NCBI GenBank assembly: GCA_006503475.1 | Contig: RSEH01000180.1 | Span: forward strand, 33,190-97,189 | Origin: Stentor roeselii | Taxonomy: Eukaryota > Ciliophora > Heterotrichea > Heterotrichida > Stentoridae | DNA: 64,000 bases | Direction of reading: 5' to 3' | Part shown: positions 1-64,000 of the stretch, one piece after another | Position numbering within the stretch: the stretch's first letter is position 1 | How the letters are laid out: every line of letters begins with the position of its first letter | Translations under genes and position numbers: made by a program | Notes under the pieces: model-generated | Databases searched by the model: none | What the model saw: only the letters and a program-made list of their open reading frames with translations | What the model was told of the DNA's origin: nothing

Positions 1-504
1 AAAGTTCTCATCAGAATGAGAAAATTTAAAGTCTCTCAAAAGAAAATTTTTCCATAATTCCGGTTCCCAAGTAACTTGGTAAAATTCTTTAGAAACTTTT
101 GAAAGAATCAGCAAATCTGCAAGGCTCATGAATTTAAAGACTTCTAATAAGACTCTGCGACGAGTTGTATGGATTTTTAAGAGACTTGCTTGAAGTTCGG
201 TCGCTTCAGCTTTTTCGCAAATGTTGTAGAATTTTGAATTCCACCTTTCAAACCATTGATTGAAGACCTGAAGGTCTGAATCGTTTAACCAGATGTTAAG
301 GTCTGACTTGTAGATGAATTGATTCAGACTTGGCTTGAAACATTCCAGGTGGAAGTAAGTGAATGAGTAAAATTCTAAGAATTTTATTCTGATTTCACTT
401 TTAAGGATATTTGAACGGCATTTGCAGCAAGTTGTTTTGCCTGAGGAGGCTTGTTCAACTGTAAAGGATATCATTTTAAACCTGAGATCTTTTGAGATCG
501 ACAT
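1..504 (-). CDS. PARP-type zinc finger/F-box protein, 3' end outside window
   Basis: Reading the minus strand from an ATG at 504 gives 168 codons open to the window edge, so the C-terminal half is missing. Residues 26-55 form C-x2-C-x22-H-x2-C (C26, C29, H52, C55), matching the PARP-type zinc finger, with an acidic helix after it. Around residues 118-160 is an F-box-like segment (VLLEVFKFMSLADLL, then an ELW motif). The same order occurs in the genes at 1942, 8954, 35171 and 36746, so this is a fifth family member. By family knowledge the F-box would bind Skp1; what the zinc finger binds is unknown. A second in-frame Met at codon 11 is an alternative start. The XPA-like zinc subdomain seen in the relatives would lie beyond position 1. 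Confidence 0.8.
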   Translation of the reverse strand, partial: MSISKDLRFKMISFTVEQASSGKTTCCKCRSNILKSEIRIKFLEFYSFTYFHLECFKPSLNQFIYKSDLNIWLNDSDLQVFNQWFERWNSKFYNICEKAEATELQASLLKIHTTRRRVLLEVFKFMSLADLLILSKVSKEFYQVTWEPELWKNFLLRDFKFSHSDENF

Positions 505-1941
505 TTTGGATTATAATGATTTTGAAGATAATGAAGGGATCTTATATTTTTTATGTTTTATAGGAAAAACTTTTTAGAAATTGATTGAATGGGATATCAA
601 ATTGGGTTTTTTATTTGGATTATTGAATGGATGAAGGGTTTTAAATAATTAAGGTTTTAGCTGTTCTATGAATTATTACTTGAAAAGTAGGAATTTTGAT
701 TAGAGAAGAGTTTACTGAGAGTAAGTGTATATTTTTATAATATATGTTTGATAGTTGATTTTATATTTGATTTATTATTTAAATTATTCGCACCATATCT
801 TTCCAATATCAAATAATAGGATTATAAGCACATGATGAATAAGTTCTTATAAATACTTAATCCATTTGATTGAATAAATACGAATTTGAAGCCTTTCTAC
901 TTAAGTTGATTCAAAAAATTTATAATCTATTAATAAAAACTTATAAAAGAAAGTCAAATAAACTGTAATTTCTTATACTAGAGAGTAAGAGTAATAAATA
1001 AAATACTAGAGGATTCCCTTAAAATGAAAATATATTTTCGACTGATCACAAAGACATCAAATTAATCTATATTCTAAACTAATAAATTGTTCTTATTTGT
1101 CTAAGTCTAGAGGATTGCCCTAGAATATACCCTAGCCCAAAGTTATTAACTATATCTGCCCTCACTTTTGGCTAGGATTCTCACAAGAAAATCTTCTAGA
1201 GTAAAATGAAGCAGGATGTTAGTGATACTTGAAGTGTTTATCGACTCTACTATTTATATATTTTACTACAATTTCTTAAATCAAAACCAAAATTAGCCAC
1301 TTTAATTACATGTCTTCCTTTTGTTTTGAGTCACGAAGATTTATTGCAATCTTATAAGCCTCTATTTAGTCTTTTTCTATCAACATTGTCTAAATAAGCC
1401 TTGCTAGCTTTAAACAGGTCTTAATAAAGTTCGAAAAAATGTTTAAATATTAAAATATTTCTCAAATCTTTTGAAACAATTTATCGTTGAAGCAGACTAT
1501 TCTTCAATAGTGTAATCTTCTACTGTTGATTTCAATAGAAATAAGTTGAAAAAGTAAAAAATTTATAAATCTAGAATCTAATATTAGGAGAAACATTGAA
1601 AAAGAGACAAAATAGCACATTTTTTAAAGAGCTAAAAATGAGAATAGTTAAAATTGAGGTTGAGATGGAATATAATGCTTTGCCATTGAAGAAAAATAGT
1701 GACTACTTTATGAATTTGATCTTGAAATCTCCTATGAAAAAGAAAATCGGGATCCCAAATATCTATTTAGACGAAGAGAAATTAACATTATTTGGAAAAC
1801 TTTTCTGCTTTGATCAAGGATAACGTTTATTTAAGAGAATGCATCTACTCACAAACCTCCCAAATCCCTCGATACTCTAAAACAATCAAATAAACCCAAG
1901 AAATATTTTAAAAGAGCATTAAACTAAAAAAACTTTTTTAT
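505..1941. other. AT-rich intergenic region
   Basis: About 1.4 kb of very AT-rich DNA between two minus-strand family genes. I see no convincing gene. A short open frame near 1638-1823 (plus) gives about 61 residues of low-complexity basic protein with no recognisable domain and is probably chance. The promoter of the gene at 1-504 and the 3' flank of nothing else should lie here, since the next gene ends at 1942. Confidence 0.5.
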
Positions 1942-3051
1942 CTAGAGAGATAGAATAGATTGATAATCTTCACTATCAGAATCAGAAGACTTGCTGCATT
2001 TAATTTGATTCAAATCGAAATTCCCTTCTCCTTGACGAATAAATTTAAAGATGCTTTTTCTATATCCAAATTTCCAAAGAGTATTCGAGTTTATCCGATA
2101 CTTACAAGAATTAGAAGTTCTTGCATTATAATAGTCCATTTTTTCAACCTCAAGTCTCAAAATCGCTTGTTTTAAATCCTGAAAGTCCGGCCGATGTTTA
2201 ATAATATTCAAAATATAGCATTTTTGTGATTCTCTAAATCGATAAATAGCTTCTAAAACCAAATACTTGTACGTCATAAGTTTCTGTTTTTTTTCAAAGT
2301 ATTCCAAAGTTAGAAGACTTGGGTTGATAGAAAAAACATGACGAATCTTCCTCAAAGTAAATATTTCAAACTTCTCGCTTTTCAAGCATTCCTTACAAAT
2401 GACCTTATGAAGAATGGGACACTTGTAATATTTAACGATTGTCAAGACTTGAAAGCAAATTTTGCAGGTTAATCCTGACAATTCAATGAATTTATTCTTG
2501 GAATTTCCTTCTTTCCAGATGATTTTTCGATCTCGAAGCAAAAAAGTCTGCCAAAGTTCGTCTTCTGAGGCAGCCTGATAAAACTCTTTTGATACAAGGG
2601 AAAGAGTTAAAATATCAGAAATATTCAAAAACTTGAAAATCTCCAGAAAGGCTCTTCTTCGAGTCATTTGGACTTTTTGTAAAGTTTTTCTACGAGCTGT
2701 TAATGATGGTCTTGAGTTTGGGATAGCGACGAGGGTGTTGAAATTATCGAGCCAGGTGTCGAAGATCAGTGATGAGGAATTGTCTAGGTTTATCGTTAGG
2801 TCGGACTTCCAGATGTACTGAATGTTTTTTGGGATGAAGCAGTTGAGGTGGTACCTGGATTTGAAATAGCCTGGCACTGATATGCGAATATTTCCTCTTT
2901 CTATCAGTTCACCGCAACTAAGGCAAGGCGATTTTAGGCAACTTGGAGAGTTTTCAACTGTGAAAATCAATCTTTTGAATCCTGGGATATTATGTGAAAC
3001 CAATTTATTTTTATATTGAAAATTATCAAAAGTGAAATTGAAAGATTTCAT
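1942..3051 (-). CDS. PARP-type zinc finger/F-box/XPA-like zinc protein
   Basis: 369 residues from the first true ATG at 3051 (the frame is open five codons further only through a TTG). Residues 43-71 give C-x2-C-x21-H-x2-C (C43, C46, H68, C71), the PARP-type zinc-finger pattern. An F-box-like helix set follows at about 130-173 (AFLEIFKFLNISDIL, then DELWQTFLLRD). Next comes C-x2-C-x19-C-x2-C (C196, C199, C219, C222) followed by a KFEIFTLRK segment, spaced like the XPA zinc subdomain. The inferred role is a substrate receptor of an SCF-type ubiquitin ligase. Target and DNA-binding ability are unproven. The gene is head-to-head with the WD40 gene at 4013 across a 961-bp AT-rich spacer. Family members at 8954, 35171 and 36746 keep the same architecture and zinc spacings. 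Confidence 0.85.
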   Translation of the reverse strand: MKSFNFTFDNFQYKNKLVSHNIPGFKRLIFTVENSPSCLKSPCLSCGELIERGNIRISVPGYFKSRYHLNCFIPKNIQYIWKSDLTINLDNSSSLIFDTWLDNFNTLVAIPNSRPSLTARRKTLQKVQMTRRRAFLEIFKFLNISDILTLSLVSKEFYQAASEDELWQTFLLRDRKIIWKEGNSKNKFIELSGLTCKICFQVLTIVKYYKCPILHKVICKECLKSEKFEIFTLRKIRHVFSINPSLLTLEYFEKKQKLMTYKYLVLEAIYRFRESQKCYILNIIKHRPDFQDLKQAILRLEVEKMDYYNARTSNSCKYRINSNTLWKFGYRKSIFKFIRQGEGNFDLNQIKCSKSSDSDSEDYQSILSL

Positions 3052-4012
3052 TTTGAAGATTTTCAAAGGATGAGTAAAAATTGTTCAGTTAATTCAAAGG
3101 AAGATTAAAAATTTGAAAATCAGAATTATAGACAAATTGTATATGGAAAAATACAATGAAATTTTTTAAATAGTTCAGAATAAAAGTTTATAATTTGATA
3201 ATCTGATGTTAAAATATCTCCACTAAAGAATTTATTATATTATGTACTCCAAAATTAATCTTTAGTTCTTCAAAATAACCTTTCGATTATATGAACTCTT
3301 CAACGATAATAATATAATTTACTATCTACAAGATTACTAAAGAAAAGGTTAATTCTTTAATATAATATCATTACTTATATGAATTCCATAAAATTTCTTA
3401 TATATTCAGGAATATCATGAAATGCAGAAATTGATATCGAAGAGAAAATCCTATTATTCTAGAATAATTTATTTTGCATCTTTCAGCAAATCATTAATTA
3501 TCTTCGGCTTTGCAATCCTTATTATTTAAATCATAAATTTGATATCAAAGGTCTTTACTTATTTATTTCAAAAAAAAATCTAAAACCTTATCTCTTTTAG
3601 TAAATTATTTGATTTAAAGTATTAAATCTTAAACATTTTTCATTTCTCATTTCAAATTCTCTAAGTTTTGCTTTTAACTAATATATATTAAAAGTTTGCC
3701 TTTAGATCCCGTTTTAAGTGTACAAACAAGAGGTTTAATGATTTACTCATTAAAATTATATTGCCTCTTTCTCTGAAAATAATAATAAAGAAGAGAGATG
3801 AAAATAGTGATTCCTTCGATAAAACTAAACAAAATTGTAAGATTTATGAAATTCAGATAAAACTAATAATAATTAGCAGAGTCTTTTAATAAACAGTAAA
3901 TTTTCTATCTTCCCACAATTTCCCCTAAAATTTACATATATTAGAAGCTAGGTTTAAGGCAACCTTAAATTTCCTGAGTCAGATAATGATAATTCCTAGA
4001 GCTTATATATAA
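3052..4012. promoter_or_regulatory. AT-rich spacer between divergent family genes
   Basis: 961 bp separating the minus zinc-finger/F-box gene and the plus WD40 gene. It holds no open frame of note. It ends in TATATAA immediately before the ATG at 4013, an arrangement also seen before other starts here (for example 12982 and 55624), so 5' leaders are probably very short. It presumably contains both promoters; no specific site can be named. Confidence 0.4.
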
Positions 4013-6172
4013 ATGGGTGATATAATAAAACACTGCAACTGCGGAAGAACAGCAATTTTTATCTGCGAATGCACTCCTGTCTACTCCTGCCAAAGACATT
4101 TATTCGCTCATCTAAAGCAAAATATTCCCCATCGCCTGACTAAAATCACAGATTATTTTCTAATCCAAAAACAAGAAATCCTTGAAATAATCGAAAAAAA
4201 AATCAAAAAGATCCAATCAACCCAAGATGAACTTTCCGAAATCCTTCAAAAATTAATAAATTATGCATCAAAAACCCTAAACGACCTAAAAATTTCTTTA
4301 AATATCCATCAAGAAAAATTGCTAGAACTGAAAAATTCTCTTTTTTTTCATCCATCTCTACATCAAGAAACTACTTCAATTCGAAAACAAGTAAAAAATT
4401 TCGAATCTTCTTTAATGAAAAACTTGTTGGAATTCACAGAAAATTACTTAAAAACAATCAAAGATAAGGTAAAAACATTTGCAAAAGAAAAAAAAGAAAA
4501 TATTCAAAAAACTAGCGCAAATGAATATATCAGTGATGAGATTTCTCCGATGGATCAATGGAAAGTCTCGTTTTTCGTTGATAATATCGGAAAGATCACA
4601 TCTATTTCTCTTAGTAAGTCCGAAAATTTCTTTGCTTTCGGGTCAGAAGATTCGACTGTGAGAGTTTTCAATGTGCCGCAAAAAAGAATGGAATGCATTT
4701 TATTTGGACATCTTGGAAGAGTTTTATGTGTTGAAATGACCAATTCAGAAAAATTTGTCATTTCTGGCTCAGATGATAAAACTATTAGAGTCTGGGATTT
4801 CGCTTCAAAAAAAACACTGAAAATCTTGGAGAATAACAATCAAAAGGTTAAATGGCTTTCATTGTCAGATGATGACAAGTATTTAGTGAGTTCAGGCGCT
4901 AATAACAAGGCTTTTGTTTGGAAATTGTCAGAAAATAAGATTATTTCTAATTTGGATTATATCAGTGGATTTATTAAGCCTTTGTTCGACAGTCCAAGCA
5001 CTTTTGTGTATGCTTATGAAAAAAGCTTGAAAATGAATTCAATTTTAAAATTAAGTTTCAAAAGCTTTTTGTATTCGCACCATATCAGCTGCTTTACTCT
5101 TTGTAACGAGAGAAAGAATGCATTAATAGTATTTAGATGTCTTGATCTTATAATTGAAGTAGTACTGAGAACCTTTACACAAATTCATCAAATTTCTATC
5201 AACCCCCATAAATTTCAAGGAAATTTATTGAGTTTCGGTTACGTCCCAAAGTTAGATTTTTTGTATCTTTCAGACAACATCAAAGAATTTCAGCTAATCT
5301 TTGATAGATCCAAGGAATCAAAACTTATGATTTTAACTAAAGAACATACTTCATTGTATCCATCATCATTATCCTCTATCTTTTATTTTTCATCAGAAAA
5401 CTCTATCGGATTCTTTAAAATTCCTGAAGATGAAATCGAGGTTCTCATATCTTTTTCTTATTTCGACGCAGTTGTTTCAATTACTTCCCACGACAATAAT
5501 TTATTTTTATTCACTTCATTTCAAAATCGAATTTCAGTCTTTAATATCGAACTCGGCACTGTGACTTGTGAACTTCCAGACTTTTGCTGCAAAGTTTCCA
5601 ACCTGGCGATAAGTAAAAGCAACTCATATATAATTTCAACTCATATATGTGGCAAGATAAAAGTGTGGAATTTAGGAAACGTTTCTTTGGTTTCTACTTT
5701 CGCCTTAAAATCAAAAAAATTTACTTGTATTTGTTTTTCTCAACAAGAGAAACTTTTCGCTTTTAGCTCGAATGATAAGAGAGTTACCTTGCATGGCCTT
5801 CAAGATTCTCTCCAGATAAGCAAGTTTGAAATATGCCTGACAACTGTAAAGAGTTTAAGCTTTTCACATGATGATACTTTTTTGTTGATTGGGGAAGAAA
5901 ATGGATGTGTTAGAGGATTTAGGCTTTGTGATATGGTTCAAATATTTTTACTCTGTGGTGCGAAGAAAGGGGCCATGCTTGTTAGAGTCTCGGATAATGG
6001 AAATTTTGTTATTGTTGGAGATGGACAAGGAACGGTAAGGGTTTGGGATAGGAGTCAGGCTAAGGTGGTTGATAATGTTAGAGGAATTAATGAGAGCTTG
6101 AAATGGAGTCAGAAATATCTGGAGTTTAAAACAGATTTTGAAAAGTTTTATAAAGGTCGAAGAAAAGATTAG
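4013..6172 (+). CDS. B-box-like zinc/coiled-coil/WD40-repeat protein
   Basis: 719 residues. The first 40 hold a compact Cys/His cluster (CNC at 8-10, CEC at 18-20, then SCQRHLFAHL and a His at 40), resembling a B-box-type zinc finger. Residues about 45-170 are a Lys/Glu-rich coiled coil. From about 180 to 700 there are WD40-type repeats ending in VRVFNV, IRVWDF, IKVWNL and VRVWDR, enough for one or two propellers. A paralogue lies at 10030 with the same layout, about half identical by eye. The family function is unknown. WD40 propellers bind proteins, and the N-terminal zinc plus coiled coil suggests an oligomeric scaffold or ligase-like protein. It lies divergently next to a zinc-finger/F-box gene, as does its paralogue. 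Confidence 0.85.
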   Translation: MGDIIKHCNCGRTAIFICECTPVYSCQRHLFAHLKQNIPHRLTKITDYFLIQKQEILEIIEKKIKKIQSTQDELSEILQKLINYASKTLNDLKISLNIHQEKLLELKNSLFFHPSLHQETTSIRKQVKNFESSLMKNLLEFTENYLKTIKDKVKTFAKEKKENIQKTSANEYISDEISPMDQWKVSFFVDNIGKITSISLSKSENFFAFGSEDSTVRVFNVPQKRMECILFGHLGRVLCVEMTNSEKFVISGSDDKTIRVWDFASKKTLKILENNNQKVKWLSLSDDDKYLVSSGANNKAFVWKLSENKIISNLDYISGFIKPLFDSPSTFVYAYEKSLKMNSILKLSFKSFLYSHHISCFTLCNERKNALIVFRCLDLIIEVVLRTFTQIHQISINPHKFQGNLLSFGYVPKLDFLYLSDNIKEFQLIFDRSKESKLMILTKEHTSLYPSSLSSIFYFSSENSIGFFKIPEDEIEVLISFSYFDAVVSITSHDNNLFLFTSFQNRISVFNIELGTVTCELPDFCCKVSNLAISKSNSYIISTHICGKIKVWNLGNVSLVSTFALKSKKFTCICFSQQEKLFAFSSNDKRVTLHGLQDSLQISKFEICLTTVKSLSFSHDDTFLLIGEENGCVRGFRLCDMVQIFLLCGAKKGAMLVRVSDNGNFVIVGDGQGTVRVWDRSQAKVVDNVRGINESLKWSQKYLEFKTDFEKFYKGRRKD

Positions 6173-7516
6173 ATATGATAATTATGATTTTAAATTGAGT
6201 TTTAGAATATTTGAATGTTGATGTGAGAGGGAAGTTAAATTAAGAAGAATCGAATAGAATTAATTATTTAAGAGATAAGATATTTTAATGATTTGGCCTA
6301 GACTGCTGAATTTCAAGTTTTTTAAGTCAGATAAATTATATAAATATGAGGTATAGGATTTAAGCAGATGATAGCATTATAATAGGTAATTAATTGACTA
6401 AGAAGGTTTATTTCAATCATCTTTCGATTGATTACTGGCTATTATATTAAATTAAATCTTACTTTCGATAAATTTCAATAATATTAAAAAAAATTCACAA
6501 CAGTTCAGATTATCCTACTAACTAATATAATAACTGATGGTCTTAGTAAATAAAATGAATTCAATATCCAAATAGCAATATAATTTTGATGAAAGCCTTT
6601 ATAAATTGAATAACTTTCTCGAAATCATTTAATATCATGAAACTCGATAGTTTTTAGACCCCCTACTTATATGATTTTGTGTAATTTACCATAAATTTTA
6701 TTTTTAGTCGTTTAGTAGGTGAACACATTCTGATCATATTCCAAAATAAACTTAACACCTTCTCAAGAGAGGATTTTTTAGTAATTCTCAAGGTCTAGGA
6801 ATCACTTGAGCTTGAGTAATAAAAGGAAATCCACTAAATTCAAAATTTATTCAATAAAATTCAAAGTTTTCACCCAAATAAACAGAGTTTTTTTAACTAA
6901 TATGAAAGATTTATCCCAGAGTGATTAATACCAAGTTTGACTCTCTGAGATTGTTTAAGGTAGTTTTTCTAAATCTTTTGGATTATTTCATCTGGTGACT
7001 TTATGTTTTTGTTAAGAAATCAGCATAGCGGATAAATTTTATGTACTGAGTCGTTAATCAGAAGTATGATAATCGAAAAATCACTTGAAACTCAATCAAG
7101 ACATGATATAATCTTAAAACTCAAAAGATCTTGTGATCACTTATTTTTCATTAGAAAAACTCCCTAAGGTTCTTGAAATTTGCACTCTACAACTGAATTC
7201 TCTTCAGTACTTAAAATACTTACAGTGATCTAGAAACAAAAATAATCTCATTGATCAACTGATCACAACTCCATCAATTACCCAAAGATCACTCAAACTC
7301 TCCATCTAAATTTTCACTTTAAACACTTATAAATTCTAAATGATTCACTACTAAATAAATCAACTCACTTATCAAGATCCAACTAAAAAATCTACCCCAA
7401 ATAATCCTTCTAAATTTTCTATGAAAATCTAATTTTTCCATTCTCAGAATCAAAATTCCCTAAAAATTAATAATTTTCCAAACTGAAATTATAAGGAAGC
7501 GTTTTATCTAAATAAA
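6173..7516. other. AT-rich intergenic region
   Basis: 1.34 kb of AT-rich sequence with stops in all frames. I see no gene, structured RNA or clear repeat. It must contain the 3' flank of the WD40 gene and the promoter of the membrane-protein gene at 7517. Confidence 0.5.
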
Positions 7517-8314
7517 ATGAAAGAATTGAAAATCTTCGGATTTAGAAGCACCGTAGTTTGGTCTGTTTTCATCGTATTGATCATTTCAATATTCGCTTTT
7601 ATGCTAGCTTCTCTGGGAGTCGATGACTGGGTGAAGTTAAGACCAGAAGATGCAGACGTCTACGATTTCAAAGGCAACTTGCTGAAGGTGTTAGACGGGC
7701 TAACGAAAATCCCAAATCCAGCTAAATACAAAAATCCCTTAGCGGAGCCAGTCGACATCTCTGACAACGTGTACGGAAAACTATCCTGCTCAGCTGATTT
7801 CCTGATAGCGACCAATCCCCGAGGCGGTTTATACCCAAGTGATAAGCTTTACCTTTCCTGGGGCGACATGTTTGATAACCTTTGGATTGGAGGAGGCTTG
7901 TACCTTGCTTTTGAGATCGTTGCTCTTGTGTGTTGCGTTGTCATTGTTGTTACTTTAGTCTTGTTTTACTATGATGTTTATTACTTCAATCTCAACTTTT
8001 TTAGCTCTGTTTGTATGTGGGTCTCGCATGTCATCGCTATTCTTGGGTGGATTGGCATTGTTGGACCGAGCTTTAAAGGAGATTGTGATGAACTTACTAA
8101 TGGAAGTGGAGCTCCGACTGTCTGTGCACTTCAGGGACCGAAACTTGGAGTTTTTATTTTGATTTATGCGAGCTTTGTTATGGTTATTTATTATGTGTGC
8201 TTTTGTGTCTTTGTGCATAATTTTGATGAAGGGTCCAAAGTTGTTAGTGTTAATGAAATTACTACCAAGAGAGAAACGGAAGCTCAACAGCTTAAAAATG
8301 AAAATTTAGAGTAG
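7517..8314 (+). CDS. Four-helix membrane protein (claudin/PMP22-like topology)
   Basis: 265 residues with four hydrophobic helices at about 12-34, 126-152, 164-184 and 211-233. A large loop of about 90 residues lies between helices 1 and 2, and a short Cys-containing loop (GDC, TVC) between 3 and 4. Both termini are predicted cytosolic; the tail is charged (KRETEAQQLKNENLE). The topology matches claudin/PMP22-like tetraspan proteins, but the diagnostic W-GLW-C-C motif is not clear, so the family is not named. GC content and codon choice look richer than the flanks, as in other expressed genes here. It is isolated between two long AT-rich spacers. Likely location is the plasma membrane or a vesicle; no partner is indicated. 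Confidence 0.75.
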   Translation: MKELKIFGFRSTVVWSVFIVLIISIFAFMLASLGVDDWVKLRPEDADVYDFKGNLLKVLDGLTKIPNPAKYKNPLAEPVDISDNVYGKLSCSADFLIATNPRGGLYPSDKLYLSWGDMFDNLWIGGGLYLAFEIVALVCCVVIVVTLVLFYYDVYYFNLNFFSSVCMWVSHVIAILGWIGIVGPSFKGDCDELTNGSGAPTVCALQGPKLGVFILIYASFVMVIYYVCFCVFVHNFDEGSKVVSVNEITTKRETEAQQLKNENLE

Positions 8315-8953
8315 GTAATAGAGTAGATTTAGAAAGACAGGATTTATTAGTTTTTTGTGATTTTTTTTGGATTTTTGGATTTATAGGGATTGGCTTTTTC
8401 GAGGGAATGTTATTTAGTGAACTAGGCACTGTATACTTTATTAAAACTAGAAAATTTTACGATCTTAGAATACCCAGTAAAATAGGATTGAATCCTGTTG
8501 AAAAATTGGAAGTTTTTCAAAAACTATTTAAAATATGATAAAACCTTTAATACCAGACATTATATTTATTTTTTTCGTAGATACTAGCATTTGAAATAAG
8601 TTTATCAACAAGATATTAATTATAAACTAAGTTTTTAGTAAATTTATCAAGGTCGTCCTAGAAAATCTGTTCAATTTCAGACTCATAAAATTTCTACAGA
8701 AATCATTAAAAAAACAACTTATTATTTATCTCCTGTACCAACAAGCAGGATAATAAAAAACTTGTATTCTATTTGCATTCACTTTAAATCTTTAATTATA
8801 ATATAAAGATTTGGATCCTCTAATGAACTACATTTCTATACTAATTGAAACTCATCAAAAAAAAATTTCAATAAAAATTAACTAAAACTGATAAAATGAT
8901 TTACAACCCTTTAAACTTATCTCAAATATATTTATCTAAATATAACTTAGTTC
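8315..8953. other. AT-rich intergenic region between convergent genes
   Basis: 639 bp of AT-rich DNA between the 3' ends of the membrane-protein gene and the minus zinc-finger/F-box gene. No gene or repeat is visible. It is much longer than other convergent gaps in the window (7-30 bp). Confidence 0.5.
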
Positions 8954-10018
8954 CTAGTAGCAATCAAACATTAACTGTTTTTCTCCAATATAATCATCAA
9001 AATTCAACTCTTTACCTTTCCTGATAAAATCAAACATTTTTTCAAACAAACTTCCTCTAACAACTCTCTGATAATCCGATTTCCACAATTCCAAATCATA
9101 ATACTTATTATCCATGACTTTCAAGTCCATCAAACTAACATCCAAGTCTTCAAAGCTCTTCAAAACTTCTAAATTCGTGCAAAATTTTCCAAGAAACTCA
9201 AGAACTTTTGCCTTTCTTTGATTTCTGAACAACATAAGCCCCTTTTCAAACAACACCCTATAAGTGACTTTAGAAAATCCATCATAAGTCCACCATGAAA
9301 CTTTAACCAAATCCGAGTTAATTCCATAAATCTTCATAATCTGAGTCTTGTTAATCAACCTAAACTTATCAAGTTTTAAGCAATTTTTACACAAAGTCCT
9401 TTTGATCATAGGGCACCTGCTGAAAGTTTCATCATCAGGCCTAAGCTTGCATTCAATACAATTCGAGTAAAAGCAGGTAACATAAGTCTTTTTCACGTCA
9501 GTTTCACTTGAATCAGGCCTGAAAGACTTGAAATCTCTTGCAAGTAAAAATTCCCAAAGTTCTTTTTCCCAGATCAGGGTGTAAAAGTTTTTATTTACCT
9601 TTGAAAGTGAATGAACCAGGTCGAAAACATCGAGAAATTTAAAAACTTCTAAAAAAATTCTTCGATTTTGAACTCGCACTTCAAATTTCTGAATATTTGA
9701 CAGATTTGGACAGTATGGTGCCCTGTTCAACGGGAAATAATTCGCATTCCAAGCGTTGAGCCAGTCTTTAAAGACTGCCATGGAAGACTCGCTCAGAACC
9801 ATCTTCACATCTTCTATTAAAATGAACTGGTTTGACTTTGGAATGAAGCAGTTTAAGTGAAAATAATCGGATTTTACCATGATTTTGTGGTAGACGACTC
9901 GGATTTCACCCTTTTCGAGTTTTTTGGTACAGGTGGTGCATTCGGTTTTATCTGATCTGGAGTTTTCAACGTGAAAGTTGATGCGAAATAATTCTTTTCG
10001 AGGGGAAAAGTATCTCAT
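8954..10018 (-). CDS. PARP-type zinc finger/F-box/XPA-like zinc protein
   Basis: 354 residues. C27, C30, H54 and C57 form C-x2-C-x23-H-x2-C with the PARP-finger context (FHVENSRSDKTECTTC, then GEIRV). The F-box region is about 119-162 (IFLEVFKFLDVFDLV, KELWEFLLARDF). C187, C190, C210 and C213 form C-x2-C-x19-C-x2-C with a middle RCP. The following KFRLINKTQIMKIYGI closely recalls the XPA stretch that follows its zinc finger (a K-x-LI-x-KT pattern and then a YLL-like turn). This is the best case for an XPA-like subdomain in the family. The gene starts only 11 bp from the divergent WD40 gene at 10030. Inferred function is an SCF substrate receptor with nucleic-acid-type zinc modules; this is not established. 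Confidence 0.87.
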   Translation of the reverse strand: MRYFSPRKELFRINFHVENSRSDKTECTTCTKKLEKGEIRVVYHKIMVKSDYFHLNCFIPKSNQFILIEDVKMVLSESSMAVFKDWLNAWNANYFPLNRAPYCPNLSNIQKFEVRVQNRRIFLEVFKFLDVFDLVHSLSKVNKNFYTLIWEKELWEFLLARDFKSFRPDSSETDVKKTYVTCFYSNCIECKLRPDDETFSRCPMIKRTLCKNCLKLDKFRLINKTQIMKIYGINSDLVKVSWWTYDGFSKVTYRVLFEKGLMLFRNQRKAKVLEFLGKFCTNLEVLKSFEDLDVSLMDLKVMDNKYYDLELWKSDYQRVVRGSLFEKMFDFIRKGKELNFDDYIGEKQLMFDCY

Positions 10019-10029
10019 ATTGGAATATA
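10019..10029. promoter_or_regulatory. 11-bp gap between divergent start codons
   Basis: Only ATTGGAATATA separates the minus start codon (10016-10018) from the plus ATG (10030). Both N-terminal zinc domains begin within the first 10-30 codons, so neither start can move far downstream. The two transcripts must have tiny leaders, or each promoter must lie inside the other gene's coding region. Confidence 0.7.
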
Positions 10030-12186
10030 ATGAAAGAATTCATAAAAAACTGCAGCTGTCTAAGAAGAGCTGAGTTTTACTGTGATTGCTCTTCTTTTTA
10101 CTCTTGCGGAAGACACTTATTCGCTCATCTTAAAACGAAGAAGACTCATCACCTTACTCGAATCACTAAAGCCCTGCAAGAGAAATACTTGAAAACAAGA
10201 GAAACTATAAAAAAAACAATAAAGTTCATACAGTCAAACCAAAATCAACTTTCAGAAATGTTGAATAATTTAATTGATTTTGCATCTAAAACTTTAAATG
10301 ACCTGAAGAATCATTCGGATTATTTGGAACAAAATCTCATCAAATTAAAAGAAAATATTTTTTTCAATGAGTCAGCTCGCCAAGAAGCCGAAGCCAAATC
10401 CAAGACTTATCAAAAAGAAACTCTCAAATATAAAAAATCTCTAATTTTTAATCTTTCAGAAATCAGTAAAAAATATCAAAAAAAGAGCAGAATACCCAAA
10501 AATATTCAGAAAATCAAAACATTCAATGAGGTTAGTCTAGCTAAACATCCTAGTATCAATTATTTTGATGAAAATAACTGGAAGAAGAGGTTTTTTGCTG
10601 AAAACATCGGAAAAATCACTTCAATTTCGGTAAGTAAATCTGATAAATTTATTGCTTTCGGGTCTGAAGACTCGACTGTTAGGGTTTTCAACCTGTTGAC
10701 AAAGACGATGGAACTTACTCTTATAGGCCATCTTGGAAAAGTCTTAAGTGTTGAGATAAGCAATTCAGAAAAGTTTGTGATTTCTGGATCAGATGATAAC
10801 ACTATTCGAGTCTGGGATTTAAACTCAGGATCAAACCTGAAGATTTTGAAAAATTGTAAAGAAAAAGTTAAATGGCTTTGCTTATCAGGAGATGATAAGT
10901 ACTTAGTGAGCTCAGGTGGTGATGATAAGGGTTTTATTTGGAAACTAGAAGAAAATTCAATAATATACAAATTAGAAAAAATCAACACTTATGTTAAACC
11001 TGTCTTTAAGGACCTGGAAACACTATTATACATTGATGGATCATTATTAATATTCTTAAAAATACTAACATTTCAAAGAATACCTTTTTATGCTAATTAT
11101 CCTATAAACGGCCTGTCACTTTGCAGTAATAATAAAAATGCCTTGATATCCTCTTCTTGCACTAAAACTTTTCTTCAAATCAATTCCGAAAATCAACAGG
11201 TTATCGGTAGTATTGAATTCAATCCAATCATAATGAAAAATGGCTTGATTCAGCTTGCCTACATTTCAAAAATAGATAAAATATTCATCTCAGATCTAGT
11301 AAGCAAAATAAACATAATTGACCCTAAAAACGACCCAAGTAAAGGTATTTATTTGCACCATCCTCACACATCAATAATTCAATCATCAAATTCAGAAATT
11401 ATTTACTTTTCAACAAAAAACACGCTCGAACTTTACAACATCACAAAAAATCATTTCGAGTCAATCACAAAATTTACTTATTTCGATGTCGACATTTCAA
11501 TCATGTCTCACGACAACAGCTTATTGTTATACCCATCATTTGAAAACAAAGTCTCAGTCTTTAACATTGAGTTAGAGCAAATGGCTTGTGAGTTGCCAGG
11601 TCACAGTTGCGAGGTAACTTCAATTGCAATAAGCAAAACAAATACAAAAATCGTTTTAACTTATTCAAATGGTGATTTAAATCTGTGGAATTTAAGAGAT
11701 GTGTCTTTAATCTCGAGTTTTAGTTCAGAATTAAAAATATTCACCTGCATTTGTTTTTCTCATCAAGAAAACTTTTTAGCATTTAGCTCGAATGATAATT
11801 CTGTTACTTTGCTTGAACTTCCTTACTGCATCATTGTTGGTAAGTTCGATATTTGTCTGAGTACTGTGAAAAGTCTTTGTTTTAATAATGATGATCTTCT
11901 CTTGTTGATTGGAGAAGTTAATGGCTGTGCTAGAGGATTCAATTTTTATGAAAAAGATCAGGTTTTTTTACTTTGTGGAGCGAAAAATGGAGCTTTGCTT
12001 GTCACTGCCTCTGATAATGGTCGAGTTGTTCTTGTAGGTGATGGAAACGGCATTCTCAGGGTCTGGGACCGTGATCAGGCCAAGATGGTCGCTAGAGTCA
12101 CTGACTTGCAGGAAAGTCTGCAGTGGATTAAAAAATTTCAAGAGTTTCGAACAGTCTTCGAAAACTTTTTTACGGAGATATTATAG
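10030..12186 (+). CDS. B-box-like zinc/coiled-coil/WD40-repeat protein
   Basis: 718 residues, paralogue of the gene at 4013. The N-terminal Cys/His cluster keeps identical spacing (CSC at 8-10, CDC at 18-20, SCGRHLFAHL, His 40). A Lys-rich coiled coil (about 45-170) and WD40 repeats (about 185-700; VRVFNL, IRVWDL, LNLWNL, LRVWDR) follow. The most conserved stretch with the paralogue surrounds residues 198-300, at the first three repeats. The middle region (about 300-500) is more diverged in both. The function is unknown. The pairing with a zinc-finger/F-box gene is repeated at both loci, which suggests duplication of a two-gene unit or co-regulation. Confidence 0.87.
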   Translation: MKEFIKNCSCLRRAEFYCDCSSFYSCGRHLFAHLKTKKTHHLTRITKALQEKYLKTRETIKKTIKFIQSNQNQLSEMLNNLIDFASKTLNDLKNHSDYLEQNLIKLKENIFFNESARQEAEAKSKTYQKETLKYKKSLIFNLSEISKKYQKKSRIPKNIQKIKTFNEVSLAKHPSINYFDENNWKKRFFAENIGKITSISVSKSDKFIAFGSEDSTVRVFNLLTKTMELTLIGHLGKVLSVEISNSEKFVISGSDDNTIRVWDLNSGSNLKILKNCKEKVKWLCLSGDDKYLVSSGGDDKGFIWKLEENSIIYKLEKINTYVKPVFKDLETLLYIDGSLLIFLKILTFQRIPFYANYPINGLSLCSNNKNALISSSCTKTFLQINSENQQVIGSIEFNPIIMKNGLIQLAYISKIDKIFISDLVSKINIIDPKNDPSKGIYLHHPHTSIIQSSNSEIIYFSTKNTLELYNITKNHFESITKFTYFDVDISIMSHDNSLLLYPSFENKVSVFNIELEQMACELPGHSCEVTSIAISKTNTKIVLTYSNGDLNLWNLRDVSLISSFSSELKIFTCICFSHQENFLAFSSNDNSVTLLELPYCIIVGKFDICLSTVKSLCFNNDDLLLLIGEVNGCARGFNFYEKDQVFLLCGAKNGALLVTASDNGRVVLVGDGNGILRVWDRDQAKMVARVTDLQESLQWIKKFQEFRTVFENFFTEIL

Positions 12187-12981
12187 GTAGCTTAATCTTA
12201 AGACTTCCAATAATTTCTTTCAGACACTCAAAAGTTACGAGATTTTTTAAGGAATGTAGGATATGGTCTCAGTGAGTCTACTTCTTGGTTTTAAGGGAAA
12301 ATCATCAAATTTTTAGATTTTTTTCAAGATTTTCTTGAAATCTGCTTATAAAGTTCATTCATTAAAACCTCTGAATATTTGAGAAAACTTGAGATATTGA
12401 TTAATGCCAAGAAGAGTTATTGAATTTTTCAGTTCTCATATCGAAATATAATTATCAACAGAAAGTATTGAAATCGCAATTTCAATCAGAGAAAGCTATT
12501 TTCAGTAACTTTTCGAAACTTTCTTAAGTTAAACATCCTAAATCAATGAAGCTATTTCGATAAAAATATCTGATCTCGAAAAAAAATAAGTGTTTTAATA
12601 CAATTATCAATCCTGATCTGCTTAGTAACTGATCTTATAAATTAAATAAGCCATCTGAGCCATTAAAACTTACTAAATCCCTTAAAACAACTCCTCCTGC
12701 AACAAGAGTTAAAAAAAATTTCAAGTCTCTAATCTTTTGCAACTCAACGCTAGTTAACGATTGATCTCTGGAGCTCAAATCACCCATCTAAGCCATTAAA
12801 ATTTTAAAAAGCCTTTTAAACCCTATGCGAGTGAGACCCATGAATTCCTCATCAAAACTTAAAGTAATTCATGCAGATGTAAACAACCCAAAACCAGCCA
12901 AGTTTATCTTTAAAAAAAATCCTTAATAGTTTAAAATTGAATATTTTTCAGCAAATATTTTTAAAATATTTCGACTTTATA
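12187..12981. other. AT-rich intergenic region
   Basis: About 0.8 kb without a supported gene. It ends in TTTATA directly before the ATG at 12982. No RNA gene or repeat is recognised. Confidence 0.45.
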
Positions 12982-13392
12982 ATGGACAGCAATGCCTTTT
13001 GCAAGCTCCTCATTGAGGAAAGTTTGAAAAATGATGGAATCTCTGAAGACAAAAGATACTCTGCGCACTTTGAGCATAAAGACTTGGTAAAACGACTTCT
13101 TCGGGTGAAAAGTCAGAGAAGCAAAGAAATGATGATTCCGAGTCTCATCAACTTCAATTCTCTTAGTCTCAAATTGCATCCTGTTGTTAAGTCTACCAAA
13201 AGACTCAAAAGCATTAAAAAAACTGAACCTGTCACACAGAGGGTTCTTTATAATGAAAGTCTTCCAAAAATTAAACCCGGTAATCGGTTAGTTCTTGATA
13301 AAACACCTGCAAAGTCTTCGAGAGCTTTAAAAAAGAGTAGTCTTAAAAAGATTTACACGAAGATCAGCCTCAAAAGAGAGAAATTGTATTGA
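12982..13392 (+). CDS. Small basic protein, unknown
   Basis: 136 residues from ATG at 12982 (the frame extends upstream only through a TTG). The start is preceded by TTTATA, like the kinesin gene at 55624. The protein is rich in Lys and Ser, with a helical, mildly acidic N terminus (MDSNAFCKLLIEESLK) and a strongly basic C-terminal half (for example SSRALKKSSLKK). No domain is recognised. It could be a nuclear, nucleic-acid-binding or cytoskeletal accessory protein. Upstream of EXO1 by 150 bp on the same strand; no functional link is evident. Confidence 0.55.
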   Translation: MDSNAFCKLLIEESLKNDGISEDKRYSAHFEHKDLVKRLLRVKSQRSKEMMIPSLINFNSLSLKLHPVVKSTKRLKSIKKTEPVTQRVLYNESLPKIKPGNRLVLDKTPAKSSRALKKSSLKKIYTKISLKREKLY

Positions 13393-13542
13393 ACTCACTA
13401 TTGGTTTACCTAAATGAATAGTGATTAATATATAGCATTAGATGGCTTGTTAGGATATTCATTTTCTTCATCGCCATAGTTTCTTAGCACTTTAATTCAA
13501 ATGGATGTGAATAGGTATCCCCCATTCAAATAATAATCTTCA

Positions 13543-14913
13543 ATGGGTATCCAAGGTTTAATCCAGTTCATAAAGCCTCTTCTAAAAGACAAGCACATCT
13601 CTCAATACAAAGGTGAGCGTCTTGGTGTAGACACTTACGGATGGTACGATCCAATCAGGCTTCACAAAGCAATCTACGCATGCGGAAGAGAAATAGCGAC
13701 AGGGAAATCAACCCGAGTGTAACCAAAACATAGTCACATCAACTACGTCCTGAAGCGAGTGATGGACCTGAGACAATTCGGTGTAGAACTGGTCATGGTC
13801 TTTGACGGGGCACCTATGCCATGCAAGAAGCAAACAGAAGACGACCGCAAGCAAAACCGCATTGAAAGTCTCGTAAAAGCTGAAGAACTCGACCGTCTAG
13901 GCAAGTCAAAAGAAGCAGAAAAGCTTTATTCAAGAGCAGTCGACGTGACTCCACAACTCGCAAAAGAAATCATTGAAGCACTTCAGTCTTACTCAGTGGA
14001 ATGTATCGTTGCACCTTATGAAGCTGATGCTCAACTTGCTTATCTCTCGAAAATCGGGTACATCAGTGGAGTCATCAGTGAAGATTCGGATTTGATTGTC
14101 TTTGAAAGCTGTAAAATTTTGTATAAACTTGAACCTAGCGGAAATGTTAAAGAATTTTGCCAGAAAGACCTGCAGGATCATCCGGTTTATAATTTAAGGG
14201 ACTGGTCACATGATCGATTCATTCAAATGTGTGTCTTGTCCGGGTGTGACTATTTGAAATCAGTTAAAAGTATTGGGATTAAAACTGCTTATAAGTATGT
14301 CTCGCAAAATGTTAGCTTGCAGCAGATTATTTCGAAACTTAAAAGAGAAATTGGGAATGTTCCTAGTGATTATGAACAACAGTTCAATAAAGCGGTTTTT
14401 TCTTTTAAGTATCATCAGGTGTTCTGCCCGATTAAGGGGAAAATGGTTAATTTGAATAGTCTGCCTGAGGATTGTGAAGTTAGTGACTTGCAGTTTTTAG
14501 GAGAAACTTATTCACAGGAGATTATGATCGGGATTGCCAGAGGAAGACTAGACCCTTGTACCAAAGAGCCCTTCGACGAAAACCACAAGCGTAAAATGGA
14601 CGAAATCTACCAACCAATAAAAAAGCAAATAAAAAAAGTCCAAGTCGCCGAAGAAATAAAAAGTCTAGTCCAAAGAATCCGAGTCGACAAAAAGACCACA
14701 ACCAGCAAATACTTCAACGAAGACGAAATCCTCGAAACCGAAGAAAAAACATTGATTCTAAGCGATTCTTTAAAAGCTCCATTTAAAGCTCCATATCTTT
14801 CATCAAACTTACCAAAGCCCGAGTCCTCAGAATCCAATTCCCTTTCCTTCATCCAAACTTTAAACTTCGAGCAAATAGACCTGGTATCGATTTTCAATAA
14901 AGGAACTAATTAA
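13543..14913 (+). CDS. EXO1: Exonuclease 1 (XPG/FEN family 5'-nuclease), two 15-nt introns
   Basis: Exons 13543-13643, 13659-13718 and 13734-14913 join to 446 residues. The N-terminal XPG domain starts MGIQGLIQFIKPLLKD. After splicing, a VDTYGWLHKA segment appears as in all EXO1 proteins, followed by VFDGAPMPCKKQT. The XPG internal domain has the acidic metal-binding residues in APYEADAQLAYL and SEDSDLIVF, and LSGCDYL. The helix-two-turn-helix KSIGIKTAYK follows. The C-terminal tail is short (about 150 residues) compared with animal EXO1, so the mismatch-repair-interacting region is reduced. EXO1 resects 5' strands in mismatch repair and double-strand-break repair in the nucleus. Both introns are multiples of three; the second contains a stop and the first does not. 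The first is therefore proved by the restored WLHK motif. Confidence 0.93.
13644..13658 (+). other. 15-nt intron 1 of EXO1
   Basis: GTACGATCCAATCAG. It has no in-frame stop, so it would be missed by ORF calling. Removal turns GWYDPIRLHK into GWLHK, the conserved EXO1 sequence. A is at position 10. Confidence 0.9.
13719..13733 (+). other. 15-nt intron 2 of EXO1
   Basis: GTAACCAAAACATAG. It carries an in-frame TAA that is removed on splicing and joins STRV to HINYVLKRV. A is at position 10. Confidence 0.92.
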
Positions 14914-14948
14914 CTTATTGTAAAATTTAAATTTTTCTGAATAATGTC

Positions 14949-15932
14949 ATGGTAAATATGAGCTGCTACAACCAAAAGTCGCTTGTCGTTGAGGAATTAA
15001 AAGCTTTGTTATTCAACCTCGAGTCCGAGAACTCTGAACTTGAACAATCTCGCAACCAGCTCAAATCGCAGTACATGAACCGACCAGCTGAAGAGAAAAA
15101 AATCGTAAAAGATGTCCTCTTCATTCACTCTGAGTTCGATTTCGGAGTGTCTCGAATCAAGGAAATGATTGACCAAATCACTCACATGCCTGAGGAAAAA
15201 ATTACCAACACAGCAAAAGCTCAAGAAATCGCTTCAGAACTGGTTAATATGCAGGTGGAACTAATAAAAAAACATGAAAATCTACAGAAACTACTGAATG
15301 CTCGACAAAATTATCAGAAACTTGTGGAAGACTTGGAAGAAAAGATGAAGGGAAAAAGAGATCTGATTGAAAATGACAGGTTTGTTAAGACTGAGATTGA
15401 AAATTATGAATATGGAAATTTGTATAACAAGAAAATACGAGTTCTTAATAATGAAATCACCAGACTTAGGGCTTTACTCAATAGTCCTTTCCCTGGATTC
15501 AATGAATCTGCCTCTGAATCTTTAGATGGAAACGTTCTTCGATTGTCGACTGGACAGGCAACCATTCAATTGCAGGAAGTTTTAAAAGAAAATAAAAATA
15601 TTGAGGAACAACTTGGAAAAATCAACTCTCGCTTTGTTAGCAAGGAAAAATTTTTGGCTCTTAGCAGAGAGGTTGATGATAAGACGAGAAGAATTGAAGA
15701 GTTGAGAAAGGTTTTGGAAAATGTGCAGAAAGATGTTAATAGTTTGATGACTCCTAATAGCCCGAGAAGGAAAATCAGCTTTTTGAATACTCTTGTTGCA
15801 AGAAGGTCACCACTTGGCTTTGGAGAGGCTCTCTCGCCTAGGAGTAAGCTGAAAAATAACACCTTGCTACAAAATATTGAAGAAAGTTTGAAGAGGGTTA
15901 AGTCGATAGCATCACCTGTTCCGAAACAGTAG
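14949..15932 (+). CDS. Coiled-coil protein, unknown
   Basis: 327 residues. Nearly the whole chain from about 10 to 265 has heptad-like Leu/Ile spacing with abundant Glu, Lys, Asn and Gln, so it is predicted as a long parallel coiled coil. The last 60 residues are Ser/Pro/Arg-rich (TPNSPRRK, ARRSPLGFG, SPRSK), a likely disordered phosphorylated tail. No catalytic motif is present. Such proteins are common in ciliate basal-body, axonemal and cortical structures, so a cytoskeletal role is a guess. It follows EXO1 by 35 bp on the same strand. Met 4 (14958) is an alternative start. Confidence 0.75.
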   Translation: MVNMSCYNQKSLVVEELKALLFNLESENSELEQSRNQLKSQYMNRPAEEKKIVKDVLFIHSEFDFGVSRIKEMIDQITHMPEEKITNTAKAQEIASELVNMQVELIKKHENLQKLLNARQNYQKLVEDLEEKMKGKRDLIENDRFVKTEIENYEYGNLYNKKIRVLNNEITRLRALLNSPFPGFNESASESLDGNVLRLSTGQATIQLQEVLKENKNIEEQLGKINSRFVSKEKFLALSREVDDKTRRIEELRKVLENVQKDVNSLMTPNSPRRKISFLNTLVARRSPLGFGEALSPRSKLKNNTLLQNIEESLKRVKSIASPVPKQ

Positions 15933-16201
15933 GATATTTTAGTTTATTGAAATAGTGATAATTTAAGAATGGTTTTAGAAAATTGAATTATTTTGAATAG
16001 GGAAATTTTGGCTTACTAAACTAGATTTATTGAAGAAATATGAAGAACTACTGCTTGATTTTAGATGTTTTTTTAACAATTTAAGTATTTTTATTGAGTC
16101 AAAGTAATGTGTTTTAGTAGTTTTATTCTGAAAAGAGTTGAAATTAACATTAAAACACAAATGGTAACTCTCTAAATCTCAATAATCTTAACTAGAATAA
16201 A
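15933..16201. other. Intergenic spacer
   Basis: 269 bp between same-strand genes; AT-rich, no gene seen. It ends ACTAGAATAAA before the ATG at 16202. Confidence 0.4.
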
Positions 16202-17555
16202 ATGGACTACCACTCCCAGATATCCGAAATCATAGAACTCTTATCAAGCTACCGCAAAATAATCGACTCCCACGTGACAGCGATATATGTGATTGACTAC
16301 TTTTCCGAAATTCCCGACAGTTGGTACGAAAGTCTAGAAACTCTATCCTACAGCGACTTATTATCCTTTCCCGAAACCCTATTCAAAGTAATTAATCGAT
16401 CAGATAAAAAACCAAGAAGCCTTTTCCTTTTTCTCCAAATGTTTCCGTCTAAGTCCAAGTTACCCGAGTTACACTTCACAAGTTCCACTATCCCAAGTAG
16501 AGTCCTACGGAATGAACCCAAAAAAGCTCCACGAAGCTCCTCGTCTTGTTTCTTACATCAAGTCCAAATCCGAGTCCCTTCAAGTAAAAAAGTCCATCGA
16601 CATCGGTTCAGGTCAAGGATACCTTTCACATCTTCTCGTGACTCAAGGATCTTTAAAAGTTGTGGCAATAGAAGGAAACGAGCACAACACTCACGAATCT
16701 CAGAAAAGAAGTGAATTAATTCAAGAAAAACTAGGAATTAAAGGAGAATACGAGACTGTTTCTCGAATAGTCACAAAAGATAACATTTCTGAATTCACTC
16801 AAGAACCTTGCTTCTTAGTCGGACTTCATACTTGTGGAGATCTTGCCGCTGTTTGCTTGAAACTCTTTGTACATGACCCGCTGATTCGAGGAGTTTTTAA
16901 CGTTGGGTGTTGTTATCATCATCTTAGTGAATTCGTACAACCTGAAGCGAGAGAAGGACTTGAAAAGTACCTGCAGAGTATTCGTGAAAGTTACAAAGGA
17001 AGAGACCTTGATGAAACTGTCTGGGCCTCTGCAGAGACTGCAGGATTTCCTCTTTCTTCCTTCATTCAAAACAACTTCAAAGGGTTCTTCTTAGGACGAC
17101 TGCCAAGAACACTTGCAATCAGTGAACCTGTCAAGTTTCACTTAAAAGACCCTGGATTAACTTTCAGGAAATTTCAATATCGAGCAAGTTTTCAAGTCTT
17201 GCTTCATAAAAACTTCCCACATATGACTGATGTTTACTCTGTGGGAAATAGAGTAAAAAATTTTGGAAGTTTCGCAGAATATGCATTTGAAGCTTTTTCT
17301 CGATTGAAGCTAGTTCATCAAATGACTGCTGAAGAAATTCAAGGATTTTATGATGAAAACTTCAGAAAATTTGAAAAAAAATCTGCGATTTTTTGGGTTG
17401 TTCGAAGTGCTTTAAGTGGACCGATTGAAAATTTGGTGATTTTAGACAGAGCTTTATATTTAATTGAAAATGGGCATCAAGCTGAGGTACTTTCGATATT
17501 TGACAAAAGTATTTCTCCGAGAAATGTGGTGGTTTCGGGATTTCGAGGTAATTAG
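16202..17555 (+). CDS. METTL25/RRNAD1-like methyltransferase, one 16-nt intron
   Basis: Exons 16202-16387 and 16404-17555 give 445 residues. The start matches the family's N-terminal helical region (VIDYFSEIPDSWYESL). The conserved GMNPKKLHE precedes a SAM-binding fold: SIDIGSGQGYLSHLL (motif I), VVAIEGN, FLVGLHTCGDLA, and VGCCYHHLSE near the catalytic region. This set is typical of the METTL25/METTL25B (RRNAD1) family of Rossmann methyltransferases, whose substrates are poorly known. Without splicing, the N- and C-terminal parts lie in different frames. A 16-nt intron (16388-16403) joins them, and the exon sequence after it (IKNQEAFSFFSKC) is more protein-like than the unspliced frame. It converges with a minus gene 7 bp away. 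Confidence 0.88.
16388..16403 (+). other. 16-nt intron in METTL25-like gene
   Basis: GTAATTAATCGATCAG. A length of 16 is needed to shift frame by one between the two coding parts. It begins GTA like the 15-nt introns. A rival, GTCCAAGTTACCCGAG at 16453-16468, has the right length and A at position 10 but lacks GTA and leaves a poorer upstream peptide. Confidence 0.7.
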
Positions 17556-17562
17556 TTACTAT

Positions 17563-18411
17563 TTACACATTTCCTTTCATTATTTTCAGAACTTCTGAAG
17601 ATCTGCTGTGGTTTATCGACACTCTCGGCCTTGTTACTTTTTCTCTGTTGCTGGCTAATGAAGGGGACAAGAACCTGAAGTCAAATGAAGACCTTACCGC
17701 TTCTTTTTCTAGTATCGACGATAAAAAAATACTGCATTCGATACTCGGCTGGAGTTCTGCAGCCGATACATTCTTCGGAGAAGAGACTAAAGAATGAGCC
17801 ACGCTTTGAAGCCGCCTTTTTTCCTTTTTCAAAATTTTCATTTCACTTTCTTTTTCTTTTAAATTCTCTTGAAGCTGTAAATTTTCTTTAGAAATAAGAG
17901 AAATTCTCTCTTCAGTCGTTTTGATATTTTTTTCAATATCTGCTATTTTTTTACCCATCTCGATTTTTACCTTGTTTTCATCGAATTTTTTAGGAATTTT
18001 CAAGAAAACAAGCTGATCCTCCAGTTTTTTTTTTAGTTTTTTGACTTGTTCGTCTTGATTTTCAAGTTGCTCAAGTTTCCATTTTTGATCCTGAATCTGA
18101 ATTCGCAGCTCGTTCTGAATTTTTAGCTTTTTTCGGACCTGGCTTTCGTTTTGTTGAATAAGTTTTTCGTATTTTTCGTTTTCTATTGCAAGGTCGTACA
18201 AGTCGCAGTTGTTGAAAAGAGATTTGAATGTTAGAAGCTTCATGATTGAAACTTGGAGATTTGTGAGGAGTTGACTTGATGATTTACAGGAATGGTCTTT
18301 TACGGGCTTGGGTGGTAAGAATTCATTTGGCTCTTCAGTGGTTTGGTCTTCAAGGTGGATGAGGAGGTTGATAAGATAGTTTCTGATACTTGTATCTTTC
18401 TTTTCACTCAT
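17563..18411 (-). CDS. Coiled-coil protein, unknown
   Basis: 282 residues. A central segment (about 75-200) is a near-continuous Glu/Lys/Gln-rich coiled coil. The N-terminal 60 residues include an acidic helical stretch (YLINLLIHLEDQTTEEPNE). The C terminus is Ser-rich and basic. No enzyme motif is seen. It resembles small coiled-coil proteins of the ciliate cytoskeleton in composition only. Its 3' end lies 7 bp from the stop of the methyltransferase gene, so the two 3' untranslated regions must overlap or be almost absent. Confidence 0.75.
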   Translation of the reverse strand: MSEKKDTSIRNYLINLLIHLEDQTTEEPNEFLPPKPVKDHSCKSSSQLLTNLQVSIMKLLTFKSLFNNCDLYDLAIENEKYEKLIQQNESQVRKKLKIQNELRIQIQDQKWKLEQLENQDEQVKKLKKKLEDQLVFLKIPKKFDENKVKIEMGKKIADIEKNIKTTEERISLISKENLQLQENLKEKESEMKILKKEKRRLQSVAHSLVSSPKNVSAAELQPSIECSIFLSSILEKEAVRSSFDFRFLSPSLASNREKVTRPRVSINHSRSSEVLKIMKGNV

Positions 18412-18526
18412 TTTTGCAAGTCATTTAATTCAATGAAAATAGAGACTAAAGAATTTTTTAATATAGTGAAAACCAGGTAAAACTAGAGATTTGAAAAATA
18501 ATCAGTAATTAAATTACTTTCAACTA

Positions 18527-20635
18527 TTAGTCAATAATACTATTAACCATTATCGTCTCCCCAGCGCCATCTGCAGGAGCCTCTTCATAAAGATCAGGCA
18601 TACTTCTTACTTCAAAAGTAACAGCAGGATTTGCATTAACATCTAAAGCGATTTCCCGATACTGCACTTTTCCAAAGTTCGTGCTAGAAACGCCTTTTTC
18701 AATAAACATTTCCTCCATTTTCTTCTTATCAATAGCTCTAGGAATCAAAATTTCCGAATTTTTAATCCAAGAGTGTTCAAGAGCTGCAAGAGGACCAAGT
18801 CTTTCCTCAGGTCTCTTATGAATGGCCTGGTTCAAAAAGCTTAGAGCGAAAGGAGTGAAAGCTTTCCAATACGGTTCATCAAAATTAAGACAAGCTTTCA
18901 AAGTCAAGTCAATCAAGACTTTCTTATCCTTATGGTCAAAAGGCAGTCTTCCTCTGAGCAAGAGATAAGTGATGATCCCCACAGACCACAAGTCTGCCTT
19001 GAAGCTGTACCCGCCTTGACTTAGAACTTCAGGAGCCACGTAGCCTAAAGTCCCACAAGCGAGAAGTTGCACCTCATTTGGACCTGCTAGTTTAGAAAGG
19101 CCGAAATCTGCTAGTTTTATATTAGGAATGTCGGAATTGTCAGCAAGTAAAATGTTCTCAGGCTTTATATCTCGATGGAGAATGCCTAACTCGTGAAGAT
19201 ATATCACTGCATCAAGCAGCTGCTTTATTATCTTGCTTGTTGCGTACTCAGAAAAAACTTTTCTTTTTTGGATTAATTCGAAAAGTTCTCCACCTTCGAT
19301 GAGTTCCATGACGATGAGAATGTGTTTTTTACTATCGAAGATTTCTTTGATTTTCACGATATTTGGGTGACTTACTATTTTCAAGATCTTGATTTCACTT
19401 GAAAGAAGTTCTTTTTCTAAAGCGGAAAGTTTTGACTTGTTGATAACCTTGACTGCCCATTTTTTGTAAGAAACGTGCTCAGTGCAGATATAAACATCGG
19501 AAAACTTACCCTGACCGATTTTTTCCCCGATGCTGAAAAATTCTTTAAATTTTTTATTGCCTGAGGCGATTTCGAGGTACTTGAGCCAGTCATCTCTTTC
19601 TTTTCTAGAATCGCTCCAAAGCATGATTTCGCCGAAGTTGCTATTTGAATGAGTGATTTGAATGCCGAATTTGTTACTCACGTAGTAGTCCCCAATGATT
19701 TCAGCATAACAACCTTCCATCATTATCAGCTGTTCAGGGTGTTTCGCGTTAAGACTCTCATAAAGAAGTAAAACTTTGTCTCTCAAGATGGCGAATCTCA
19801 TCACAAGTTTATCTCCAGTCTTCACGAAAAGTTCACCTGAAACCTGAGAGTTTGTAAAAGTTCTTCTTGGAGAAGGCGACGAAGTTTCTTCGAGGTTTTC
19901 ACAGGACCAGAACTTTTCATTGAAAGCTTCTTCGAAAAACCGAAATAACAGTGAAAAGTTCTTTAAAAGTTTTTGAAAGTCGGTAAAGGTTAGGACTTCT
20001 CCATCACCAAAAGAAGAAATAACGTTTTGTACCTCTTGTTTTAAAGTAAGTTCTTCAGAAGGTTGAACAACTGGCTTTACAACTGTTTTGCTTCGTCGAC
20101 GTGCTGAGTGAGGATTACTTCTGATGGGACTGACAGGTGTCAAGTTGTTGTTTTCGTTTTTTTTAAATATGTCAGGTCCTAAAAGAACTCTCTAAATGAA
20201 AACTACGACAACGAAGAGCTCTTTACTGTCAAGCACCAGGTCCTCTTTGAAGTCACAGATCTCAAAGATAGTCCTTTGTTTTTTTTCTAGATTTCCTTTG
20301 CAGTAACTGACCATGCCATTCAAAAAACACTCAAAGTCAAGTAAGCCGTTCTTTTTCGTATCGAAATAATGAAAAAGTCGCTCTCCAAGAAGTCCCTACT
20401 TATTTTATACTGGAAACTGGTAAATAGACAGAAAAGTATCTTTAGTGATGCTTTCCCCCGTCGACTTTCGAACCAAATCATTGAATAAAAGCTGGAGCAA
20501 GACTGCCTCTTCTTTCGAAACTACCTAAAAAGTACCTTTCGACAACAGATACTTAGTAGCTGAAGACACTTTTCTACCTTTTTGATTAACTCTCACTGAA
20601 GATCCTGATTTCATTTTAGACGAGCAGATTCCCAT
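18527..20635 (-). CDS. EF-hand/PH-domain calcium-dependent protein kinase (CDPK7-like), three 15-nt introns
   Basis: 687 residues when three introns are removed. The N terminus MGICSSK fits N-myristoylation (Gly2, Ser6) with Cys4 for palmitoylation. Residues 25-145 contain EF-hand-like loops, one starting DTKKNGLLDFE and one DFKEDLVLDSKE. A PH domain follows at about 251-342 (GELFVKTG through KERDDWLKYLEIA). The kinase domain is about 353-611: GQGKFSDVY, AVKVINKS, HRDIKPENILLA, DFGLSKL, then GTLGYVAPEVL. The EF-hand, PH, kinase order is that of apicomplexan CDPK7 rather than of plant-type CDPKs, whose EF-hands are C-terminal. It probably links Ca2+ and phosphoinositide signals at a membrane. 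The unspliced frame alone starts only at a TTG and loses the acylation site and EF-hands. Confidence 0.9.
20192..20206 (-). other. 15-nt intron 3 of the EF-hand/PH kinase
   Basis: On the coding strand GTAGTTTTCATTTAG. It removes an in-frame TAG and joins KELFVV to RVLLGPDIF. A is at position 10. Confidence 0.88.
20396..20410 (-). other. 15-nt intron 2 of the EF-hand/PH kinase
   Basis: On the coding strand GTATAAAATAAGTAG. It removes in-frame stops and joins LSIYQFP to GLLGERLFHYFD. A is at position 10. Confidence 0.88.
20521..20535 (-). other. 15-nt intron 1 of the EF-hand/PH kinase
   Basis: On the coding strand GTACTTTTTAGGTAG. It removes an in-frame TAG and joins KYLLSK to VSKEEAVLL. A is at position 10. 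Confidence 0.87.
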
Positions 20636-20761
20636 TAGATATCTGTATAATACATTTAAAGACCTTCATTTAAACAGTCTCAAATGATTAAAAATAACCC
20701 TTCGTAAAATTTTCAAACCCTCATCCACCCTTCGACAGCCCTAGCAATGGACTGCAAATAA

Positions 20762-21322
20762 ATGGTGAAAGGAGACTCTTCGCTAGCGATGAAATTGAAG
20801 CAATTCTTGGTGGCCGGTCGTAAGTTGCCAAGCGAGACAGATCCAAACCCTGTGATATACAGGATGCGGATTTTCGCAAGTGACGAGATCAGAGCCAAGT
20901 CCCGCTTCTGGTACTTCGCAAAGAGACTTAACAAGGTGAAGTCAGCCCACGGCGAGATCGTGTCAGTGGAAGAAGTTCACGAGAAGAACACAAGTCATGT
21001 GAAGACTTACGGAATAACCATTCGATACGAGACAAGGAACGGCATCACCAATATGTACAGAGAGTTCAGAGACACCTCGCTTTGTGGAGCTGTCGGAAGG
21101 ATGTACCAAGACATGGCCGGCAGACACAGGGCTCGAGCAGAGACTATTCATATTGTCAGCACTCAAAAGCTCAACAAGGCCAGCGAAGTGAAGAGGTCCT
21201 ACCCAGGACAGTTCTATAACTCTAAGATCAAGTTCCCATTGTTGCATGAAACTGTCAGAGCTCCGAACAAAGCACTTAGAAGCACTTTTGTATCGTCAAG
21301 GCCACTTACTAGGTCTCATTAA
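20762..21322 (+). CDS. RPL18A: 60S ribosomal protein eL20 (L18a)
   Basis: 186 residues from ATG 20762; Met 10 at 20789 (MKLKQFLVAGRKLP) matches the usual start of the family and is an equally good choice. Diagnostic stretches are YRMRIFASDEI, AKSRFWYFAKRL, GEIVSVEEVHEK, KTYGITIRYETRNGITNMYREFRD, RHRARAETIHI and the C-terminal FYNSKIKFPL. The protein sits on the large subunit near the central protuberance and helps bridge rRNA segments. Higher GC and codon choice than the neighbours fit a highly expressed gene. It is divergent from the kinase gene (126 bp between starts) and convergent with the SHIPPO gene (26 bp between stops). Confidence 0.97.
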   Translation: MVKGDSSLAMKLKQFLVAGRKLPSETDPNPVIYRMRIFASDEIRAKSRFWYFAKRLNKVKSAHGEIVSVEEVHEKNTSHVKTYGITIRYETRNGITNMYREFRDTSLCGAVGRMYQDMAGRHRARAETIHIVSTQKLNKASEVKRSYPGQFYNSKIKFPLLHETVRAPNKALRSTFVSSRPLTRSH

Positions 21323-21348
21323 TAGTTAGGATTAAGGAGTTATACGAA

Positions 21349-22047
21349 TTAAGGAGACCTTCGAAATCGGGATAAGGGACCTCTTGGAAGGGAGGACGGG
21401 ATTTGATATTGGAGTTTTAGGTGCGGGGAGTAAGTACCCGGACCGGGAGTCACTTGCTTTATTGAGGAGGGGATTTTTGGGTAAAAACTGAACTTTAGGG
21501 ATGTTTCTAGAAGTCTTGGCTCGTAACTACCAGGACCTGGAGATTTTTTTATTAAGGGCTCGTGTCGCTTTGGGTAGAGTGAAAATGCTTTTGTGGAGGA
21601 TAGACTTGGAATGTTGTAGCTACCTGGCCCAGGTGACTCATTTGTCTGAAATTTCGATCTTCTAGACCCTCCAAATCCCCATTTGGGTCCAGTACTAGTT
21701 AACAAAGGTGTATAAGTTCCAGGTCCAAGTTTTTCCCATCCTTCCAAAGTAGGTTTGATTCTAACAGGCGAAAATTTTGTACATACGACTCTGCTTCGAG
21801 GTAAAATATAAGTCCCAGGTCCTGGAGAGACCGTGTAAGATTTTTCTCTTAACTTTCCATAAAGACTGAACTTGGGACCTGATTGAGACGATGGAAGACT
21901 GTATTGCCCTGGTCCTGGGGAGTCTGTTAATGATATTTTATTGGGTTTCTTTTCAGATGAATTAAAAAGGCTCAGAGATGTGTCGACACTTTTACTTAAA
22001 TTTGATCGAGGTTTCGAACTTTTGTCTGGAGTCACGTTTTTTTGCAT
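21349..22047 (-). CDS. SHIPPO/STPGR-repeat protein (ODF3/CIMAP-like)
   Basis: 232 residues with about six Pro-Gly repeats of the SHIPPO type: SPGPGQYSLP, SPGPGTYILP, GPGTYTPLL, SPGPGSYNIP, SPGPGSYEPR and TPGPGTYSPH, spaced about 30-45 residues. This repeat defines the ODF3/CIMAP and STPG proteins, many of which bind ciliary or other stable microtubules. The rest is basic and Ser-rich, as usual for the family. Likely location is the axoneme or cortical microtubule bundles. It is close in the window to a tubulin glutamylase and a kinesin, but these are not arranged as one unit. Confidence 0.92.
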   Translation of the reverse strand: MQKNVTPDKSSKPRSNLSKSVDTSLSLFNSSEKKPNKISLTDSPGPGQYSLPSSQSGPKFSLYGKLREKSYTVSPGPGTYILPRSRVVCTKFSPVRIKPTLEGWEKLGPGTYTPLLTSTGPKWGFGGSRRSKFQTNESPGPGSYNIPSLSSTKAFSLYPKRHEPLIKKSPGPGSYEPRLLETSLKFSFYPKIPSSIKQVTPGPGTYSPHLKLQYQIPSSLPRGPLSRFRRSP

Positions 22048-22294
22048 GGAAATTTTTTATTAAAAATGATTTTTCAGCTCAATATTTGAACTAGTTTAAG
22101 TTTCAATTACGAGAAATTATAAGAGGATCAATGAGTTTAGAGTAAAATATGATCTTATGTGTTATTTCAATATTAAAAATATATGTAGGCTTAATTGGAT
22201 ATTTTTATTTTCGGGTTTTTTTAGAAATTTAGTTGAGTTTTAAAATTTCGAAAGATTTCACTCAAAAATCATTAATTATCAATTACAATTATAA
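22048..22294. promoter_or_regulatory. Divergent intergenic spacer
   Basis: 247 bp between the minus SHIPPO gene and the plus channel gene; AT-rich, no frame. It should contain both promoters. The channel start is preceded by ATTATAA. Confidence 0.4.
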
Positions 22295-24121
22295 ATGGAT
22301 TTAACACAAGTAAAAAATGCCAAAATCGTTCCGCTTGAGACTGATGATATTTTTCAACCAGACCTAGAAAGAAATGAAGTTATTCGAAAAGCTTTGACAA
22401 CGATGAATAAAACACGTGATGTAAGAAAAATTTAGCAAGCTATGAAACTTCGTGATTCGACAGAATACAGATCAGCTTGTTTAATAATATTTCCAGATGA
22501 TCCATTCAAGATGTACTGGGATATTGTGCTACTAGTTCTGATGGTTTATACAGTGACATTCACTCCATATCAAGTAGCCTTTATCGAAGAAAATAATATA
22601 GTCTTCGAAGTATTAGACCATATAATCGATGCCCTCTTCATGTTAGACGTGGTCTTAAACTGTTTCATGGCCTATCATAACAAAGAAGAAGTATTAATCG
22701 TAAGCCACTGGCAAATATTAAAAAACTATGCAACATCCTGGATGTTATTCGACTTAGCCAGTTCATTTCCCTTTCAGCTAGTTTTCGAAGGCAAGGCCTG
22801 GGGAACTTTAATCCGTTTAAGCAAGATTCCAAGACTTTATCGACTAGTCAAGATCTTCAAATTATTCAGACTCTTAAAAGTACTGAAAAATCGAAATAGT
22901 TTTCTTAGTTGTCTTGAATGTTTCTCAAAATTTTCAGTCGGCCTTGAAAGACTTGTTTATCTAATCCTTTCTTTTTTCATTATTTGTCATTTATTCGCCT
23001 GTTTTTTGTATTTTGTGTCAAGTTTCGGCAGTGATAGCACAAATAACTGGGTTTACAAGTATGGAATTCAAGATGATAGTCTAGAGGAAAAGTATCTGGC
23101 GAGTGTCTATTGGACTGTCACTATTTTGTGCACTATTGGATATGGAGATATCACTGCTGCTTCCGATATTGAAAGGATCATGGTCGCTTTTGTGGAGCTG
23201 GGTGGAGTGATTTTTTATTCTTATACTGTTGGCACTATCACATCTTTGATGGCTGAAATGGATAAAAAGCAGGCAAGTATTGACTCGAAAGTAGAAATTA
23301 TTCAAGACTTGGCGCAGAAATATAGACTTGGATGGGTTTTTTATGAGAAAATAAAAAATTCGGTCATTTACAACCAGTCTTCACTTAATAGGGAACGAAA
23401 TGAATTACTAGCCAACCTTCCAAAAAGACTAGCAATGCACTTAAGCATCATAATGAATGAATCTCTAATAAGAGAAAACAAATTCTTCGACCACAAAAAC
23501 ATAAAATTCATCACAACAGTAATCGACTTCCTAAGACCAATGAAAGTAAACCCAAAAGAAATAATCTACAAGAAACACGAACCAACAGAAGACATTTACC
23601 TGATCAAATCCGGAGAAGTCCTAATTTTCGAGAACTTTTTCGACAAAATCATAGAAATCGAGGTGATTCACGAAGGAGACTTTTTCGGAGAAATCGAGGT
23701 ATTTTTAAGTGAAGTTCGAGAATATTCAGCAAAAGCGACAAAATCTGGAATTCTTTTCACAATAAGTCGAGAAGAGCTCCTAGTCAACGTTTTATTCTTC
23801 TTCCAAGACCTGCAGTTGAAATTCATCGAGGACGCAAACAAAAGGAAGAAAATTCTAGACAAAAAAGTTGAACAACAAAGAAAAAAAAAGCCTTCAAGCA
23901 GTACAGAAGAGCAAGTAAAAGAGACTTACCCACAGTTATTAACTCCAAACATAAGAATCCTCAAATGCGAAACCGAAAACATAAGAAAAACATTAGCACC
24001 TACCTCAAAAGCATTGCTTGAAGAAAACGACGAGGTCTTGTTAGAAGTCTTGAAAGATGAAATCGATCGACTGAATCTTAGAATAGAAAGACTTGAAAGT
24101 GTTTTTAATACAGAGTTATAA
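22295..24121 (+). CDS. Voltage-gated K+ channel with cyclic-nucleotide-binding domain (EAG/HCN/CNG-like), one 15-nt intron
   Basis: Exons 22295-22420 and 22436-24121 give 603 residues. A polar N terminus leads into S1 at about 70-88 (YWDIVLLVLMVYTVTFTPY), S2-S3 (DHIIDALFMLDVVLNCF), and a basic S4/S4-S5 stretch RLSKIPRLYRLVKIFKLFR. S5 is LVYLILSFFIICHLFACFLY. The pore helix and filter CTIGYGD (277-280 for GYGD) are K+-selective. After S6, a C-linker and a cyclic-nucleotide-binding fold lie at about 395-500 (IYLIKSGEVLIF, HEGDFFGEIEVF). In the phosphate-binding cassette, FFGEI is present, but the usual downstream Arg-Ala/Thr is replaced by EYSAKA, so nucleotide binding is doubtful. A charged coiled coil ends the protein. 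It is a membrane channel, plausibly ciliary. Confidence 0.93.
22421..22435 (+). other. 15-nt intron of the K+ channel gene
   Basis: GTAAGAAAAATTTAG. It removes an in-frame TAG and joins MNKTRD to QAMKLRD. A is at position 10. Confidence 0.88.
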
Positions 24122-24123
24122 AT

Positions 24124-25158
24124 ATGCAAAATAACCCAATCGTCAAAAACAAGAGATCTCCTAATTTCTCAAGGTGGATGCTTGGGATTATTAGTGCCAC
24201 TTCTTTTGTGATTGGACCGATCATTGTAGGCCTGGGATATGAGGCCAGTTCTTTCGGAATGGACGTGATCATCGCGGATAGGGCTCTGATGGGCATGGGA
24301 GTGATCATGTGCATTTTAAGTGTCGTTTCCTTGATAGGAACTATTCAGTCCAATACGAAGTTGCTGTTGTTTTCTTTTTATAGTCTTATTGTTCTTGTTA
24401 TCTTCATCTCAGTCTTTTCGACTGGGACTTGGTTCATGTTGGAAGACATTCAGGATTATATTGATAGAAACTGGGATAGTATTCGGGAAATTGTACCTGA
24501 GTATAGCATGGTCGGGTTTAAGATACATGTCGAATCTGAAATACAGTCTTTGGTTAGCTTTTCTTTTACTAGCATCTTTTTGAATATCTTGGCAATTGGA
24601 ACTATTGCTATACTTAAAAGTAAAAATGTTAAAAGAACTTTACTGCCTGTTACTTCTTTGATTTTATCGGTGTTGGGAAGTGCTTTAGTTGCTGTTAGTA
24701 TTTATTCGAGGAGGCATTCGAATTATACACAGTTACCTTTGTGGAGTAATTATGTGTTTGTTATGATTGGGTTTATTGTTACAGCTCTAGGAGTATTCGG
24801 TTATTACTCAGTACTCCACTCCCTCCGAACAAACATAAAAATCTACGCAGTAATCCTAGGTCTAGCTTCAGTATTTCTGGTAGTTTCAGGAATCGGTTTT
24901 ATAATTCTCTCCTCCTTAGTATCAAAGCACATCTCTGAAAACTGGGAGCAGATAAACTCCGACCTAATGCAAGCCGGTTACGAAGTAGACATAAACGAGT
25001 TGATCCAAATAATCAACATAAACTTCAAATTCGCAGGTCTTTTCGGAGTAGTCAATTTCGTTTTCTGTCTTTTATCATTTGTAGGTTCAATTCTTTACAT
25101 CAACCTTCTAAACAAGCAAGAAAACAAACTGATTCCAGTGGGTTATCGTTTAAAGTAA
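24124..25158 (+). CDS. Membrane protein with two tandem tetraspan-like units
   Basis: 344 residues, eight predicted helices in two sets of four. Set 1 helices are at about 19-39, 55-75, 80-100 and 141-165; set 2 at about 174-192, 208-228, 236-263 and 298-322. In each half the third helix is followed by a loop with a related acidic pattern (DIQDYIDRNWDSIREI in half 1, KHISENWEQINSDL in half 2). The protein therefore looks like an internal duplication of a tetraspanin-like unit, but the CCG motif of tetraspanins is missing. Its ATG is 2 bp after the stop of the K+ channel gene. The following reading frame stays open after its stop (see the gene at 25324). Function unknown. Confidence 0.75.
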   Translation: MQNNPIVKNKRSPNFSRWMLGIISATSFVIGPIIVGLGYEASSFGMDVIIADRALMGMGVIMCILSVVSLIGTIQSNTKLLLFSFYSLIVLVIFISVFSTGTWFMLEDIQDYIDRNWDSIREIVPEYSMVGFKIHVESEIQSLVSFSFTSIFLNILAIGTIAILKSKNVKRTLLPVTSLILSVLGSALVAVSIYSRRHSNYTQLPLWSNYVFVMIGFIVTALGVFGYYSVLHSLRTNIKIYAVILGLASVFLVVSGIGFIILSSLVSKHISENWEQINSDLMQAGYEVDINELIQIININFKFAGLFGVVNFVFCLLSFVGSILYINLLNKQENKLIPVGYRLK

Positions 25159-25323
25159 CTTAATAAAATTAACTACGATAGGACCGAATCACCTCAACTA
25201 GAGTCGCCTTCTCCCAGTCTTCCAGACTTAAACAAGTCCTCATCAGAGCTCTTATCTCCTTCTTTCCAAATAACTCCTGAAGTCCTTCATTTCCTTCAAA
25301 ATCTAAAATCCAAAGAAGCTGAA

Positions 25324-25863
25324 ATGATGCAAAAACCTTTCCCAAAAATCTCTATTTCAGCTGAAGAAGGCAGAAAAATGCTAGACCAGGTCTTAAACCA
25401 ATCAAAAAATTCCCCATTTCGTAAAATCAACGATTTCCACCTCTTTCTCCCCAGTCCCCAAGAGGATCTTAAAGAAAACAAGAAGAAACTGGTGAGTGAA
25501 ATTTACAAACAAACTCTAGAAATCCAAAAACTTCGAAGCGACAACAAAATCCTCGCATTTGAACTCGAGTCAGTTCAAAACGAGCTGAAAGTCCAGAAAT
25601 TTAAAAATTCTATTCACGGTCGAAGTGAGTTGATATCACGTAAAAGTCAACTTGACAACCTTTTAAGAACTAAATCTCGAGAACTACAAAGAAAGAAGAT
25701 CCTCGCCCTTGAACTTCAAAAAGAACTGAAGCTTCTTCGTGAGTCGCATGGATTTTTGACGAGTTATCTTTACGAGATTCGCAAGATTTATGGAAACCTG
25801 GACTTAAAAAAGCATGACGTTCAAAGTGCCCCTGCGACTCGACGTAACAGAAGCCAGGACTGA
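25324..25863 (+). CDS. Coiled-coil protein, start uncertain
   Basis: 179 residues from the first ATG at 25324. A Lys/Glu/Leu-rich coiled coil covers about 50-165. The same frame is open back to 25159, just behind the stop of the preceding membrane-protein gene, and reads as coding-like sequence (SPSPSLPDLNK, LSPSFQITPEVLHFLQNLK). No ATG is available between 25159 and 25323. Either translation begins at 25324, or the segment is joined to the upstream gene by an unusual 27-nt GT-AG intron (25154-25180) or stop readthrough. No domain besides the coiled coil is recognised. The next gene follows 32 bp downstream. Confidence 0.65.
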   Translation: MMQKPFPKISISAEEGRKMLDQVLNQSKNSPFRKINDFHLFLPSPQEDLKENKKKLVSEIYKQTLEIQKLRSDNKILAFELESVQNELKVQKFKNSIHGRSELISRKSQLDNLLRTKSRELQRKKILALELQKELKLLRESHGFLTSYLYEIRKIYGNLDLKKHDVQSAPATRRNRSQD

Positions 25864-25895
25864 TTTAAATATCAATAAATACCTTGTCGAATAAA

Positions 25896-27872
25896 ATGGA
25901 AGCTTTCTCGAGAAGACTTCTTCTTCTGTCCAACCATCTTGAAAGTGGTCCAAAGGTGAATAAAGACCTGATTTTCAGTCTTTACTTCGCCTCAGCTGCT
26001 GAAGACGTGAAAAAACTCAGGGCAAAGGCAGAGGCCAGTGATTTTTTCAGTCATTCCGCTGAACTCCACGCAGACTACGACCTGGTCCGTGGAAGGACCT
26101 TGAGTCGCATTAATTTGTTATACGACAAACAAAGCAGGACCTTAGAAGACGATTTGAAGTTTCCCTTGAATAAGTTATCGATGATGTATGTTTTCTCCGA
26201 ATATGATAAAGCTACCACCACGCGCATTCTTGTTCATAACATTTTGTTTATCGACTCTTTGCAGTTCTTGGGCAGTCAAAAGCATCTTCCTGCAATCAGA
26301 CGAGCTTATTCATTGGACGACTACGGATGCTTCGCCATGACGGAACTTGGACACGGGTCTAATGTTCTCGCTTTGGAAACAACTGCGACTTATGTTCATT
26401 CTGATAGACAGTTTGAAATCAACTCACCTACTCCCACCAGTGCCAAATGGTGGATTGGAGCTGCTGGAAAAACTGCCAATGTCGCCGTCTTGTTTGCACA
26501 GATGGTTGTTCGTGGAGAAAATAAAGGAGTGCATGCTTTTTATATACACATTAGAGATAGCAATCATCTTACTTTACCTGGAGTCACTGTTGGGGACTGT
26601 GGACCTAAGATTGCTTTAAATGGAATTGATAATGGATTTTTGATTTTTCACAAGTATCGGGTTGGCTATGAATCGTTGTTGGATAGGTTTAGTGAAATCA
26701 CTTTGGATGGGAAGTTTAGGTCTTCTATAAAAAATCCGGAAAAACGATTTGCGACGATGCTGGCCGGGCTTATCAGAGGCAGACTTTCTGTTGTCAGTAG
26801 TGCTGAGATTAGCTTAAGGACTAGCCTTACTATTACTTACAGGTTTTTAACGGGAACTCATGTCGAAAGAGAGGAATTTAAAGGGAGATTGATTGATTTA
26901 CAGGATAATTACTTGAAAGTTACACAAATTTTGTCTTGTATGTTAGCCATTCGCAGTGGACTCTTATTTTTACTTCATATTTATTGTAAAAATTTGAAAA
27001 TATTTAGTGAAAATCCTGATGGGGAAGAACTTTCAGAGTTTCATATGATGATCAGTACTTTAAAACCTGCTGCTTCTTGGATTTCTGCACAGGCTCATGA
27101 AGAAATGCAAGATATTTGTGGAATTTTTGGAAATTATCTGCAAGCCTCAATAAGTCGAATCAAATCCAACCAAGACATAAACGTCACCTGGGAAGGAGAC
27201 AATTCAGTCCTAATCCAACAAGTCGGCAAATACATTTTCAAGCAGCTGAAAAACACATTCAAAGGAATCTCAATCAAGTCACTTCTCCTTTCCGAAGCCC
27301 TGATGTCTCATTCAAATTTCGAAGCCTTTTCATTAAAACACATAAAAACATTCGAAATTCCAGACCTCTTCAACTGCCTAAAATTCCGATTTAACTATTT
27401 TGTATTCAAAAGCCTGGAAAAACTTCAAGAAAACGCTGGAAACTCCGAGTCAATCACAGAAGCATGGAACAAAACTCAAGTATTTCATATTCAAGAACTA
27501 GGTAAATCCTTCGGAGACTATCTTTTAATGAAAACCTTTCAAGACTTCTGCCTTGATTTCAAAGGAAAATGCAAGGAAACTTTTGAAGTTCTTTTGAAAT
27601 ATCTGCAAGTTTTCATTATTTCAAGAATAGTTCAAGGTAGCCTTGAGTTGCTTTTAAGTTGTTTGACAACTGCCCAGGTCTCTTCACTGAGAGAAAAACT
27701 GTTAAGGCTCTGTTTTGAGTTAAAAGAAGTAGGAATGGACGTTATAAATGCTTTAGCTCCTCCGGATAAGCTTCTCTTTTCTGATATTGGAGAGTCTTCA
27801 GGGAACATCTTTGATCGGGTCTTTGAAAGGACGGCTAGTTTGCCTGAGAACAGTCATTTAAAGCTAGTCTAA
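25896..27872 (+). CDS. Acyl-CoA oxidase, peroxisomal, with N-terminal PTS2
   Basis: 658 residues from the first ATG (the frame reaches a TTG four codons earlier). It catalyses the first, FAD-dependent, H2O2-forming step of peroxisomal fatty-acid beta-oxidation. The FAD/acyl-binding core is clear: CFAMTELGHGSNV, then SAKWWIGAAGKTANVAVLFAQ, and NGIDNGFLIFHKYRV. Later helices include the flavin-contacting region (AQAHEEMQDICG, VTWEGDNSVLIQQVGKY). Residues 7-15 are RLLLLSNHL, an exact R-L-x5-H-L type 2 peroxisomal targeting signal. The C terminus (SHLKLV) is not a standard PTS1. Length is normal for the family. It converges with the TTLL gene, 29 bp between stops. Confidence 0.93.
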   Translation: MEAFSRRLLLLSNHLESGPKVNKDLIFSLYFASAAEDVKKLRAKAEASDFFSHSAELHADYDLVRGRTLSRINLLYDKQSRTLEDDLKFPLNKLSMMYVFSEYDKATTTRILVHNILFIDSLQFLGSQKHLPAIRRAYSLDDYGCFAMTELGHGSNVLALETTATYVHSDRQFEINSPTPTSAKWWIGAAGKTANVAVLFAQMVVRGENKGVHAFYIHIRDSNHLTLPGVTVGDCGPKIALNGIDNGFLIFHKYRVGYESLLDRFSEITLDGKFRSSIKNPEKRFATMLAGLIRGRLSVVSSAEISLRTSLTITYRFLTGTHVEREEFKGRLIDLQDNYLKVTQILSCMLAIRSGLLFLLHIYCKNLKIFSENPDGEELSEFHMMISTLKPAASWISAQAHEEMQDICGIFGNYLQASISRIKSNQDINVTWEGDNSVLIQQVGKYIFKQLKNTFKGISIKSLLLSEALMSHSNFEAFSLKHIKTFEIPDLFNCLKFRFNYFVFKSLEKLQENAGNSESITEAWNKTQVFHIQELGKSFGDYLLMKTFQDFCLDFKGKCKETFEVLLKYLQVFIISRIVQGSLELLLSCLTTAQVSSLREKLLRLCFELKEVGMDVINALAPPDKLLFSDIGESSGNIFDRVFERTASLPENSHLKLV

Positions 27873-27901
27873 TAGAAGGCTTTCATTAATTTATATTCAT
27901 G

Positions 27902-29800
27902 TTATTCATTCAGGTCCCATTTTTTGTAGTAACTCAGGTTGGACACGTATTGATATGGCTTCTTACGGTAGGCCGGCGTCATGTTACGCACTTTCACACC
28001 CAGGCGCTCGTTTGAACCACCTTTTGTGTTGCCTAACATGCTTTGAATTAATATTGGCAAGTCTGAATATTTTACTTTTTCTTTTGCTGTACGGATTTGG
28101 AACTCGCTGCCTCGCATTACCTTGACAGCTGGCTTTTCTCGTTGGGCTGAGTTGAACTCCAGGAATGAGGGAAGTTGTGATGGCTGGGTTGATGAGTCTT
28201 CAAGTTTTATACCTGGAAAGATAGTCTGATCAACAATACTCGGTTTTTTCGACGTCTTCTGTGACAGTCTTTCAAACACACTTCGCGATTTCACATTTTT
28301 CTCCCCCTGAGGATTGCAAGTCTTACTTTGCCTAACACTAAAAACCTGTTTATTCTCCACTTTCACCGGAATCTGTTTAGTTTCACTTTTACTTTCACTC
28401 CCTTTTTTATTTTTATTCCCTCCAGTCCATTCCTTCCAAAGTTCAGCAGCAGATTCAATAAACTTTGCATATTTCTGCAAATTTCCCTCATGATAAATTT
28501 TGATAAAGTCTCCTAAATGTTTATCTTCCCACTGATCCCTTTTAATCTGAGCCTTAGCGATTTCTTCCGCTTTTTTATCTTTATTTTTCGTGAAAGTTTT
28601 CGATACAGACCTTTCAATAATTTCCCTTTTTTGCTTATTTGCGAAGTTTTGCCTGTTCTCAGGTCTGATATTAAGTAATTTGAAAGACTGTGAAATAAGA
28701 TCAAATTTTACTTTCAAGTCCAAAGGCGAGTCAGTAGTAAACGAAGGAGAATGATTAACTTCAAGTAGCCAAGGTTTAAGTTTATAATCCAAAATAACAT
28801 CAAATCCCAGTAGTTCAAAGCACATTCCATTAAACGGGTCATCAGGTTGACAAGCTTTATAAGTATGTGCCAGTGAAGGTTGAACCGCGCAGAGAGTTTT
28901 AATAATCAAGTCCTTAATTTTTTCCCAAAGTTTTTCAGTATCATGTCCTAAATCAGCCAAATATTTAAAAGTCGAGGTCAATGACCGTTTATGTCCCACG
29001 TCATCTTGTGAAGGGTCTTCATTAAACACGAAATTATCAGAGTTCTTGTTGATCGCGTAGTTCGTAAGGTGCATGCATTGCTTGCTCAGGTTCTGGTTCG
29101 TCGGCTTCACATAAGCCTCAGTGGCGAACCTTGCAAGGCCTTCTTTAAACAAGTAAATCCGCAGCGGGTCGCACCCTGCCAACAAGACGTAAATTCTCAG
29201 GTCGAACTTCAAGTTGTCAATCAAAAAAGGCCTGCGGAGGTACTCTTGGACCACGTAACGATCGTCAAGGCTGAAGTCGTCAATTCTCTTAGTTAAAAAA
29301 ATACCTCGGCCTTGACAACTCGCTTCTGGCTTGACTATGAAAACTTTCTTTTTCTTTGAATTTGACTGCATCACAAGGTCTGAGTATTCTGCTGGGATCA
29401 GCCAGGTCTTGGGAAAAAAGGCGAAGTCCTTTGGGAAGACTTTTCGAAGACGGTTCAGGTTCTTGGCAAGGTAGTTTTTTCTTGCTAAAGCGTACATACC
29501 TGGAAAGTGGTTGATTTTTTGGTAAAGTTTCATTTTTGAGAGCTTTTCTGGCTGGACTGCAGCGTCTGTCCAGAAAACGTCCCAGTTTTCATCGTCTTCT
29601 TTTTTTGATATCTTCCATTTGTAGTGCTTTGCTGCCTTTCGGACTACGGAGTACTTGGTTAATGAAGTGTTTAAAAGGATTTTTCTTTGGGACTTTTTGA
29701 ACTTGCTTGGACTTTGACCCTCGAAGGAATTTTCTTCGCTTTGGTCTTGATCGTTCGTTGGTGAGTCGCATTCTTCGTTTATTAATTGGTCTTCGTCCAT
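27902..29800 (-). CDS. Tubulin polyglutamylase, TTLL6-like
   Basis: 632 residues. A TTL-type ATP-grasp domain spans about 100-390. Supporting motifs are IVKPEASCQGRGIFL (nucleotide-binding lysine), VVQEYLRRPFLID, KFDLRIYVLL, QCMHLTNYAINKN, and the metal-binding GFDVILDYKLKPWLLEVNHSPS. The last matches the TTLL6/TTLL13 chain-elongating glutamylases most closely. These enzymes add glutamate side chains to alpha- and beta-tubulin in cilia and basal bodies. After the catalytic domain, a basic helical region (about 395-450) could be the microtubule-binding segment known for TTLL proteins. The rest is disordered and Lys/Ser-rich. The N terminus is acidic. Substrate specificity cannot be read from the sequence. 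Confidence 0.92.
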   Translation of the reverse strand: MDEDQLINEECDSPTNDQDQSEENSFEGQSPSKFKKSQRKILLNTSLTKYSVVRKAAKHYKWKISKKEDDENWDVFWTDAAVQPEKLSKMKLYQKINHFPGMYALARKNYLAKNLNRLRKVFPKDFAFFPKTWLIPAEYSDLVMQSNSKKKKVFIVKPEASCQGRGIFLTKRIDDFSLDDRYVVQEYLRRPFLIDNLKFDLRIYVLLAGCDPLRIYLFKEGLARFATEAYVKPTNQNLSKQCMHLTNYAINKNSDNFVFNEDPSQDDVGHKRSLTSTFKYLADLGHDTEKLWEKIKDLIIKTLCAVQPSLAHTYKACQPDDPFNGMCFELLGFDVILDYKLKPWLLEVNHSPSFTTDSPLDLKVKFDLISQSFKLLNIRPENRQNFANKQKREIIERSVSKTFTKNKDKKAEEIAKAQIKRDQWEDKHLGDFIKIYHEGNLQKYAKFIESAAELWKEWTGGNKNKKGSESKSETKQIPVKVENKQVFSVRQSKTCNPQGEKNVKSRSVFERLSQKTSKKPSIVDQTIFPGIKLEDSSTQPSQLPSFLEFNSAQREKPAVKVMRGSEFQIRTAKEKVKYSDLPILIQSMLGNTKGGSNERLGVKVRNMTPAYRKKPYQYVSNLSYYKKWDLNE

Positions 29801-30171
29801 CTAACAATTATTTGGGATTCGGTTATTATTGTTTTTTAGATGGAGAATCGGAATAGGATGGAAGGGAATTTGGAAAGGGTTTTTTGGTTTAGGATTTATT
29901 ATTAATATTTGTTTAAGGAGATGTTTTTCATGTTGAGTGCATTTCTGTGTTTTTTGGGGATTTTTTGTTTTTTGGAGCGATTTTGAAGGTTTTGATCTTG
30001 GAGGAGGTTTATTAGTGTTTTTGGAGATTAGTTATGAGGATTTAATTTGATAATAATTTGATAAGGTATGAAAATGATTGATATTTTTTTATGGTGGGTA
30101 GAAATGGATTTTCAAAGAAATTTGTTGGATATCTTAACTTTTAATCATTCTCGAATAAAAAAATTCTTAAC
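29801..30171. other. Intergenic spacer upstream of the TTLL gene
   Basis: 371 bp, strikingly G/T-rich on the plus strand (long GTTTTTGGGG-like runs at 29870-30010). It lies upstream of the minus-strand TTLL gene and downstream of the O-methyltransferase stop. No gene is seen. The strand bias may mark the TTLL promoter or leader. Confidence 0.4.
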
Positions 30172-31170
30172 CTAAACAGCTCTAGCTTCAATAACAACCT
30201 GAAACAAAGCAGGTCTAATTTCAACAATCCCAAACCCAGCCTTCTCTAAAATTCTTTCAAACTCCTTAATCCCCCTATCCTTTCCACTTAAACACATAAG
30301 TAAAATATGATCCAAAGCGAGTATCCCCTGATAATTTTTCGAATTTTCATCAATAAGTCTTTCAACAACGAACATCTTATCCCCATTCTTCAAAACTTTT
30401 CTGCAATTACTCAAAATCTTGACACAATCCTGATCATTCCAGTCATGTAAAATATTTTTCATAACAATACAATCAAACCCATCAGGTACATAATCAAAAA
30501 AATCTCCTTCAAAGAACAAGACCCGTTGATTCATTCCTTGTTTTTCAATATTTTCCTTCGCCGCATTGCAAATATCATGTCGATCAAACACAGCAAAATT
30601 AGCATTGATGTATTTTTTCGCTAACCCAATGGCTAAATTTCCAGTAGCTCCTCCGACATCTAACATTTTCGCATTTTCTTCAATTTTTATCCCTTCAATG
30701 ACTTCAGCAGAATTAGAGATCACCAAATAAGACATGCAATTCTGGAAATTTGAAAAAACTTCTGGAAGATCAGATAATTCCTCGAAGAACTTTCGACGGT
30801 TCAAGGTTTCCATTGGAGGCTTTCGTGATTTTAACTGAATATCTGCGTGGGTTAATAACTCGGAAAGGAATGAACTTCCAGTCCAGGCCCAAAGGTTGTG
30901 GCTGAATTGAGTTGTTAGAAGAAGTGAGTCTTTTGTGTTTGACCATTTGTTTGAAATTTGGTCGTGTTTGAATAGGTCGAATGAGGATGCGATTCGCAAG
31001 TATCTGAATAATTTTTCGGATTCCATTTCAGTTGATGAGCAAAGCTCTTCTGTGGTTTTTGGAGATTCTTGAAGTTTTTCGGCGATGTGGTTTTTTACGA
31101 GGGAGGAGATTATTGGAAGTGACATCCCGTAAAGTAAAAATTTTAGGTTTAGTTGGAAATCTTCTGCCAT
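30172..31170 (-). CDS. SAM-dependent O-methyltransferase (COMT/ASMT class)
   Basis: 332 residues. An N-terminal winged-helix dimerisation domain (about 5-100) precedes a Rossmann SAM-binding domain. Motif I is MLDVGGATGNLAIGLAK at about 168-184, the acidic residue of motif II is in FAVFDRHD, and the catalytic-region motif is VMKNILHDWNDQDCVKIL, with the His expected to act as base. VFVVERL-like and C-terminal helices complete the fold. This class methylates small phenolic or indole hydroxyls in plants, bacteria and animals. In Stentor a polyketide-derived pigment is known, so a link to pigment or signal metabolism is possible but is only a guess. It is not clustered with a synthase here. Confidence 0.9.
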   Translation of the reverse strand: MAEDFQLNLKFLLYGMSLPIISSLVKNHIAEKLQESPKTTEELCSSTEMESEKLFRYLRIASSFDLFKHDQISNKWSNTKDSLLLTTQFSHNLWAWTGSSFLSELLTHADIQLKSRKPPMETLNRRKFFEELSDLPEVFSNFQNCMSYLVISNSAEVIEGIKIEENAKMLDVGGATGNLAIGLAKKYINANFAVFDRHDICNAAKENIEKQGMNQRVLFFEGDFFDYVPDGFDCIVMKNILHDWNDQDCVKILSNCRKVLKNGDKMFVVERLIDENSKNYQGILALDHILLMCLSGKDRGIKEFERILEKAGFGIVEIRPALFQVVIEARAV

Positions 31171-31479
31171 GTTTTTGGAATAGCTTCCACAGAAAAATTA
31201 GAGAAAATTATTTATCAGCAATCCAAGCCTTATGATGAATATTTTAAAGTTTATGATTAAAAAAATGCAAACTATTTACAATTCGAATTCTCTTCTAATG
31301 AAATTAGAAAAACCTCAAATTTAAACATAAAAATCTTACTAATTAAATAGAAAAACCTCAATTTTAAACATAAAAATCTTCTAATAGCAAATTCTTATCA
31401 AAACATCACCTTTCTAATAATTCACCCTTCTAAATCTTATCCTTTACTATGTAATATTATTATAAACTTCAATAATTTC
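31171..31479. promoter_or_regulatory. Divergent intergenic spacer
   Basis: 309 bp between the starts of the O-methyltransferase (minus) and a small plus gene. It is very AT-rich and carries an imperfect 43-bp-period duplication (see 31306-31380). Confidence 0.45.
31306..31380. repeat. Two-copy direct repeat, 43-bp period
   Basis: AGAAAAACCTCAAATTTAAA at 31306 recurs with one substitution at 31349, each continuing into CATAAAAATCTT. About 32 bp are shared per copy. It lies in the divergent spacer, so a duplicated regulatory site is possible. Confidence 0.7.
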
Positions 31480-31932
31480 ATGGAAAAGAAGCCGCTTCTA
31501 AGCGCGAGATCATCATCAAACATCCGTCAAAAGGTAGAAATTTCAAACATAAACGATTTCCTAAAAAGAATCGATGAAAAGCTCAAAAACAGCAACACCA
31601 GCACTCCAACTAAACCAAAACTAACGATCTCCAAAAAGCCTCCATCAAAAAAGCCCCCAAGACCAAGTAAGTCGCCATCAAAACCGTCAGGTTTTGAGTG
31701 CACATCTTTAGACCTAGACGCTTTGAAGCAGCTTCAAACATTTTCAAGTGGTTCAGAGGAAAAACTATTGAATTTGAAGCAAAAGCTAAGAAGTTCAAAG
31801 CAACTAATTAAAAAGTACCAATGCGAGTTATCAAAAGCCTACGAAAGAATTGCAGAATTAGAGTCAATTGTAAATAAAAGAGACTTACCCAATTCCCACG
31901 AGTCAACAAAACAGATATTTAATAAAAAGTAG
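31480..31932 (+). CDS. Small basic Ser/Pro-rich protein with C-terminal coiled coil
   Basis: 150 residues. The N-terminal 70 are Lys/Ser/Pro-rich and probably disordered (KKPPSKKPPRPSKSPSKPSG). Residues about 85-135 are helical with heptad character (LLNLKQKLRSSKQLIKKYQCELSKA). No domain is recognised. Composition suggests a microtubule- or nucleic-acid-associated accessory protein, which is a guess. It converges with the SAM-domain gene, with 8 bp between stops. Confidence 0.6.
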   Translation: MEKKPLLSARSSSNIRQKVEISNINDFLKRIDEKLKNSNTSTPTKPKLTISKKPPSKKPPRPSKSPSKPSGFECTSLDLDALKQLQTFSSGSEEKLLNLKQKLRSSKQLIKKYQCELSKAYERIAELESIVNKRDLPNSHESTKQIFNKK

Positions 31933-31940
31933 CAAACCAC

Positions 31941-33131
31941 TTAATTATCCCATCCAGCCACATCAAATTTTTCACGATTTTTTCCTTCATCCAGGTTTTT
32001 TTCAACGTTTTTTCCTTCAGTTCTTGCAGAAGAGGGTCTTAAGCTACTTTTCTGTGAAATTGCTTGGATTTCTTCTGAAGGTTTATAAGGAATATAACTG
32101 AAACCTTCCCATTTTATCTCTTCTTTCGCTTTATTTTCGCTGGGTTGCGTGATTAACTCGCTGATTTTCATGTTTTTTTCAGTTTCTTGAGAAGTTGGCT
32201 GGAATAATGCGAGATTTTTTCCAACTGTCGCTGGTTTGCTTGACACTGGCGGGCGGTTCAGGTGAATAACGACTTCTTTTTCTTTCAACTTTGAGAAATC
32301 TTCTTGAATTTGAACTGGATTCGCCTTTGGTAGTCTTTTTTCTGAGTTTTCAGTTGATTTTATTCCTAGATTTGAAGAACGGGACTCAGATGAATGCAGG
32401 TCGTTTGAATCTGTGAAGGTTTCTTGAGTTTTCATGGAAATATTAGGTTTTTCTATGGTTTGAATAAGGAAAGGCCCTTGTTTTGGTGAAGGTTTCGGAA
32501 GAAGTGGCTTGGAGGTCGTTTCTTTTGAAGAGGTTTTAGAAAGAGGGGATTTTTTACTTTCAAGACTTGCGAAAATCTCTGCTGTTGAAATGAAATTTGA
32601 TTTTTCTGAAGGTTTAGAGATTTCAGGTTTCGAAACTTGTGGAGATGGGCTGTGAGCTGATTTTTTTAAAGATTCTCTTGCAGGGCTCTCATTGGCTGTA
32701 GACTTTAAAATACTCTTCGGTTTTACAGGCTCAGTGAAAGTGACTCTTCCAGGGCTTTCAGCTGATGACTTGATAGGAAGTGTATTGATTTCAGGTGATT
32801 TATTCCCTTCCTTGATTTCCCTGATTTTTTTAAGGATTTTCAGACGATGTCCTAAAACGATTCCGATTTCTTCAAGATGATTTTCTTGAATTTCCATTAA
32901 AATTTCCAGGTCATCAATTCCATTTTCCTTCATCAGTGAAGAGTACTTCTGAAGTCCGATTTCTTCCAAGACCTGATCAACTTCATTGATTTTTTTCTCA
33001 TCTTGTGCGATTTTCAGTTTTTTTTTATCATTTCCTTGATTTTTTTCCATGATCATCCTGAGTTCCCTCCACCTTTCTTCACGTTCTTTTGCAGCTTCTT
33101 CGACTTTTTTATGTATTTTGATTTTTTTCAT
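31941..33131 (-). CDS. SAM (sterile alpha motif) domain protein
   Basis: 396 residues from the first ATG at 33131 (the open frame extends five codons more only via TTG). After a charged N-terminal helix, a SAM domain occupies about 45-105: VLEEIGLQKYSSLMKENGID, then DLEILMEIQENHLEEIGI and a final LGHRLKILKKI helix. The remaining 290 residues are Ser/Pro/Lys-rich and disordered, with several phosphosite-like SP motifs. SAM domains mediate homo- or hetero-polymerisation, so a scaffold role is likely; partner unknown. Its start codon is 6 bp from that of the divergent coiled-coil gene at 33138. Confidence 0.85.
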   Translation of the reverse strand: MKKIKIHKKVEEAAKEREERWRELRMIMEKNQGNDKKKLKIAQDEKKINEVDQVLEEIGLQKYSSLMKENGIDDLEILMEIQENHLEEIGIVLGHRLKILKKIREIKEGNKSPEINTLPIKSSAESPGRVTFTEPVKPKSILKSTANESPARESLKKSAHSPSPQVSKPEISKPSEKSNFISTAEIFASLESKKSPLSKTSSKETTSKPLLPKPSPKQGPFLIQTIEKPNISMKTQETFTDSNDLHSSESRSSNLGIKSTENSEKRLPKANPVQIQEDFSKLKEKEVVIHLNRPPVSSKPATVGKNLALFQPTSQETEKNMKISELITQPSENKAKEEIKWEGFSYIPYKPSEEIQAISQKSSLRPSSARTEGKNVEKNLDEGKNREKFDVAGWDN

Positions 33132-33137
33132 ATTATT
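33132..33137. promoter_or_regulatory. 6-bp gap between divergent start codons
   Basis: CAT-ATTATT-ATG: only ATTATT separates the minus and plus ATGs. If both starts are right, each gene's promoter must overlap the other's coding region. The minus gene could instead start at an internal Met (codon 21) upstream of its SAM domain. Confidence 0.55.
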
Positions 33138-33929
33138 ATGTACCAAGATGCTCTAAAAAGCCAAATCAATTCATTGCGACATCAACTCGACCTAAGCAAA
33201 AAAGTTCATGAGTCCGAGTTAAAGTCATTAAAAGACGACTTTGACCGAAAAATCGATTTGGCATTAAAAGAAAAAAACTGTTCTTTATCTCTTCAAAAAG
33301 AAAAAATCCAAGACTTGCAGCGGTCAGTCCAAGAAGAAAAACAACGAAGCCTTAATTTAAGAAAAGAACTTTTTGACCTTGAAAAGATCTGCAGCGAAGA
33401 AATCAACTCGGCGCTTGTAAAACGGAAGGTTTTAGAAGATGACGTCAAATTTTTAAATGAAGAGGCAAAGTCCCACAAGACTCAAGTCAGGATCTTGCAA
33501 AGTGAGTTGAATGCAGTGGAAAAAGAACATGAACAAAGCATCTTATTCGTTCATGGCCGATTTGATTCCAGCTACTCGACCTTAACAAGCCAAAACATTG
33601 GAAATCAAGGAAAAATCACAGCTTTAAACAGAGAAATCTCAGGACTTAAAGAAAAATTGAAACATCAAGAAGTTCATAATGAAGCCGACATCAAAACCTT
33701 AGAAGAAGCTTTGAGGTCCACTTATAACACAATCGAACTTCAAACTTTCAGCATTGAAAAGTTGAGAAAAGCGGTTGAAGAGTTTTTAAAGGAAAAAGTA
33801 GCTTTTAATAAACAGCAGAGTAACTTCGAGCAGCAGGAAAAACTGATGAACGAGGAAAATGTAAGCTTGAAGGAACTAATTGACAAACTTGAAAGAAAGA
33901 TCTACGGAAGGTCAAGCCGAAGCAAGTAA
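33138..33929 (+). CDS. Coiled-coil protein, unknown
   Basis: 263 residues from ATG 33138. The frame is open further upstream, but that part is a Phe-rich shadow of the minus gene. Almost the entire protein is heptad-patterned coiled coil (MYQDALKSQINSLRHQLDLS to the C terminus), ending in a basic GRSSRSK tail. No other domain is present. It is a likely structural or tethering component of the cytoskeleton, by composition only. It converges with the MRH-protein gene, with 29 bp between stops once that gene's last exon is included. Confidence 0.75.
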   Translation: MYQDALKSQINSLRHQLDLSKKVHESELKSLKDDFDRKIDLALKEKNCSLSLQKEKIQDLQRSVQEEKQRSLNLRKELFDLEKICSEEINSALVKRKVLEDDVKFLNEEAKSHKTQVRILQSELNAVEKEHEQSILFVHGRFDSSYSTLTSQNIGNQGKITALNREISGLKEKLKHQEVHNEADIKTLEEALRSTYNTIELQTFSIEKLRKAVEEFLKEKVAFNKQQSNFEQQEKLMNEENVSLKELIDKLERKIYGRSSRSK

Positions 33930-33958
33930 TCTAGTAAAACTATTAAACTTTAAAAGCC

Positions 33959-34636
33959 TCAAACAACGTCATAAGTTTCTTTCGTGTTCGTCGCGATTAT
34001 CTTGTTTTTCGCGTAGCCGACAACACCTAGACTCTCGAATCCTTCATCGTCAAAGCTCTCGACACATATCCAAACCAAGATCACAGCAAGAACTGAGTAA
34101 ATCCTGAATATTTCTTACGAAAAAAGCACGATTTTCGTTGCAAAACTCGTTTGGTACTCTTTAGAACACCCACTTTTCCCCTTTTTTTCTAAAATCGTTG
34201 TGCATTGTCCAGGATCAGAAGATAAGAAAAATTCACTTTCACTGGCACTGCAGGTTAATTTAAACTCAATGCGATGTTTAAAATTATTGAAATAACGATT
34301 TTTGCAAATACTTCCGCCTTCGTAAAATAAGACTAGACCTGAAGTGTCTTTTGTTTTAAAAGGAGTCAAGTAACTGATTTCGTGACGACCGAGAATCACG
34401 CAAGAATCTTCTGTTTTTGAAAAAGATAATGCTGAGGCTTTTTGACCCTGACAGGTTTTTTCCACGTTTTGGCCGAAGTTGAAGAGGATTATTTCAGTTT
34501 CTGTCTCTAGGGAGTAGTCGGAATTTGACTGAAGCGACTCCCAGTTGTATTCTAAAGATGTGTCGTAGTCTACCCAGTATAACTCGTCTGAAATGCACTG
34601 GGTCATCAGAAAAAAGGTTAAAATGATTAACTTCAT
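33959..34636 (-). CDS. MRH-domain type I membrane protein (M6P-receptor/Atg27-like), one 15-nt intron
   Basis: Exons 34119-34636 and 33959-34103 (minus) give 220 residues. A signal peptide (MKLIILTFFLMTQCIS) precedes a luminal domain of about 150 residues with paired cysteines. The stretch LVLFYEGGSICKN, then HRIEFKLTCSASES, is the hallmark of mannose-6-phosphate-receptor-homology domains (YxGGxxC, R, C). Without splicing the protein ends at KIVLFS. Splicing removes the TAA and adds a membrane helix (IVLFSIYSVLAVILVWICV) and a 28-residue cytosolic tail. The tail has GY residues but no clear dileucine. Such proteins act in Golgi-endosome sorting or autophagy membrane traffic. Whether it binds M6P is not evident. 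It is divergent from the gene at 34648, 11 bp apart. Confidence 0.82.
34104..34118 (-). other. 15-nt intron of the MRH-protein gene
   Basis: On the coding strand GTAAGAAATATTCAG. It overlaps the apparent stop codon (34115-34117); splicing extends the frame into a transmembrane helix. A is at position 10. Confidence 0.85.
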
Positions 34637-34647
34637 TGTAAAAAATT
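34637..34647. promoter_or_regulatory. 11-bp gap between divergent start codons
   Basis: TGTAAAAAATT separates the minus MRH-protein start from the plus ATG at 34648. The minus start is fixed by its signal peptide. Confidence 0.65.
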
Positions 34648-35160
34648 ATGGAAAGTCTTTTTGCCTGGCTTTTTCCTTTAATGCTTGTTTTTGAGGATTT
34701 GGCTCTTCGGTTGAATCAGGTTTTTTATAGCTTTAGTCCTTTTCATTACTTGTTTTTGGATTTGGTTGTTTTGGTACTTGTTGTGAAAACCACTAAATAC
34801 ATCAAATATCGATGTAGGCTTCAGAATGCTCAGAGAAATGAAGGAATTTCCAAAGATGTTGAAGGGATGTTTGAGGGTTTCAAGGATTTGATGAATGAAA
34901 AGTCGAAGGGTGTTTTAGGGAAATCAGATGAAAGGATTAATTTTAGAATTATTGATGGACTTACTCAGAAAGTCAAACAACTTCAGGATATACATTCGAG
35001 TTTTCAAGCGGAAGTTATTGACTCGCATATTAAGATTTTGAAAGTTATTAACCAGTGTGAAGAGAAAAACTTTTTGATGCCACCTGAAAAAGAATTAGTT
35101 GAACCTGATTCAGCTCTTCCACCTTTAGATGATGATGATATAGAAAAAGATTTAATATAA
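34648..35160 (+). CDS. Small membrane-anchored protein with cytosolic helical domain
   Basis: 170 residues. The N terminus has one or two hydrophobic helices (about 4-20 and 30-48: FHYLFLDLVVLVLVV), followed by a basic stop-transfer (KYIKYRCR). Residues about 60-140 are amphipathic and helical. The tail is very acidic (PPLDDDDIEKDLI). No family is recognised. Topology suggests a short endomembrane protein with a cytosolic coiled-coil-like domain. Its divergent partner is an MRH-type sorting receptor, so a shared endomembrane function is possible. The next gene's ATG is only 10 bp after its stop. Confidence 0.65.
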   Translation: MESLFAWLFPLMLVFEDLALRLNQVFYSFSPFHYLFLDLVVLVLVVKTTKYIKYRCRLQNAQRNEGISKDVEGMFEGFKDLMNEKSKGVLGKSDERINFRIIDGLTQKVKQLQDIHSSFQAEVIDSHIKILKVINQCEEKNFLMPPEKELVEPDSALPPLDDDDIEKDLI

Positions 35161-35170
35161 TAGATAGGTA

Positions 35171-36226
35171 ATGTCTGAAAAGAGAATAGTCTTATCTACT
35201 CTACAGTATATTGTAGAACCAAGTAAATCCAGTAATACCCAATGTAAAACCTGTGCTCAGAAAATAATCACAGGAATTATAAGAATAGTCATCAATAGAT
35301 GCGGAAAAGCTCCTTTGTACTTTCATCTAAATTGCTTTGATCATATAAACCAGTATCTCATTAAAGACGATCTCATCATTAAACTATCAGGTAATGACTT
35401 AGAAATTTTCGAAAAGTGGTTAGAAGACTGGAACAAAAACTACTACTGCCTCGACTACAAACCCATAAAACAATCAATCCCAAAACAATCCTTAAACTCC
35501 CTAAAAGTTCCTAACAAAAGAGTATATCTCGAAATATTCAAATTCCTCAACCTCCAAGACATCCTCAAATCAATCACCTTTGTAAACAAACAATTTTACC
35601 AAACAACCTGGTCTGAAGAACTCTGGGAATTTTTATTAAAACGTGATTTTTCTGTAAGTTGTTCAGAAAGTCACCCAAAACAAGTCTATGCAACTAATTT
35701 TAGTCTTGCTTGTGTCGATTGCTTGAAAATGACCAGCATTGATGATTTTTTTAGATGTCCTTTTCTGAAAAAAACAATTTGTGCTACTTGTTATAATTGT
35801 TCGAAATATGATATTCTTATTCAATCTGATCTTCAAGTAAGTTATGGAATCGACTTTGATAAACTTGATATTGAAGCTTGTACAACAGATTATCATAACA
35901 AAGTTGTTTATTCTTGTGTTTTTGAAGATAGATTGAAGAGGTTTAGAAAAGCACAAAAGGAAAAAGTTGTTGAAATGATGAAGGTTTTAGGACCTGAACA
36001 CCCTGCTCTGGCTGATGTGTTGAATATTGATGTTGATCAAATGGATATTAAAACTGATTTAATGAAAAATCATAGAAAAGTTATCAATTATAATATTCCT
36101 TATGTTCAGTGGCCGTTTTTTGAGAAAATTTTTCATTATATTAGATCTGGAAAAGGAAAAATAACTCAAATGAATATAAAAAAACATATAGAGCATGATT
36201 TTAAAAAATTAAGTTTAGTTAATTGA
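35171..36226 (+). CDS. PARP-type zinc finger/F-box/XPA-like zinc protein
   Basis: 351 residues. C25, C28, H52 and C55 form C-x2-C-x23-H-x2-C in PARP-finger context (VEPSKSSNTQCKTC, GIIRI, YFHLNCF). The acidic helix GNDLEIFEKWLEDWN corresponds to the conserved end of that domain. The F-box is about 116-160 (VYLEIFKFLNLQDIL, EELWEFLLKRDF). C181, C184, C204 and C207 make the C-x2-C-x19-C-x2-C cluster, followed by KYDILIQSDLQVSYGI, which is XPA-like. It is nearly identical over residues 72-193 to the next gene, and less so outside. Codons in that block are unusually rich in C-ending choices compared with the AT-rich rest. It is the likely product of tandem duplication plus gene conversion. Confidence 0.87.
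   Translation: MSEKRIVLSTLQYIVEPSKSSNTQCKTCAQKIITGIIRIVINRCGKAPLYFHLNCFDHINQYLIKDDLIIKLSGNDLEIFEKWLEDWNKNYYCLDYKPIKQSIPKQSLNSLKVPNKRVYLEIFKFLNLQDILKSITFVNKQFYQTTWSEELWEFLLKRDFSVSCSESHPKQVYATNFSLACVDCLKMTSIDDFFRCPFLKKTICATCYNCSKYDILIQSDLQVSYGIDFDKLDIEACTTDYHNKVVYSCVFEDRLKRFRKAQKEKVVEMMKVLGPEHPALADVLNIDVDQMDIKTDLMKNHRKVINYNIPYVQWPFFEKIFHYIRSGKGKITQMNIKKHIEHDFKKLSLVN
35384..35748 (+). repeat. 365-bp near-identical block (copy 1)
   Basis: Matches 36962-37326 with about 11 mismatches counted by eye. Flanking coding sequence of the two genes is much more divergent, especially upstream. It covers the end of the zinc finger, the F-box and the first part of the XPA-like cluster. Confidence 0.85.
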
Positions 36227-36745
36227 TAGAAATGATAATCAGGTTAGAAGATGATGAAATTATGTTGAAGCTATTTCATTTAAATATAGATCTTATTAAT
36301 TTATGTTGTAATTATATAGATATTATGTAAATTCAAGATGCATAGATAAATAATTTAAGGTAATAATAAATTATAATTATTATCATTCAAACATCAGTAA
36401 AAATATAATTATAAAGTATTATATCTTAGTTAAAATAATGGAATCTTTATTGATTTCTATGAAATTGAACTTTAATTAAAATAAAGATTGATAATTTTCA
36501 GGGATTAATTAAATATACAACAATATTTGAGTAATGAAGAGTTGTTAATATTGTTATACTATAAATAAGCATCAATCAGGTAAAGAAATTATACTATAGA
36601 TTTTCAATATTCTTTAAAAATCTAAAAGAATTAAGCATAATTCAGTCAGTTGTTTGATAATTAAAGAGATTTTTCTTTTCAGTTAAATCGTTTGAAAAAA
36701 GTACATTATGTAAACTAGGATATAATGTGATCTTAATAAATAATC
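36227..36745. other. AT-rich intergenic region between tandem paralogues
   Basis: 519 bp, extremely AT-rich, no open frame. It does not resemble the 10-bp spacer in front of the other copy, so the duplication did not carry an obvious shared promoter. Confidence 0.5.
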
Positions 36746-37792
36746 ATGTCCTACAGAAAAACCGTATTATTTACTATTCAATTCACAGTGGAACCAAGTA
36801 AATCAGGTAGCACTCACTGCAGCACTTGCACTTTAAAGATAAACCTGGGAGTAATACGAATAATAATTAACAAGTGGATGAAAAGTTCTCTATACTACCA
36901 TCTTCAGTGTTTCAAGCCAAAAGTCAATCAGTATATCTTTAAAGACGACCTACAAATCAACCTATCAGGTAATGACTTAGAAATATTCGAAAAGTGGTTA
37001 GAAGACTGGAACAAAAACTACTACTGCCTCGACTACAAACCCATAAAACAATCAATCCCAAAACAATCCTTAAACTCCCTAAAAGTTCCTAACAGACGAC
37101 TATATCTCGAAATATTCAAATTCCTCAACCTCCAAGACATTCTCAAATCAATCATCTTTGTAAACAAACAATTTTACCAAACAACCTGGTCTGAAGAACT
37201 CTGGGAATTTTTATTAAAACGTGATTTTTCTGTAAGTTGTTCAGAAAGTCACCCAAAACAAGTCTATGCAACGAATTTTAGTATGGTTTGTGTCGATTGC
37301 TTGAAAATGACCAGTATTGATGATTTTATCAGATGTCCTTATCTGAAAAAAAACTTGTGTTATTCTTGTTATCGAAGTAAGAAATATAACTTGCTTAAAC
37401 AGTCTTGTATTAAAGTCCGTTATGGAATCGATCTCGATAAACTTGATGTTGAACCGGGTACGACTGATGGTCACAATAAAGTTGTTTATTTTTGTGTTTT
37501 TGAAGCTAGTTTGGCAAGGTTTAGAAAAGCGCAAAAGGAAAAAGTTGTTGAAATGATGAAGGTCTTAGGACCTGAACACCCTGCTATCATTGATGTGCTG
37601 AATATTGACACTAAAAACATGGATATTGAAACTTCTCAAAATTATCATTACGGGAAAACATTTAAACCGAATATTCCTATTGTTGAATGGCCTTTTTTTG
37701 AGAGTATTTTTCATTTTATTCGGTCTGGGAAGGGAAAGATCACTGAAAAAATTTTGAAGAAGAGAATTGAAGATGAATTTTTGAAGAATTAG
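36746..37792 (+). CDS. PARP-type zinc finger/F-box/XPA-like zinc protein
   Basis: 348 residues, tandem paralogue of 35171. C25, C28, H52 and C55 carry the PARP-type finger (VEPSKSGSTHCSTC, GVIRI, YYHLQCF). The F-box is about 117-161. C182, C185, C205 and C208 form the second zinc cluster, and the following KYNLLKQSCIKVRYGI keeps the XPA-like pattern. The N-terminal 70 residues are only about half identical to the neighbour, while the next 120 are nearly identical. All zinc ligands are intact in both copies, so both are probably functional. Role inferred as SCF substrate receptor. The C-terminal helix with EIILK-type basic residues is shared. Confidence 0.86.
   Translation: MSYRKTVLFTIQFTVEPSKSGSTHCSTCTLKINLGVIRIIINKWMKSSLYYHLQCFKPKVNQYIFKDDLQINLSGNDLEIFEKWLEDWNKNYYCLDYKPIKQSIPKQSLNSLKVPNRRLYLEIFKFLNLQDILKSIIFVNKQFYQTTWSEELWEFLLKRDFSVSCSESHPKQVYATNFSMVCVDCLKMTSIDDFIRCPYLKKNLCYSCYRSKKYNLLKQSCIKVRYGIDLDKLDVEPGTTDGHNKVVYFCVFEASLARFRKAQKEKVVEMMKVLGPEHPAIIDVLNIDTKNMDIETSQNYHYGKTFKPNIPIVEWPFFESIFHFIRSGKGKITEKILKKRIEDEFLKN
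36962..37326 (+). repeat. 365-bp near-identical block (copy 2)
   Basis: Partner of 35384-35748, 1578 bp downstream in direct orientation. Confidence 0.85.
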
Positions 37793-38113
37793 AATAAGTT
37801 AGCGATTTTAATTAGTTAGTAACTAAAAAATCGGCATATTACTTTACCCTAGTAAGCATCGTAGTGAAGTAATAAGAACTAATTTGATCAGATAAAATTA
37901 GACTGTTTTAATTATTGTGTTTAAAATAAAAATTAACTCTAGAAGAAATACCTCACTCCAAATAATATACAATATAATTAATGATTTATTTAATAGTTAC
38001 TTAGATTACTTAAAGAGAATAAAACTGTTACTTTTATATAAAGGGAGTCCATTTGAAAAGAGGGATCATCCTGCCTTATTATATTAATCTCTTCTACCAT
38101 CCCACCTTATATT
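37793..38113. other. Intergenic region between convergent genes
   Basis: 321 bp, AT-rich, no gene seen. It ends with pyrimidine-rich sequence on the plus strand just before the LRR-ankyrin stop. Confidence 0.4.
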
Positions 38114-39889
38114 TCAAAATTCATCCTCATTAACCATAACCTGGCTACAAAGCACAGAAGGTTGAATTTTCTTACTTTTCGGTCCAATCATATCATGATT
38201 GATTTTCTTATTTCCACACACAATACTATTAAGCATAGCAGCTTCTTTCCCTTCATTGATTCCAAGTCCACTTTTCCTCTTCTTCGCTTCATCCAAGAAC
38301 TCAACATCATGTCTATCCCTAGAAGTGCTGATGAGATAAAGCGCATCAGCAGCAACGATAGACTCTTTATCATTATTCAGTAATTCTGCAAGCATTTTAA
38401 AGTTTCCTTTTCCAAATAAGCTCCAAAGATCTCTGTATTGAACATACATCTCCTGCCCTGTTTCACAAACATGTCGTTTTTCAACAGGTAAATTTTCGAT
38501 TTTATTAGCTTCAACTGTGAATTTTCTTTGCATTCTTTCAAGTCGAAGCAAAAATTTATAAATTGTCAAATTGCCTTTGCAGGTACTTTTCGCAGTTTTA
38601 CCTTCGATGTTCTTTAGACTTACGTCAGCCCCTGAGTCTATCAGGATCTCGACTGAGCTGAAGTCGTTGGAATGGGAGGCAAGGTGGAGAGGAACCCAAC
38701 CGAGACTTCCACCTCGAATGTTTAGGTCGAACTTTTCTTTGTCTTTTAAAAATGTCGAGTTCATTCGAGATACCCATTTTAAAGCGGAACTGTAACCTTT
38801 TCGAGCTGCTAGGTGAATAGGAGCCCAATTTTCATAGTTATGAACATTAACCTTAGGTCCTCTAGCAACGATCAACTCCCCAATCCTTTTACTTTTATGT
38901 TTCTGTTTACAGAAAATTCCCATCAAAATATGCAAAGCAGTATTTCCCTCAGCATCAATAGTATCCACATCGACACCTCCAGCCAAAACAAGTTCAACAA
39001 GCCAAACTTCACTTTTATAAACAGCGATATGCAAAATAGATCCATAATTTCCAGCTCCATACTTAAAGCTAGCTCCTGCTTCAATCAGCATGCGACTAAT
39101 AGTCGACTTATCACTCTTAACCGCGACCATCAAAGGTGAATATCCATTAGCATCAAAACTATTGACATCGACATCAGCTTCAACAAGTCCCGCAACGACT
39201 CCAGCTTCCCCTTTAAAAATACTTCTAAACAAAATATCACTGGTATCAGCGGACTTTTCAAAAAGTTGAATAAATTCAATAAATTTTATTTGTTTCCTTT
39301 CAAAATCCTTTAATTTCCTCTGAATCTGGTGAAAGTGAGTTGAAGGGTCGAGGTAGTCCATCCATTCAAGGCCAAAGCCTTCGAGTTCCAGTCCGAAAAT
39401 TGACACTGGGAGAGAAGTGAACAAGTTGTTTTGAATAAACAACTCTTGCAAACGTGATAATTTTCCAATGCTCTCAGGTAAGTATTTTATTAGGTTAAAT
39501 GAAAGACTCAGGTTTTCAAGTTTTCGTAATTTTGATATTATTTCAGGTACTGCGAATAAAGAGTTTTTTGTCACTGTTAGGATTTTTAGTGAAACTATTT
39601 GGAAGAGTTGAAGAGGAAGACTCATTAAATTGTTGTTGTCTAGTCGAAGTTCGATTAAATTGCAGAAAAAACTGATGCTTTCGGTTAGGACTTCAAGGTT
39701 GTTTGCTCGCAGGTCGAGAATTTTTAGTCTTGGAAGTTTTAAGATGCAGGAACCTTCGATTGTTGTGATTTTGTTACCGAAAAGATCGATTTTCTGGATT
39801 TCGTCTGAATCGTCGAAGAGGTTTTTAGGAAGGGTGATGAAATCGAGGTCTCTGCAGATTAGCTCTCCTTGGGCATTGGCTCTGAACAT
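38114..39889 (-). CDS. Leucine-rich repeat plus ankyrin repeat protein
   Basis: 591 residues. Residues about 10-175 hold six or seven LRRs (IQKIDLFGNKI, LKILDLRANNLEVL, LIELRLDNNNLMSLP, LENLSLSFNLIKYLP, LQELFIQNNLFTSLP). About 215-440 contain ankyrin repeats (GYSPLMVAVKSDKSTISRML, GNTALHILMG, NWAPIHLAARKGYSSAL, GWVPLHLASHSNDFSSVEIL). A C-terminal region of 130 residues is unassigned. Both repeat types bind proteins; the combination suggests a cytosolic adaptor. No kinase or death-like domain is fused, unlike some LRR-ankyrin proteins of other eukaryotes. It is divergent from the O-GlcNAc transferase, with 111 bp between starts. Confidence 0.9.
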   Translation of the reverse strand: MFRANAQGELICRDLDFITLPKNLFDDSDEIQKIDLFGNKITTIEGSCILKLPRLKILDLRANNLEVLTESISFFCNLIELRLDNNNLMSLPLQLFQIVSLKILTVTKNSLFAVPEIISKLRKLENLSLSFNLIKYLPESIGKLSRLQELFIQNNLFTSLPVSIFGLELEGFGLEWMDYLDPSTHFHQIQRKLKDFERKQIKFIEFIQLFEKSADTSDILFRSIFKGEAGVVAGLVEADVDVNSFDANGYSPLMVAVKSDKSTISRMLIEAGASFKYGAGNYGSILHIAVYKSEVWLVELVLAGGVDVDTIDAEGNTALHILMGIFCKQKHKSKRIGELIVARGPKVNVHNYENWAPIHLAARKGYSSALKWVSRMNSTFLKDKEKFDLNIRGGSLGWVPLHLASHSNDFSSVEILIDSGADVSLKNIEGKTAKSTCKGNLTIYKFLLRLERMQRKFTVEANKIENLPVEKRHVCETGQEMYVQYRDLWSLFGKGNFKMLAELLNNDKESIVAADALYLISTSRDRHDVEFLDEAKKRKSGLGINEGKEAAMLNSIVCGNKKINHDMIGPKSKKIQPSVLCSQVMVNEDEF

Positions 39890-40000
39890 AAATTATTAGT
39901 AACAAAATGAAAATTGATGTAATAAAGTTTATGATGATATCAAAGATCTATGATTTTGGATCTGATATAAAGAAAATGGATTCACATAGATACATAAAAA

Positions 40001-42301
40001 ATGCAAACAATCCAATCTCATCTCAGCCAAATCTTCTGCCCATCAGCACTCTACACCGAAGCCCAAGCTTACCTATCAACATCAAACTACATAAACGCCT
40101 TAGAAAACCTAGAAATCTGCTGCAAATGTGACCCTTTAAACTTCCACTACTGGCTTCTATCAGCAGACTGTTTCGATCACTTAAACCTTCGTCAAGAATC
40201 TCTAAAAGCCTACAAAATCGCATCAAATCTTTTAAACAATTCCTTTCTCAGCAATCGCATAGGTGAACTATCAAAAGACCTGGGAATGATTGAAGAATCT
40301 TTGCATTACTATTCTCTAAGCATTGCCCAAGACCTTAAAAACTTTCACGCATATAACAATAAAGGCAACCTTCTTCGATCACTCGGCAGGTACCCCGAGG
40401 CGATTGAGACATTTTCACAGGGACTTGTGAAATGTGGGGCAAATCAACATCTTTACAATAACTTAGGAAATTGTTTTATTGAACTTGAGATGATGAAAGA
40501 AGCAAGGTTTTGTTATGGCGAGGCTTTAAAAGTAGAGCCTTCAATGGTCGAGGCTCATTGCAACTTAAGTGCTGTGCTGAAGGCGGAGGGAAGGATAAAT
40601 GAAGCGATTTCTTGCTGTTCAATTGCACTTAGTATTGACCCTAGCTCTTCAGATGCTTATGCTTGCATGGGGAATATTTTAAAAGATACAGCGGATTTGA
40701 ACCAGTCGATTCTTTTTTATCAAAAAGCTGTTCTTCTTGACCCTAGGTCACTTTCAAGTGTTTTTAATTTGGCGAATTTACTGAAAGATGCTGGAGATAT
40801 TACTCAAGCTATTCATTTTTATGAAAAAACTTTGGAAATTGCTCCTAATCATTGTGAAGCTTTTTGTAATTTGGTGTATTCAAGGATTTTTATTTGTGAT
40901 TGGCAAGATATTCATCAGAACTTTGAAAGACTTGCTCAGGTCATCAAGCATCAGGTTGATTCTGGGACTTTACCTTCTGTTCAACCTTTTCATACTTTTG
41001 CTTATCCTTTAGCACCTGAAGATAAGTTGGTTATTTCTAAAACTTATGCCAAGTTTACTGAAAAACTTGTGAAAGCTTTTTGTCCTTTTCCAAAGTCGCT
41101 TAAGAATAATAGGATCAGGGTGGGGTATGTCAGTTCTGACTTTGTAGACCATCCATTATGTCACTTGATGCAAAGTGTTTTTTCAATGCACGATCGAACC
41201 AACTTTGAAGTTTATATTTTTGCCATCAGCCCAGATGACGGCTCCGAGTACCGAGCGAATGTAAAGAAAGGCAGTGATTTTTTCTTCGACTTTTCCACTA
41301 TTCAGCATCCGATGGACCTAGCAAGCGAAATATATAAAAATAGAATTGATGTCTTATTTAATCTAAACGGCTTCACCCGGGGCTCTCGAAACGAAATCTT
41401 TGCTCTGCGGCCTGGAAAAGTTCAGATAAGTTACATGGGCTTCGCTGGTAGTCTCGGAGCGGATTACATCGAATACCTAGTCTCTGACAAGTTCACTTCA
41501 CCTCCAAGTCTTTCATATCTTTACAGTGAGAAGTTGATTTGGATGCCTCACTCTTATTTCGTGAACGACCATCTCCAGTCCTCTCGTTACGTCCTTTCAA
41601 ATGAAAGACCTACTCGTGAAGGTCTTTTGCCTCAAGACAAGTTCGTCTTTGCCAACTTTAACCAACTTTACAAAATCGATCCTGATACTTTTGACATTTG
41701 GATGAAAATCTTGAAAAGAGTCCCTGAATCCGTACTTTGGCTTTTAAGATTCCCTGCTGCGGGTGAAGAGAATATAAAAAAACATGCCGCTTGTCGAGGA
41801 GTCGACCCACGACGGATCTGGTTTACTGATGTGACTAGAAAAAAGGAACATGTCAATAGGTGCTACTTGGCTGACCTTTGCTTGGATACTCCTCTGTGCA
41901 ATGGACATACCACTACTTGTGATTTGCTTTGGAGCGGATTGCCGATGATTACTTTACCGTTGAATACTTTAGCATCTAGAGTTGCTTCTGGACTTTGTTA
42001 TGCAGTCGAAATGCCTGAGTTTGTCGTTAGGAACTCGGATGAGTATGAGGAAACAGCGGTTCGACTTGCGATTGGCATTTCAGATATCGCTCAGGAAGAT
42101 GACTTACCTGATTCCATCAAGACCCGCAAAGGAAGTACCGAGTTAAAGCGACTCCGTCACAAGCTTAGCATTAAAAGACTAACCTCTCCTTGTTTTAACA
42201 CAAAACTCTGGGTAACTAACCTAGAAAAAGCCTTAAAACTAGTAGTAAAACTCGACAGTCAAGGCGAAAATCCAAGACACATCGAAGTAATTGATAATTA
42301 A
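40001..42301 (+). CDS. O-GlcNAc transferase (TPR + GT41), SPY/SEC/OGT family
   Basis: 766 residues. The N-terminal half (about 20-280) is a TPR superhelix with repeats ending in DP or EP (KCDPLNFHYW, KVEPSMVEAHC, SIDPSSSDAYA, LDPRSLSSVF, EIAPNHCEAF). The catalytic GT41 region runs from about 365 to 760: RVGYVSSDFVDHPLCHLMQS, VLFNLNGFTRGSRNEIFALR, KFVFANFNQLYKIDPD, and DTPLCNGHTTTCDLLWSGLP with LASRVASGL. These match the UDP-sugar-binding and catalytic motifs of OGT. The enzyme transfers GlcNAc (or fucose, as in SPINDLY) to Ser/Thr of nuclear and cytosolic proteins. Donor cannot be decided by eye. TPR number (about seven) is lower than in animal OGT. It converges with the CDPK, 24 bp between stops. 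Confidence 0.95.
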   Translation: MQTIQSHLSQIFCPSALYTEAQAYLSTSNYINALENLEICCKCDPLNFHYWLLSADCFDHLNLRQESLKAYKIASNLLNNSFLSNRIGELSKDLGMIEESLHYYSLSIAQDLKNFHAYNNKGNLLRSLGRYPEAIETFSQGLVKCGANQHLYNNLGNCFIELEMMKEARFCYGEALKVEPSMVEAHCNLSAVLKAEGRINEAISCCSIALSIDPSSSDAYACMGNILKDTADLNQSILFYQKAVLLDPRSLSSVFNLANLLKDAGDITQAIHFYEKTLEIAPNHCEAFCNLVYSRIFICDWQDIHQNFERLAQVIKHQVDSGTLPSVQPFHTFAYPLAPEDKLVISKTYAKFTEKLVKAFCPFPKSLKNNRIRVGYVSSDFVDHPLCHLMQSVFSMHDRTNFEVYIFAISPDDGSEYRANVKKGSDFFFDFSTIQHPMDLASEIYKNRIDVLFNLNGFTRGSRNEIFALRPGKVQISYMGFAGSLGADYIEYLVSDKFTSPPSLSYLYSEKLIWMPHSYFVNDHLQSSRYVLSNERPTREGLLPQDKFVFANFNQLYKIDPDTFDIWMKILKRVPESVLWLLRFPAAGEENIKKHAACRGVDPRRIWFTDVTRKKEHVNRCYLADLCLDTPLCNGHTTTCDLLWSGLPMITLPLNTLASRVASGLCYAVEMPEFVVRNSDEYEETAVRLAIGISDIAQEDDLPDSIKTRKGSTELKRLRHKLSIKRLTSPCFNTKLWVTNLEKALKLVVKLDSQGENPRHIEVIDN

Positions 42302-42325
42302 TGTTCTTTAAGCGAATTGACTAAC

Positions 42326-43783
42326 TTAAATCTTGCTTAATATAATTTTCTCAAACTCACGATAATCAATTTCTCCGTCACCATTAGAATCCACATTTTT
42401 GATGATTTCATTCCAAATAGTGTCTTCACAGACATTCCCTCCAGCCAATAATCTTTTAAGTTCATTTGCAGAAATCGTGCCATTTCCATCCTTATCAAAT
42501 ACTTCAAAAGCTCTTTTAAGAAATCCAGTATTGGTGATAGTCTTAAAGTCAATAGTCGCTTTAATGAACTCGGTATAATCAACAAAGCCCGAGTTATCAG
42601 TATCGACTTGAGTCATGATTCGAGTCACTTCTTCCGCTGCTTGGTCAGGCCCCATTTCTTTCGAGTAGTATTCAAGAAGCTCTTCTCGACTAAGTCTTCC
42701 ATCACCGTTTTTATCCATGTCTTTGAAAACTTTTCTCAGTTCTTTCGTGTCTGCCAGTGAGACACATTGAGTGGTGATGAAGGTGTTAACAGCGTCTCGA
42801 AGTTTTGAACTCTTTTGAAAAGTCTTTAAACCGTCAAGTGCTGCTCTTTTGACTTCATCACCGAATTGTTGACGTTGAAGGTTTTGCTTTATCCAAGGAC
42901 TTGCCAGAGCATCATGAGCAGAAAGTCTGTTAATACTAGGAGCGAGTAAACCTTGTATAAGATCTTTAGCTTCTTTAGAAATATTATTCCAGACCTGGTT
43001 TTTGAAGGAGTAGTTACTTTTTTTTACCTTTTCTAAAATTTCCTCATCATTCTGCCCATCAAAAGGAGGGTACCCAGCGAGTAGTATAAAAATGATGACT
43101 CCGAGACTCCATAAGTCACACTTATGATTATAAGTTCCACTTAAGACTTCAGGTGCAATGTAATAAGCAGTTCCAATTGCTCCTTTTATTGTTTTGTTCT
43201 TATCTACCCTGACAGCTGTTCCGAAGTCAATAAGCTTTATATTCATTATATCTCTGCTCTCCTCCAACAGAATGTTCTCGGGTTTTAAGTCGCGATGGAT
43301 GATTCCGTTATCATGCAAGTAGGCAACTGCTGAGAATAACTGCTGCAAAATTATCACTGCTTGAGCTTCGCCGAAGTTCTGCCGTTTCAGGATTTCTTCG
43401 AATAGTTCGCCTCCGTTGCATTGTTCCATAACGATGTAAAAGCGCTTGTTGTCCTCGAAGAATTCGTAAACTCGGATTATGTTTGGATGGTCAAGTGAAC
43501 GTAAGATATTGATCTCTTCCATCAGTTTTTTTTGGCTAGAGTCTGACACAGCCAGGTCTTTACGGAATATCTTCACTGCTCGACTCTCTCCAGTTGCCCG
43601 GTGAATCACCTTACGAACTTCCCCGAATGCTCCACTTCCGAGGGACTTACCGATTTTGTATTCTTCTTGGAACGCTTTCGGGTTCTGGACAACAAAATTG
43701 CCCACTTGGATTTTTAGGTTTTCAACGTTGTTCACTCGTACTGATGGGTTTTTTGCTTTCGCGTTACTAGAACCACAGCCCAT
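42326..43783 (-). CDS. Calcium-dependent protein kinase (CDPK), canonical
   Basis: 485 residues. N terminus MGCGSSNAK fits dual acylation (myristoyl Gly2, palmitoyl Cys3). The kinase domain is about 42-300: GSGAFGEVRKV, AVKIFRK, HRDLKPENILLEE, DFGTAV, GTAYYIAPEVL. A junction autoinhibitory helix follows, then four EF-hands with complete loops: DKNGDGRLSREE, DTDNSGFVDYTE, DKDGNGTISANE and DSNGDGEIDYRE. This is the standard CDPK architecture shared by plants, apicomplexans and ciliates. It is membrane-anchored and activated directly by Ca2+, fitting Ca2+-controlled contraction or ciliary responses. It contrasts with the CDPK7-like kinase at 18527, whose EF-hands are N-terminal. Confidence 0.96.
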   Translation of the reverse strand: MGCGSSNAKAKNPSVRVNNVENLKIQVGNFVVQNPKAFQEEYKIGKSLGSGAFGEVRKVIHRATGESRAVKIFRKDLAVSDSSQKKLMEEINILRSLDHPNIIRVYEFFEDNKRFYIVMEQCNGGELFEEILKRQNFGEAQAVIILQQLFSAVAYLHDNGIIHRDLKPENILLEESRDIMNIKLIDFGTAVRVDKNKTIKGAIGTAYYIAPEVLSGTYNHKCDLWSLGVIIFILLAGYPPFDGQNDEEILEKVKKSNYSFKNQVWNNISKEAKDLIQGLLAPSINRLSAHDALASPWIKQNLQRQQFGDEVKRAALDGLKTFQKSSKLRDAVNTFITTQCVSLADTKELRKVFKDMDKNGDGRLSREELLEYYSKEMGPDQAAEEVTRIMTQVDTDNSGFVDYTEFIKATIDFKTITNTGFLKRAFEVFDKDGNGTISANELKRLLAGGNVCEDTIWNEIIKNVDSNGDGEIDYREFEKIILSKI

Positions 43784-44039
43784 TTTTATTAATTAAAAAT
43801 TTTTTGGCTCAAGTGCTGACAGGGAGAGATGAAAAATAATTAAATATATCTTTGTTCAGTTTAACTGGCAAGGTTTTACCCACTTATATAACTTGAATTT
43901 TTATATTTCTATTCTCAATAAGATTTTCCAAAAAATATATCTTTCTATATAATCCAAACAGTTAATATTGAATCCTTCATATAAAATTCCAGATTTCTTC
44001 AAAACCATCTCTACCTTAAACTCAACTATTACTTCTAAT
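43784..44039. other. Intergenic spacer
   Basis: 256 bp upstream of the CDPK (minus) and downstream of the RCC1 gene. AT-rich; presumably the CDPK promoter. Confidence 0.4.
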
Positions 44040-45335
44040 TTAAACCCGTTCCCTATCAGAAGTTGCATCTTTCCACGCAGATAAATCTTCACCTCTCACT
44101 GCAGTCTTCCTCAAGACCTCTCGTTTCGGGTTGACAAAAATATCATCATTCAAAATTTCATCACTGAGTAAAAAAACATGCGAATATCCAGCAACGATTT
44201 TCTTTAAGTTCTTATTTTTCGTTAAAATATTTGTAGGTTCCCTGATAATATTATCAAATTCATCTCCAATTTGTTTTTGCCTGTTGCATCCCCAGGCATA
44301 AACAGAGCCATCCCTTAACTTGACCATCGTGAACAGCCCTCCACAGGCCACTTGCTTAATCCCTTCAAAGTGAGTCCCAACAGGAGTTTCCGTGAAAAAG
44401 TCCTTCGGGTAAAGATTCGATCCAAGCTGGCCATACCCGTTGCTTCCCCAGGTCATTAGCCTATTAGGCTCTTTTTGAAGTGCACAACAATGATAATCCC
44501 CACAAGCAATATCAAATGTTTTCCCAATACCTTCAACGACCCGAGGTTCTAAAATCGGTTCAGAGTCGTTTAAAATATCTTTAAAAAGATTTCCCCAAGA
44601 AAAAACCTGCCCTTTTCCACTAAGTGCCAGACAGTGATTGAATCCACAAACGATTTTTTTCAAAGAAACACCATTCAAACTTGTAACTTCCTGGGGATTG
44701 TAAGTTGAATCTCTAAGCCCATTACCAAGAGCTCCATCTTTTCCATATCCAAATGCGAAAACTCTAAGATCTTCAGTACGGACAACAGTGAAATTTCCTC
44801 CACAATGCACAGAGATTGCTTTTTTGCCATCAAGTTTCTCAACAAGTTTCGGCTTCTGTAAGAAAAAGTCATTAGTTTCGTAGTTTTTAGTAAAACTGAA
44901 GTCTCTTTTAGGGTTCATGCCAAGTTGGCCATCAGTGCCGAGTCCCCAGGTGAAGACTTGAAATTCTTCAGTGACACAAGCTGAGTGCCAGGCGCCTGCT
45001 GAGATACTGACGATGACCATTCTACTGAATTGTTTTGGGAAAGAAACTGGAGAAACTATGCTTTTTTCGTATAAATAACTCTGAAGGTATGAGTCACTCT
45101 CGCTGCCTAACTGGCCGAAGATGTTAGAGCCCCAAGCGACGAAGTCTCCTGATTTCAGAATGCCTAACGAGTGGTTCATACCTCCCACGGCACTTACTAA
45201 GACTTTTTGGTGCTTAAATGGAAAATAATTACGGCCACATTGATTGCTGTCATTCAGACCTTGCATCCTTAAGCACCAGGATGGGACTTCTCGAAGGGCT
45301 TCTTGAGGCTCTGATTTAGATGCTTTTCCTCCCAT
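44040..45335 (-). CDS. RCC1-repeat protein with N-myristoylation signal
   Basis: 431 residues. N terminus MGGKASKSEP is a strong myristoylation signal (Gly2, Ser6, Lys7). From about 45 to 395 there are about seven RCC1-type blades: FVAWGSNIFGQLGSES, VFTWGLGTDGQLGMNP, VFAFGYGKDGALGNG, VFSWGNLFKDI, LMTWGSNGYGQLGS and VYAWGCNRQKQIGDE, with HSLGIL, HSACV and HCLAL-type turns between them. It is a beta-propeller, but the Ran-GEF-specific residues cannot be judged. The lipid anchor argues against a nuclear Ran exchange factor and for a membrane-bound scaffold or exchange factor for another GTPase. It begins 11 bp after the end of the upstream gene if that gene's last intron is spliced. Confidence 0.92.
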   Translation of the reverse strand: MGGKASKSEPQEALREVPSWCLRMQGLNDSNQCGRNYFPFKHQKVLVSAVGGMNHSLGILKSGDFVAWGSNIFGQLGSESDSYLQSYLYEKSIVSPVSFPKQFSRMVIVSISAGAWHSACVTEEFQVFTWGLGTDGQLGMNPKRDFSFTKNYETNDFFLQKPKLVEKLDGKKAISVHCGGNFTVVRTEDLRVFAFGYGKDGALGNGLRDSTYNPQEVTSLNGVSLKKIVCGFNHCLALSGKGQVFSWGNLFKDILNDSEPILEPRVVEGIGKTFDIACGDYHCCALQKEPNRLMTWGSNGYGQLGSNLYPKDFFTETPVGTHFEGIKQVACGGLFTMVKLRDGSVYAWGCNRQKQIGDEFDNIIREPTNILTKNKNLKKIVAGYSHVFLLSDEILNDDIFVNPKREVLRKTAVRGEDLSAWKDATSDRERV

Positions 45336-45346
45336 TTTTATTTGAA

Positions 45347-47884
45347 TTAATTCTTAAGTATATCAGGGGAATGTATCAAACTTACGGATAATGGGATTTT
45401 TAGAGATGAAAATAAACTTGTGTTTAGAAGACCTGTTTAGAGATTACCGTAGATGAAGGGAGGAGAAAGGGTTTTTAGTGTTGGAAGGTTTTCAGTTGGT
45501 TCTGCATGGGAAGATGAAAAGTTTAGGGATATTGACTCGATGCATGATTTTATGTGGCTGGTCTTTGAAAGTTCGAGACCTTCTATCCAAGGTACTCTCC
45601 AGGTTAGTGACTTTTTGAAAAAAGGGACCAGGATGTCTGACCGACTATCACAAGATGAATAATCCTGTGAAAAAATCGCTTCAACCTTAGCAAAAAGATC
45701 AAATTGAAAGGCATTCACCTCTTTTTCAATCTCCTGAACAAGTCCATCTCCAACAATAAAAAACAAAGAAAAATTTCTATCCTTTGTTAAAACTTCAAAA
45801 ATCGTCATCGAATTCCTGACAGTCATAACAGCACTTCTAATAAAAAAGAACTTTTCATCTTGAATTTTTAAACTTTTATAAGGAATTTCCAAAGTAATAA
45901 AAAAACTTTTCCCCTTGACAGGTTTCTCATTCTGAGGAAGTGCAGAATAAATCCTCAACAATTCAATAAAATCCCTTTGCAGTCGATTTTTCGGCAAACT
46001 TGAGAAAAAATCAAAGTTAAATTCTAACAAAGCCGAAATCATGACTACCCGACTTCCAATTTCAATCATTTCTCTGCAAGACTCTCGCGGTTCTCTCTTA
46101 CAATCTGAAAACTGTGAATCAGAAAACAATGCAAAGCTTATTGATTCGCTTTCAGAAAATCCCTTAAGAAAGAAAGTTTCAAAAATTTTTAAAGAATTTA
46201 GAGAATCGAACTCTTGGTCTTGTTTAAAGTCTTCGATTGAAGAAGGGATTATTTCTTGGTGAATGATTTTTAATAAAAACTCGTCGATTATCAGGTCTGC
46301 GGAATGGTTTAATTTTTTTTCACTGAGGTTTTGGACTTTATGAAGGGCAAGGATTGCATTTTTATGAGTTTCTAAAATGAAATCTATGCATTCTTCTATT
46401 ATTTCTTCGAAGTTTAAGGATTTTAAATAAGTTTCAATGATTTCATAGAGAAAATTTTCAGTAAGTTGTAGATTTTCAGAGAGTCTTATAAGGACTTTCG
46501 AGTTTTCAACACAAGAAGTAATGACTTCTTCTATAAGTCCTTCCAAGTTACAGCAATTCAAGTAAAAATCCAGAATTTCTTCTTGTACTTCAACCGCGAT
46601 TTTAAAGTTGAGTTCATTTTTAATTAAAGCAAGTTTTTCATTTCTAGCATTGAAAAGTTCTTCATGCGCCAAGCTGTAAAGGTCACTTTTTTTCAAGAAA
46701 ATTTTAAAGATCGATAAAAAAACCTCTTCACAAAGCTGCATTTTTTCCACCATCCTCTCAACTGATAAAAAGGTTCTAGTTTCAGTGTCTTCTAAGAAAG
46801 ACTTGACTGGTTTTAATGGACCAGGCGATTTACTTTCTTTTATTCTTGGATTAACTAGCGGAGGAAGTTTCTTTTTCAAAAGACTGGCTTTTGGTTCAGG
46901 AGAAACTTCACTTGGCAGGTCTTGGGTAGTTCGAGAATTGCTTGTTTCAGGAGCCTGGCTTTTTTTCTTTTCTTTTCTTGAATGGCTGCTTCTGTCTTCA
47001 ATGGAATTGATTTGAAGTCTCGAGTCGTTTTCTTTTTTCAAGTAATACTCTTCTAATACTTTATCTATGAACTTAAATCCACTTTTTTTTAAGTTGATTG
47101 ATTTGGTTGAAGGGTTTTTTGATGAAGATTTTTCTTTAAAATGAAACCTTTTCTGAGATGGTGTTCTTGAAGGAGTGACTGGAAGTTTTTCATTTTCTTT
47201 TACTTCAGAATTGACTTTATTTAGAGTTATTTTAACTGGAGGGTGAAAAAGTTGCTTTTCGATTTCGATGACTTTAGAATAAGTACTTTCAGTGATAGTT
47301 AAAAAGTACTGATTTTTGTAAGACAGGTAGTTTTGAGAGGTTTCTGTGATTTTAGAACATCTCATCAAAAACGGGTCTGAAGCCACGAAATGAAAAACTC
47401 GAGAAAACTGAGATTCCAGTAAAAAGTCCAGTAAAGTTTCCATTGAGCCGATATAGCTTCTGCCTTCATAAAAAAAATCTAAATTAACTGAACCTAGACT
47501 TTCCTTCATCTGTTTTTTCCATTTCAAGAAGTTTAAACACAATTCAATAGTTATATTTCGATATGCTTCAAAGATTTCAGCACATTCAATTATCACTTCT
47601 TCTAACATGATCCAGTTTTTCGTTCTCACCAGTGACGAGTTTAGTCTTTTTATACTTAAGATGCTTTCTTCACGTGCTAAAATACTACTCATACAAAGCA
47701 AAAGAGAAGAAGAGTTTTTGGTGAAACTTTCTATCTCAGAGACTAAGAAATTATGGAGCTTTGACTTAGAAAGATTTTCAAAGCTTTCAAGGTAAATCTT
47801 TTGAATTTCTTCAGAAATTTGAGCTTTTTGCCAGAGTAACTGAAGATCTTTGACAAGTTTTTGTGTGGACCGATGATTTTTCAT
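45347..47884 (-). CDS. Large helical protein, unknown; probable C-terminal exon after a 15-nt intron
   Basis: 840 residues if the intron at 45433-45447 is removed; 815 if not. The N-terminal 200 and the region from about 380 to 600 are helical and Leu/Glu-rich with segmental similarity (EEVIIECAEIFEAYR, EEVITSCVENSKVLIR, EECIDFILETHKNAIL), suggesting a repeated helical unit. A Ser/Lys/Pro-rich linker lies at about 235-370 (SPGPLKPVKS). The last 200 residues look globular. No known domain is recognised. The ciliate-specific large cytosolic or cytoskeletal protein class is the best description. The extension (GLLNTSLFSSLKIPLSVSL) is hydrophobic and plausible but unproved. Confidence 0.72.
45433..45447 (-). 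other. Candidate 15-nt intron at a gene's 3' end
   Basis: On the coding strand GTAATCTCTAAACAG. It spans the apparent stop and would add 28 residues. It fits all features of the other introns, including A at position 10. Confidence 0.6.
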
Positions 47885-47975
47885 ATTTTTAGTGAATTCT
47901 CGAATAAGAAGTTGAAGAAAGACTCACATGGTGAATATTTTAAGATATAAAGAAAGAATTTAAAATTTTTTAAGT

Positions 47976-48719
47976 TTATCGAGGAATGATTTTAGTGACT
48001 TCTGCATCAACTTTATTTGAAGTCTCTCCAGTTTCGATTTCTCTTCTTTGTCTTTTCATCAGGATGTACTCGTAAGTTGTAAGGTTTTTTCTTTTAAGCA
48101 GCAAGTGAAAAATGATCAGGAAAGAAAGACTGGCAGTCACTGTCACTGCAATGATTAAACAAATGATGCTGATAACGAAATTTCCATGCAAGTTGAAAAC
48201 TTTCGCCCATTCCGGACAGTTTTTTTGCATCAAATCAAAGTGCCTTGAATAATCATGAATAAATAATGCTGAAAAGGCGGTAATCATTAAAGTTATGATT
48301 AAGAAAAAGCACAAAGTTTTGATGAAATCTTTATAATTCGCTTTCCCTATGCAGGTGTTAAGGACTTTACAATGATGATCAAAACGAGGGACACATTTAT
48401 TACAGATCTTGCAATGTTTGCTATCAAAACTAACGAAATTCAAACAGATATTACAAAGTTTTCCAGTTTCTGCGTTGTATTCATTCAAGTCACGATGAGT
48501 CTCCCTGGAGACTCTCACCCAAAAAACAAGAAAAAGTCCAGTAAAAGCGACTAAAACCGCTGAAAGTACCTAAATGCAAGTTACCTGAAAAGCAGTACTT
48601 AAAAAAGGTACAACAAGGACAGAAACTGAAGCCACTTCTAACAAAAACAACAAACCTGCTACTATTTGCCAGGCACCAGGAGGCTTGGAAAACCCGTTTT
48701 TCCTTTGAAATCGTTTCAT
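47976..48719 (-). CDS. DHHC-type palmitoyltransferase, one 15-nt intron
   Basis: Exons 48585-48719 and 47976-48569 (minus) give 242 residues. The DHHC cysteine-rich domain is complete: CNICLNFVSFDSKHCKICNK, then CVPRFDHHCKVLNTCIG and NYKDF. Two helices precede it (AGLLFLLEVASVSVLVV and VLSAVLVAFTGLFLVFW) and two follow (LCFFLIITLMITAFSAL; FVISIICLIIAVTVTASL), giving four membrane segments as expected. The enzyme attaches palmitate to cytosolic cysteines, by an acyl-enzyme at the DHHC cysteine. Without splicing, the first 50 residues are lost. It is small for the family, with short tails. It is head-to-head with an ankyrin protein that has a palmitoylatable N terminus, 16 bp between starts. 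Confidence 0.93.
48570..48584 (-). other. 15-nt intron of the DHHC gene
   Basis: On the coding strand GTAACTTGCATTTAG. It removes an in-frame TAG and joins LSTAFQ to VLSAVLV. A is at position 10. Confidence 0.9.
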
Positions 48720-48735
48720 AAGCTATATAATAACA
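48720..48735. promoter_or_regulatory. 16-bp gap between divergent start codons
   Basis: AAGCTATATAATAACA separates the DHHC gene (minus) and the ankyrin gene (plus). It contains TATATAA, which reads as a TATA-like element on the plus strand. Confidence 0.6.
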
Positions 48736-49776
48736 ATGGGATGCCGTTCTTGTAAGCCAGAGACCAACAAGTCCTCACTAATCAATCGAATCATTGACCA
48801 CATTGAAAGAGACGACTTCTCAAATTTAGAAGCGCTTTTAAGACAAGGCGCTGTAGAAGACAGTCAAACTTTTGACATCTGGGTGAATAAGCCACTGGTG
48901 AAACTAAACAATTTCACTATAAACGTCTTGGGTTACTCTCTATGGCTGGGAAAATCATCAGTTTTTTCATTTTTAACGACGAAGTTGAAAGTTTCCATGC
49001 AAGACATGGAGGATAACTTTAATGTTCTTGGGACTTCTGGATTGAGTTTACTTTGTGAAAGAGGCTACATTGAGATCTTAAAGCAATTTCTGCCTTTTTA
49101 CATCCAGAACTACTCTGGGTTCAAAGTCGTGCAGGATAAAAGCTCGACTTTATCCTTCACAAACAACAGATACACGAATGACTCTCTTGAGCCTTCTTTA
49201 ACACCCATTCAACTTGCATGTAAAAACGGTCATCTTCACATCATTCACTTCATAAACGACTACTTCTCAATCAACTATCCACCCTTCATTCTAAACATTC
49301 ACCACATCGACGAAATAACTGGAGAAAATTGTGCATTAATCTCAGTGAGAACTGGAAATTTTCCTATGATAAAACTTTTACATGAATCAGCAAAAGCGGA
49401 CTTTCACTTAAAAAACAACAACAATGAAGGAGCACTTCAAGTCTTAGCAGCTTCGACGAAATGCAACTATGGGCTTCAGTTCTTGGAATGCGTGATGTAC
49501 CTGGTCGAAGTGATCAGGGTGGACATCAGCTACATGCATGAAGAGACTTTGTTACTACTGGATAATAAAATCATCGTCAAGTATATTGAAGAAAAACTTA
49601 AACAAGTCGGAATCTTGACTACCAAGCAGGACCTAGAAGCCATGTATCGAATTAAACTTTACAAAAGACCTGAACCCAGAGAAGATTCTGATAGTTTCGT
49701 TGGAGATACTCAGGAAATCAGCGCAATTGCTCCTGAGTCTTTTCCTTCTAACTTCGCAAGGTCATTAAAATTATGA
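48736..49776 (+). CDS. Ankyrin-repeat protein with dual acylation N terminus
   Basis: 346 residues. N terminus MGCRSCKPE fits N-myristoylation of Gly2 with palmitoylation of Cys3 and Cys6. Ankyrin-type repeats are spread over about 20-270 (DDFSNLEALLRQGAVED, GTSGLSLLCERGYIEILKQFL, TPIQLACKNGHLHIIHFI, ENCALISVRTGNFPMIKLLHE, EGALQVLAAS). The C-terminal 60 residues are acidic and Ser-rich. Likely a membrane-bound protein-binding adaptor. The head-to-head neighbour is a palmitoyltransferase, so the enzyme and a possible substrate may share a promoter region. It converges with the gene at 49787, with 10 bp between stops. Confidence 0.87.
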   Translation: MGCRSCKPETNKSSLINRIIDHIERDDFSNLEALLRQGAVEDSQTFDIWVNKPLVKLNNFTINVLGYSLWLGKSSVFSFLTTKLKVSMQDMEDNFNVLGTSGLSLLCERGYIEILKQFLPFYIQNYSGFKVVQDKSSTLSFTNNRYTNDSLEPSLTPIQLACKNGHLHIIHFINDYFSINYPPFILNIHHIDEITGENCALISVRTGNFPMIKLLHESAKADFHLKNNNNEGALQVLAASTKCNYGLQFLECVMYLVEVIRVDISYMHEETLLLLDNKIIVKYIEEKLKQVGILTTKQDLEAMYRIKLYKRPEPREDSDSFVGDTQEISAIAPESFPSNFARSLKL

Positions 49777-49786
49777 GTTAATAATA

Positions 49787-50272
49787 CTAAGACACTTGAA
49801 TTGGACACATTATTCGCTTTAAAGAACGGGGAAGACCTATTCGTGGAGTTGATGCGTAAACTTTAGGCTTTGAACTTGGCTTCTCAGTGAAAAATACGTT
49901 TGGGATCACTCGTGATGTTAGGGTTGGACTTGGGATCTTCACTGGGCTGAAGTCTTCGCTGTGGGAACGCTTTGAGATGGGGCTTAAGTTGCACTCGGAT
50001 ATGATCACTGAGGCCTTTTCTGGAGAATTCTGACATGAAGCTAAAAGTTTTGATGGACTTGACTCGAAACGTGCCCGGTATGAAAGTTTTATCGATGTTT
50101 GAATTATTTGGTTTTCGTCGGGGTTTGAGTCTTTTTCTTGAAGTGATGTCATGTTTAAGGCCTCTGCATTTTGATTGATGCTGATTTCCAGCACTTTTGA
50201 ATCTTTCCCATCTGAAGATGGCTTTTGAAAAAAATTCAAAAATTTTAAACAATTTTTTATGCACTTTACCAT
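49787..50272 (-). CDS. Small Ser/Pro-rich protein, unknown
   Basis: 161 residues. N terminus MVKCIKNCLKFLNFFQKP is basic and amphipathic with two cysteines, compatible with membrane association. The rest is disordered with many SP/TP or Ser-Pro-like sites (ESSPSKLL, CNLSPISKRSHSEDFSPVKIPSPTL). No domain is found. It may be a phosphorylation-regulated adaptor. The next plus gene begins 470 bp away. Confidence 0.6.
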   Translation of the reverse strand: MVKCIKNCLKFLNFFQKPSSDGKDSKVLEISINQNAEALNMTSLQEKDSNPDENQIIQTSIKLSYRARFESSPSKLLASCQNSPEKASVIISECNLSPISKRSHSEDFSPVKIPSPTLTSRVIPNVFFTEKPSSKPKVYASTPRIGLPRSLKRIMCPIQVS

Positions 50273-50742
50273 TTATTCTTATCATGAATTTGGGATTTAG
50301 ATGGGTGGATTTTTAGTATTGGGGAAATTTTGGATTTTTAGGTGATTTTTTTAGGTTTTGGAAGGGTAAGTGATTTGGGGATAATTTTTTTATGGTGTAA
50401 ATAGAGTTATTTTCATTACTCCTTGTCACTTCTCGTTGTTGATTAGGTAGAATTTCTAGATTGAAGGCAGACTAGTGAATAAAATAAGTTCATCGAAAAG
50501 ACTGCTCACAAATTTATGTAAATATTTTACTCAATAATACTAAAGTTTATTCTAAGTTTCCTTCAAATATATTTGACTCACTCTAATCAATTTTATAAAC
50601 AAAGCATAAAAATTAAAAAAACTCCTTCGTTATCTAGATACGTGTTCAAACTCGACTTAAAAAATAAACTTCAACCGCCTTTAAAGTAATCCATGTTAAT
50701 TCTTCATTTTCTTCAAATTAACAAATTTTATAATACAAAGAA
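50273..50742. promoter_or_regulatory. Divergent intergenic spacer
   Basis: 470 bp; the part next to the minus gene (50280-50400) is G/T-rich on the plus strand, and the rest AT-rich. This strand skew next to a minus-strand start is also seen at 29820-30010 and 54378-54430. No gene is visible. Confidence 0.45.
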
Positions 50743-52164
50743 ATGATGTTAGTCCCATTCATGATTCTGCTAAAACTCTCATCATCTTCAAAGCCAAATC
50801 TAAACTACACCCAACTTCAACTCAACTTCAAAACTATTTCAACCGAAAACAAATATAAATTCAACATCACCTATCACAATGAAAGCGATCTTTTTTGGGT
50901 GAGCCTGAAGCCAAGTATTCTCAAATCTCCTTACAAAAAAGTATTAATTTTAGGAGGTTTATACGGATCAGAGTTCGAATCTGAAGTAATTTTAAACCTT
51001 TTAAACGAAATTATCGCTTCCACAACGGCTGAAGGCAAAAACATAAAAAATTATTTACAATTAGATTTTTTCCCAGTCCCCAACTACAAACTATACAAAT
51101 ATCTTGAAACTCTTTCTGAAAGGCCGAAAGATCCAATCTTTTCAGACTTAAGTCTTGTAAAAACTTGCAATGATAAAATTTCAGGAATCGACCCTGACAT
51201 GAACTTTAAAGCTGAATGGAAAGAAAGTGAAAAAGAAATATGTGGGCCTGGGTTTCCAGGAGATAAACCGATGGACAGTTATGTGACGAAAGAAATAAAT
51301 TATTCAAGTTATGACGTGATTTATAATATTCAATATCAAAGTAAAGATTTCGTCTGTGGACCTTTCAGCACAAAAGATGAAAAAATCGAAGATATTTCAG
51401 TGCTTTATGAAAAAGCTTATGAAAAAATATTTGGTGAATATAAAAGGGATAATTGTTATAAAGCCTTTGGGAAGAAAAGATTTGGAACGCTTATTGATTA
51501 TGCAGCTTCTAAGGATATTTTTGTTTTACAATTGAGTAAAGGTAAATTGGAAATCAATCTGTTTAATTATTTTGTTAATGTCACGTCTGAGCTGTTTACA
51601 GGGCCACATATCACTATGGATTATCTGGCTAAGGAAAATCTTGTCTCTGGATCACCATACAGTAAAATCGAATGGTCTTTTTACATCACGAATTATGATA
51701 GCAAGAAGACTAAGGCTACTATTGATTTGAGCTTAACCAGCTTCTTCAAGAATTACAATTTGACTAAAGTAGTTCGGCAAGAATATAACTTGAAGATGGA
51801 AAAACTGGATAATAAAAAAACTTTTAATGATGTAGAGATTGGAAGTCTTAAAATTGAATTTAATGATACTTTACATGCACTGAGAATTTTTAAATATACT
51901 ATTTATATTGAAAAAATAGATGATATTGAAGAATATCAATTTGAAGTAGATGTAAAAGTTTTTGTTGAAGGTAATGAAGAATTTGCTAAAGAGGTAATAA
52001 ATTCGGTGAATATTATACTCGATGAAAAAAATGATGAATTTGGGTATACAAATATTGTCATTGGGCTTATGGTTGTTGTCTTTTGTGTTTCGATCCTGGG
52101 GATTCTTCTTTGTGTCATGCGAGAAAATCCTTATGATTGTAGCAAGGGTAAAGAATCAAAATAG
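50743..52164 (+). CDS. M14 carboxypeptidase-like type I membrane protein, active site degenerate
   Basis: 473 residues. A short hydrophobic N terminus (MMLVPFMILLKLSS) looks like a signal peptide. The luminal part resembles M14 zinc carboxypeptidases: VLILGGLYGSEFESEVIL occupies the place of the HxxE zinc motif, and GIDPDMNFKAEW the place of the GVDxNRNF substrate-binding motif. The zinc His is Tyr and the conserved Asn-Arg is Asp-Met, so catalysis is unlikely. A second domain of beta-sandwich type may follow (about 290-425). A membrane helix at about 436-460 (IVIGLMVVVFCVSILGILLC) precedes a short cytosolic tail. It is probably a binding receptor or chaperone-like pseudoenzyme at the cell surface or in secretory vesicles. 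Confidence 0.75.
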   Translation: MMLVPFMILLKLSSSSKPNLNYTQLQLNFKTISTENKYKFNITYHNESDLFWVSLKPSILKSPYKKVLILGGLYGSEFESEVILNLLNEIIASTTAEGKNIKNYLQLDFFPVPNYKLYKYLETLSERPKDPIFSDLSLVKTCNDKISGIDPDMNFKAEWKESEKEICGPGFPGDKPMDSYVTKEINYSSYDVIYNIQYQSKDFVCGPFSTKDEKIEDISVLYEKAYEKIFGEYKRDNCYKAFGKKRFGTLIDYAASKDIFVLQLSKGKLEINLFNYFVNVTSELFTGPHITMDYLAKENLVSGSPYSKIEWSFYITNYDSKKTKATIDLSLTSFFKNYNLTKVVRQEYNLKMEKLDNKKTFNDVEIGSLKIEFNDTLHALRIFKYTIYIEKIDDIEEYQFEVDVKVFVEGNEEFAKEVINSVNIILDEKNDEFGYTNIVIGLMVVVFCVSILGILLCVMRENPYDCSKGKESK

Positions 52165-52250
52165 TTAATAGATTTTCACTTTTATAAGAATAATTACTCT
52201 TAGTTCATAGACTTTAACTTTTATCTTTAATATTAAAGTTAGGTTTTACT

Positions 52251-53753
52251 TTATCTATAATTTTTTAATTGAATAAAAGGATGTTTAAGTAAATCACTAG
52301 CACTAGGTCTTTTTTCAGGTTCCCTAGTAATACACTTAGAAATAAAATCCCTTGCACAATCCGATATCTCCTTCGGTATTTCAGGCAATTCATTATAAAC
52401 CAATACCTTCATCATGAGCATGACCTGATTTTCAACTCCACTCCAAGGCGGTCTTCCAGAGAGCATTTCAATGACAACACATCCCAAGCTCCAAACATCA
52501 GCTTTTCTTCCATACCCTGCCTGCTTCATCACTTCCGGTGCCATCCAAGGAAAGCTTCCCTTTGTAGACTGAACTAATCCTGACTCATTGACTTGATTTT
52601 CATATTTCTTCGATGCACCAAAGTCAGAAATTTTCAACTTTCCGTCAGAGTCAAGCAAAATGTTTTGTCCTTTTAAGTCTCGATGAATAATTCCATTCAA
52701 ATGTAGATAATTTATTCCTTCTACTATTTGACGGGTATAAGCTTTGACAGTGATTTCTGGAAGACTTCCTAAGTTAAAGATAAGCTTTGAAAGACTACCT
52801 CCTGATAAGAACTCGGTATACATGCAGTAGTTGCCTTCGATCAACTCGCATCCTTTGTATTCGACTATGTGAGGACTGTGTAACTTTTGAAGGATCTCCA
52901 TTTCTTTCTTTAGGGAGGAGATGAAATGTACTTGGTTCAGGTTTTCTTGGTTGTAGTAAAGTTTTTTTATTGCGAAGATCTTGCCTGTGTCGATGCTTAT
53001 GGCTTTTAACACCTGGCCGAAACTTCCGTTGCCGACTACTTCGACGACTTTCCACTTAATAAGACTTCCATGTATTCCCTGCAAAAGAGGGTCCTTAGTA
53101 AAGACTTTTGACTTGAGATCATGAAAAACAACGACATTATTCGTAGAGTTCATTTCTTCCAAGATATTATTAATCGTTGATTGATGTCTAATAGAAGAAA
53201 ACCGGCTGCTCGGTTGATTTCTCAAAGTCCTTTCAGACATCAAACTACCAATCGTTGATTTTTTCATGGAGTCCCAACGGTTCATTGAAGGGTTGAACTT
53301 GCTCATGTCAAACGACGAGATCGATTTTTTTGTTGTTGGAGCTGGCTTGTCTGAACTGTAAGACTCGTCTGAATCGTTGTTTTCTTGAGGGTTTTCTGGG
53401 ATTCGGTCTTTCAAAATCGATTCTTCGAAGACTTTTTTTATCAGTGATTTCTGTTCTTTAAGTCCTGCTCGGCTTGTGCTGCTTGATGATGAGTCTGGAC
53501 TACTCGTGGTCGCGTTTGATGGTGAAAAATTGTAGGTTACTGTTGGTAGAGGCTCTTGACTCATCATCTGTTTCGAACTGAAGAAATTTTTTTTTCTAGT
53601 TTGAAGCTGTTTAGTTGATAAACTTGGAAGCAAGATGCGGTTTTTAAGTAAATGAACTGGGGTTATCATCATCAAATCATTTAAAGTATCAGGAATAGAA
53701 ATCTTCGGCAGTTTTCCATGAGATTTAGACTTGAAATTCGGATGATATTTCAT
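52251..53753 (-). CDS. STE11/MAPKKK-type protein kinase
   Basis: 500 residues. The N-terminal 230 are Ser/Thr-rich and disordered. The kinase domain is about 232-497: VGNGSFGQVLKA, AIKKLYYNQ, HRDLKGQNILL, DFGASKKY, GSFPWMAPEVM, and DVWSLGCVVIEML. The HRDLKGxN and WMAPEV forms are typical of STE11/NPK1-like MAP-kinase kinase kinases. The long ST-rich N terminus likely carries regulatory sites. No activating domain such as CRIB or PB1 is seen. Cytosolic. Its 3' end faces the carboxypeptidase-like gene, 86 bp between stops. Confidence 0.93.
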   Translation of the reverse strand: MKYHPNFKSKSHGKLPKISIPDTLNDLMMITPVHLLKNRILLPSLSTKQLQTRKKNFFSSKQMMSQEPLPTVTYNFSPSNATTSSPDSSSSSTSRAGLKEQKSLIKKVFEESILKDRIPENPQENNDSDESYSSDKPAPTTKKSISSFDMSKFNPSMNRWDSMKKSTIGSLMSERTLRNQPSSRFSSIRHQSTINNILEEMNSTNNVVVFHDLKSKVFTKDPLLQGIHGSLIKWKVVEVVGNGSFGQVLKAISIDTGKIFAIKKLYYNQENLNQVHFISSLKKEMEILQKLHSPHIVEYKGCELIEGNYCMYTEFLSGGSLSKLIFNLGSLPEITVKAYTRQIVEGINYLHLNGIIHRDLKGQNILLDSDGKLKISDFGASKKYENQVNESGLVQSTKGSFPWMAPEVMKQAGYGRKADVWSLGCVVIEMLSGRPPWSGVENQVMLMMKVLVYNELPEIPKEISDCARDFISKCITREPEKRPSASDLLKHPFIQLKNYR

Positions 53754-53867
53754 ATATATAAAATTAACCCTTCACTAAATTTCAAATCAACCTAAAATAT
53801 TTTCATCCGAAATAAAATCCATTGATTAAAATATGAATCCCAAGCCTTTTTAATAAATTTAACTAAA

Positions 53868-54377
53868 TTAAAAAAACTTGATTGCATACCCATCTCCAAC
53901 TTTAAACATTTCAGCTTTTTTCGACTTTTCCAGAGTTTTAAGCACATGAAAGGCGAAGTTCATAGGCATATCATAGAACTCTTCACCAGTAGTCTCATCT
54001 CCAGAGACAAGTCCTTCAACAGTTTCAACAGTTCCTATTCTCCCAGAGGAACTTGCCCACTTATAAATCATTTCCGCCCAAGTCTCAGGTTTTTGCCAGA
54101 AGACTAAAAAACTAAGCCCGTCATTTATTAGAACTTTTTGCTTTACCATGAAAGTCAACAGAGTACTTTTGAAGTCGTTGCTTAAACTTCTGTTTATCGA
54201 AGAGTTTCGAGTGATTTCGTCGAATGACTCGATTGTCACGATGAAGAGCTTTCGACGTTTCGCGAAGTCGAGAAGGACAGAGGACCATAAACTCAGCTGC
54301 TGGTTTTGAGTGTCTAGGTTTGGCTGTAGGGTGTAAAACGGTGGCCAGGATAAGAACTTTTCTATTGGGACGTCCAT
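53868..54377 (-). CDS. VPS25: ESCRT-II subunit VPS25
   Basis: 169 residues, about the family's length. N-terminal FLSWPPFYTLQPNLDTQNQQL carries the Pro-Pro-Phe-Tyr motif that contacts VPS22/VPS36. It is followed by two winged-helix domains; the C terminus (FKVGDGYAIKFF) ends as in other VPS25 proteins. FLVFWQKPETWAEMIYKWA is the conserved middle. VPS25 is the double-copy arm of ESCRT-II that recruits the ESCRT-III subunit VPS20 in multivesicular-body formation and membrane remodelling. Its neighbours are a kinase and a CaaX coiled-coil protein; no operon-like logic. Confidence 0.95.
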   Translation of the reverse strand: MDVPIEKFLSWPPFYTLQPNLDTQNQQLSLWSSVLLDFAKRRKLFIVTIESFDEITRNSSINRSLSNDFKSTLLTFMVKQKVLINDGLSFLVFWQKPETWAEMIYKWASSSGRIGTVETVEGLVSGDETTGEEFYDMPMNFAFHVLKTLEKSKKAEMFKVGDGYAIKFF

Positions 54378-54565
54378 GATGAGGGCTTTTATAAGGTCTG
54401 GGATTTTAGTGTATTGGTTTTTTTAGATTTAAGAAGTTTTGGATTTAGATATTAAGTGTTCAGAGAGTTGAACAGAAAGAAAAGATTTTTGGTTTTTATT
54501 GGATTTTCTCTTTCCAGAAATGAGAAAAAGTTATAATCCTCGCATGAGTTAGTTAAAAAAGCTAT

Positions 54566-55171
54566 TTAAACAATAATGCAATTGCAGATCTGTTGTTTCG
54601 GCTCATCGTAAAAGTACTTTCTTTCAAACTCATAGTTAGCCTTCAATTCTTCAGTACTTTTAAGATGTTCAGCTTCCTTAATATCAATTTTCCTTTTCAT
54701 GATTTCAATATCCTGTCTAAGTTGATTTATAACTTCAGGAATTTTCGCATCAAAACTAAACTTTTGACTTAAATTAGCTTCCATTACAGTTTTAAGTTCA
54801 TTTTCCCTCAAATTTTTTACATAAAAGGTGGTTTCGCTTGTTTCATTGACGAGTTGAACGACGTTGATTTTAACTGTGTCCAATTCTCTTTCACAGTTCT
54901 GAACTTTTCCTTTGAGACTGTTTATTTCTTGAGCGATTTCTTGACTGGCTTTTTTGTAATGATTCAAACCTTGCTTGACTCCTTTTTCAAGAACTTCTGT
55001 CAACTCCTGAATGTTTTTAATGTCCGAATCGAATGATGAGGCGAAACTTGAATTGCAAGAACTGGAACAGAATGACTCTTCGATTCGATTTTTGTTCATG
55101 TTGGGTGAAAGGGTTGGAGTCGTTTCGGCTGGACTGATGATTGTTATTTTTGGAAGCACTCGACCTTTCAT
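54566..55171 (-). CDS. Coiled-coil protein with C-terminal CaaX box
   Basis: 201 residues. The first 45 residues are Ser/Thr-rich; residues about 50-185 are coiled coil with Glu/Lys/Asn-rich heptads. The protein ends QQICNCIIV: the last four residues CIIV form a CaaX prenylation box, and the upstream Cys two residues before it could be palmitoylated. It is therefore probably a membrane-tethered structural or adaptor coiled coil. No other domain is found. It is divergent from a small plus gene at 55282, 110 bp between starts. Confidence 0.75.
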   Translation of the reverse strand: MKGRVLPKITIISPAETTPTLSPNMNKNRIEESFCSSSCNSSFASSFDSDIKNIQELTEVLEKGVKQGLNHYKKASQEIAQEINSLKGKVQNCERELDTVKINVVQLVNETSETTFYVKNLRENELKTVMEANLSQKFSFDAKIPEVINQLRQDIEIMKRKIDIKEAEHLKSTEELKANYEFERKYFYDEPKQQICNCIIV

Positions 55172-55281
55172 TATTATTTTACCATTGTTTGGGATGTAAT
55201 GATTTAAAGATTTGGATATTTACATATTTTTTATAGTTCTCCAGAGGAATTATGGCTGGAAATAAAAGAATTCTTTGAGAA

Positions 55282-55563
55282 ATGAGCGACTCGGCATCAG
55301 ACTGTCTCACAATAACAAGCCTAAAGCCCTCTGACCTAAAAATTTCATATACAGAGAACAGATCACGAACAACTTGGGATCTAGTCTCAAGATTAAGAGA
55401 GAGTTTCCACGACCTAACAATTTCAGACAATTTAAATAAAACCGGGAATCTCGACATATTTTCATCAAAATCATCTTCAAAACCTTTCCGAAAGTCAAGA
55501 AAAAGCAAACAAAGAGAAGGTAAAACCAGTTGCTGTTCATATGCAAAATGTTCAACTTTTTAG
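55282..55563 (+). CDS. Small Ser-rich protein, unknown; 3' end uncertain
   Basis: 93 residues as read: an acidic/Ser-rich N terminus (MSDSASDCLTITSLKPSDLK), a basic middle (KPFRKSRKSKQREGK) and a C-terminal SCCSYAKCSTF. No domain is recognised. Another frame shifted by one is open from about 55436 to 55604 and reads protein-like (KPVAVHMQNVQLFSNNK), suggesting an undetected junction or an assembly indel. No 15- or 16-nt GT-AG intron fits. A minus-strand frame at 55179-55508 overlaps; I prefer the plus gene on composition and start context. Ends 60 bp before the kinesin. Confidence 0.45.
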   Translation: MSDSASDCLTITSLKPSDLKISYTENRSRTTWDLVSRLRESFHDLTISDNLNKTGNLDIFSSKSSSKPFRKSRKSKQREGKTSCCSYAKCSTF

Positions 55564-55623
55564 TAATAATAAAAATGAATATCTAAGCGAATCCGTGTTC
55601 AACTAAGATTCAAAGACTTTATA

Positions 55624-58347
55624 ATGGAAAACATCATCGTGGCAGTGCGAATCAAGCCAAGTCCAAAGCCAATCAATCAAGACTGTTGGAAAGTAATAAA
55701 AGACACTCACAACGGAGTGATTTTGAACATGAGAAACAAACAAAGCTACACCTTCGACCAAGTCTTCACAGAAAACTCAACCAACGAGTTGATCTTCGAC
55801 CAGTTGGCTTTACCAATAATCCAATCTTGCATAGAAGGCTTAAATTGCACAGTCTTCGCATATGGGCAGACATCCTCAGGAAAGACCTTCACAATGCAAG
55901 GCTCAAAGGAAAGTCCAGGTCTTGTCCGTCAGTCAATCGACTACCTCTTCAAGTCCCTCTTGGAAAAGGGAGAAAACTTCTCTATTCGAATTTCATTTAT
56001 CGAGATCTACAATGAACAAATAAATGATTTACTTGATCCTTCGAAAATTAATCTGGAAATTCGAGAACACCCTGAAAAAGGAATTTATATTGATAGACTC
56101 TCGGAAATCGTTGTTGTTTCTGCTGATCAAGCTTTTAATATGCTTGATGCTGGTGAGTCTTTTAGGAAAGTCGCGGAAACGCAAATGAATTCAGTCAGTT
56201 CTCGGTCTCATTGTGTCTTTCGTGTTATGGTTGAAAGTTCTAATGGATTTGCCTCTAGGAATTCTTTGCTTAATCTTGTTGATCTTGCTGGAAGTGAAGG
56301 AGTTCAGAAGTCGAAGACTGAAGATTTGAGGTCTCGAGAAGGAAGTAATATTAATAAGTCGCTACTTTCGCTGTCTTCGGTTATTCAGAAACTTAGTGAC
56401 TCGAAAGGGTCGAAGGGATTTATTAACTTTAGAGACTCGAAAATCACTAGACTCTTGCAGCCCTCGCTAACAGGCAACTCAAGAACAGCCATAATTTGCA
56501 CAGTAAACCCAGAAGCTTCTCATTATCAAGAGTCAAATAACACCCTGATGTTCGGCATGAGAGCCAAACGCATAAAAAACGACGTAAACATCAACCAGAT
56601 GCTAATCGGTGAACAGCAGATAAAGGAACTTACATCTGAAAATAAAAAACTATCTGAAAAAGTCCAGGAATATGAAAAGATAATAAATGAGTTAGAAGGC
56701 AGAGAAGCTGTTTTTTTACAGAAGATTGAAAAATTCTCTTCAGAAATAAGTGAATTGAAAAACTTGGTAATTCGAATGGAACATGAAAAGGACCAGGTTT
56801 ACTTTGAATTAACTCAAAGTAATGAAAATAACTCAAAAATGACTGTTCTTATTGATCAGTACGAAAAGAGGATTGACATTAAATCAAATAAGATTAAGCT
56901 CATTGAAGATCAATTGAATGAAAATAATCGTGTTAAAGTTGAACTGGAAAATGAACTCTTTAAAATCAACTGTGAAAAAAATGGAATATTCTCCTCACTT
57001 CGTCAACTCAAAGCTGAAAAACTGGAACTGGAAATAGAAAAAAGTGAACTTATCGAACTAATTGCTTCTAAAGACTTCCTGATAGCAAAAGAAACGCAAA
57101 AAAATCAAGACTATGAAAAAATGTGCGAAATTTTAAACTCTCAGATGAAAGATCTGCAAAAAGACCTTGAAACTTCAAAACAACAGCAAGAAATATTAAC
57201 TGAAAACTACTCACAGACAATAGACGAACTAGAAAGGCAAAAAATTGAGGACCTTTCAAAATATCAGCAAATATTCCAAGAAAACCTTGACCAAAAACTT
57301 ATCCAAGACAAAAAAATCCACCACTTATCCAAGAAAAACCTAAAAATCACTGAAATCAACGAATCCCTTTCCTTTCAACTATCCAAAACCAAGTCAAAAT
57401 ATAGAAATTTCAAAGAAAAATCAAAATTTCATTCTTCAGAGTACCAGCAACTCACAGAAGAAAAATCTTTTTTAACCCAAACCCTTCAAGACGAGAGGTT
57501 AAAAAACATTCAACAAGTAAAAACTTTAAATGAAGAAATCACTTCAAATCAAGAATCAATTTTAAACTTAGAAAACTTCAACAAAAAGTTAAAAGAAGAC
57601 ATTGAAGAACTCCAAAAAGACCTGGACTTCCAGATAAACGAGAAACTTCTTCTAGAACAAGAAAACTTCCGTTTAGAATACGATTACAACATAAAAGAAA
57701 ACTGCATCACCATTCAATGTGATAAAGAAAACCCTGAATTCAGTCGCATCTTAGAAGAAAAACTAGAAATTCTTGAAAATTACGAAAAAATCAAAGAAAA
57801 ACTCGAAAAAGAAACTGAAAAATCTTCAAATTTAGCCGATATGATCAAAACTCAAGAAAAAGTCCTGGAAAGCCTCAGGACTTCCAATCAAGAAACCGAG
57901 TCAAAACTTTCAGAAGCGACAGAAAATATAAAAGAACTAAAAAAACAAATATCTCTCAAAAGAACCTCTCAAAGTCTCATCGATGGTGACCTTTTCAGAC
58001 CCCTTGAAGAAAGCGAGCGTTTTAACACAAAAGTCCTAATCAGCAATTTTCAATACGAGGTAAATTTACTAAATTCCGAAATTTCTTCATTAAAACAAGA
58101 AAACACGAAACTTAAAGAAAAATCATTTTCTTTCAATGATGACGAAAAATTGAAACTAAAACTCGAAATTTCAGATCTCGAAAAAAAACTCAGCAAGATC
58201 CATAATGACAACGGGTACCTTCGAGCTCAACTCGAGAGAATATCTCAAGAAACTGAGAATCTTCCTCATTTTACCAAAAAAATCTCTATGAAAAAAAATC
58301 GGATGAAGTTAGACCTGGGAGATTCTCCAAAGTGTAAACAAATGTAG
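55624..58347 (+). CDS. N-terminal-motor kinesin, kinesin-7 (CENP-E)-like
   Basis: 907 residues. The motor domain is 1-325, with P-loop GQTSSGKT at 81-88, switch I NSVSSRSH, switch II LVDLAGSE and the microtubule-binding loop SKITRLLQPSLTGNSRT. The neck is followed by a continuous coiled coil (about 335-880), so the protein is a processive plus-end-directed type. The motor start at residue 1 and its motifs resemble CENP-E-like kinesins, used at kinetochores or in cargo transport. The class is a family-level guess. The ATG is preceded by TTTATA. The last four codons and stop lie inside the first copy of a tandem 21-bp repeat. Confidence 0.93.
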   Translation: MENIIVAVRIKPSPKPINQDCWKVIKDTHNGVILNMRNKQSYTFDQVFTENSTNELIFDQLALPIIQSCIEGLNCTVFAYGQTSSGKTFTMQGSKESPGLVRQSIDYLFKSLLEKGENFSIRISFIEIYNEQINDLLDPSKINLEIREHPEKGIYIDRLSEIVVVSADQAFNMLDAGESFRKVAETQMNSVSSRSHCVFRVMVESSNGFASRNSLLNLVDLAGSEGVQKSKTEDLRSREGSNINKSLLSLSSVIQKLSDSKGSKGFINFRDSKITRLLQPSLTGNSRTAIICTVNPEASHYQESNNTLMFGMRAKRIKNDVNINQMLIGEQQIKELTSENKKLSEKVQEYEKIINELEGREAVFLQKIEKFSSEISELKNLVIRMEHEKDQVYFELTQSNENNSKMTVLIDQYEKRIDIKSNKIKLIEDQLNENNRVKVELENELFKINCEKNGIFSSLRQLKAEKLELEIEKSELIELIASKDFLIAKETQKNQDYEKMCEILNSQMKDLQKDLETSKQQQEILTENYSQTIDELERQKIEDLSKYQQIFQENLDQKLIQDKKIHHLSKKNLKITEINESLSFQLSKTKSKYRNFKEKSKFHSSEYQQLTEEKSFLTQTLQDERLKNIQQVKTLNEEITSNQESILNLENFNKKLKEDIEELQKDLDFQINEKLLLEQENFRLEYDYNIKENCITIQCDKENPEFSRILEEKLEILENYEKIKEKLEKETEKSSNLADMIKTQEKVLESLRTSNQETESKLSEATENIKELKKQISLKRTSQSLIDGDLFRPLEESERFNTKVLISNFQYEVNLLNSEISSLKQENTKLKEKSFSFNDDEKLKLKLEISDLEKKLSKIHNDNGYLRAQLERISQETENLPHFTKKISMKKNRMKLDLGDSPKCKQM

Positions 58348-58550
58348 TTTAAATGTAAACAAATGTAGTTTAAATGTAAACAAATGTAGTTTAAATGTAA
58401 ACAAATGTAGTTTAAATGTAAACAAATGTAGTTTAAATGTAAACAAATGTAGTTTAAATGTAAACAAATGTAGTTTAAATGTAAACAAATTTAGTTTAGC
58501 TAAATATAAACAAATGTAGTTTAACTAAATGTAAACAAATGTAGCTTAAC
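58333..58550. repeat. 21-bp minisatellite between convergent genes, about ten units
   Basis: Units begin TGTAAACAAATGTAG and continue TTTAAA. Seven units are identical (58333-58479). An eighth has TTTAG for TGTAG (58480-58500). Then two 25-bp variants begin TAAA and end TTTAAC or CTTAAC (58501-58550). Each unit has TAG in one frame. The kinesin stop codon is in unit 1 and the ankyrin gene's stop directly abuts the last unit. Confidence 0.93.
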
Positions 58551-59167
58551 TAAATATACTCCGCAATTTGCTGAATCACTCCACTTGGCAACTTTCCGAA
58601 ATCTTTTTGTTTCGGCCTGACCTGCTCGTAAGTCCACAAAAATCTTCTGATTATCAACCCGCGTTGACTTTCGAAGTACCTTGACCGGAGATAGTTTTTT
58701 ATCTTGGTTAAAGTTTTCATAATCTTCGGAGTCATCACTTTGAACCCGTCTGGAGGTTCTTTGTTTTGGATCATCTCGCAGATGAAGTCGTAAGATGTTC
58801 GGTTGAAGTAAATCGTTTTTGAATCTGTGTCTACCCCTTGCTCGTCTAACCATTTCACCATCTTAAAGTGACCGTTTACAGCGGCTAGGTGCATCGCGTT
58901 CATACCGTCGGTGTTGTATTCTTGGATGTCTAGATTGTAGTTGCTTCGGATGAAGTCTGCCATCGGGATTGAACCTAATGCGCAGGCCATTAATAAGATA
59001 TTGTTACCCAGCTTATCCACAGGTTTAGAAGGTGGGTGTTTCTGAATATTCAATAAGTGACTTAACAATCTAATATCTTCTTTTTCAATTGCCGATATGA
59101 TCCGAAATTTCGTACCAAATTGTGATTTCATTATAGAATTGAATTTAGATCTAAAGTCTGAAGTCAT
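58550..59167 (-). CDS. Ankyrin-repeat protein
   Basis: 205 residues. Two or three ankyrin repeats at about 15-120: FRIISAIEKEDIRLLSHLLN, GNNILLMACALGSIPMADFI and GMNAMHLAAVNGHFKMVKWL. The remaining 85 residues are basic helical sequence. A small protein-binding adaptor, no known domain fused. The stop abuts the minisatellite that separates it from the kinesin; the start lies 90 bp from the stop of the next minus gene. Confidence 0.85.
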   Translation of the reverse strand: MTSDFRSKFNSIMKSQFGTKFRIISAIEKEDIRLLSHLLNIQKHPPSKPVDKLGNNILLMACALGSIPMADFIRSNYNLDIQEYNTDGMNAMHLAAVNGHFKMVKWLDEQGVDTDSKTIYFNRTSYDFICEMIQNKEPPDGFKVMTPKIMKTLTKIKNYLRSRYFESQRGLIIRRFLWTYEQVRPKQKDFGKLPSGVIQQIAEYI

Positions 59168-59257
59168 CTAACAAATTTTTATAAATAAATCCTTAAACTA
59201 CTCAACAGATCATAAAGTAAAACAACATCTTTTATTATTGATTCCAATAAAATTAAT

Positions 59258-62083
59258 TTAATCTTCATTAATACTTACTTTAAAACTTTCTTCTATTTCT
59301 TTCATCTTGATCAACAACACAGCAAATTTTTTCGACCACTGTGAAAAAAACTTTCTTTCATAACTAGAAAGTTCATTTTCCAGTTGTCCATTACATTTAT
59401 CCCTGAAATCCTGAATACGATTAACAAGTAAATAATGGTTTTCACTATCAAACTGCTGATTTTTCATATAAAATTCAATAGACTGAGTTGCAAAATGAGC
59501 AAGTTTCTGACACTGTATTTTTATTTCTTTCAACCCTTCTTCTTTCTCAGATTTTTTTCCAGTTGATTCGATTTCTTTATGTTTCTGGCTGCTTGTCGAA
59601 GAGTTTTTATCGATTGAAGATTTTCGATTAGAGTTGCTTTTCTTTTCACTTTTTAAACTTTTTATACTTTGACTACTTTTGATGCTATCTTTAGGACTGG
59701 CTTGTTCGAAGGACCTGGCAAGAAGTCTTTCTTTACACAAGTAAAGTGTGGGATAGTCCTCAATGACCAGGTCGTCTTTGAAGTAAACGATTTCCCCAGA
59801 ATCATCATATTTCAAGTCCCAGTCAGCAGGAAACTTGGAGTTAAAAAAGTGTTCAACAAGTCTCATCTCCTGACTATTTAAATCTCTTTCAAGTCCCAAA
59901 TCACTTAAAAACGCTTTCAAGTTCTTATAAGGACTAATTGCAAGTCCTACAAACTTTTCATACCTCAAAGATAAAACATTCAAAGACACTCCTTCAGTAT
60001 CCATAAGTGACTGTATAAAAACATTAGAAAAATCTTCAGGGTATGAAAAAAGAGCAGTTTTTTTAAAGACTTCGGTTGAAAGAATCATGTCTTTTCCCAT
60101 AGTCGTGTTCTTTGCAAGACCATGTTGAAATCCAAGACTTTTCAAGTGATCAAGAGAATAAAGCGATTTAACAAACATGCTGATTTCATTGAAAAATTCA
60201 TTTTGCTTCATTTTTCTGTCCATCACAAAGTTACTTTCAAAAAAGTCTCTTTTTTCAGCATCGAACCATCCACAGTCCCACCATTCGCCTTCTCCAAAAG
60301 CAGGTCTCAACGATGCTCTAATTTTATTAAAAGAGTAGAACTGGACATTTACTCCAACTCGAGAAAAACCGTTTTTTTCAGTGATTTCTTGACTAAGACC
60401 ACAAATCGTAAGTCTCAATGATGGTCCTCGGTCTGGGCAGAGAATGGTTGAAATGCCGTGAGACTTCATCCTGTCAATCATTTCATAACCCATGACTTTG
60501 CAGTGTTGAAGGGTTAAAGATGAGGAATTCACCTGGCCGAGTACTTCGATGTCGTCTGACTGCTTCGCCCAGGAGATGACGAAGACAGGACTTGTGAATG
60601 TTACAGAGACCAGGCCGATATTGACCAGATTCAAGTTTTTATCTCCAGTTATAAAAATTTTACTCGTAAAAAAACCTTCAGCTTTTGCTTTTATAAAAAA
60701 AAAGCCAGTTTCTTCAAGTTTTAATAAAAGTTTTCCGTTGCGAGTGACTCCTTGATATCCTTTCTGCCCATTAACCAACAGTTTCACATAAACATCCTCA
60801 ATCGGCTCTCCAGTAAAAGCATGAAAAGCCAAAAAAGTGACTTCTCTAATCGAAGCCAATTCAAGATTTTCTAAAACCGTAACTTGCAGGTCATTCGCTG
60901 ATATTTTTCTATAAACATCTTTAAACTTCGTTGCCTGAACACTTAAAAAGTACTCCCCTCGAGGTACACTGATTTCATAAGTGCCTTCTCTGACTTCAGC
61001 TAATAAAAACTCTTCAGACTCTTTAAAAACAGAGACTTTCGCATTATTAACAGGAGTTTTCAACAAAACATCTCTAACAGTAACAGAAATCAAACAATTA
61101 TCCCTCGGTTTAACGCCAATATAAACATTCATGCTAAGATTCTGCATTTTTTCTTCATAAGAGTTAAAAACCTTGACAGCTCCACGGAAGTCTCTTGATT
61201 CAATTACTTCAATTTCATACTTATCCTGTGGAACCCCGTCGAAAAGACACATTCCATCACGGTCAGTCACTTTAGAATAAACCGTCATCTTCATCTTTTC
61301 AGGAACTCTTCGAAATGCCGAGGAAGGCCGTTGCGACTTGAAAGACTTGCTAGAAACTGCACTCATTGGCCGAGGTCTTGAAACCCCTGAAGACGGTCGA
61401 CGATTTTCAATCTCTGGAGCTGTTTGTCTTATCTGAACTTTTAGTCCTTTCATGTTTTTATTACCTGAAACTTCATCGAAAACTGTCACAAAAAGCTGAA
61501 AAGTTGGAAGATTTTCAGCTACTTTTAAAAGAAGGTCTGAAAGAACTGGCCATTTCCTTTCAGTCAGTTTTGAATGAATTATAAGAACGGAAAGTGAACC
61601 TTTGAACTTCTTCGCAAGTTGGACTTCGAAAGCCCCTAGTCTCTGTTTTTTGACTTCTGGGTCAAGTTTTGATAAAGGCTTTATTAAAACTTTCACCATT
61701 GGGAACCGTGAAAGGACTGAAGATTTCAGAGTTTTTGCAAGAAAAGAGTATTTTTCTGCGTCGTGTCTTGTTGTCACAGAATGTTCTTGACAGTTATCGC
61801 AGTGCTCGATTGTGAGAAGTACTTCGTGTTCACGAAGAAAGTTGTATTCTCGGAAATCGCGAATGTTTGATGATGATTTTGATTCTTCTGGCAAAATGAA
61901 TGATCGACTGTGCTTTGAGTCGGGCTTTGAATTTGGAATTGATGAGGATGGCCTTATTGGGTATGAGACTCGAGCTAGGCCTGATGGTGTGTGGTTGTAT
62001 CGTAAATCCGGAACTTTGCCGCTGGATATCCAGGGCTTTGTGTTTAGAAGTGCAGGATGGGATGCTGCGGGTTTCTCGGTCAT
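59258..62083 (-). CDS. Thioredoxin-fold (SelW-like) and repeated beta-sandwich protein
   Basis: 941 residues. After a Ser/Pro-rich N terminus, residues about 88-178 start with VLLTIEHCDNCQEHSV and continue as an alternating alpha/beta segment, a CxxC (C95, C98) thioredoxin-like fold of the SelW/Rdx type. About 215-500 contain three segments like CarboxypepD-regulatory/Cna-B beta-sandwiches (DGMCLFDGVPQDKYEIEV, EGTYEISVPRGEYFLSVQA, NGKLLLKLEETGFFFIKA). The middle (about 500-800) is unassigned globular sequence. The C terminus is Lys/Ser-rich and helical. No secretion signal is seen, so the sandwiches are probably cytosolic, perhaps in ciliary or cortical structures. I know no protein with exactly this domain order. 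Confidence 0.7.
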   Translation of the reverse strand: MTEKPAASHPALLNTKPWISSGKVPDLRYNHTPSGLARVSYPIRPSSSIPNSKPDSKHSRSFILPEESKSSSNIRDFREYNFLREHEVLLTIEHCDNCQEHSVTTRHDAEKYSFLAKTLKSSVLSRFPMVKVLIKPLSKLDPEVKKQRLGAFEVQLAKKFKGSLSVLIIHSKLTERKWPVLSDLLLKVAENLPTFQLFVTVFDEVSGNKNMKGLKVQIRQTAPEIENRRPSSGVSRPRPMSAVSSKSFKSQRPSSAFRRVPEKMKMTVYSKVTDRDGMCLFDGVPQDKYEIEVIESRDFRGAVKVFNSYEEKMQNLSMNVYIGVKPRDNCLISVTVRDVLLKTPVNNAKVSVFKESEEFLLAEVREGTYEISVPRGEYFLSVQATKFKDVYRKISANDLQVTVLENLELASIREVTFLAFHAFTGEPIEDVYVKLLVNGQKGYQGVTRNGKLLLKLEETGFFFIKAKAEGFFTSKIFITGDKNLNLVNIGLVSVTFTSPVFVISWAKQSDDIEVLGQVNSSSLTLQHCKVMGYEMIDRMKSHGISTILCPDRGPSLRLTICGLSQEITEKNGFSRVGVNVQFYSFNKIRASLRPAFGEGEWWDCGWFDAEKRDFFESNFVMDRKMKQNEFFNEISMFVKSLYSLDHLKSLGFQHGLAKNTTMGKDMILSTEVFKKTALFSYPEDFSNVFIQSLMDTEGVSLNVLSLRYEKFVGLAISPYKNLKAFLSDLGLERDLNSQEMRLVEHFFNSKFPADWDLKYDDSGEIVYFKDDLVIEDYPTLYLCKERLLARSFEQASPKDSIKSSQSIKSLKSEKKSNSNRKSSIDKNSSTSSQKHKEIESTGKKSEKEEGLKEIKIQCQKLAHFATQSIEFYMKNQQFDSENHYLLVNRIQDFRDKCNGQLENELSSYERKFFSQWSKKFAVLLIKMKEIEESFKVSINED

Positions 62084-63494
62084 TTTTAATTGGATTTGAA
62101 TTGGGAGGTTTGGAATGGGTTTGTGGGATTTGGGGTTGGAGAAAGGGGGTTGATTGCAGAAAGGGTGCAGGAGAGGATTTATCGGGAGGATAGTAAGTGG
62201 ATTATTAGGTTAAGCACTTATAATTTCCATATACTAGTCAAGGTTAATTACCTCATCAAATTAACTAACTTGTAAACTGTACTTTTAACACTAATCAATA
62301 TATTCTGTTGTAGAAATTCATTAATCAATGAGCATATATGATCCGAAAGCTCAGAAATTCATCTTAGGACTGATTATAAATATATAAACTAATCAACCTA
62401 ATTTAAAAGTCCAATTCATTAAAATTTTAATCCTTTTCCCACTTCTAACCTCCGTATTTGATGCTCACATATGAGGTTGATACTAATCAACAAGATTAAT
62501 GCCAATAACAGGATTTATAGTTGTTAAAAGATATTTGATTAGCTTATATAGATTCAAGACTTCTCTTTAAAGTACTTCAAAACTCTTTTATGCTTATAGC
62601 TTACCAGTTTAGACTTGAATCTGGTTATCGATACTGGAAAACTAGAGAAACTTAATATTAGATTAATATAGAATTACTTAGCTTGCATTGACATTGAAGA
62701 ATTAGCAAAAATTAACTTGAATCAGCTGAATAGTTAGAAAATTTATTTAATTCTAATGATTTTTAGATCTAGATTAATGATCTTTAACTATCTTGCAAAG
62801 AGAGAACCAAGGTTGAATTCTTTAATAAAGTAATAAAACTCAAGATTTTTGCAGCTAAGAGATCGAATTTAGGAATTGAATGAAACTAGCTAAGGAATGG
62901 ATCGGGTAAATTTGAAGAATATAGAGTATCCAACTCAAAGAAGTATCAGAGCATTCTGTAATCCATGAAAGAGACTGACTTTATTATCAATAAGGGAAAC
63001 GATAAAGAAATTGTGCTCAAAGTAAAGAATTTGTAAAGATCTAACATTTCCTAATATTTAGTCAACACTAGGAAGATCTAAGTCCACTGAAATGTTTACT
63101 TGATAAGATAATAAAAGCAAAAATTATCTAATTACCGTTAATTTGGTCGCTAATGAAATAAGATTATTTAACCCCTTATAATTTGAGTTCTTTGAATATA
63201 ATTTACAAGATTAATCGAAAAGGTCTGAAAAGCGATCCATATAAATACAAAATCTGCATTCAAAAACTTTAGATATATGAAGAGAAAGCCTAAACAAGAT
63301 TAATCTTAGATTATTCATTTAAAACTTAGCAAAAATCAATTTTTTTACACATAATTCTTAAATTTTCAAATAATAATCCCAGAAATCTTAAATTTTCACT
63401 AATCCTTGAAAAATGATACAAGGTTATAATCAACTTTTCCAATCTAGATTTCGAATTCATTTTTCCATATTGACAATTCGTCAACGATAAATCA
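62084..63494. other. AT-rich intergenic region
   Basis: 1.4 kb between divergent genes. The first 120 bp (62090-62200) is G-rich on the plus strand, like the region upstream of other minus-strand starts. The rest is AT-rich with no frame. Promoters of both flanking genes should lie here. Confidence 0.5.
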
Positions 63495-64000
63495 ATGGCT
63501 ATCAAAAGAACTGAAAGCTCTTTCATCATCGGTTTCGAAGAGTTGAAGCAACGCATAGAACTTGCAGAAAATGCTGAAAAAGCTAAACCAGGAGTCACAA
63601 AAGGTATAGACAAGGCCGTGAAAGGAAAAAAGAAGGACAATACAATGGATGCGGTGAAGGAAACTGAAGCCTTTCGCTCAATGACTGAGCACTTCGTGCC
63701 TCTAGAAGAGCTCTGTTCCAAGTTAGAAACCGACCAAGACCTGGGACTGACTCCCGAGATAGTCTCTAAAAAACTAAAGGAATTCGGTCCGAATCGTCTA
63801 ACGGAAAAGAAGCCAAAGCCCTGGTACTGCGTGTTTCTCGGCTTTATGGTCGGTTTTTTCTCACTTCTACTCTGGGCAGGTTCCTTTTTATGCCTGATCG
63901 CTTACGGCCTTGACAATTCAGAACCTTCCAATTTATACCTAGGAGTCGTTTTAGCCATAGTCAACATAATTACAGGTTGCTTCAGTTTCTACCAAGAGTC
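63495..64000 (+). CDS. P-type ATPase alpha subunit, type IIC (Na+/K+- or H+/K+-ATPase-like), 5' part
   Basis: 168 codons from ATG at 63495, open to the window edge. A Lys-rich cytosolic N terminus is followed by [22 protein letters not shown], then [15 protein letters not shown], the cation-ATPase N-domain. M1 and M2 follow: [22 protein letters not shown] and [24 protein letters not shown]. These match type IIC alpha subunits, especially GLLLW-AGS-LC and the TGCFSFYQE end of M2. The phosphorylation site and transport domain lie outside the window. It should pump Na+ or H+ out in exchange for K+ at the plasma membrane or contractile-vacuole system. Cation specificity is undetermined. Confidence 0.92.
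   Translation, partial: [168 protein letters not shown]

Follow-up and report, generated by a model that had tools for sequence, protein, structure and literature searches.

What do proteins do that carry a PARP-type zinc finger and an F-box in the same chain? The window analyzed here (a stretch of 64,000 nucleotides of Stentor roeselii DNA, part of contig C95) encodes five of them, tentatively referred to as C95a to C95e. The first-pass annotation described these genes as a fusion of a PARP-type finger, an F-box and an XPA-like zinc subdomain. In our analysis the joining of finger and F-box is real, while the XPA part has no sequence support. The five reading frames are indeed open in the standard code: C95a (1..504, minus strand; codons 1-168 of 336), which is cut by the window edge but reaches its full length of 336 aa in the contig, C95b (1942..3051, minus strand; 369 aa plus stop), C95c (8954..10018, minus strand; 354 aa plus stop), C95d (35171..36226, plus strand; 351 aa plus stop), and C95e in tandem with it (36746..37792, plus strand; 348 aa plus stop), the last four also being recovered by the genome protein search. 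All three standard stop codons terminate genes of this family, and the code therefore looks standard.

Protein searches and reading of loci in the genome (44.4 Mb, 522 contigs) recovered at least 11 intact family ORFs, five on C95 and one each on C7, C42, C112, C206, C120, and C521, together with at least one copy interrupted by a contig end (the twelfth, on C242) and at least two decayed copies, one of them an additional copy on C42 whose matched frame contains 13 stops, and the other a weak relic on C153 (E 8.3e-4). Pairwise identity among members ranges from 20 to 73%, and only 14 of the 410 columns in the alignment of the 11 intact members are invariant. Eight of these 14 are the predicted zinc ligands, all of which are kept in every intact member. 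Because of this, and because the shuffled profiles described below fail to reproduce the matches, the likeness within the family is more than chance. The assignment of C521 is weak (C95b query to C521, E 0.005; C521 query to C95b, E 0.019), as the C95c search of the genome did not match it and Pfam found neither domain in it; it was retained on account of its layout and its two zinc motifs.

The first zinc motif, C-x2-C-x21-23-H-x2-C, is present in all five window genes as previously noted. The PARP-type finger of C95a, including its C-terminal helix, spans residues ~13-92 (229..468, minus strand; ligands C26, C29, H52, and C55) according to the profile, the extent of the helix being set by analogy with the C95e model. 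That of C95b (residues ~29-110; 2722..2967, minus strand) was assigned from a weak profile match (E 0.0099) and the motif, that of C95c (residues ~10-95; 9734..9991, minus strand; ligands C27, C30, H54, and C57) from profile, model, and alignment, that of C95d (residues ~8-92; 35192..35446, plus strand) from profile and motif, and the finger and helix of C95e (residues ~8-92; 36767..37021, plus strand) from the predicted model and fold comparison. The C-C-H-C ligands follow the order of PARP fingers in 12/12 fingers, counting the C242 fragment, and are invariant in the 11 full members. In the C95e model (pLDDT block means of 69-91 over residues 11-90), the predicted fold matches the PARP1 fingers over the whole domain, and in 150 column shuffles with the ligand columns fixed, no profile scored as high against PARP1 Zn1 as the unshuffled finger profile. 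These profile-level matches are stronger than those of Pfam, where no member reached the gathering cut-off of zf-PARP (PF00645, 39.3 bits); the best score in the genome search was 29.9 bits, C95b scored 17 bits, and C521 had no match.

A six-frame zf-PARP search of the genome (E<=1) gave ten matches, all within the family, although it missed the fingers of C95b and C521, so that other fingers of similar divergence may have escaped it as well, and introns may hide others. The genome also contains 17 PARP catalytic matches, of which three were read and two scanned by Pfam; no zf-PARP was found at E<=0.01 in the two scanned PARP1/2-like enzymes. The PARP1/2-type enzymes on C193 and C508 consist of a lysine-rich tail followed by WGR, PARP_reg, and PARP domains. 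Viral contigs returned 93 pattern hits to an alignment query, none of them confirmed, and no hit at all to a query with a single protein. When predicted viral proteins were searched by fold, an unnamed 801-residue protein (3.0e-4) and two annotated PARP-type proteins (0.031 and 0.039) were retrieved.

An F-box-like segment was likewise found in each of the five window genes, with a best E per protein of 9.1e-9 to 0.034; three of the segments exceed a Pfam cut-off. These three are the F-boxes of C95a (residues ~115-158; 31..162, minus strand; PF12937, 5.9e-8), C95b (residues ~133-175; 2527..2655, minus strand; PF12937, 9.1e-9), and C95c (residues ~118-163; 9530..9667, minus strand; PF00646 at 21.3 bits, above its cut-off, with PF12937 below its own). 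The corresponding segments of C95d and C95e (both residues ~116-160; 35516..35650 and 37091..37225, plus strand) fall below the cut-offs. Across the family, 10 of the 11 members have an F-box-like match at E<=0.1; besides the three above, at least C206 exceeds the cut-off of PF00646 or PF12937, and C120 and C521 do not. The family profile retrieves KDM2A (5.6e-4), Skp2 (from 0.0076), and FBXW chains (from 0.023), and its score against the Skp2 F-box was reached by none of 150 column shuffles with no column fixed. The Leu-Pro pair at the start of the domain, a defining F-box feature, is unmatched, the matches of the window members, C120, and C206 beginning at profile positions 8-10. Potential partners are encoded in the genome, with six matches to Skp1 and eight to cullin, seven of the latter over the cut-off. 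By-eye reading of three other F-box loci in the genome did not find the order of finger, F-box, and C4 motif. One F-box ORF, on C356, differs from the family and presumably combines an F-box with ApaG, as in FBXO3.

Downstream of the F-box, the second motif, C-x2-C-x19-C-x2-C, is shared by the four genes that the window contains in full and by C95a once completed from the contig. By motif count it occupies residues 196-222 of C95b (2386..2466, minus strand), 181-207 of C95d (35711..35791, plus strand), and 182-208 of C95e (37289..37369, plus strand). In C95c, model, alignment, and motif define a C-terminal module composed of the C4 motif (residues 187-213) and a helical part to residue 343 (8990..9460, minus strand). 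The K-x-LI-x-T/Q stretch that had been taken as a further sign of XPA occurs in part of the family (KFRLINKT, KFDLLTQN) without extending to all members. Pfam scans found no XPA_N or XPA_C match in family members, and in profile comparison by hhalign 41 of 150 shuffles reached the real score against human XPA. Neither a PDB profile search nor hhalign with shuffled controls found any likeness to XPA beyond the zinc knuckle. Fold comparison of one predicted model, that of the C95c module, gave modest Rad14/XPA matches; it alone among the XPA tests gave a hint, and this likeness stays a lead.

In the family tree, C95d groups with C95e (100/100) and C95c with C7, C42a, and C112 (100/99), while deeper forks are not separated. 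The tandem pair C95d/C95e (window 35171-37792) shares a recently converted middle (103 codons, 97% identical), whereas both zinc modules have diverged (57-69% identity in the other three regions). This contrast might have reflected diversifying selection acting on the zinc modules, but the middle has a dS of only 0.07, and recent gene conversion therefore explains it. Five close pairs yielded 20 pair-by-region dN/dS values: 16 lie between 0.13 and 0.39, one is 1.02, and three are saturated. Judged from these ratios, purifying selection appears to act on the genes of the five pairs. The family has spread via tandem and dispersed duplication, accompanied by gene conversion and the decay of some copies, so that its members probably differ in the targets they recognize.

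Several features of the genomic setting were also recorded. Two WD40 proteins in the window (4013-6172 and 10030-12186) each adjoin a family member and have a Cys/His-rich N-terminus that we take to be B-box-like; no Pfam B-box is among the matches listed for them. The C95c ORF (minus strand) and the second WD40 ORF (plus strand) lie head to head (window 8954-12186) with starts 11 bases apart, and their 5' ends must therefore be very short or overlapping. The N-terminal part of the first WD40 protein has its closest relative in the genome in the second (41% identity, E 1.1e-29; next match 2.0e-5), and ORFs resembling these neighbors also occur near the C7 and C42 members. A link between the family and the WD40 proteins was rejected, as the first 188 residues of one WD40 protein match 24 times genome-wide (E<=0.01) and adjacency alone is therefore little proof. 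Similar-looking ORFs for small membrane proteins recur along C95 (window 7517-8314, and outside the window at 9367-9825 of one further locus and 602-1396 of another, each in its own numbering). A subtelomeric origin was considered for the family: members on four contigs (C7, C42, C120, and C242) are no more than about 10 kb away from the end of their contig, but the telomere repeat CCCTAACA is present at only one of six contig starts, that of C153, which carries a decayed copy. This repeat is also reported for the heterotrich Blepharisma in the part of PMC9942806 available to us, and taken together with the apparently standard code it points to a heterotrich ciliate.

The domain order of finger, F-box, and second zinc module, together with the Skp1 and cullin genes, suggests that these proteins are SCF substrate receptors in which the PARP finger has been repurposed, a reading that we consider reasonably probable. 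In such a receptor, Skp1 would be bound by the central F-box, which would thereby work with cullin and E2, while the N-terminal finger and the C-terminal C4-zinc/helical module, both predicted to bind zinc, would hold the substrate or the structure underlying it.

Alternatively, the family might encode a ubiquitin ligase directed at DNA breaks or DNA ends, in which the finger, like those of PARP1, would hold DNA ends while the F-box directs ubiquitin to the proteins located there. The predicted fold is that of the DNA-bound PARP1 fingers, the equivalent of R34, a residue that we assume to be relevant for DNA binding in PARP1, is Arg in 10/12 family fingers, and by one crude count the net charge is 0 to +6 in 11/12 fingers, compared to +3 in PARP1 Zn1. 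Since all ten zf-PARP matches of the genome are in the family and the two scanned PARP enzymes lack the finger, the job could have moved. However, the C7 finger has a net charge of -6, and the position equivalent to R18/R122, the DNA grip of PARP1 (PMC8150716, available part), is basic in just 6/12 fingers and so is not conserved. Furthermore, the Cys-to-His spacing is 21-23 in 11/12 fingers and 26 in the twelfth, compared to 28 in PARP1 Zn1, and the base-stacking loop is therefore shortened; as far as the same part of that source goes, this loop adds just modestly to PARP1 finger binding, and its shortening by itself does not exclude DNA binding. A DNA-end ligase is thus possible, but unlikely and not favored.

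It is similarly improbable that the proteins are not ubiquitin ligases but zinc scaffolds (chromatin, RNA, or cytoskeletal adaptors) whose F-box-like helices do another job. The unmatched Leu-Pro pair, the low F-box scores of several members, and the low confidence of both predicted models (C95c and C95e) in the F-box region would fit such a role, but the segment is conserved family-wide, with F126, K143, and Y146 (C95c numbering) invariant in 11/11 members, and a late profile start is common in this genome, 19 of 28 F-box-like matches beginning at position 6 or later (16 of 25 with the three family matches left out). A very divergent, true XPA/Rad14-type DNA-binding domain at the C-terminus, with the PARP finger added in front, is compatible with an SCF receptor but appears doubtful. 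The boldest scenario, to which we give little credence, is that the PARP enzymes of this lineage lost their DNA-break finger and SCF ligases captured it, so that ubiquitylation marks broken or newly made chromosome ends via zf-PARP/F-box receptors with diverged specificities.

Returning to the preferred reading of SCF receptors, F-box proteins usually read substrates through LRR, WD40, or Kelch repeats. We therefore file the PARP-finger/F-box proteins as F-box proteins with an unusual recognition module, a pairing unseen in our literature search, which found no description of both domains in one protein (its scope was the literature; domain databases such as InterPro may list the pair). Searches of the literature that combined Stentor, the macronuclear genome, and the F-box, or XPA with F-box protein, zinc finger, and ciliate, also found nothing, and none of the papers listed first by broader searches dealt with the pair. 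A paper on the ubiquitin pathway of T. cruzi names zf-PARP among the domains of RING ligases, and the part of it available to us does not describe a fusion with an F-box. Should the finger still read DNA ends, the family would couple the sensing of breaks to ubiquitylation with no part played by PARP; if not, it would be an example of a DNA-damage finger turned into a protein-recognition module.

Compared to known systems, the family finger shares with PARP1 Zn1/Zn2 and the DNA ligase III finger (PF00645) the predicted whole-domain fold including the C-terminal helix and the C-C-H-C ligands, at 22-28% identity over 76-93 aligned residues, but it is joined to neither PARP nor ligase and falls below the Pfam cut-off. 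With the SCF F-box proteins Skp2, KDM2A, and FBXW the family has the F-box helices and core residues in common; its F-box is flanked within the chain by zinc modules in place of LRR or WD40 repeats, and the Leu-Pro start is unmatched. Like XPA/Rad14, it has a C4 zinc knuckle, here following the F-box, and then a helical part, with a modest structural match in the C95c module, but the ligand spacing is x19 in 9/11 members and x17 and x16 in the other two, as opposed to x17 in human XPA. F-box proteins with XPA_N/XPA_C hits are mentioned in PMC10810185; in the available part of that source their F-box clade is without conserved cysteines, whereas the PARP-finger/F-box family keeps four.
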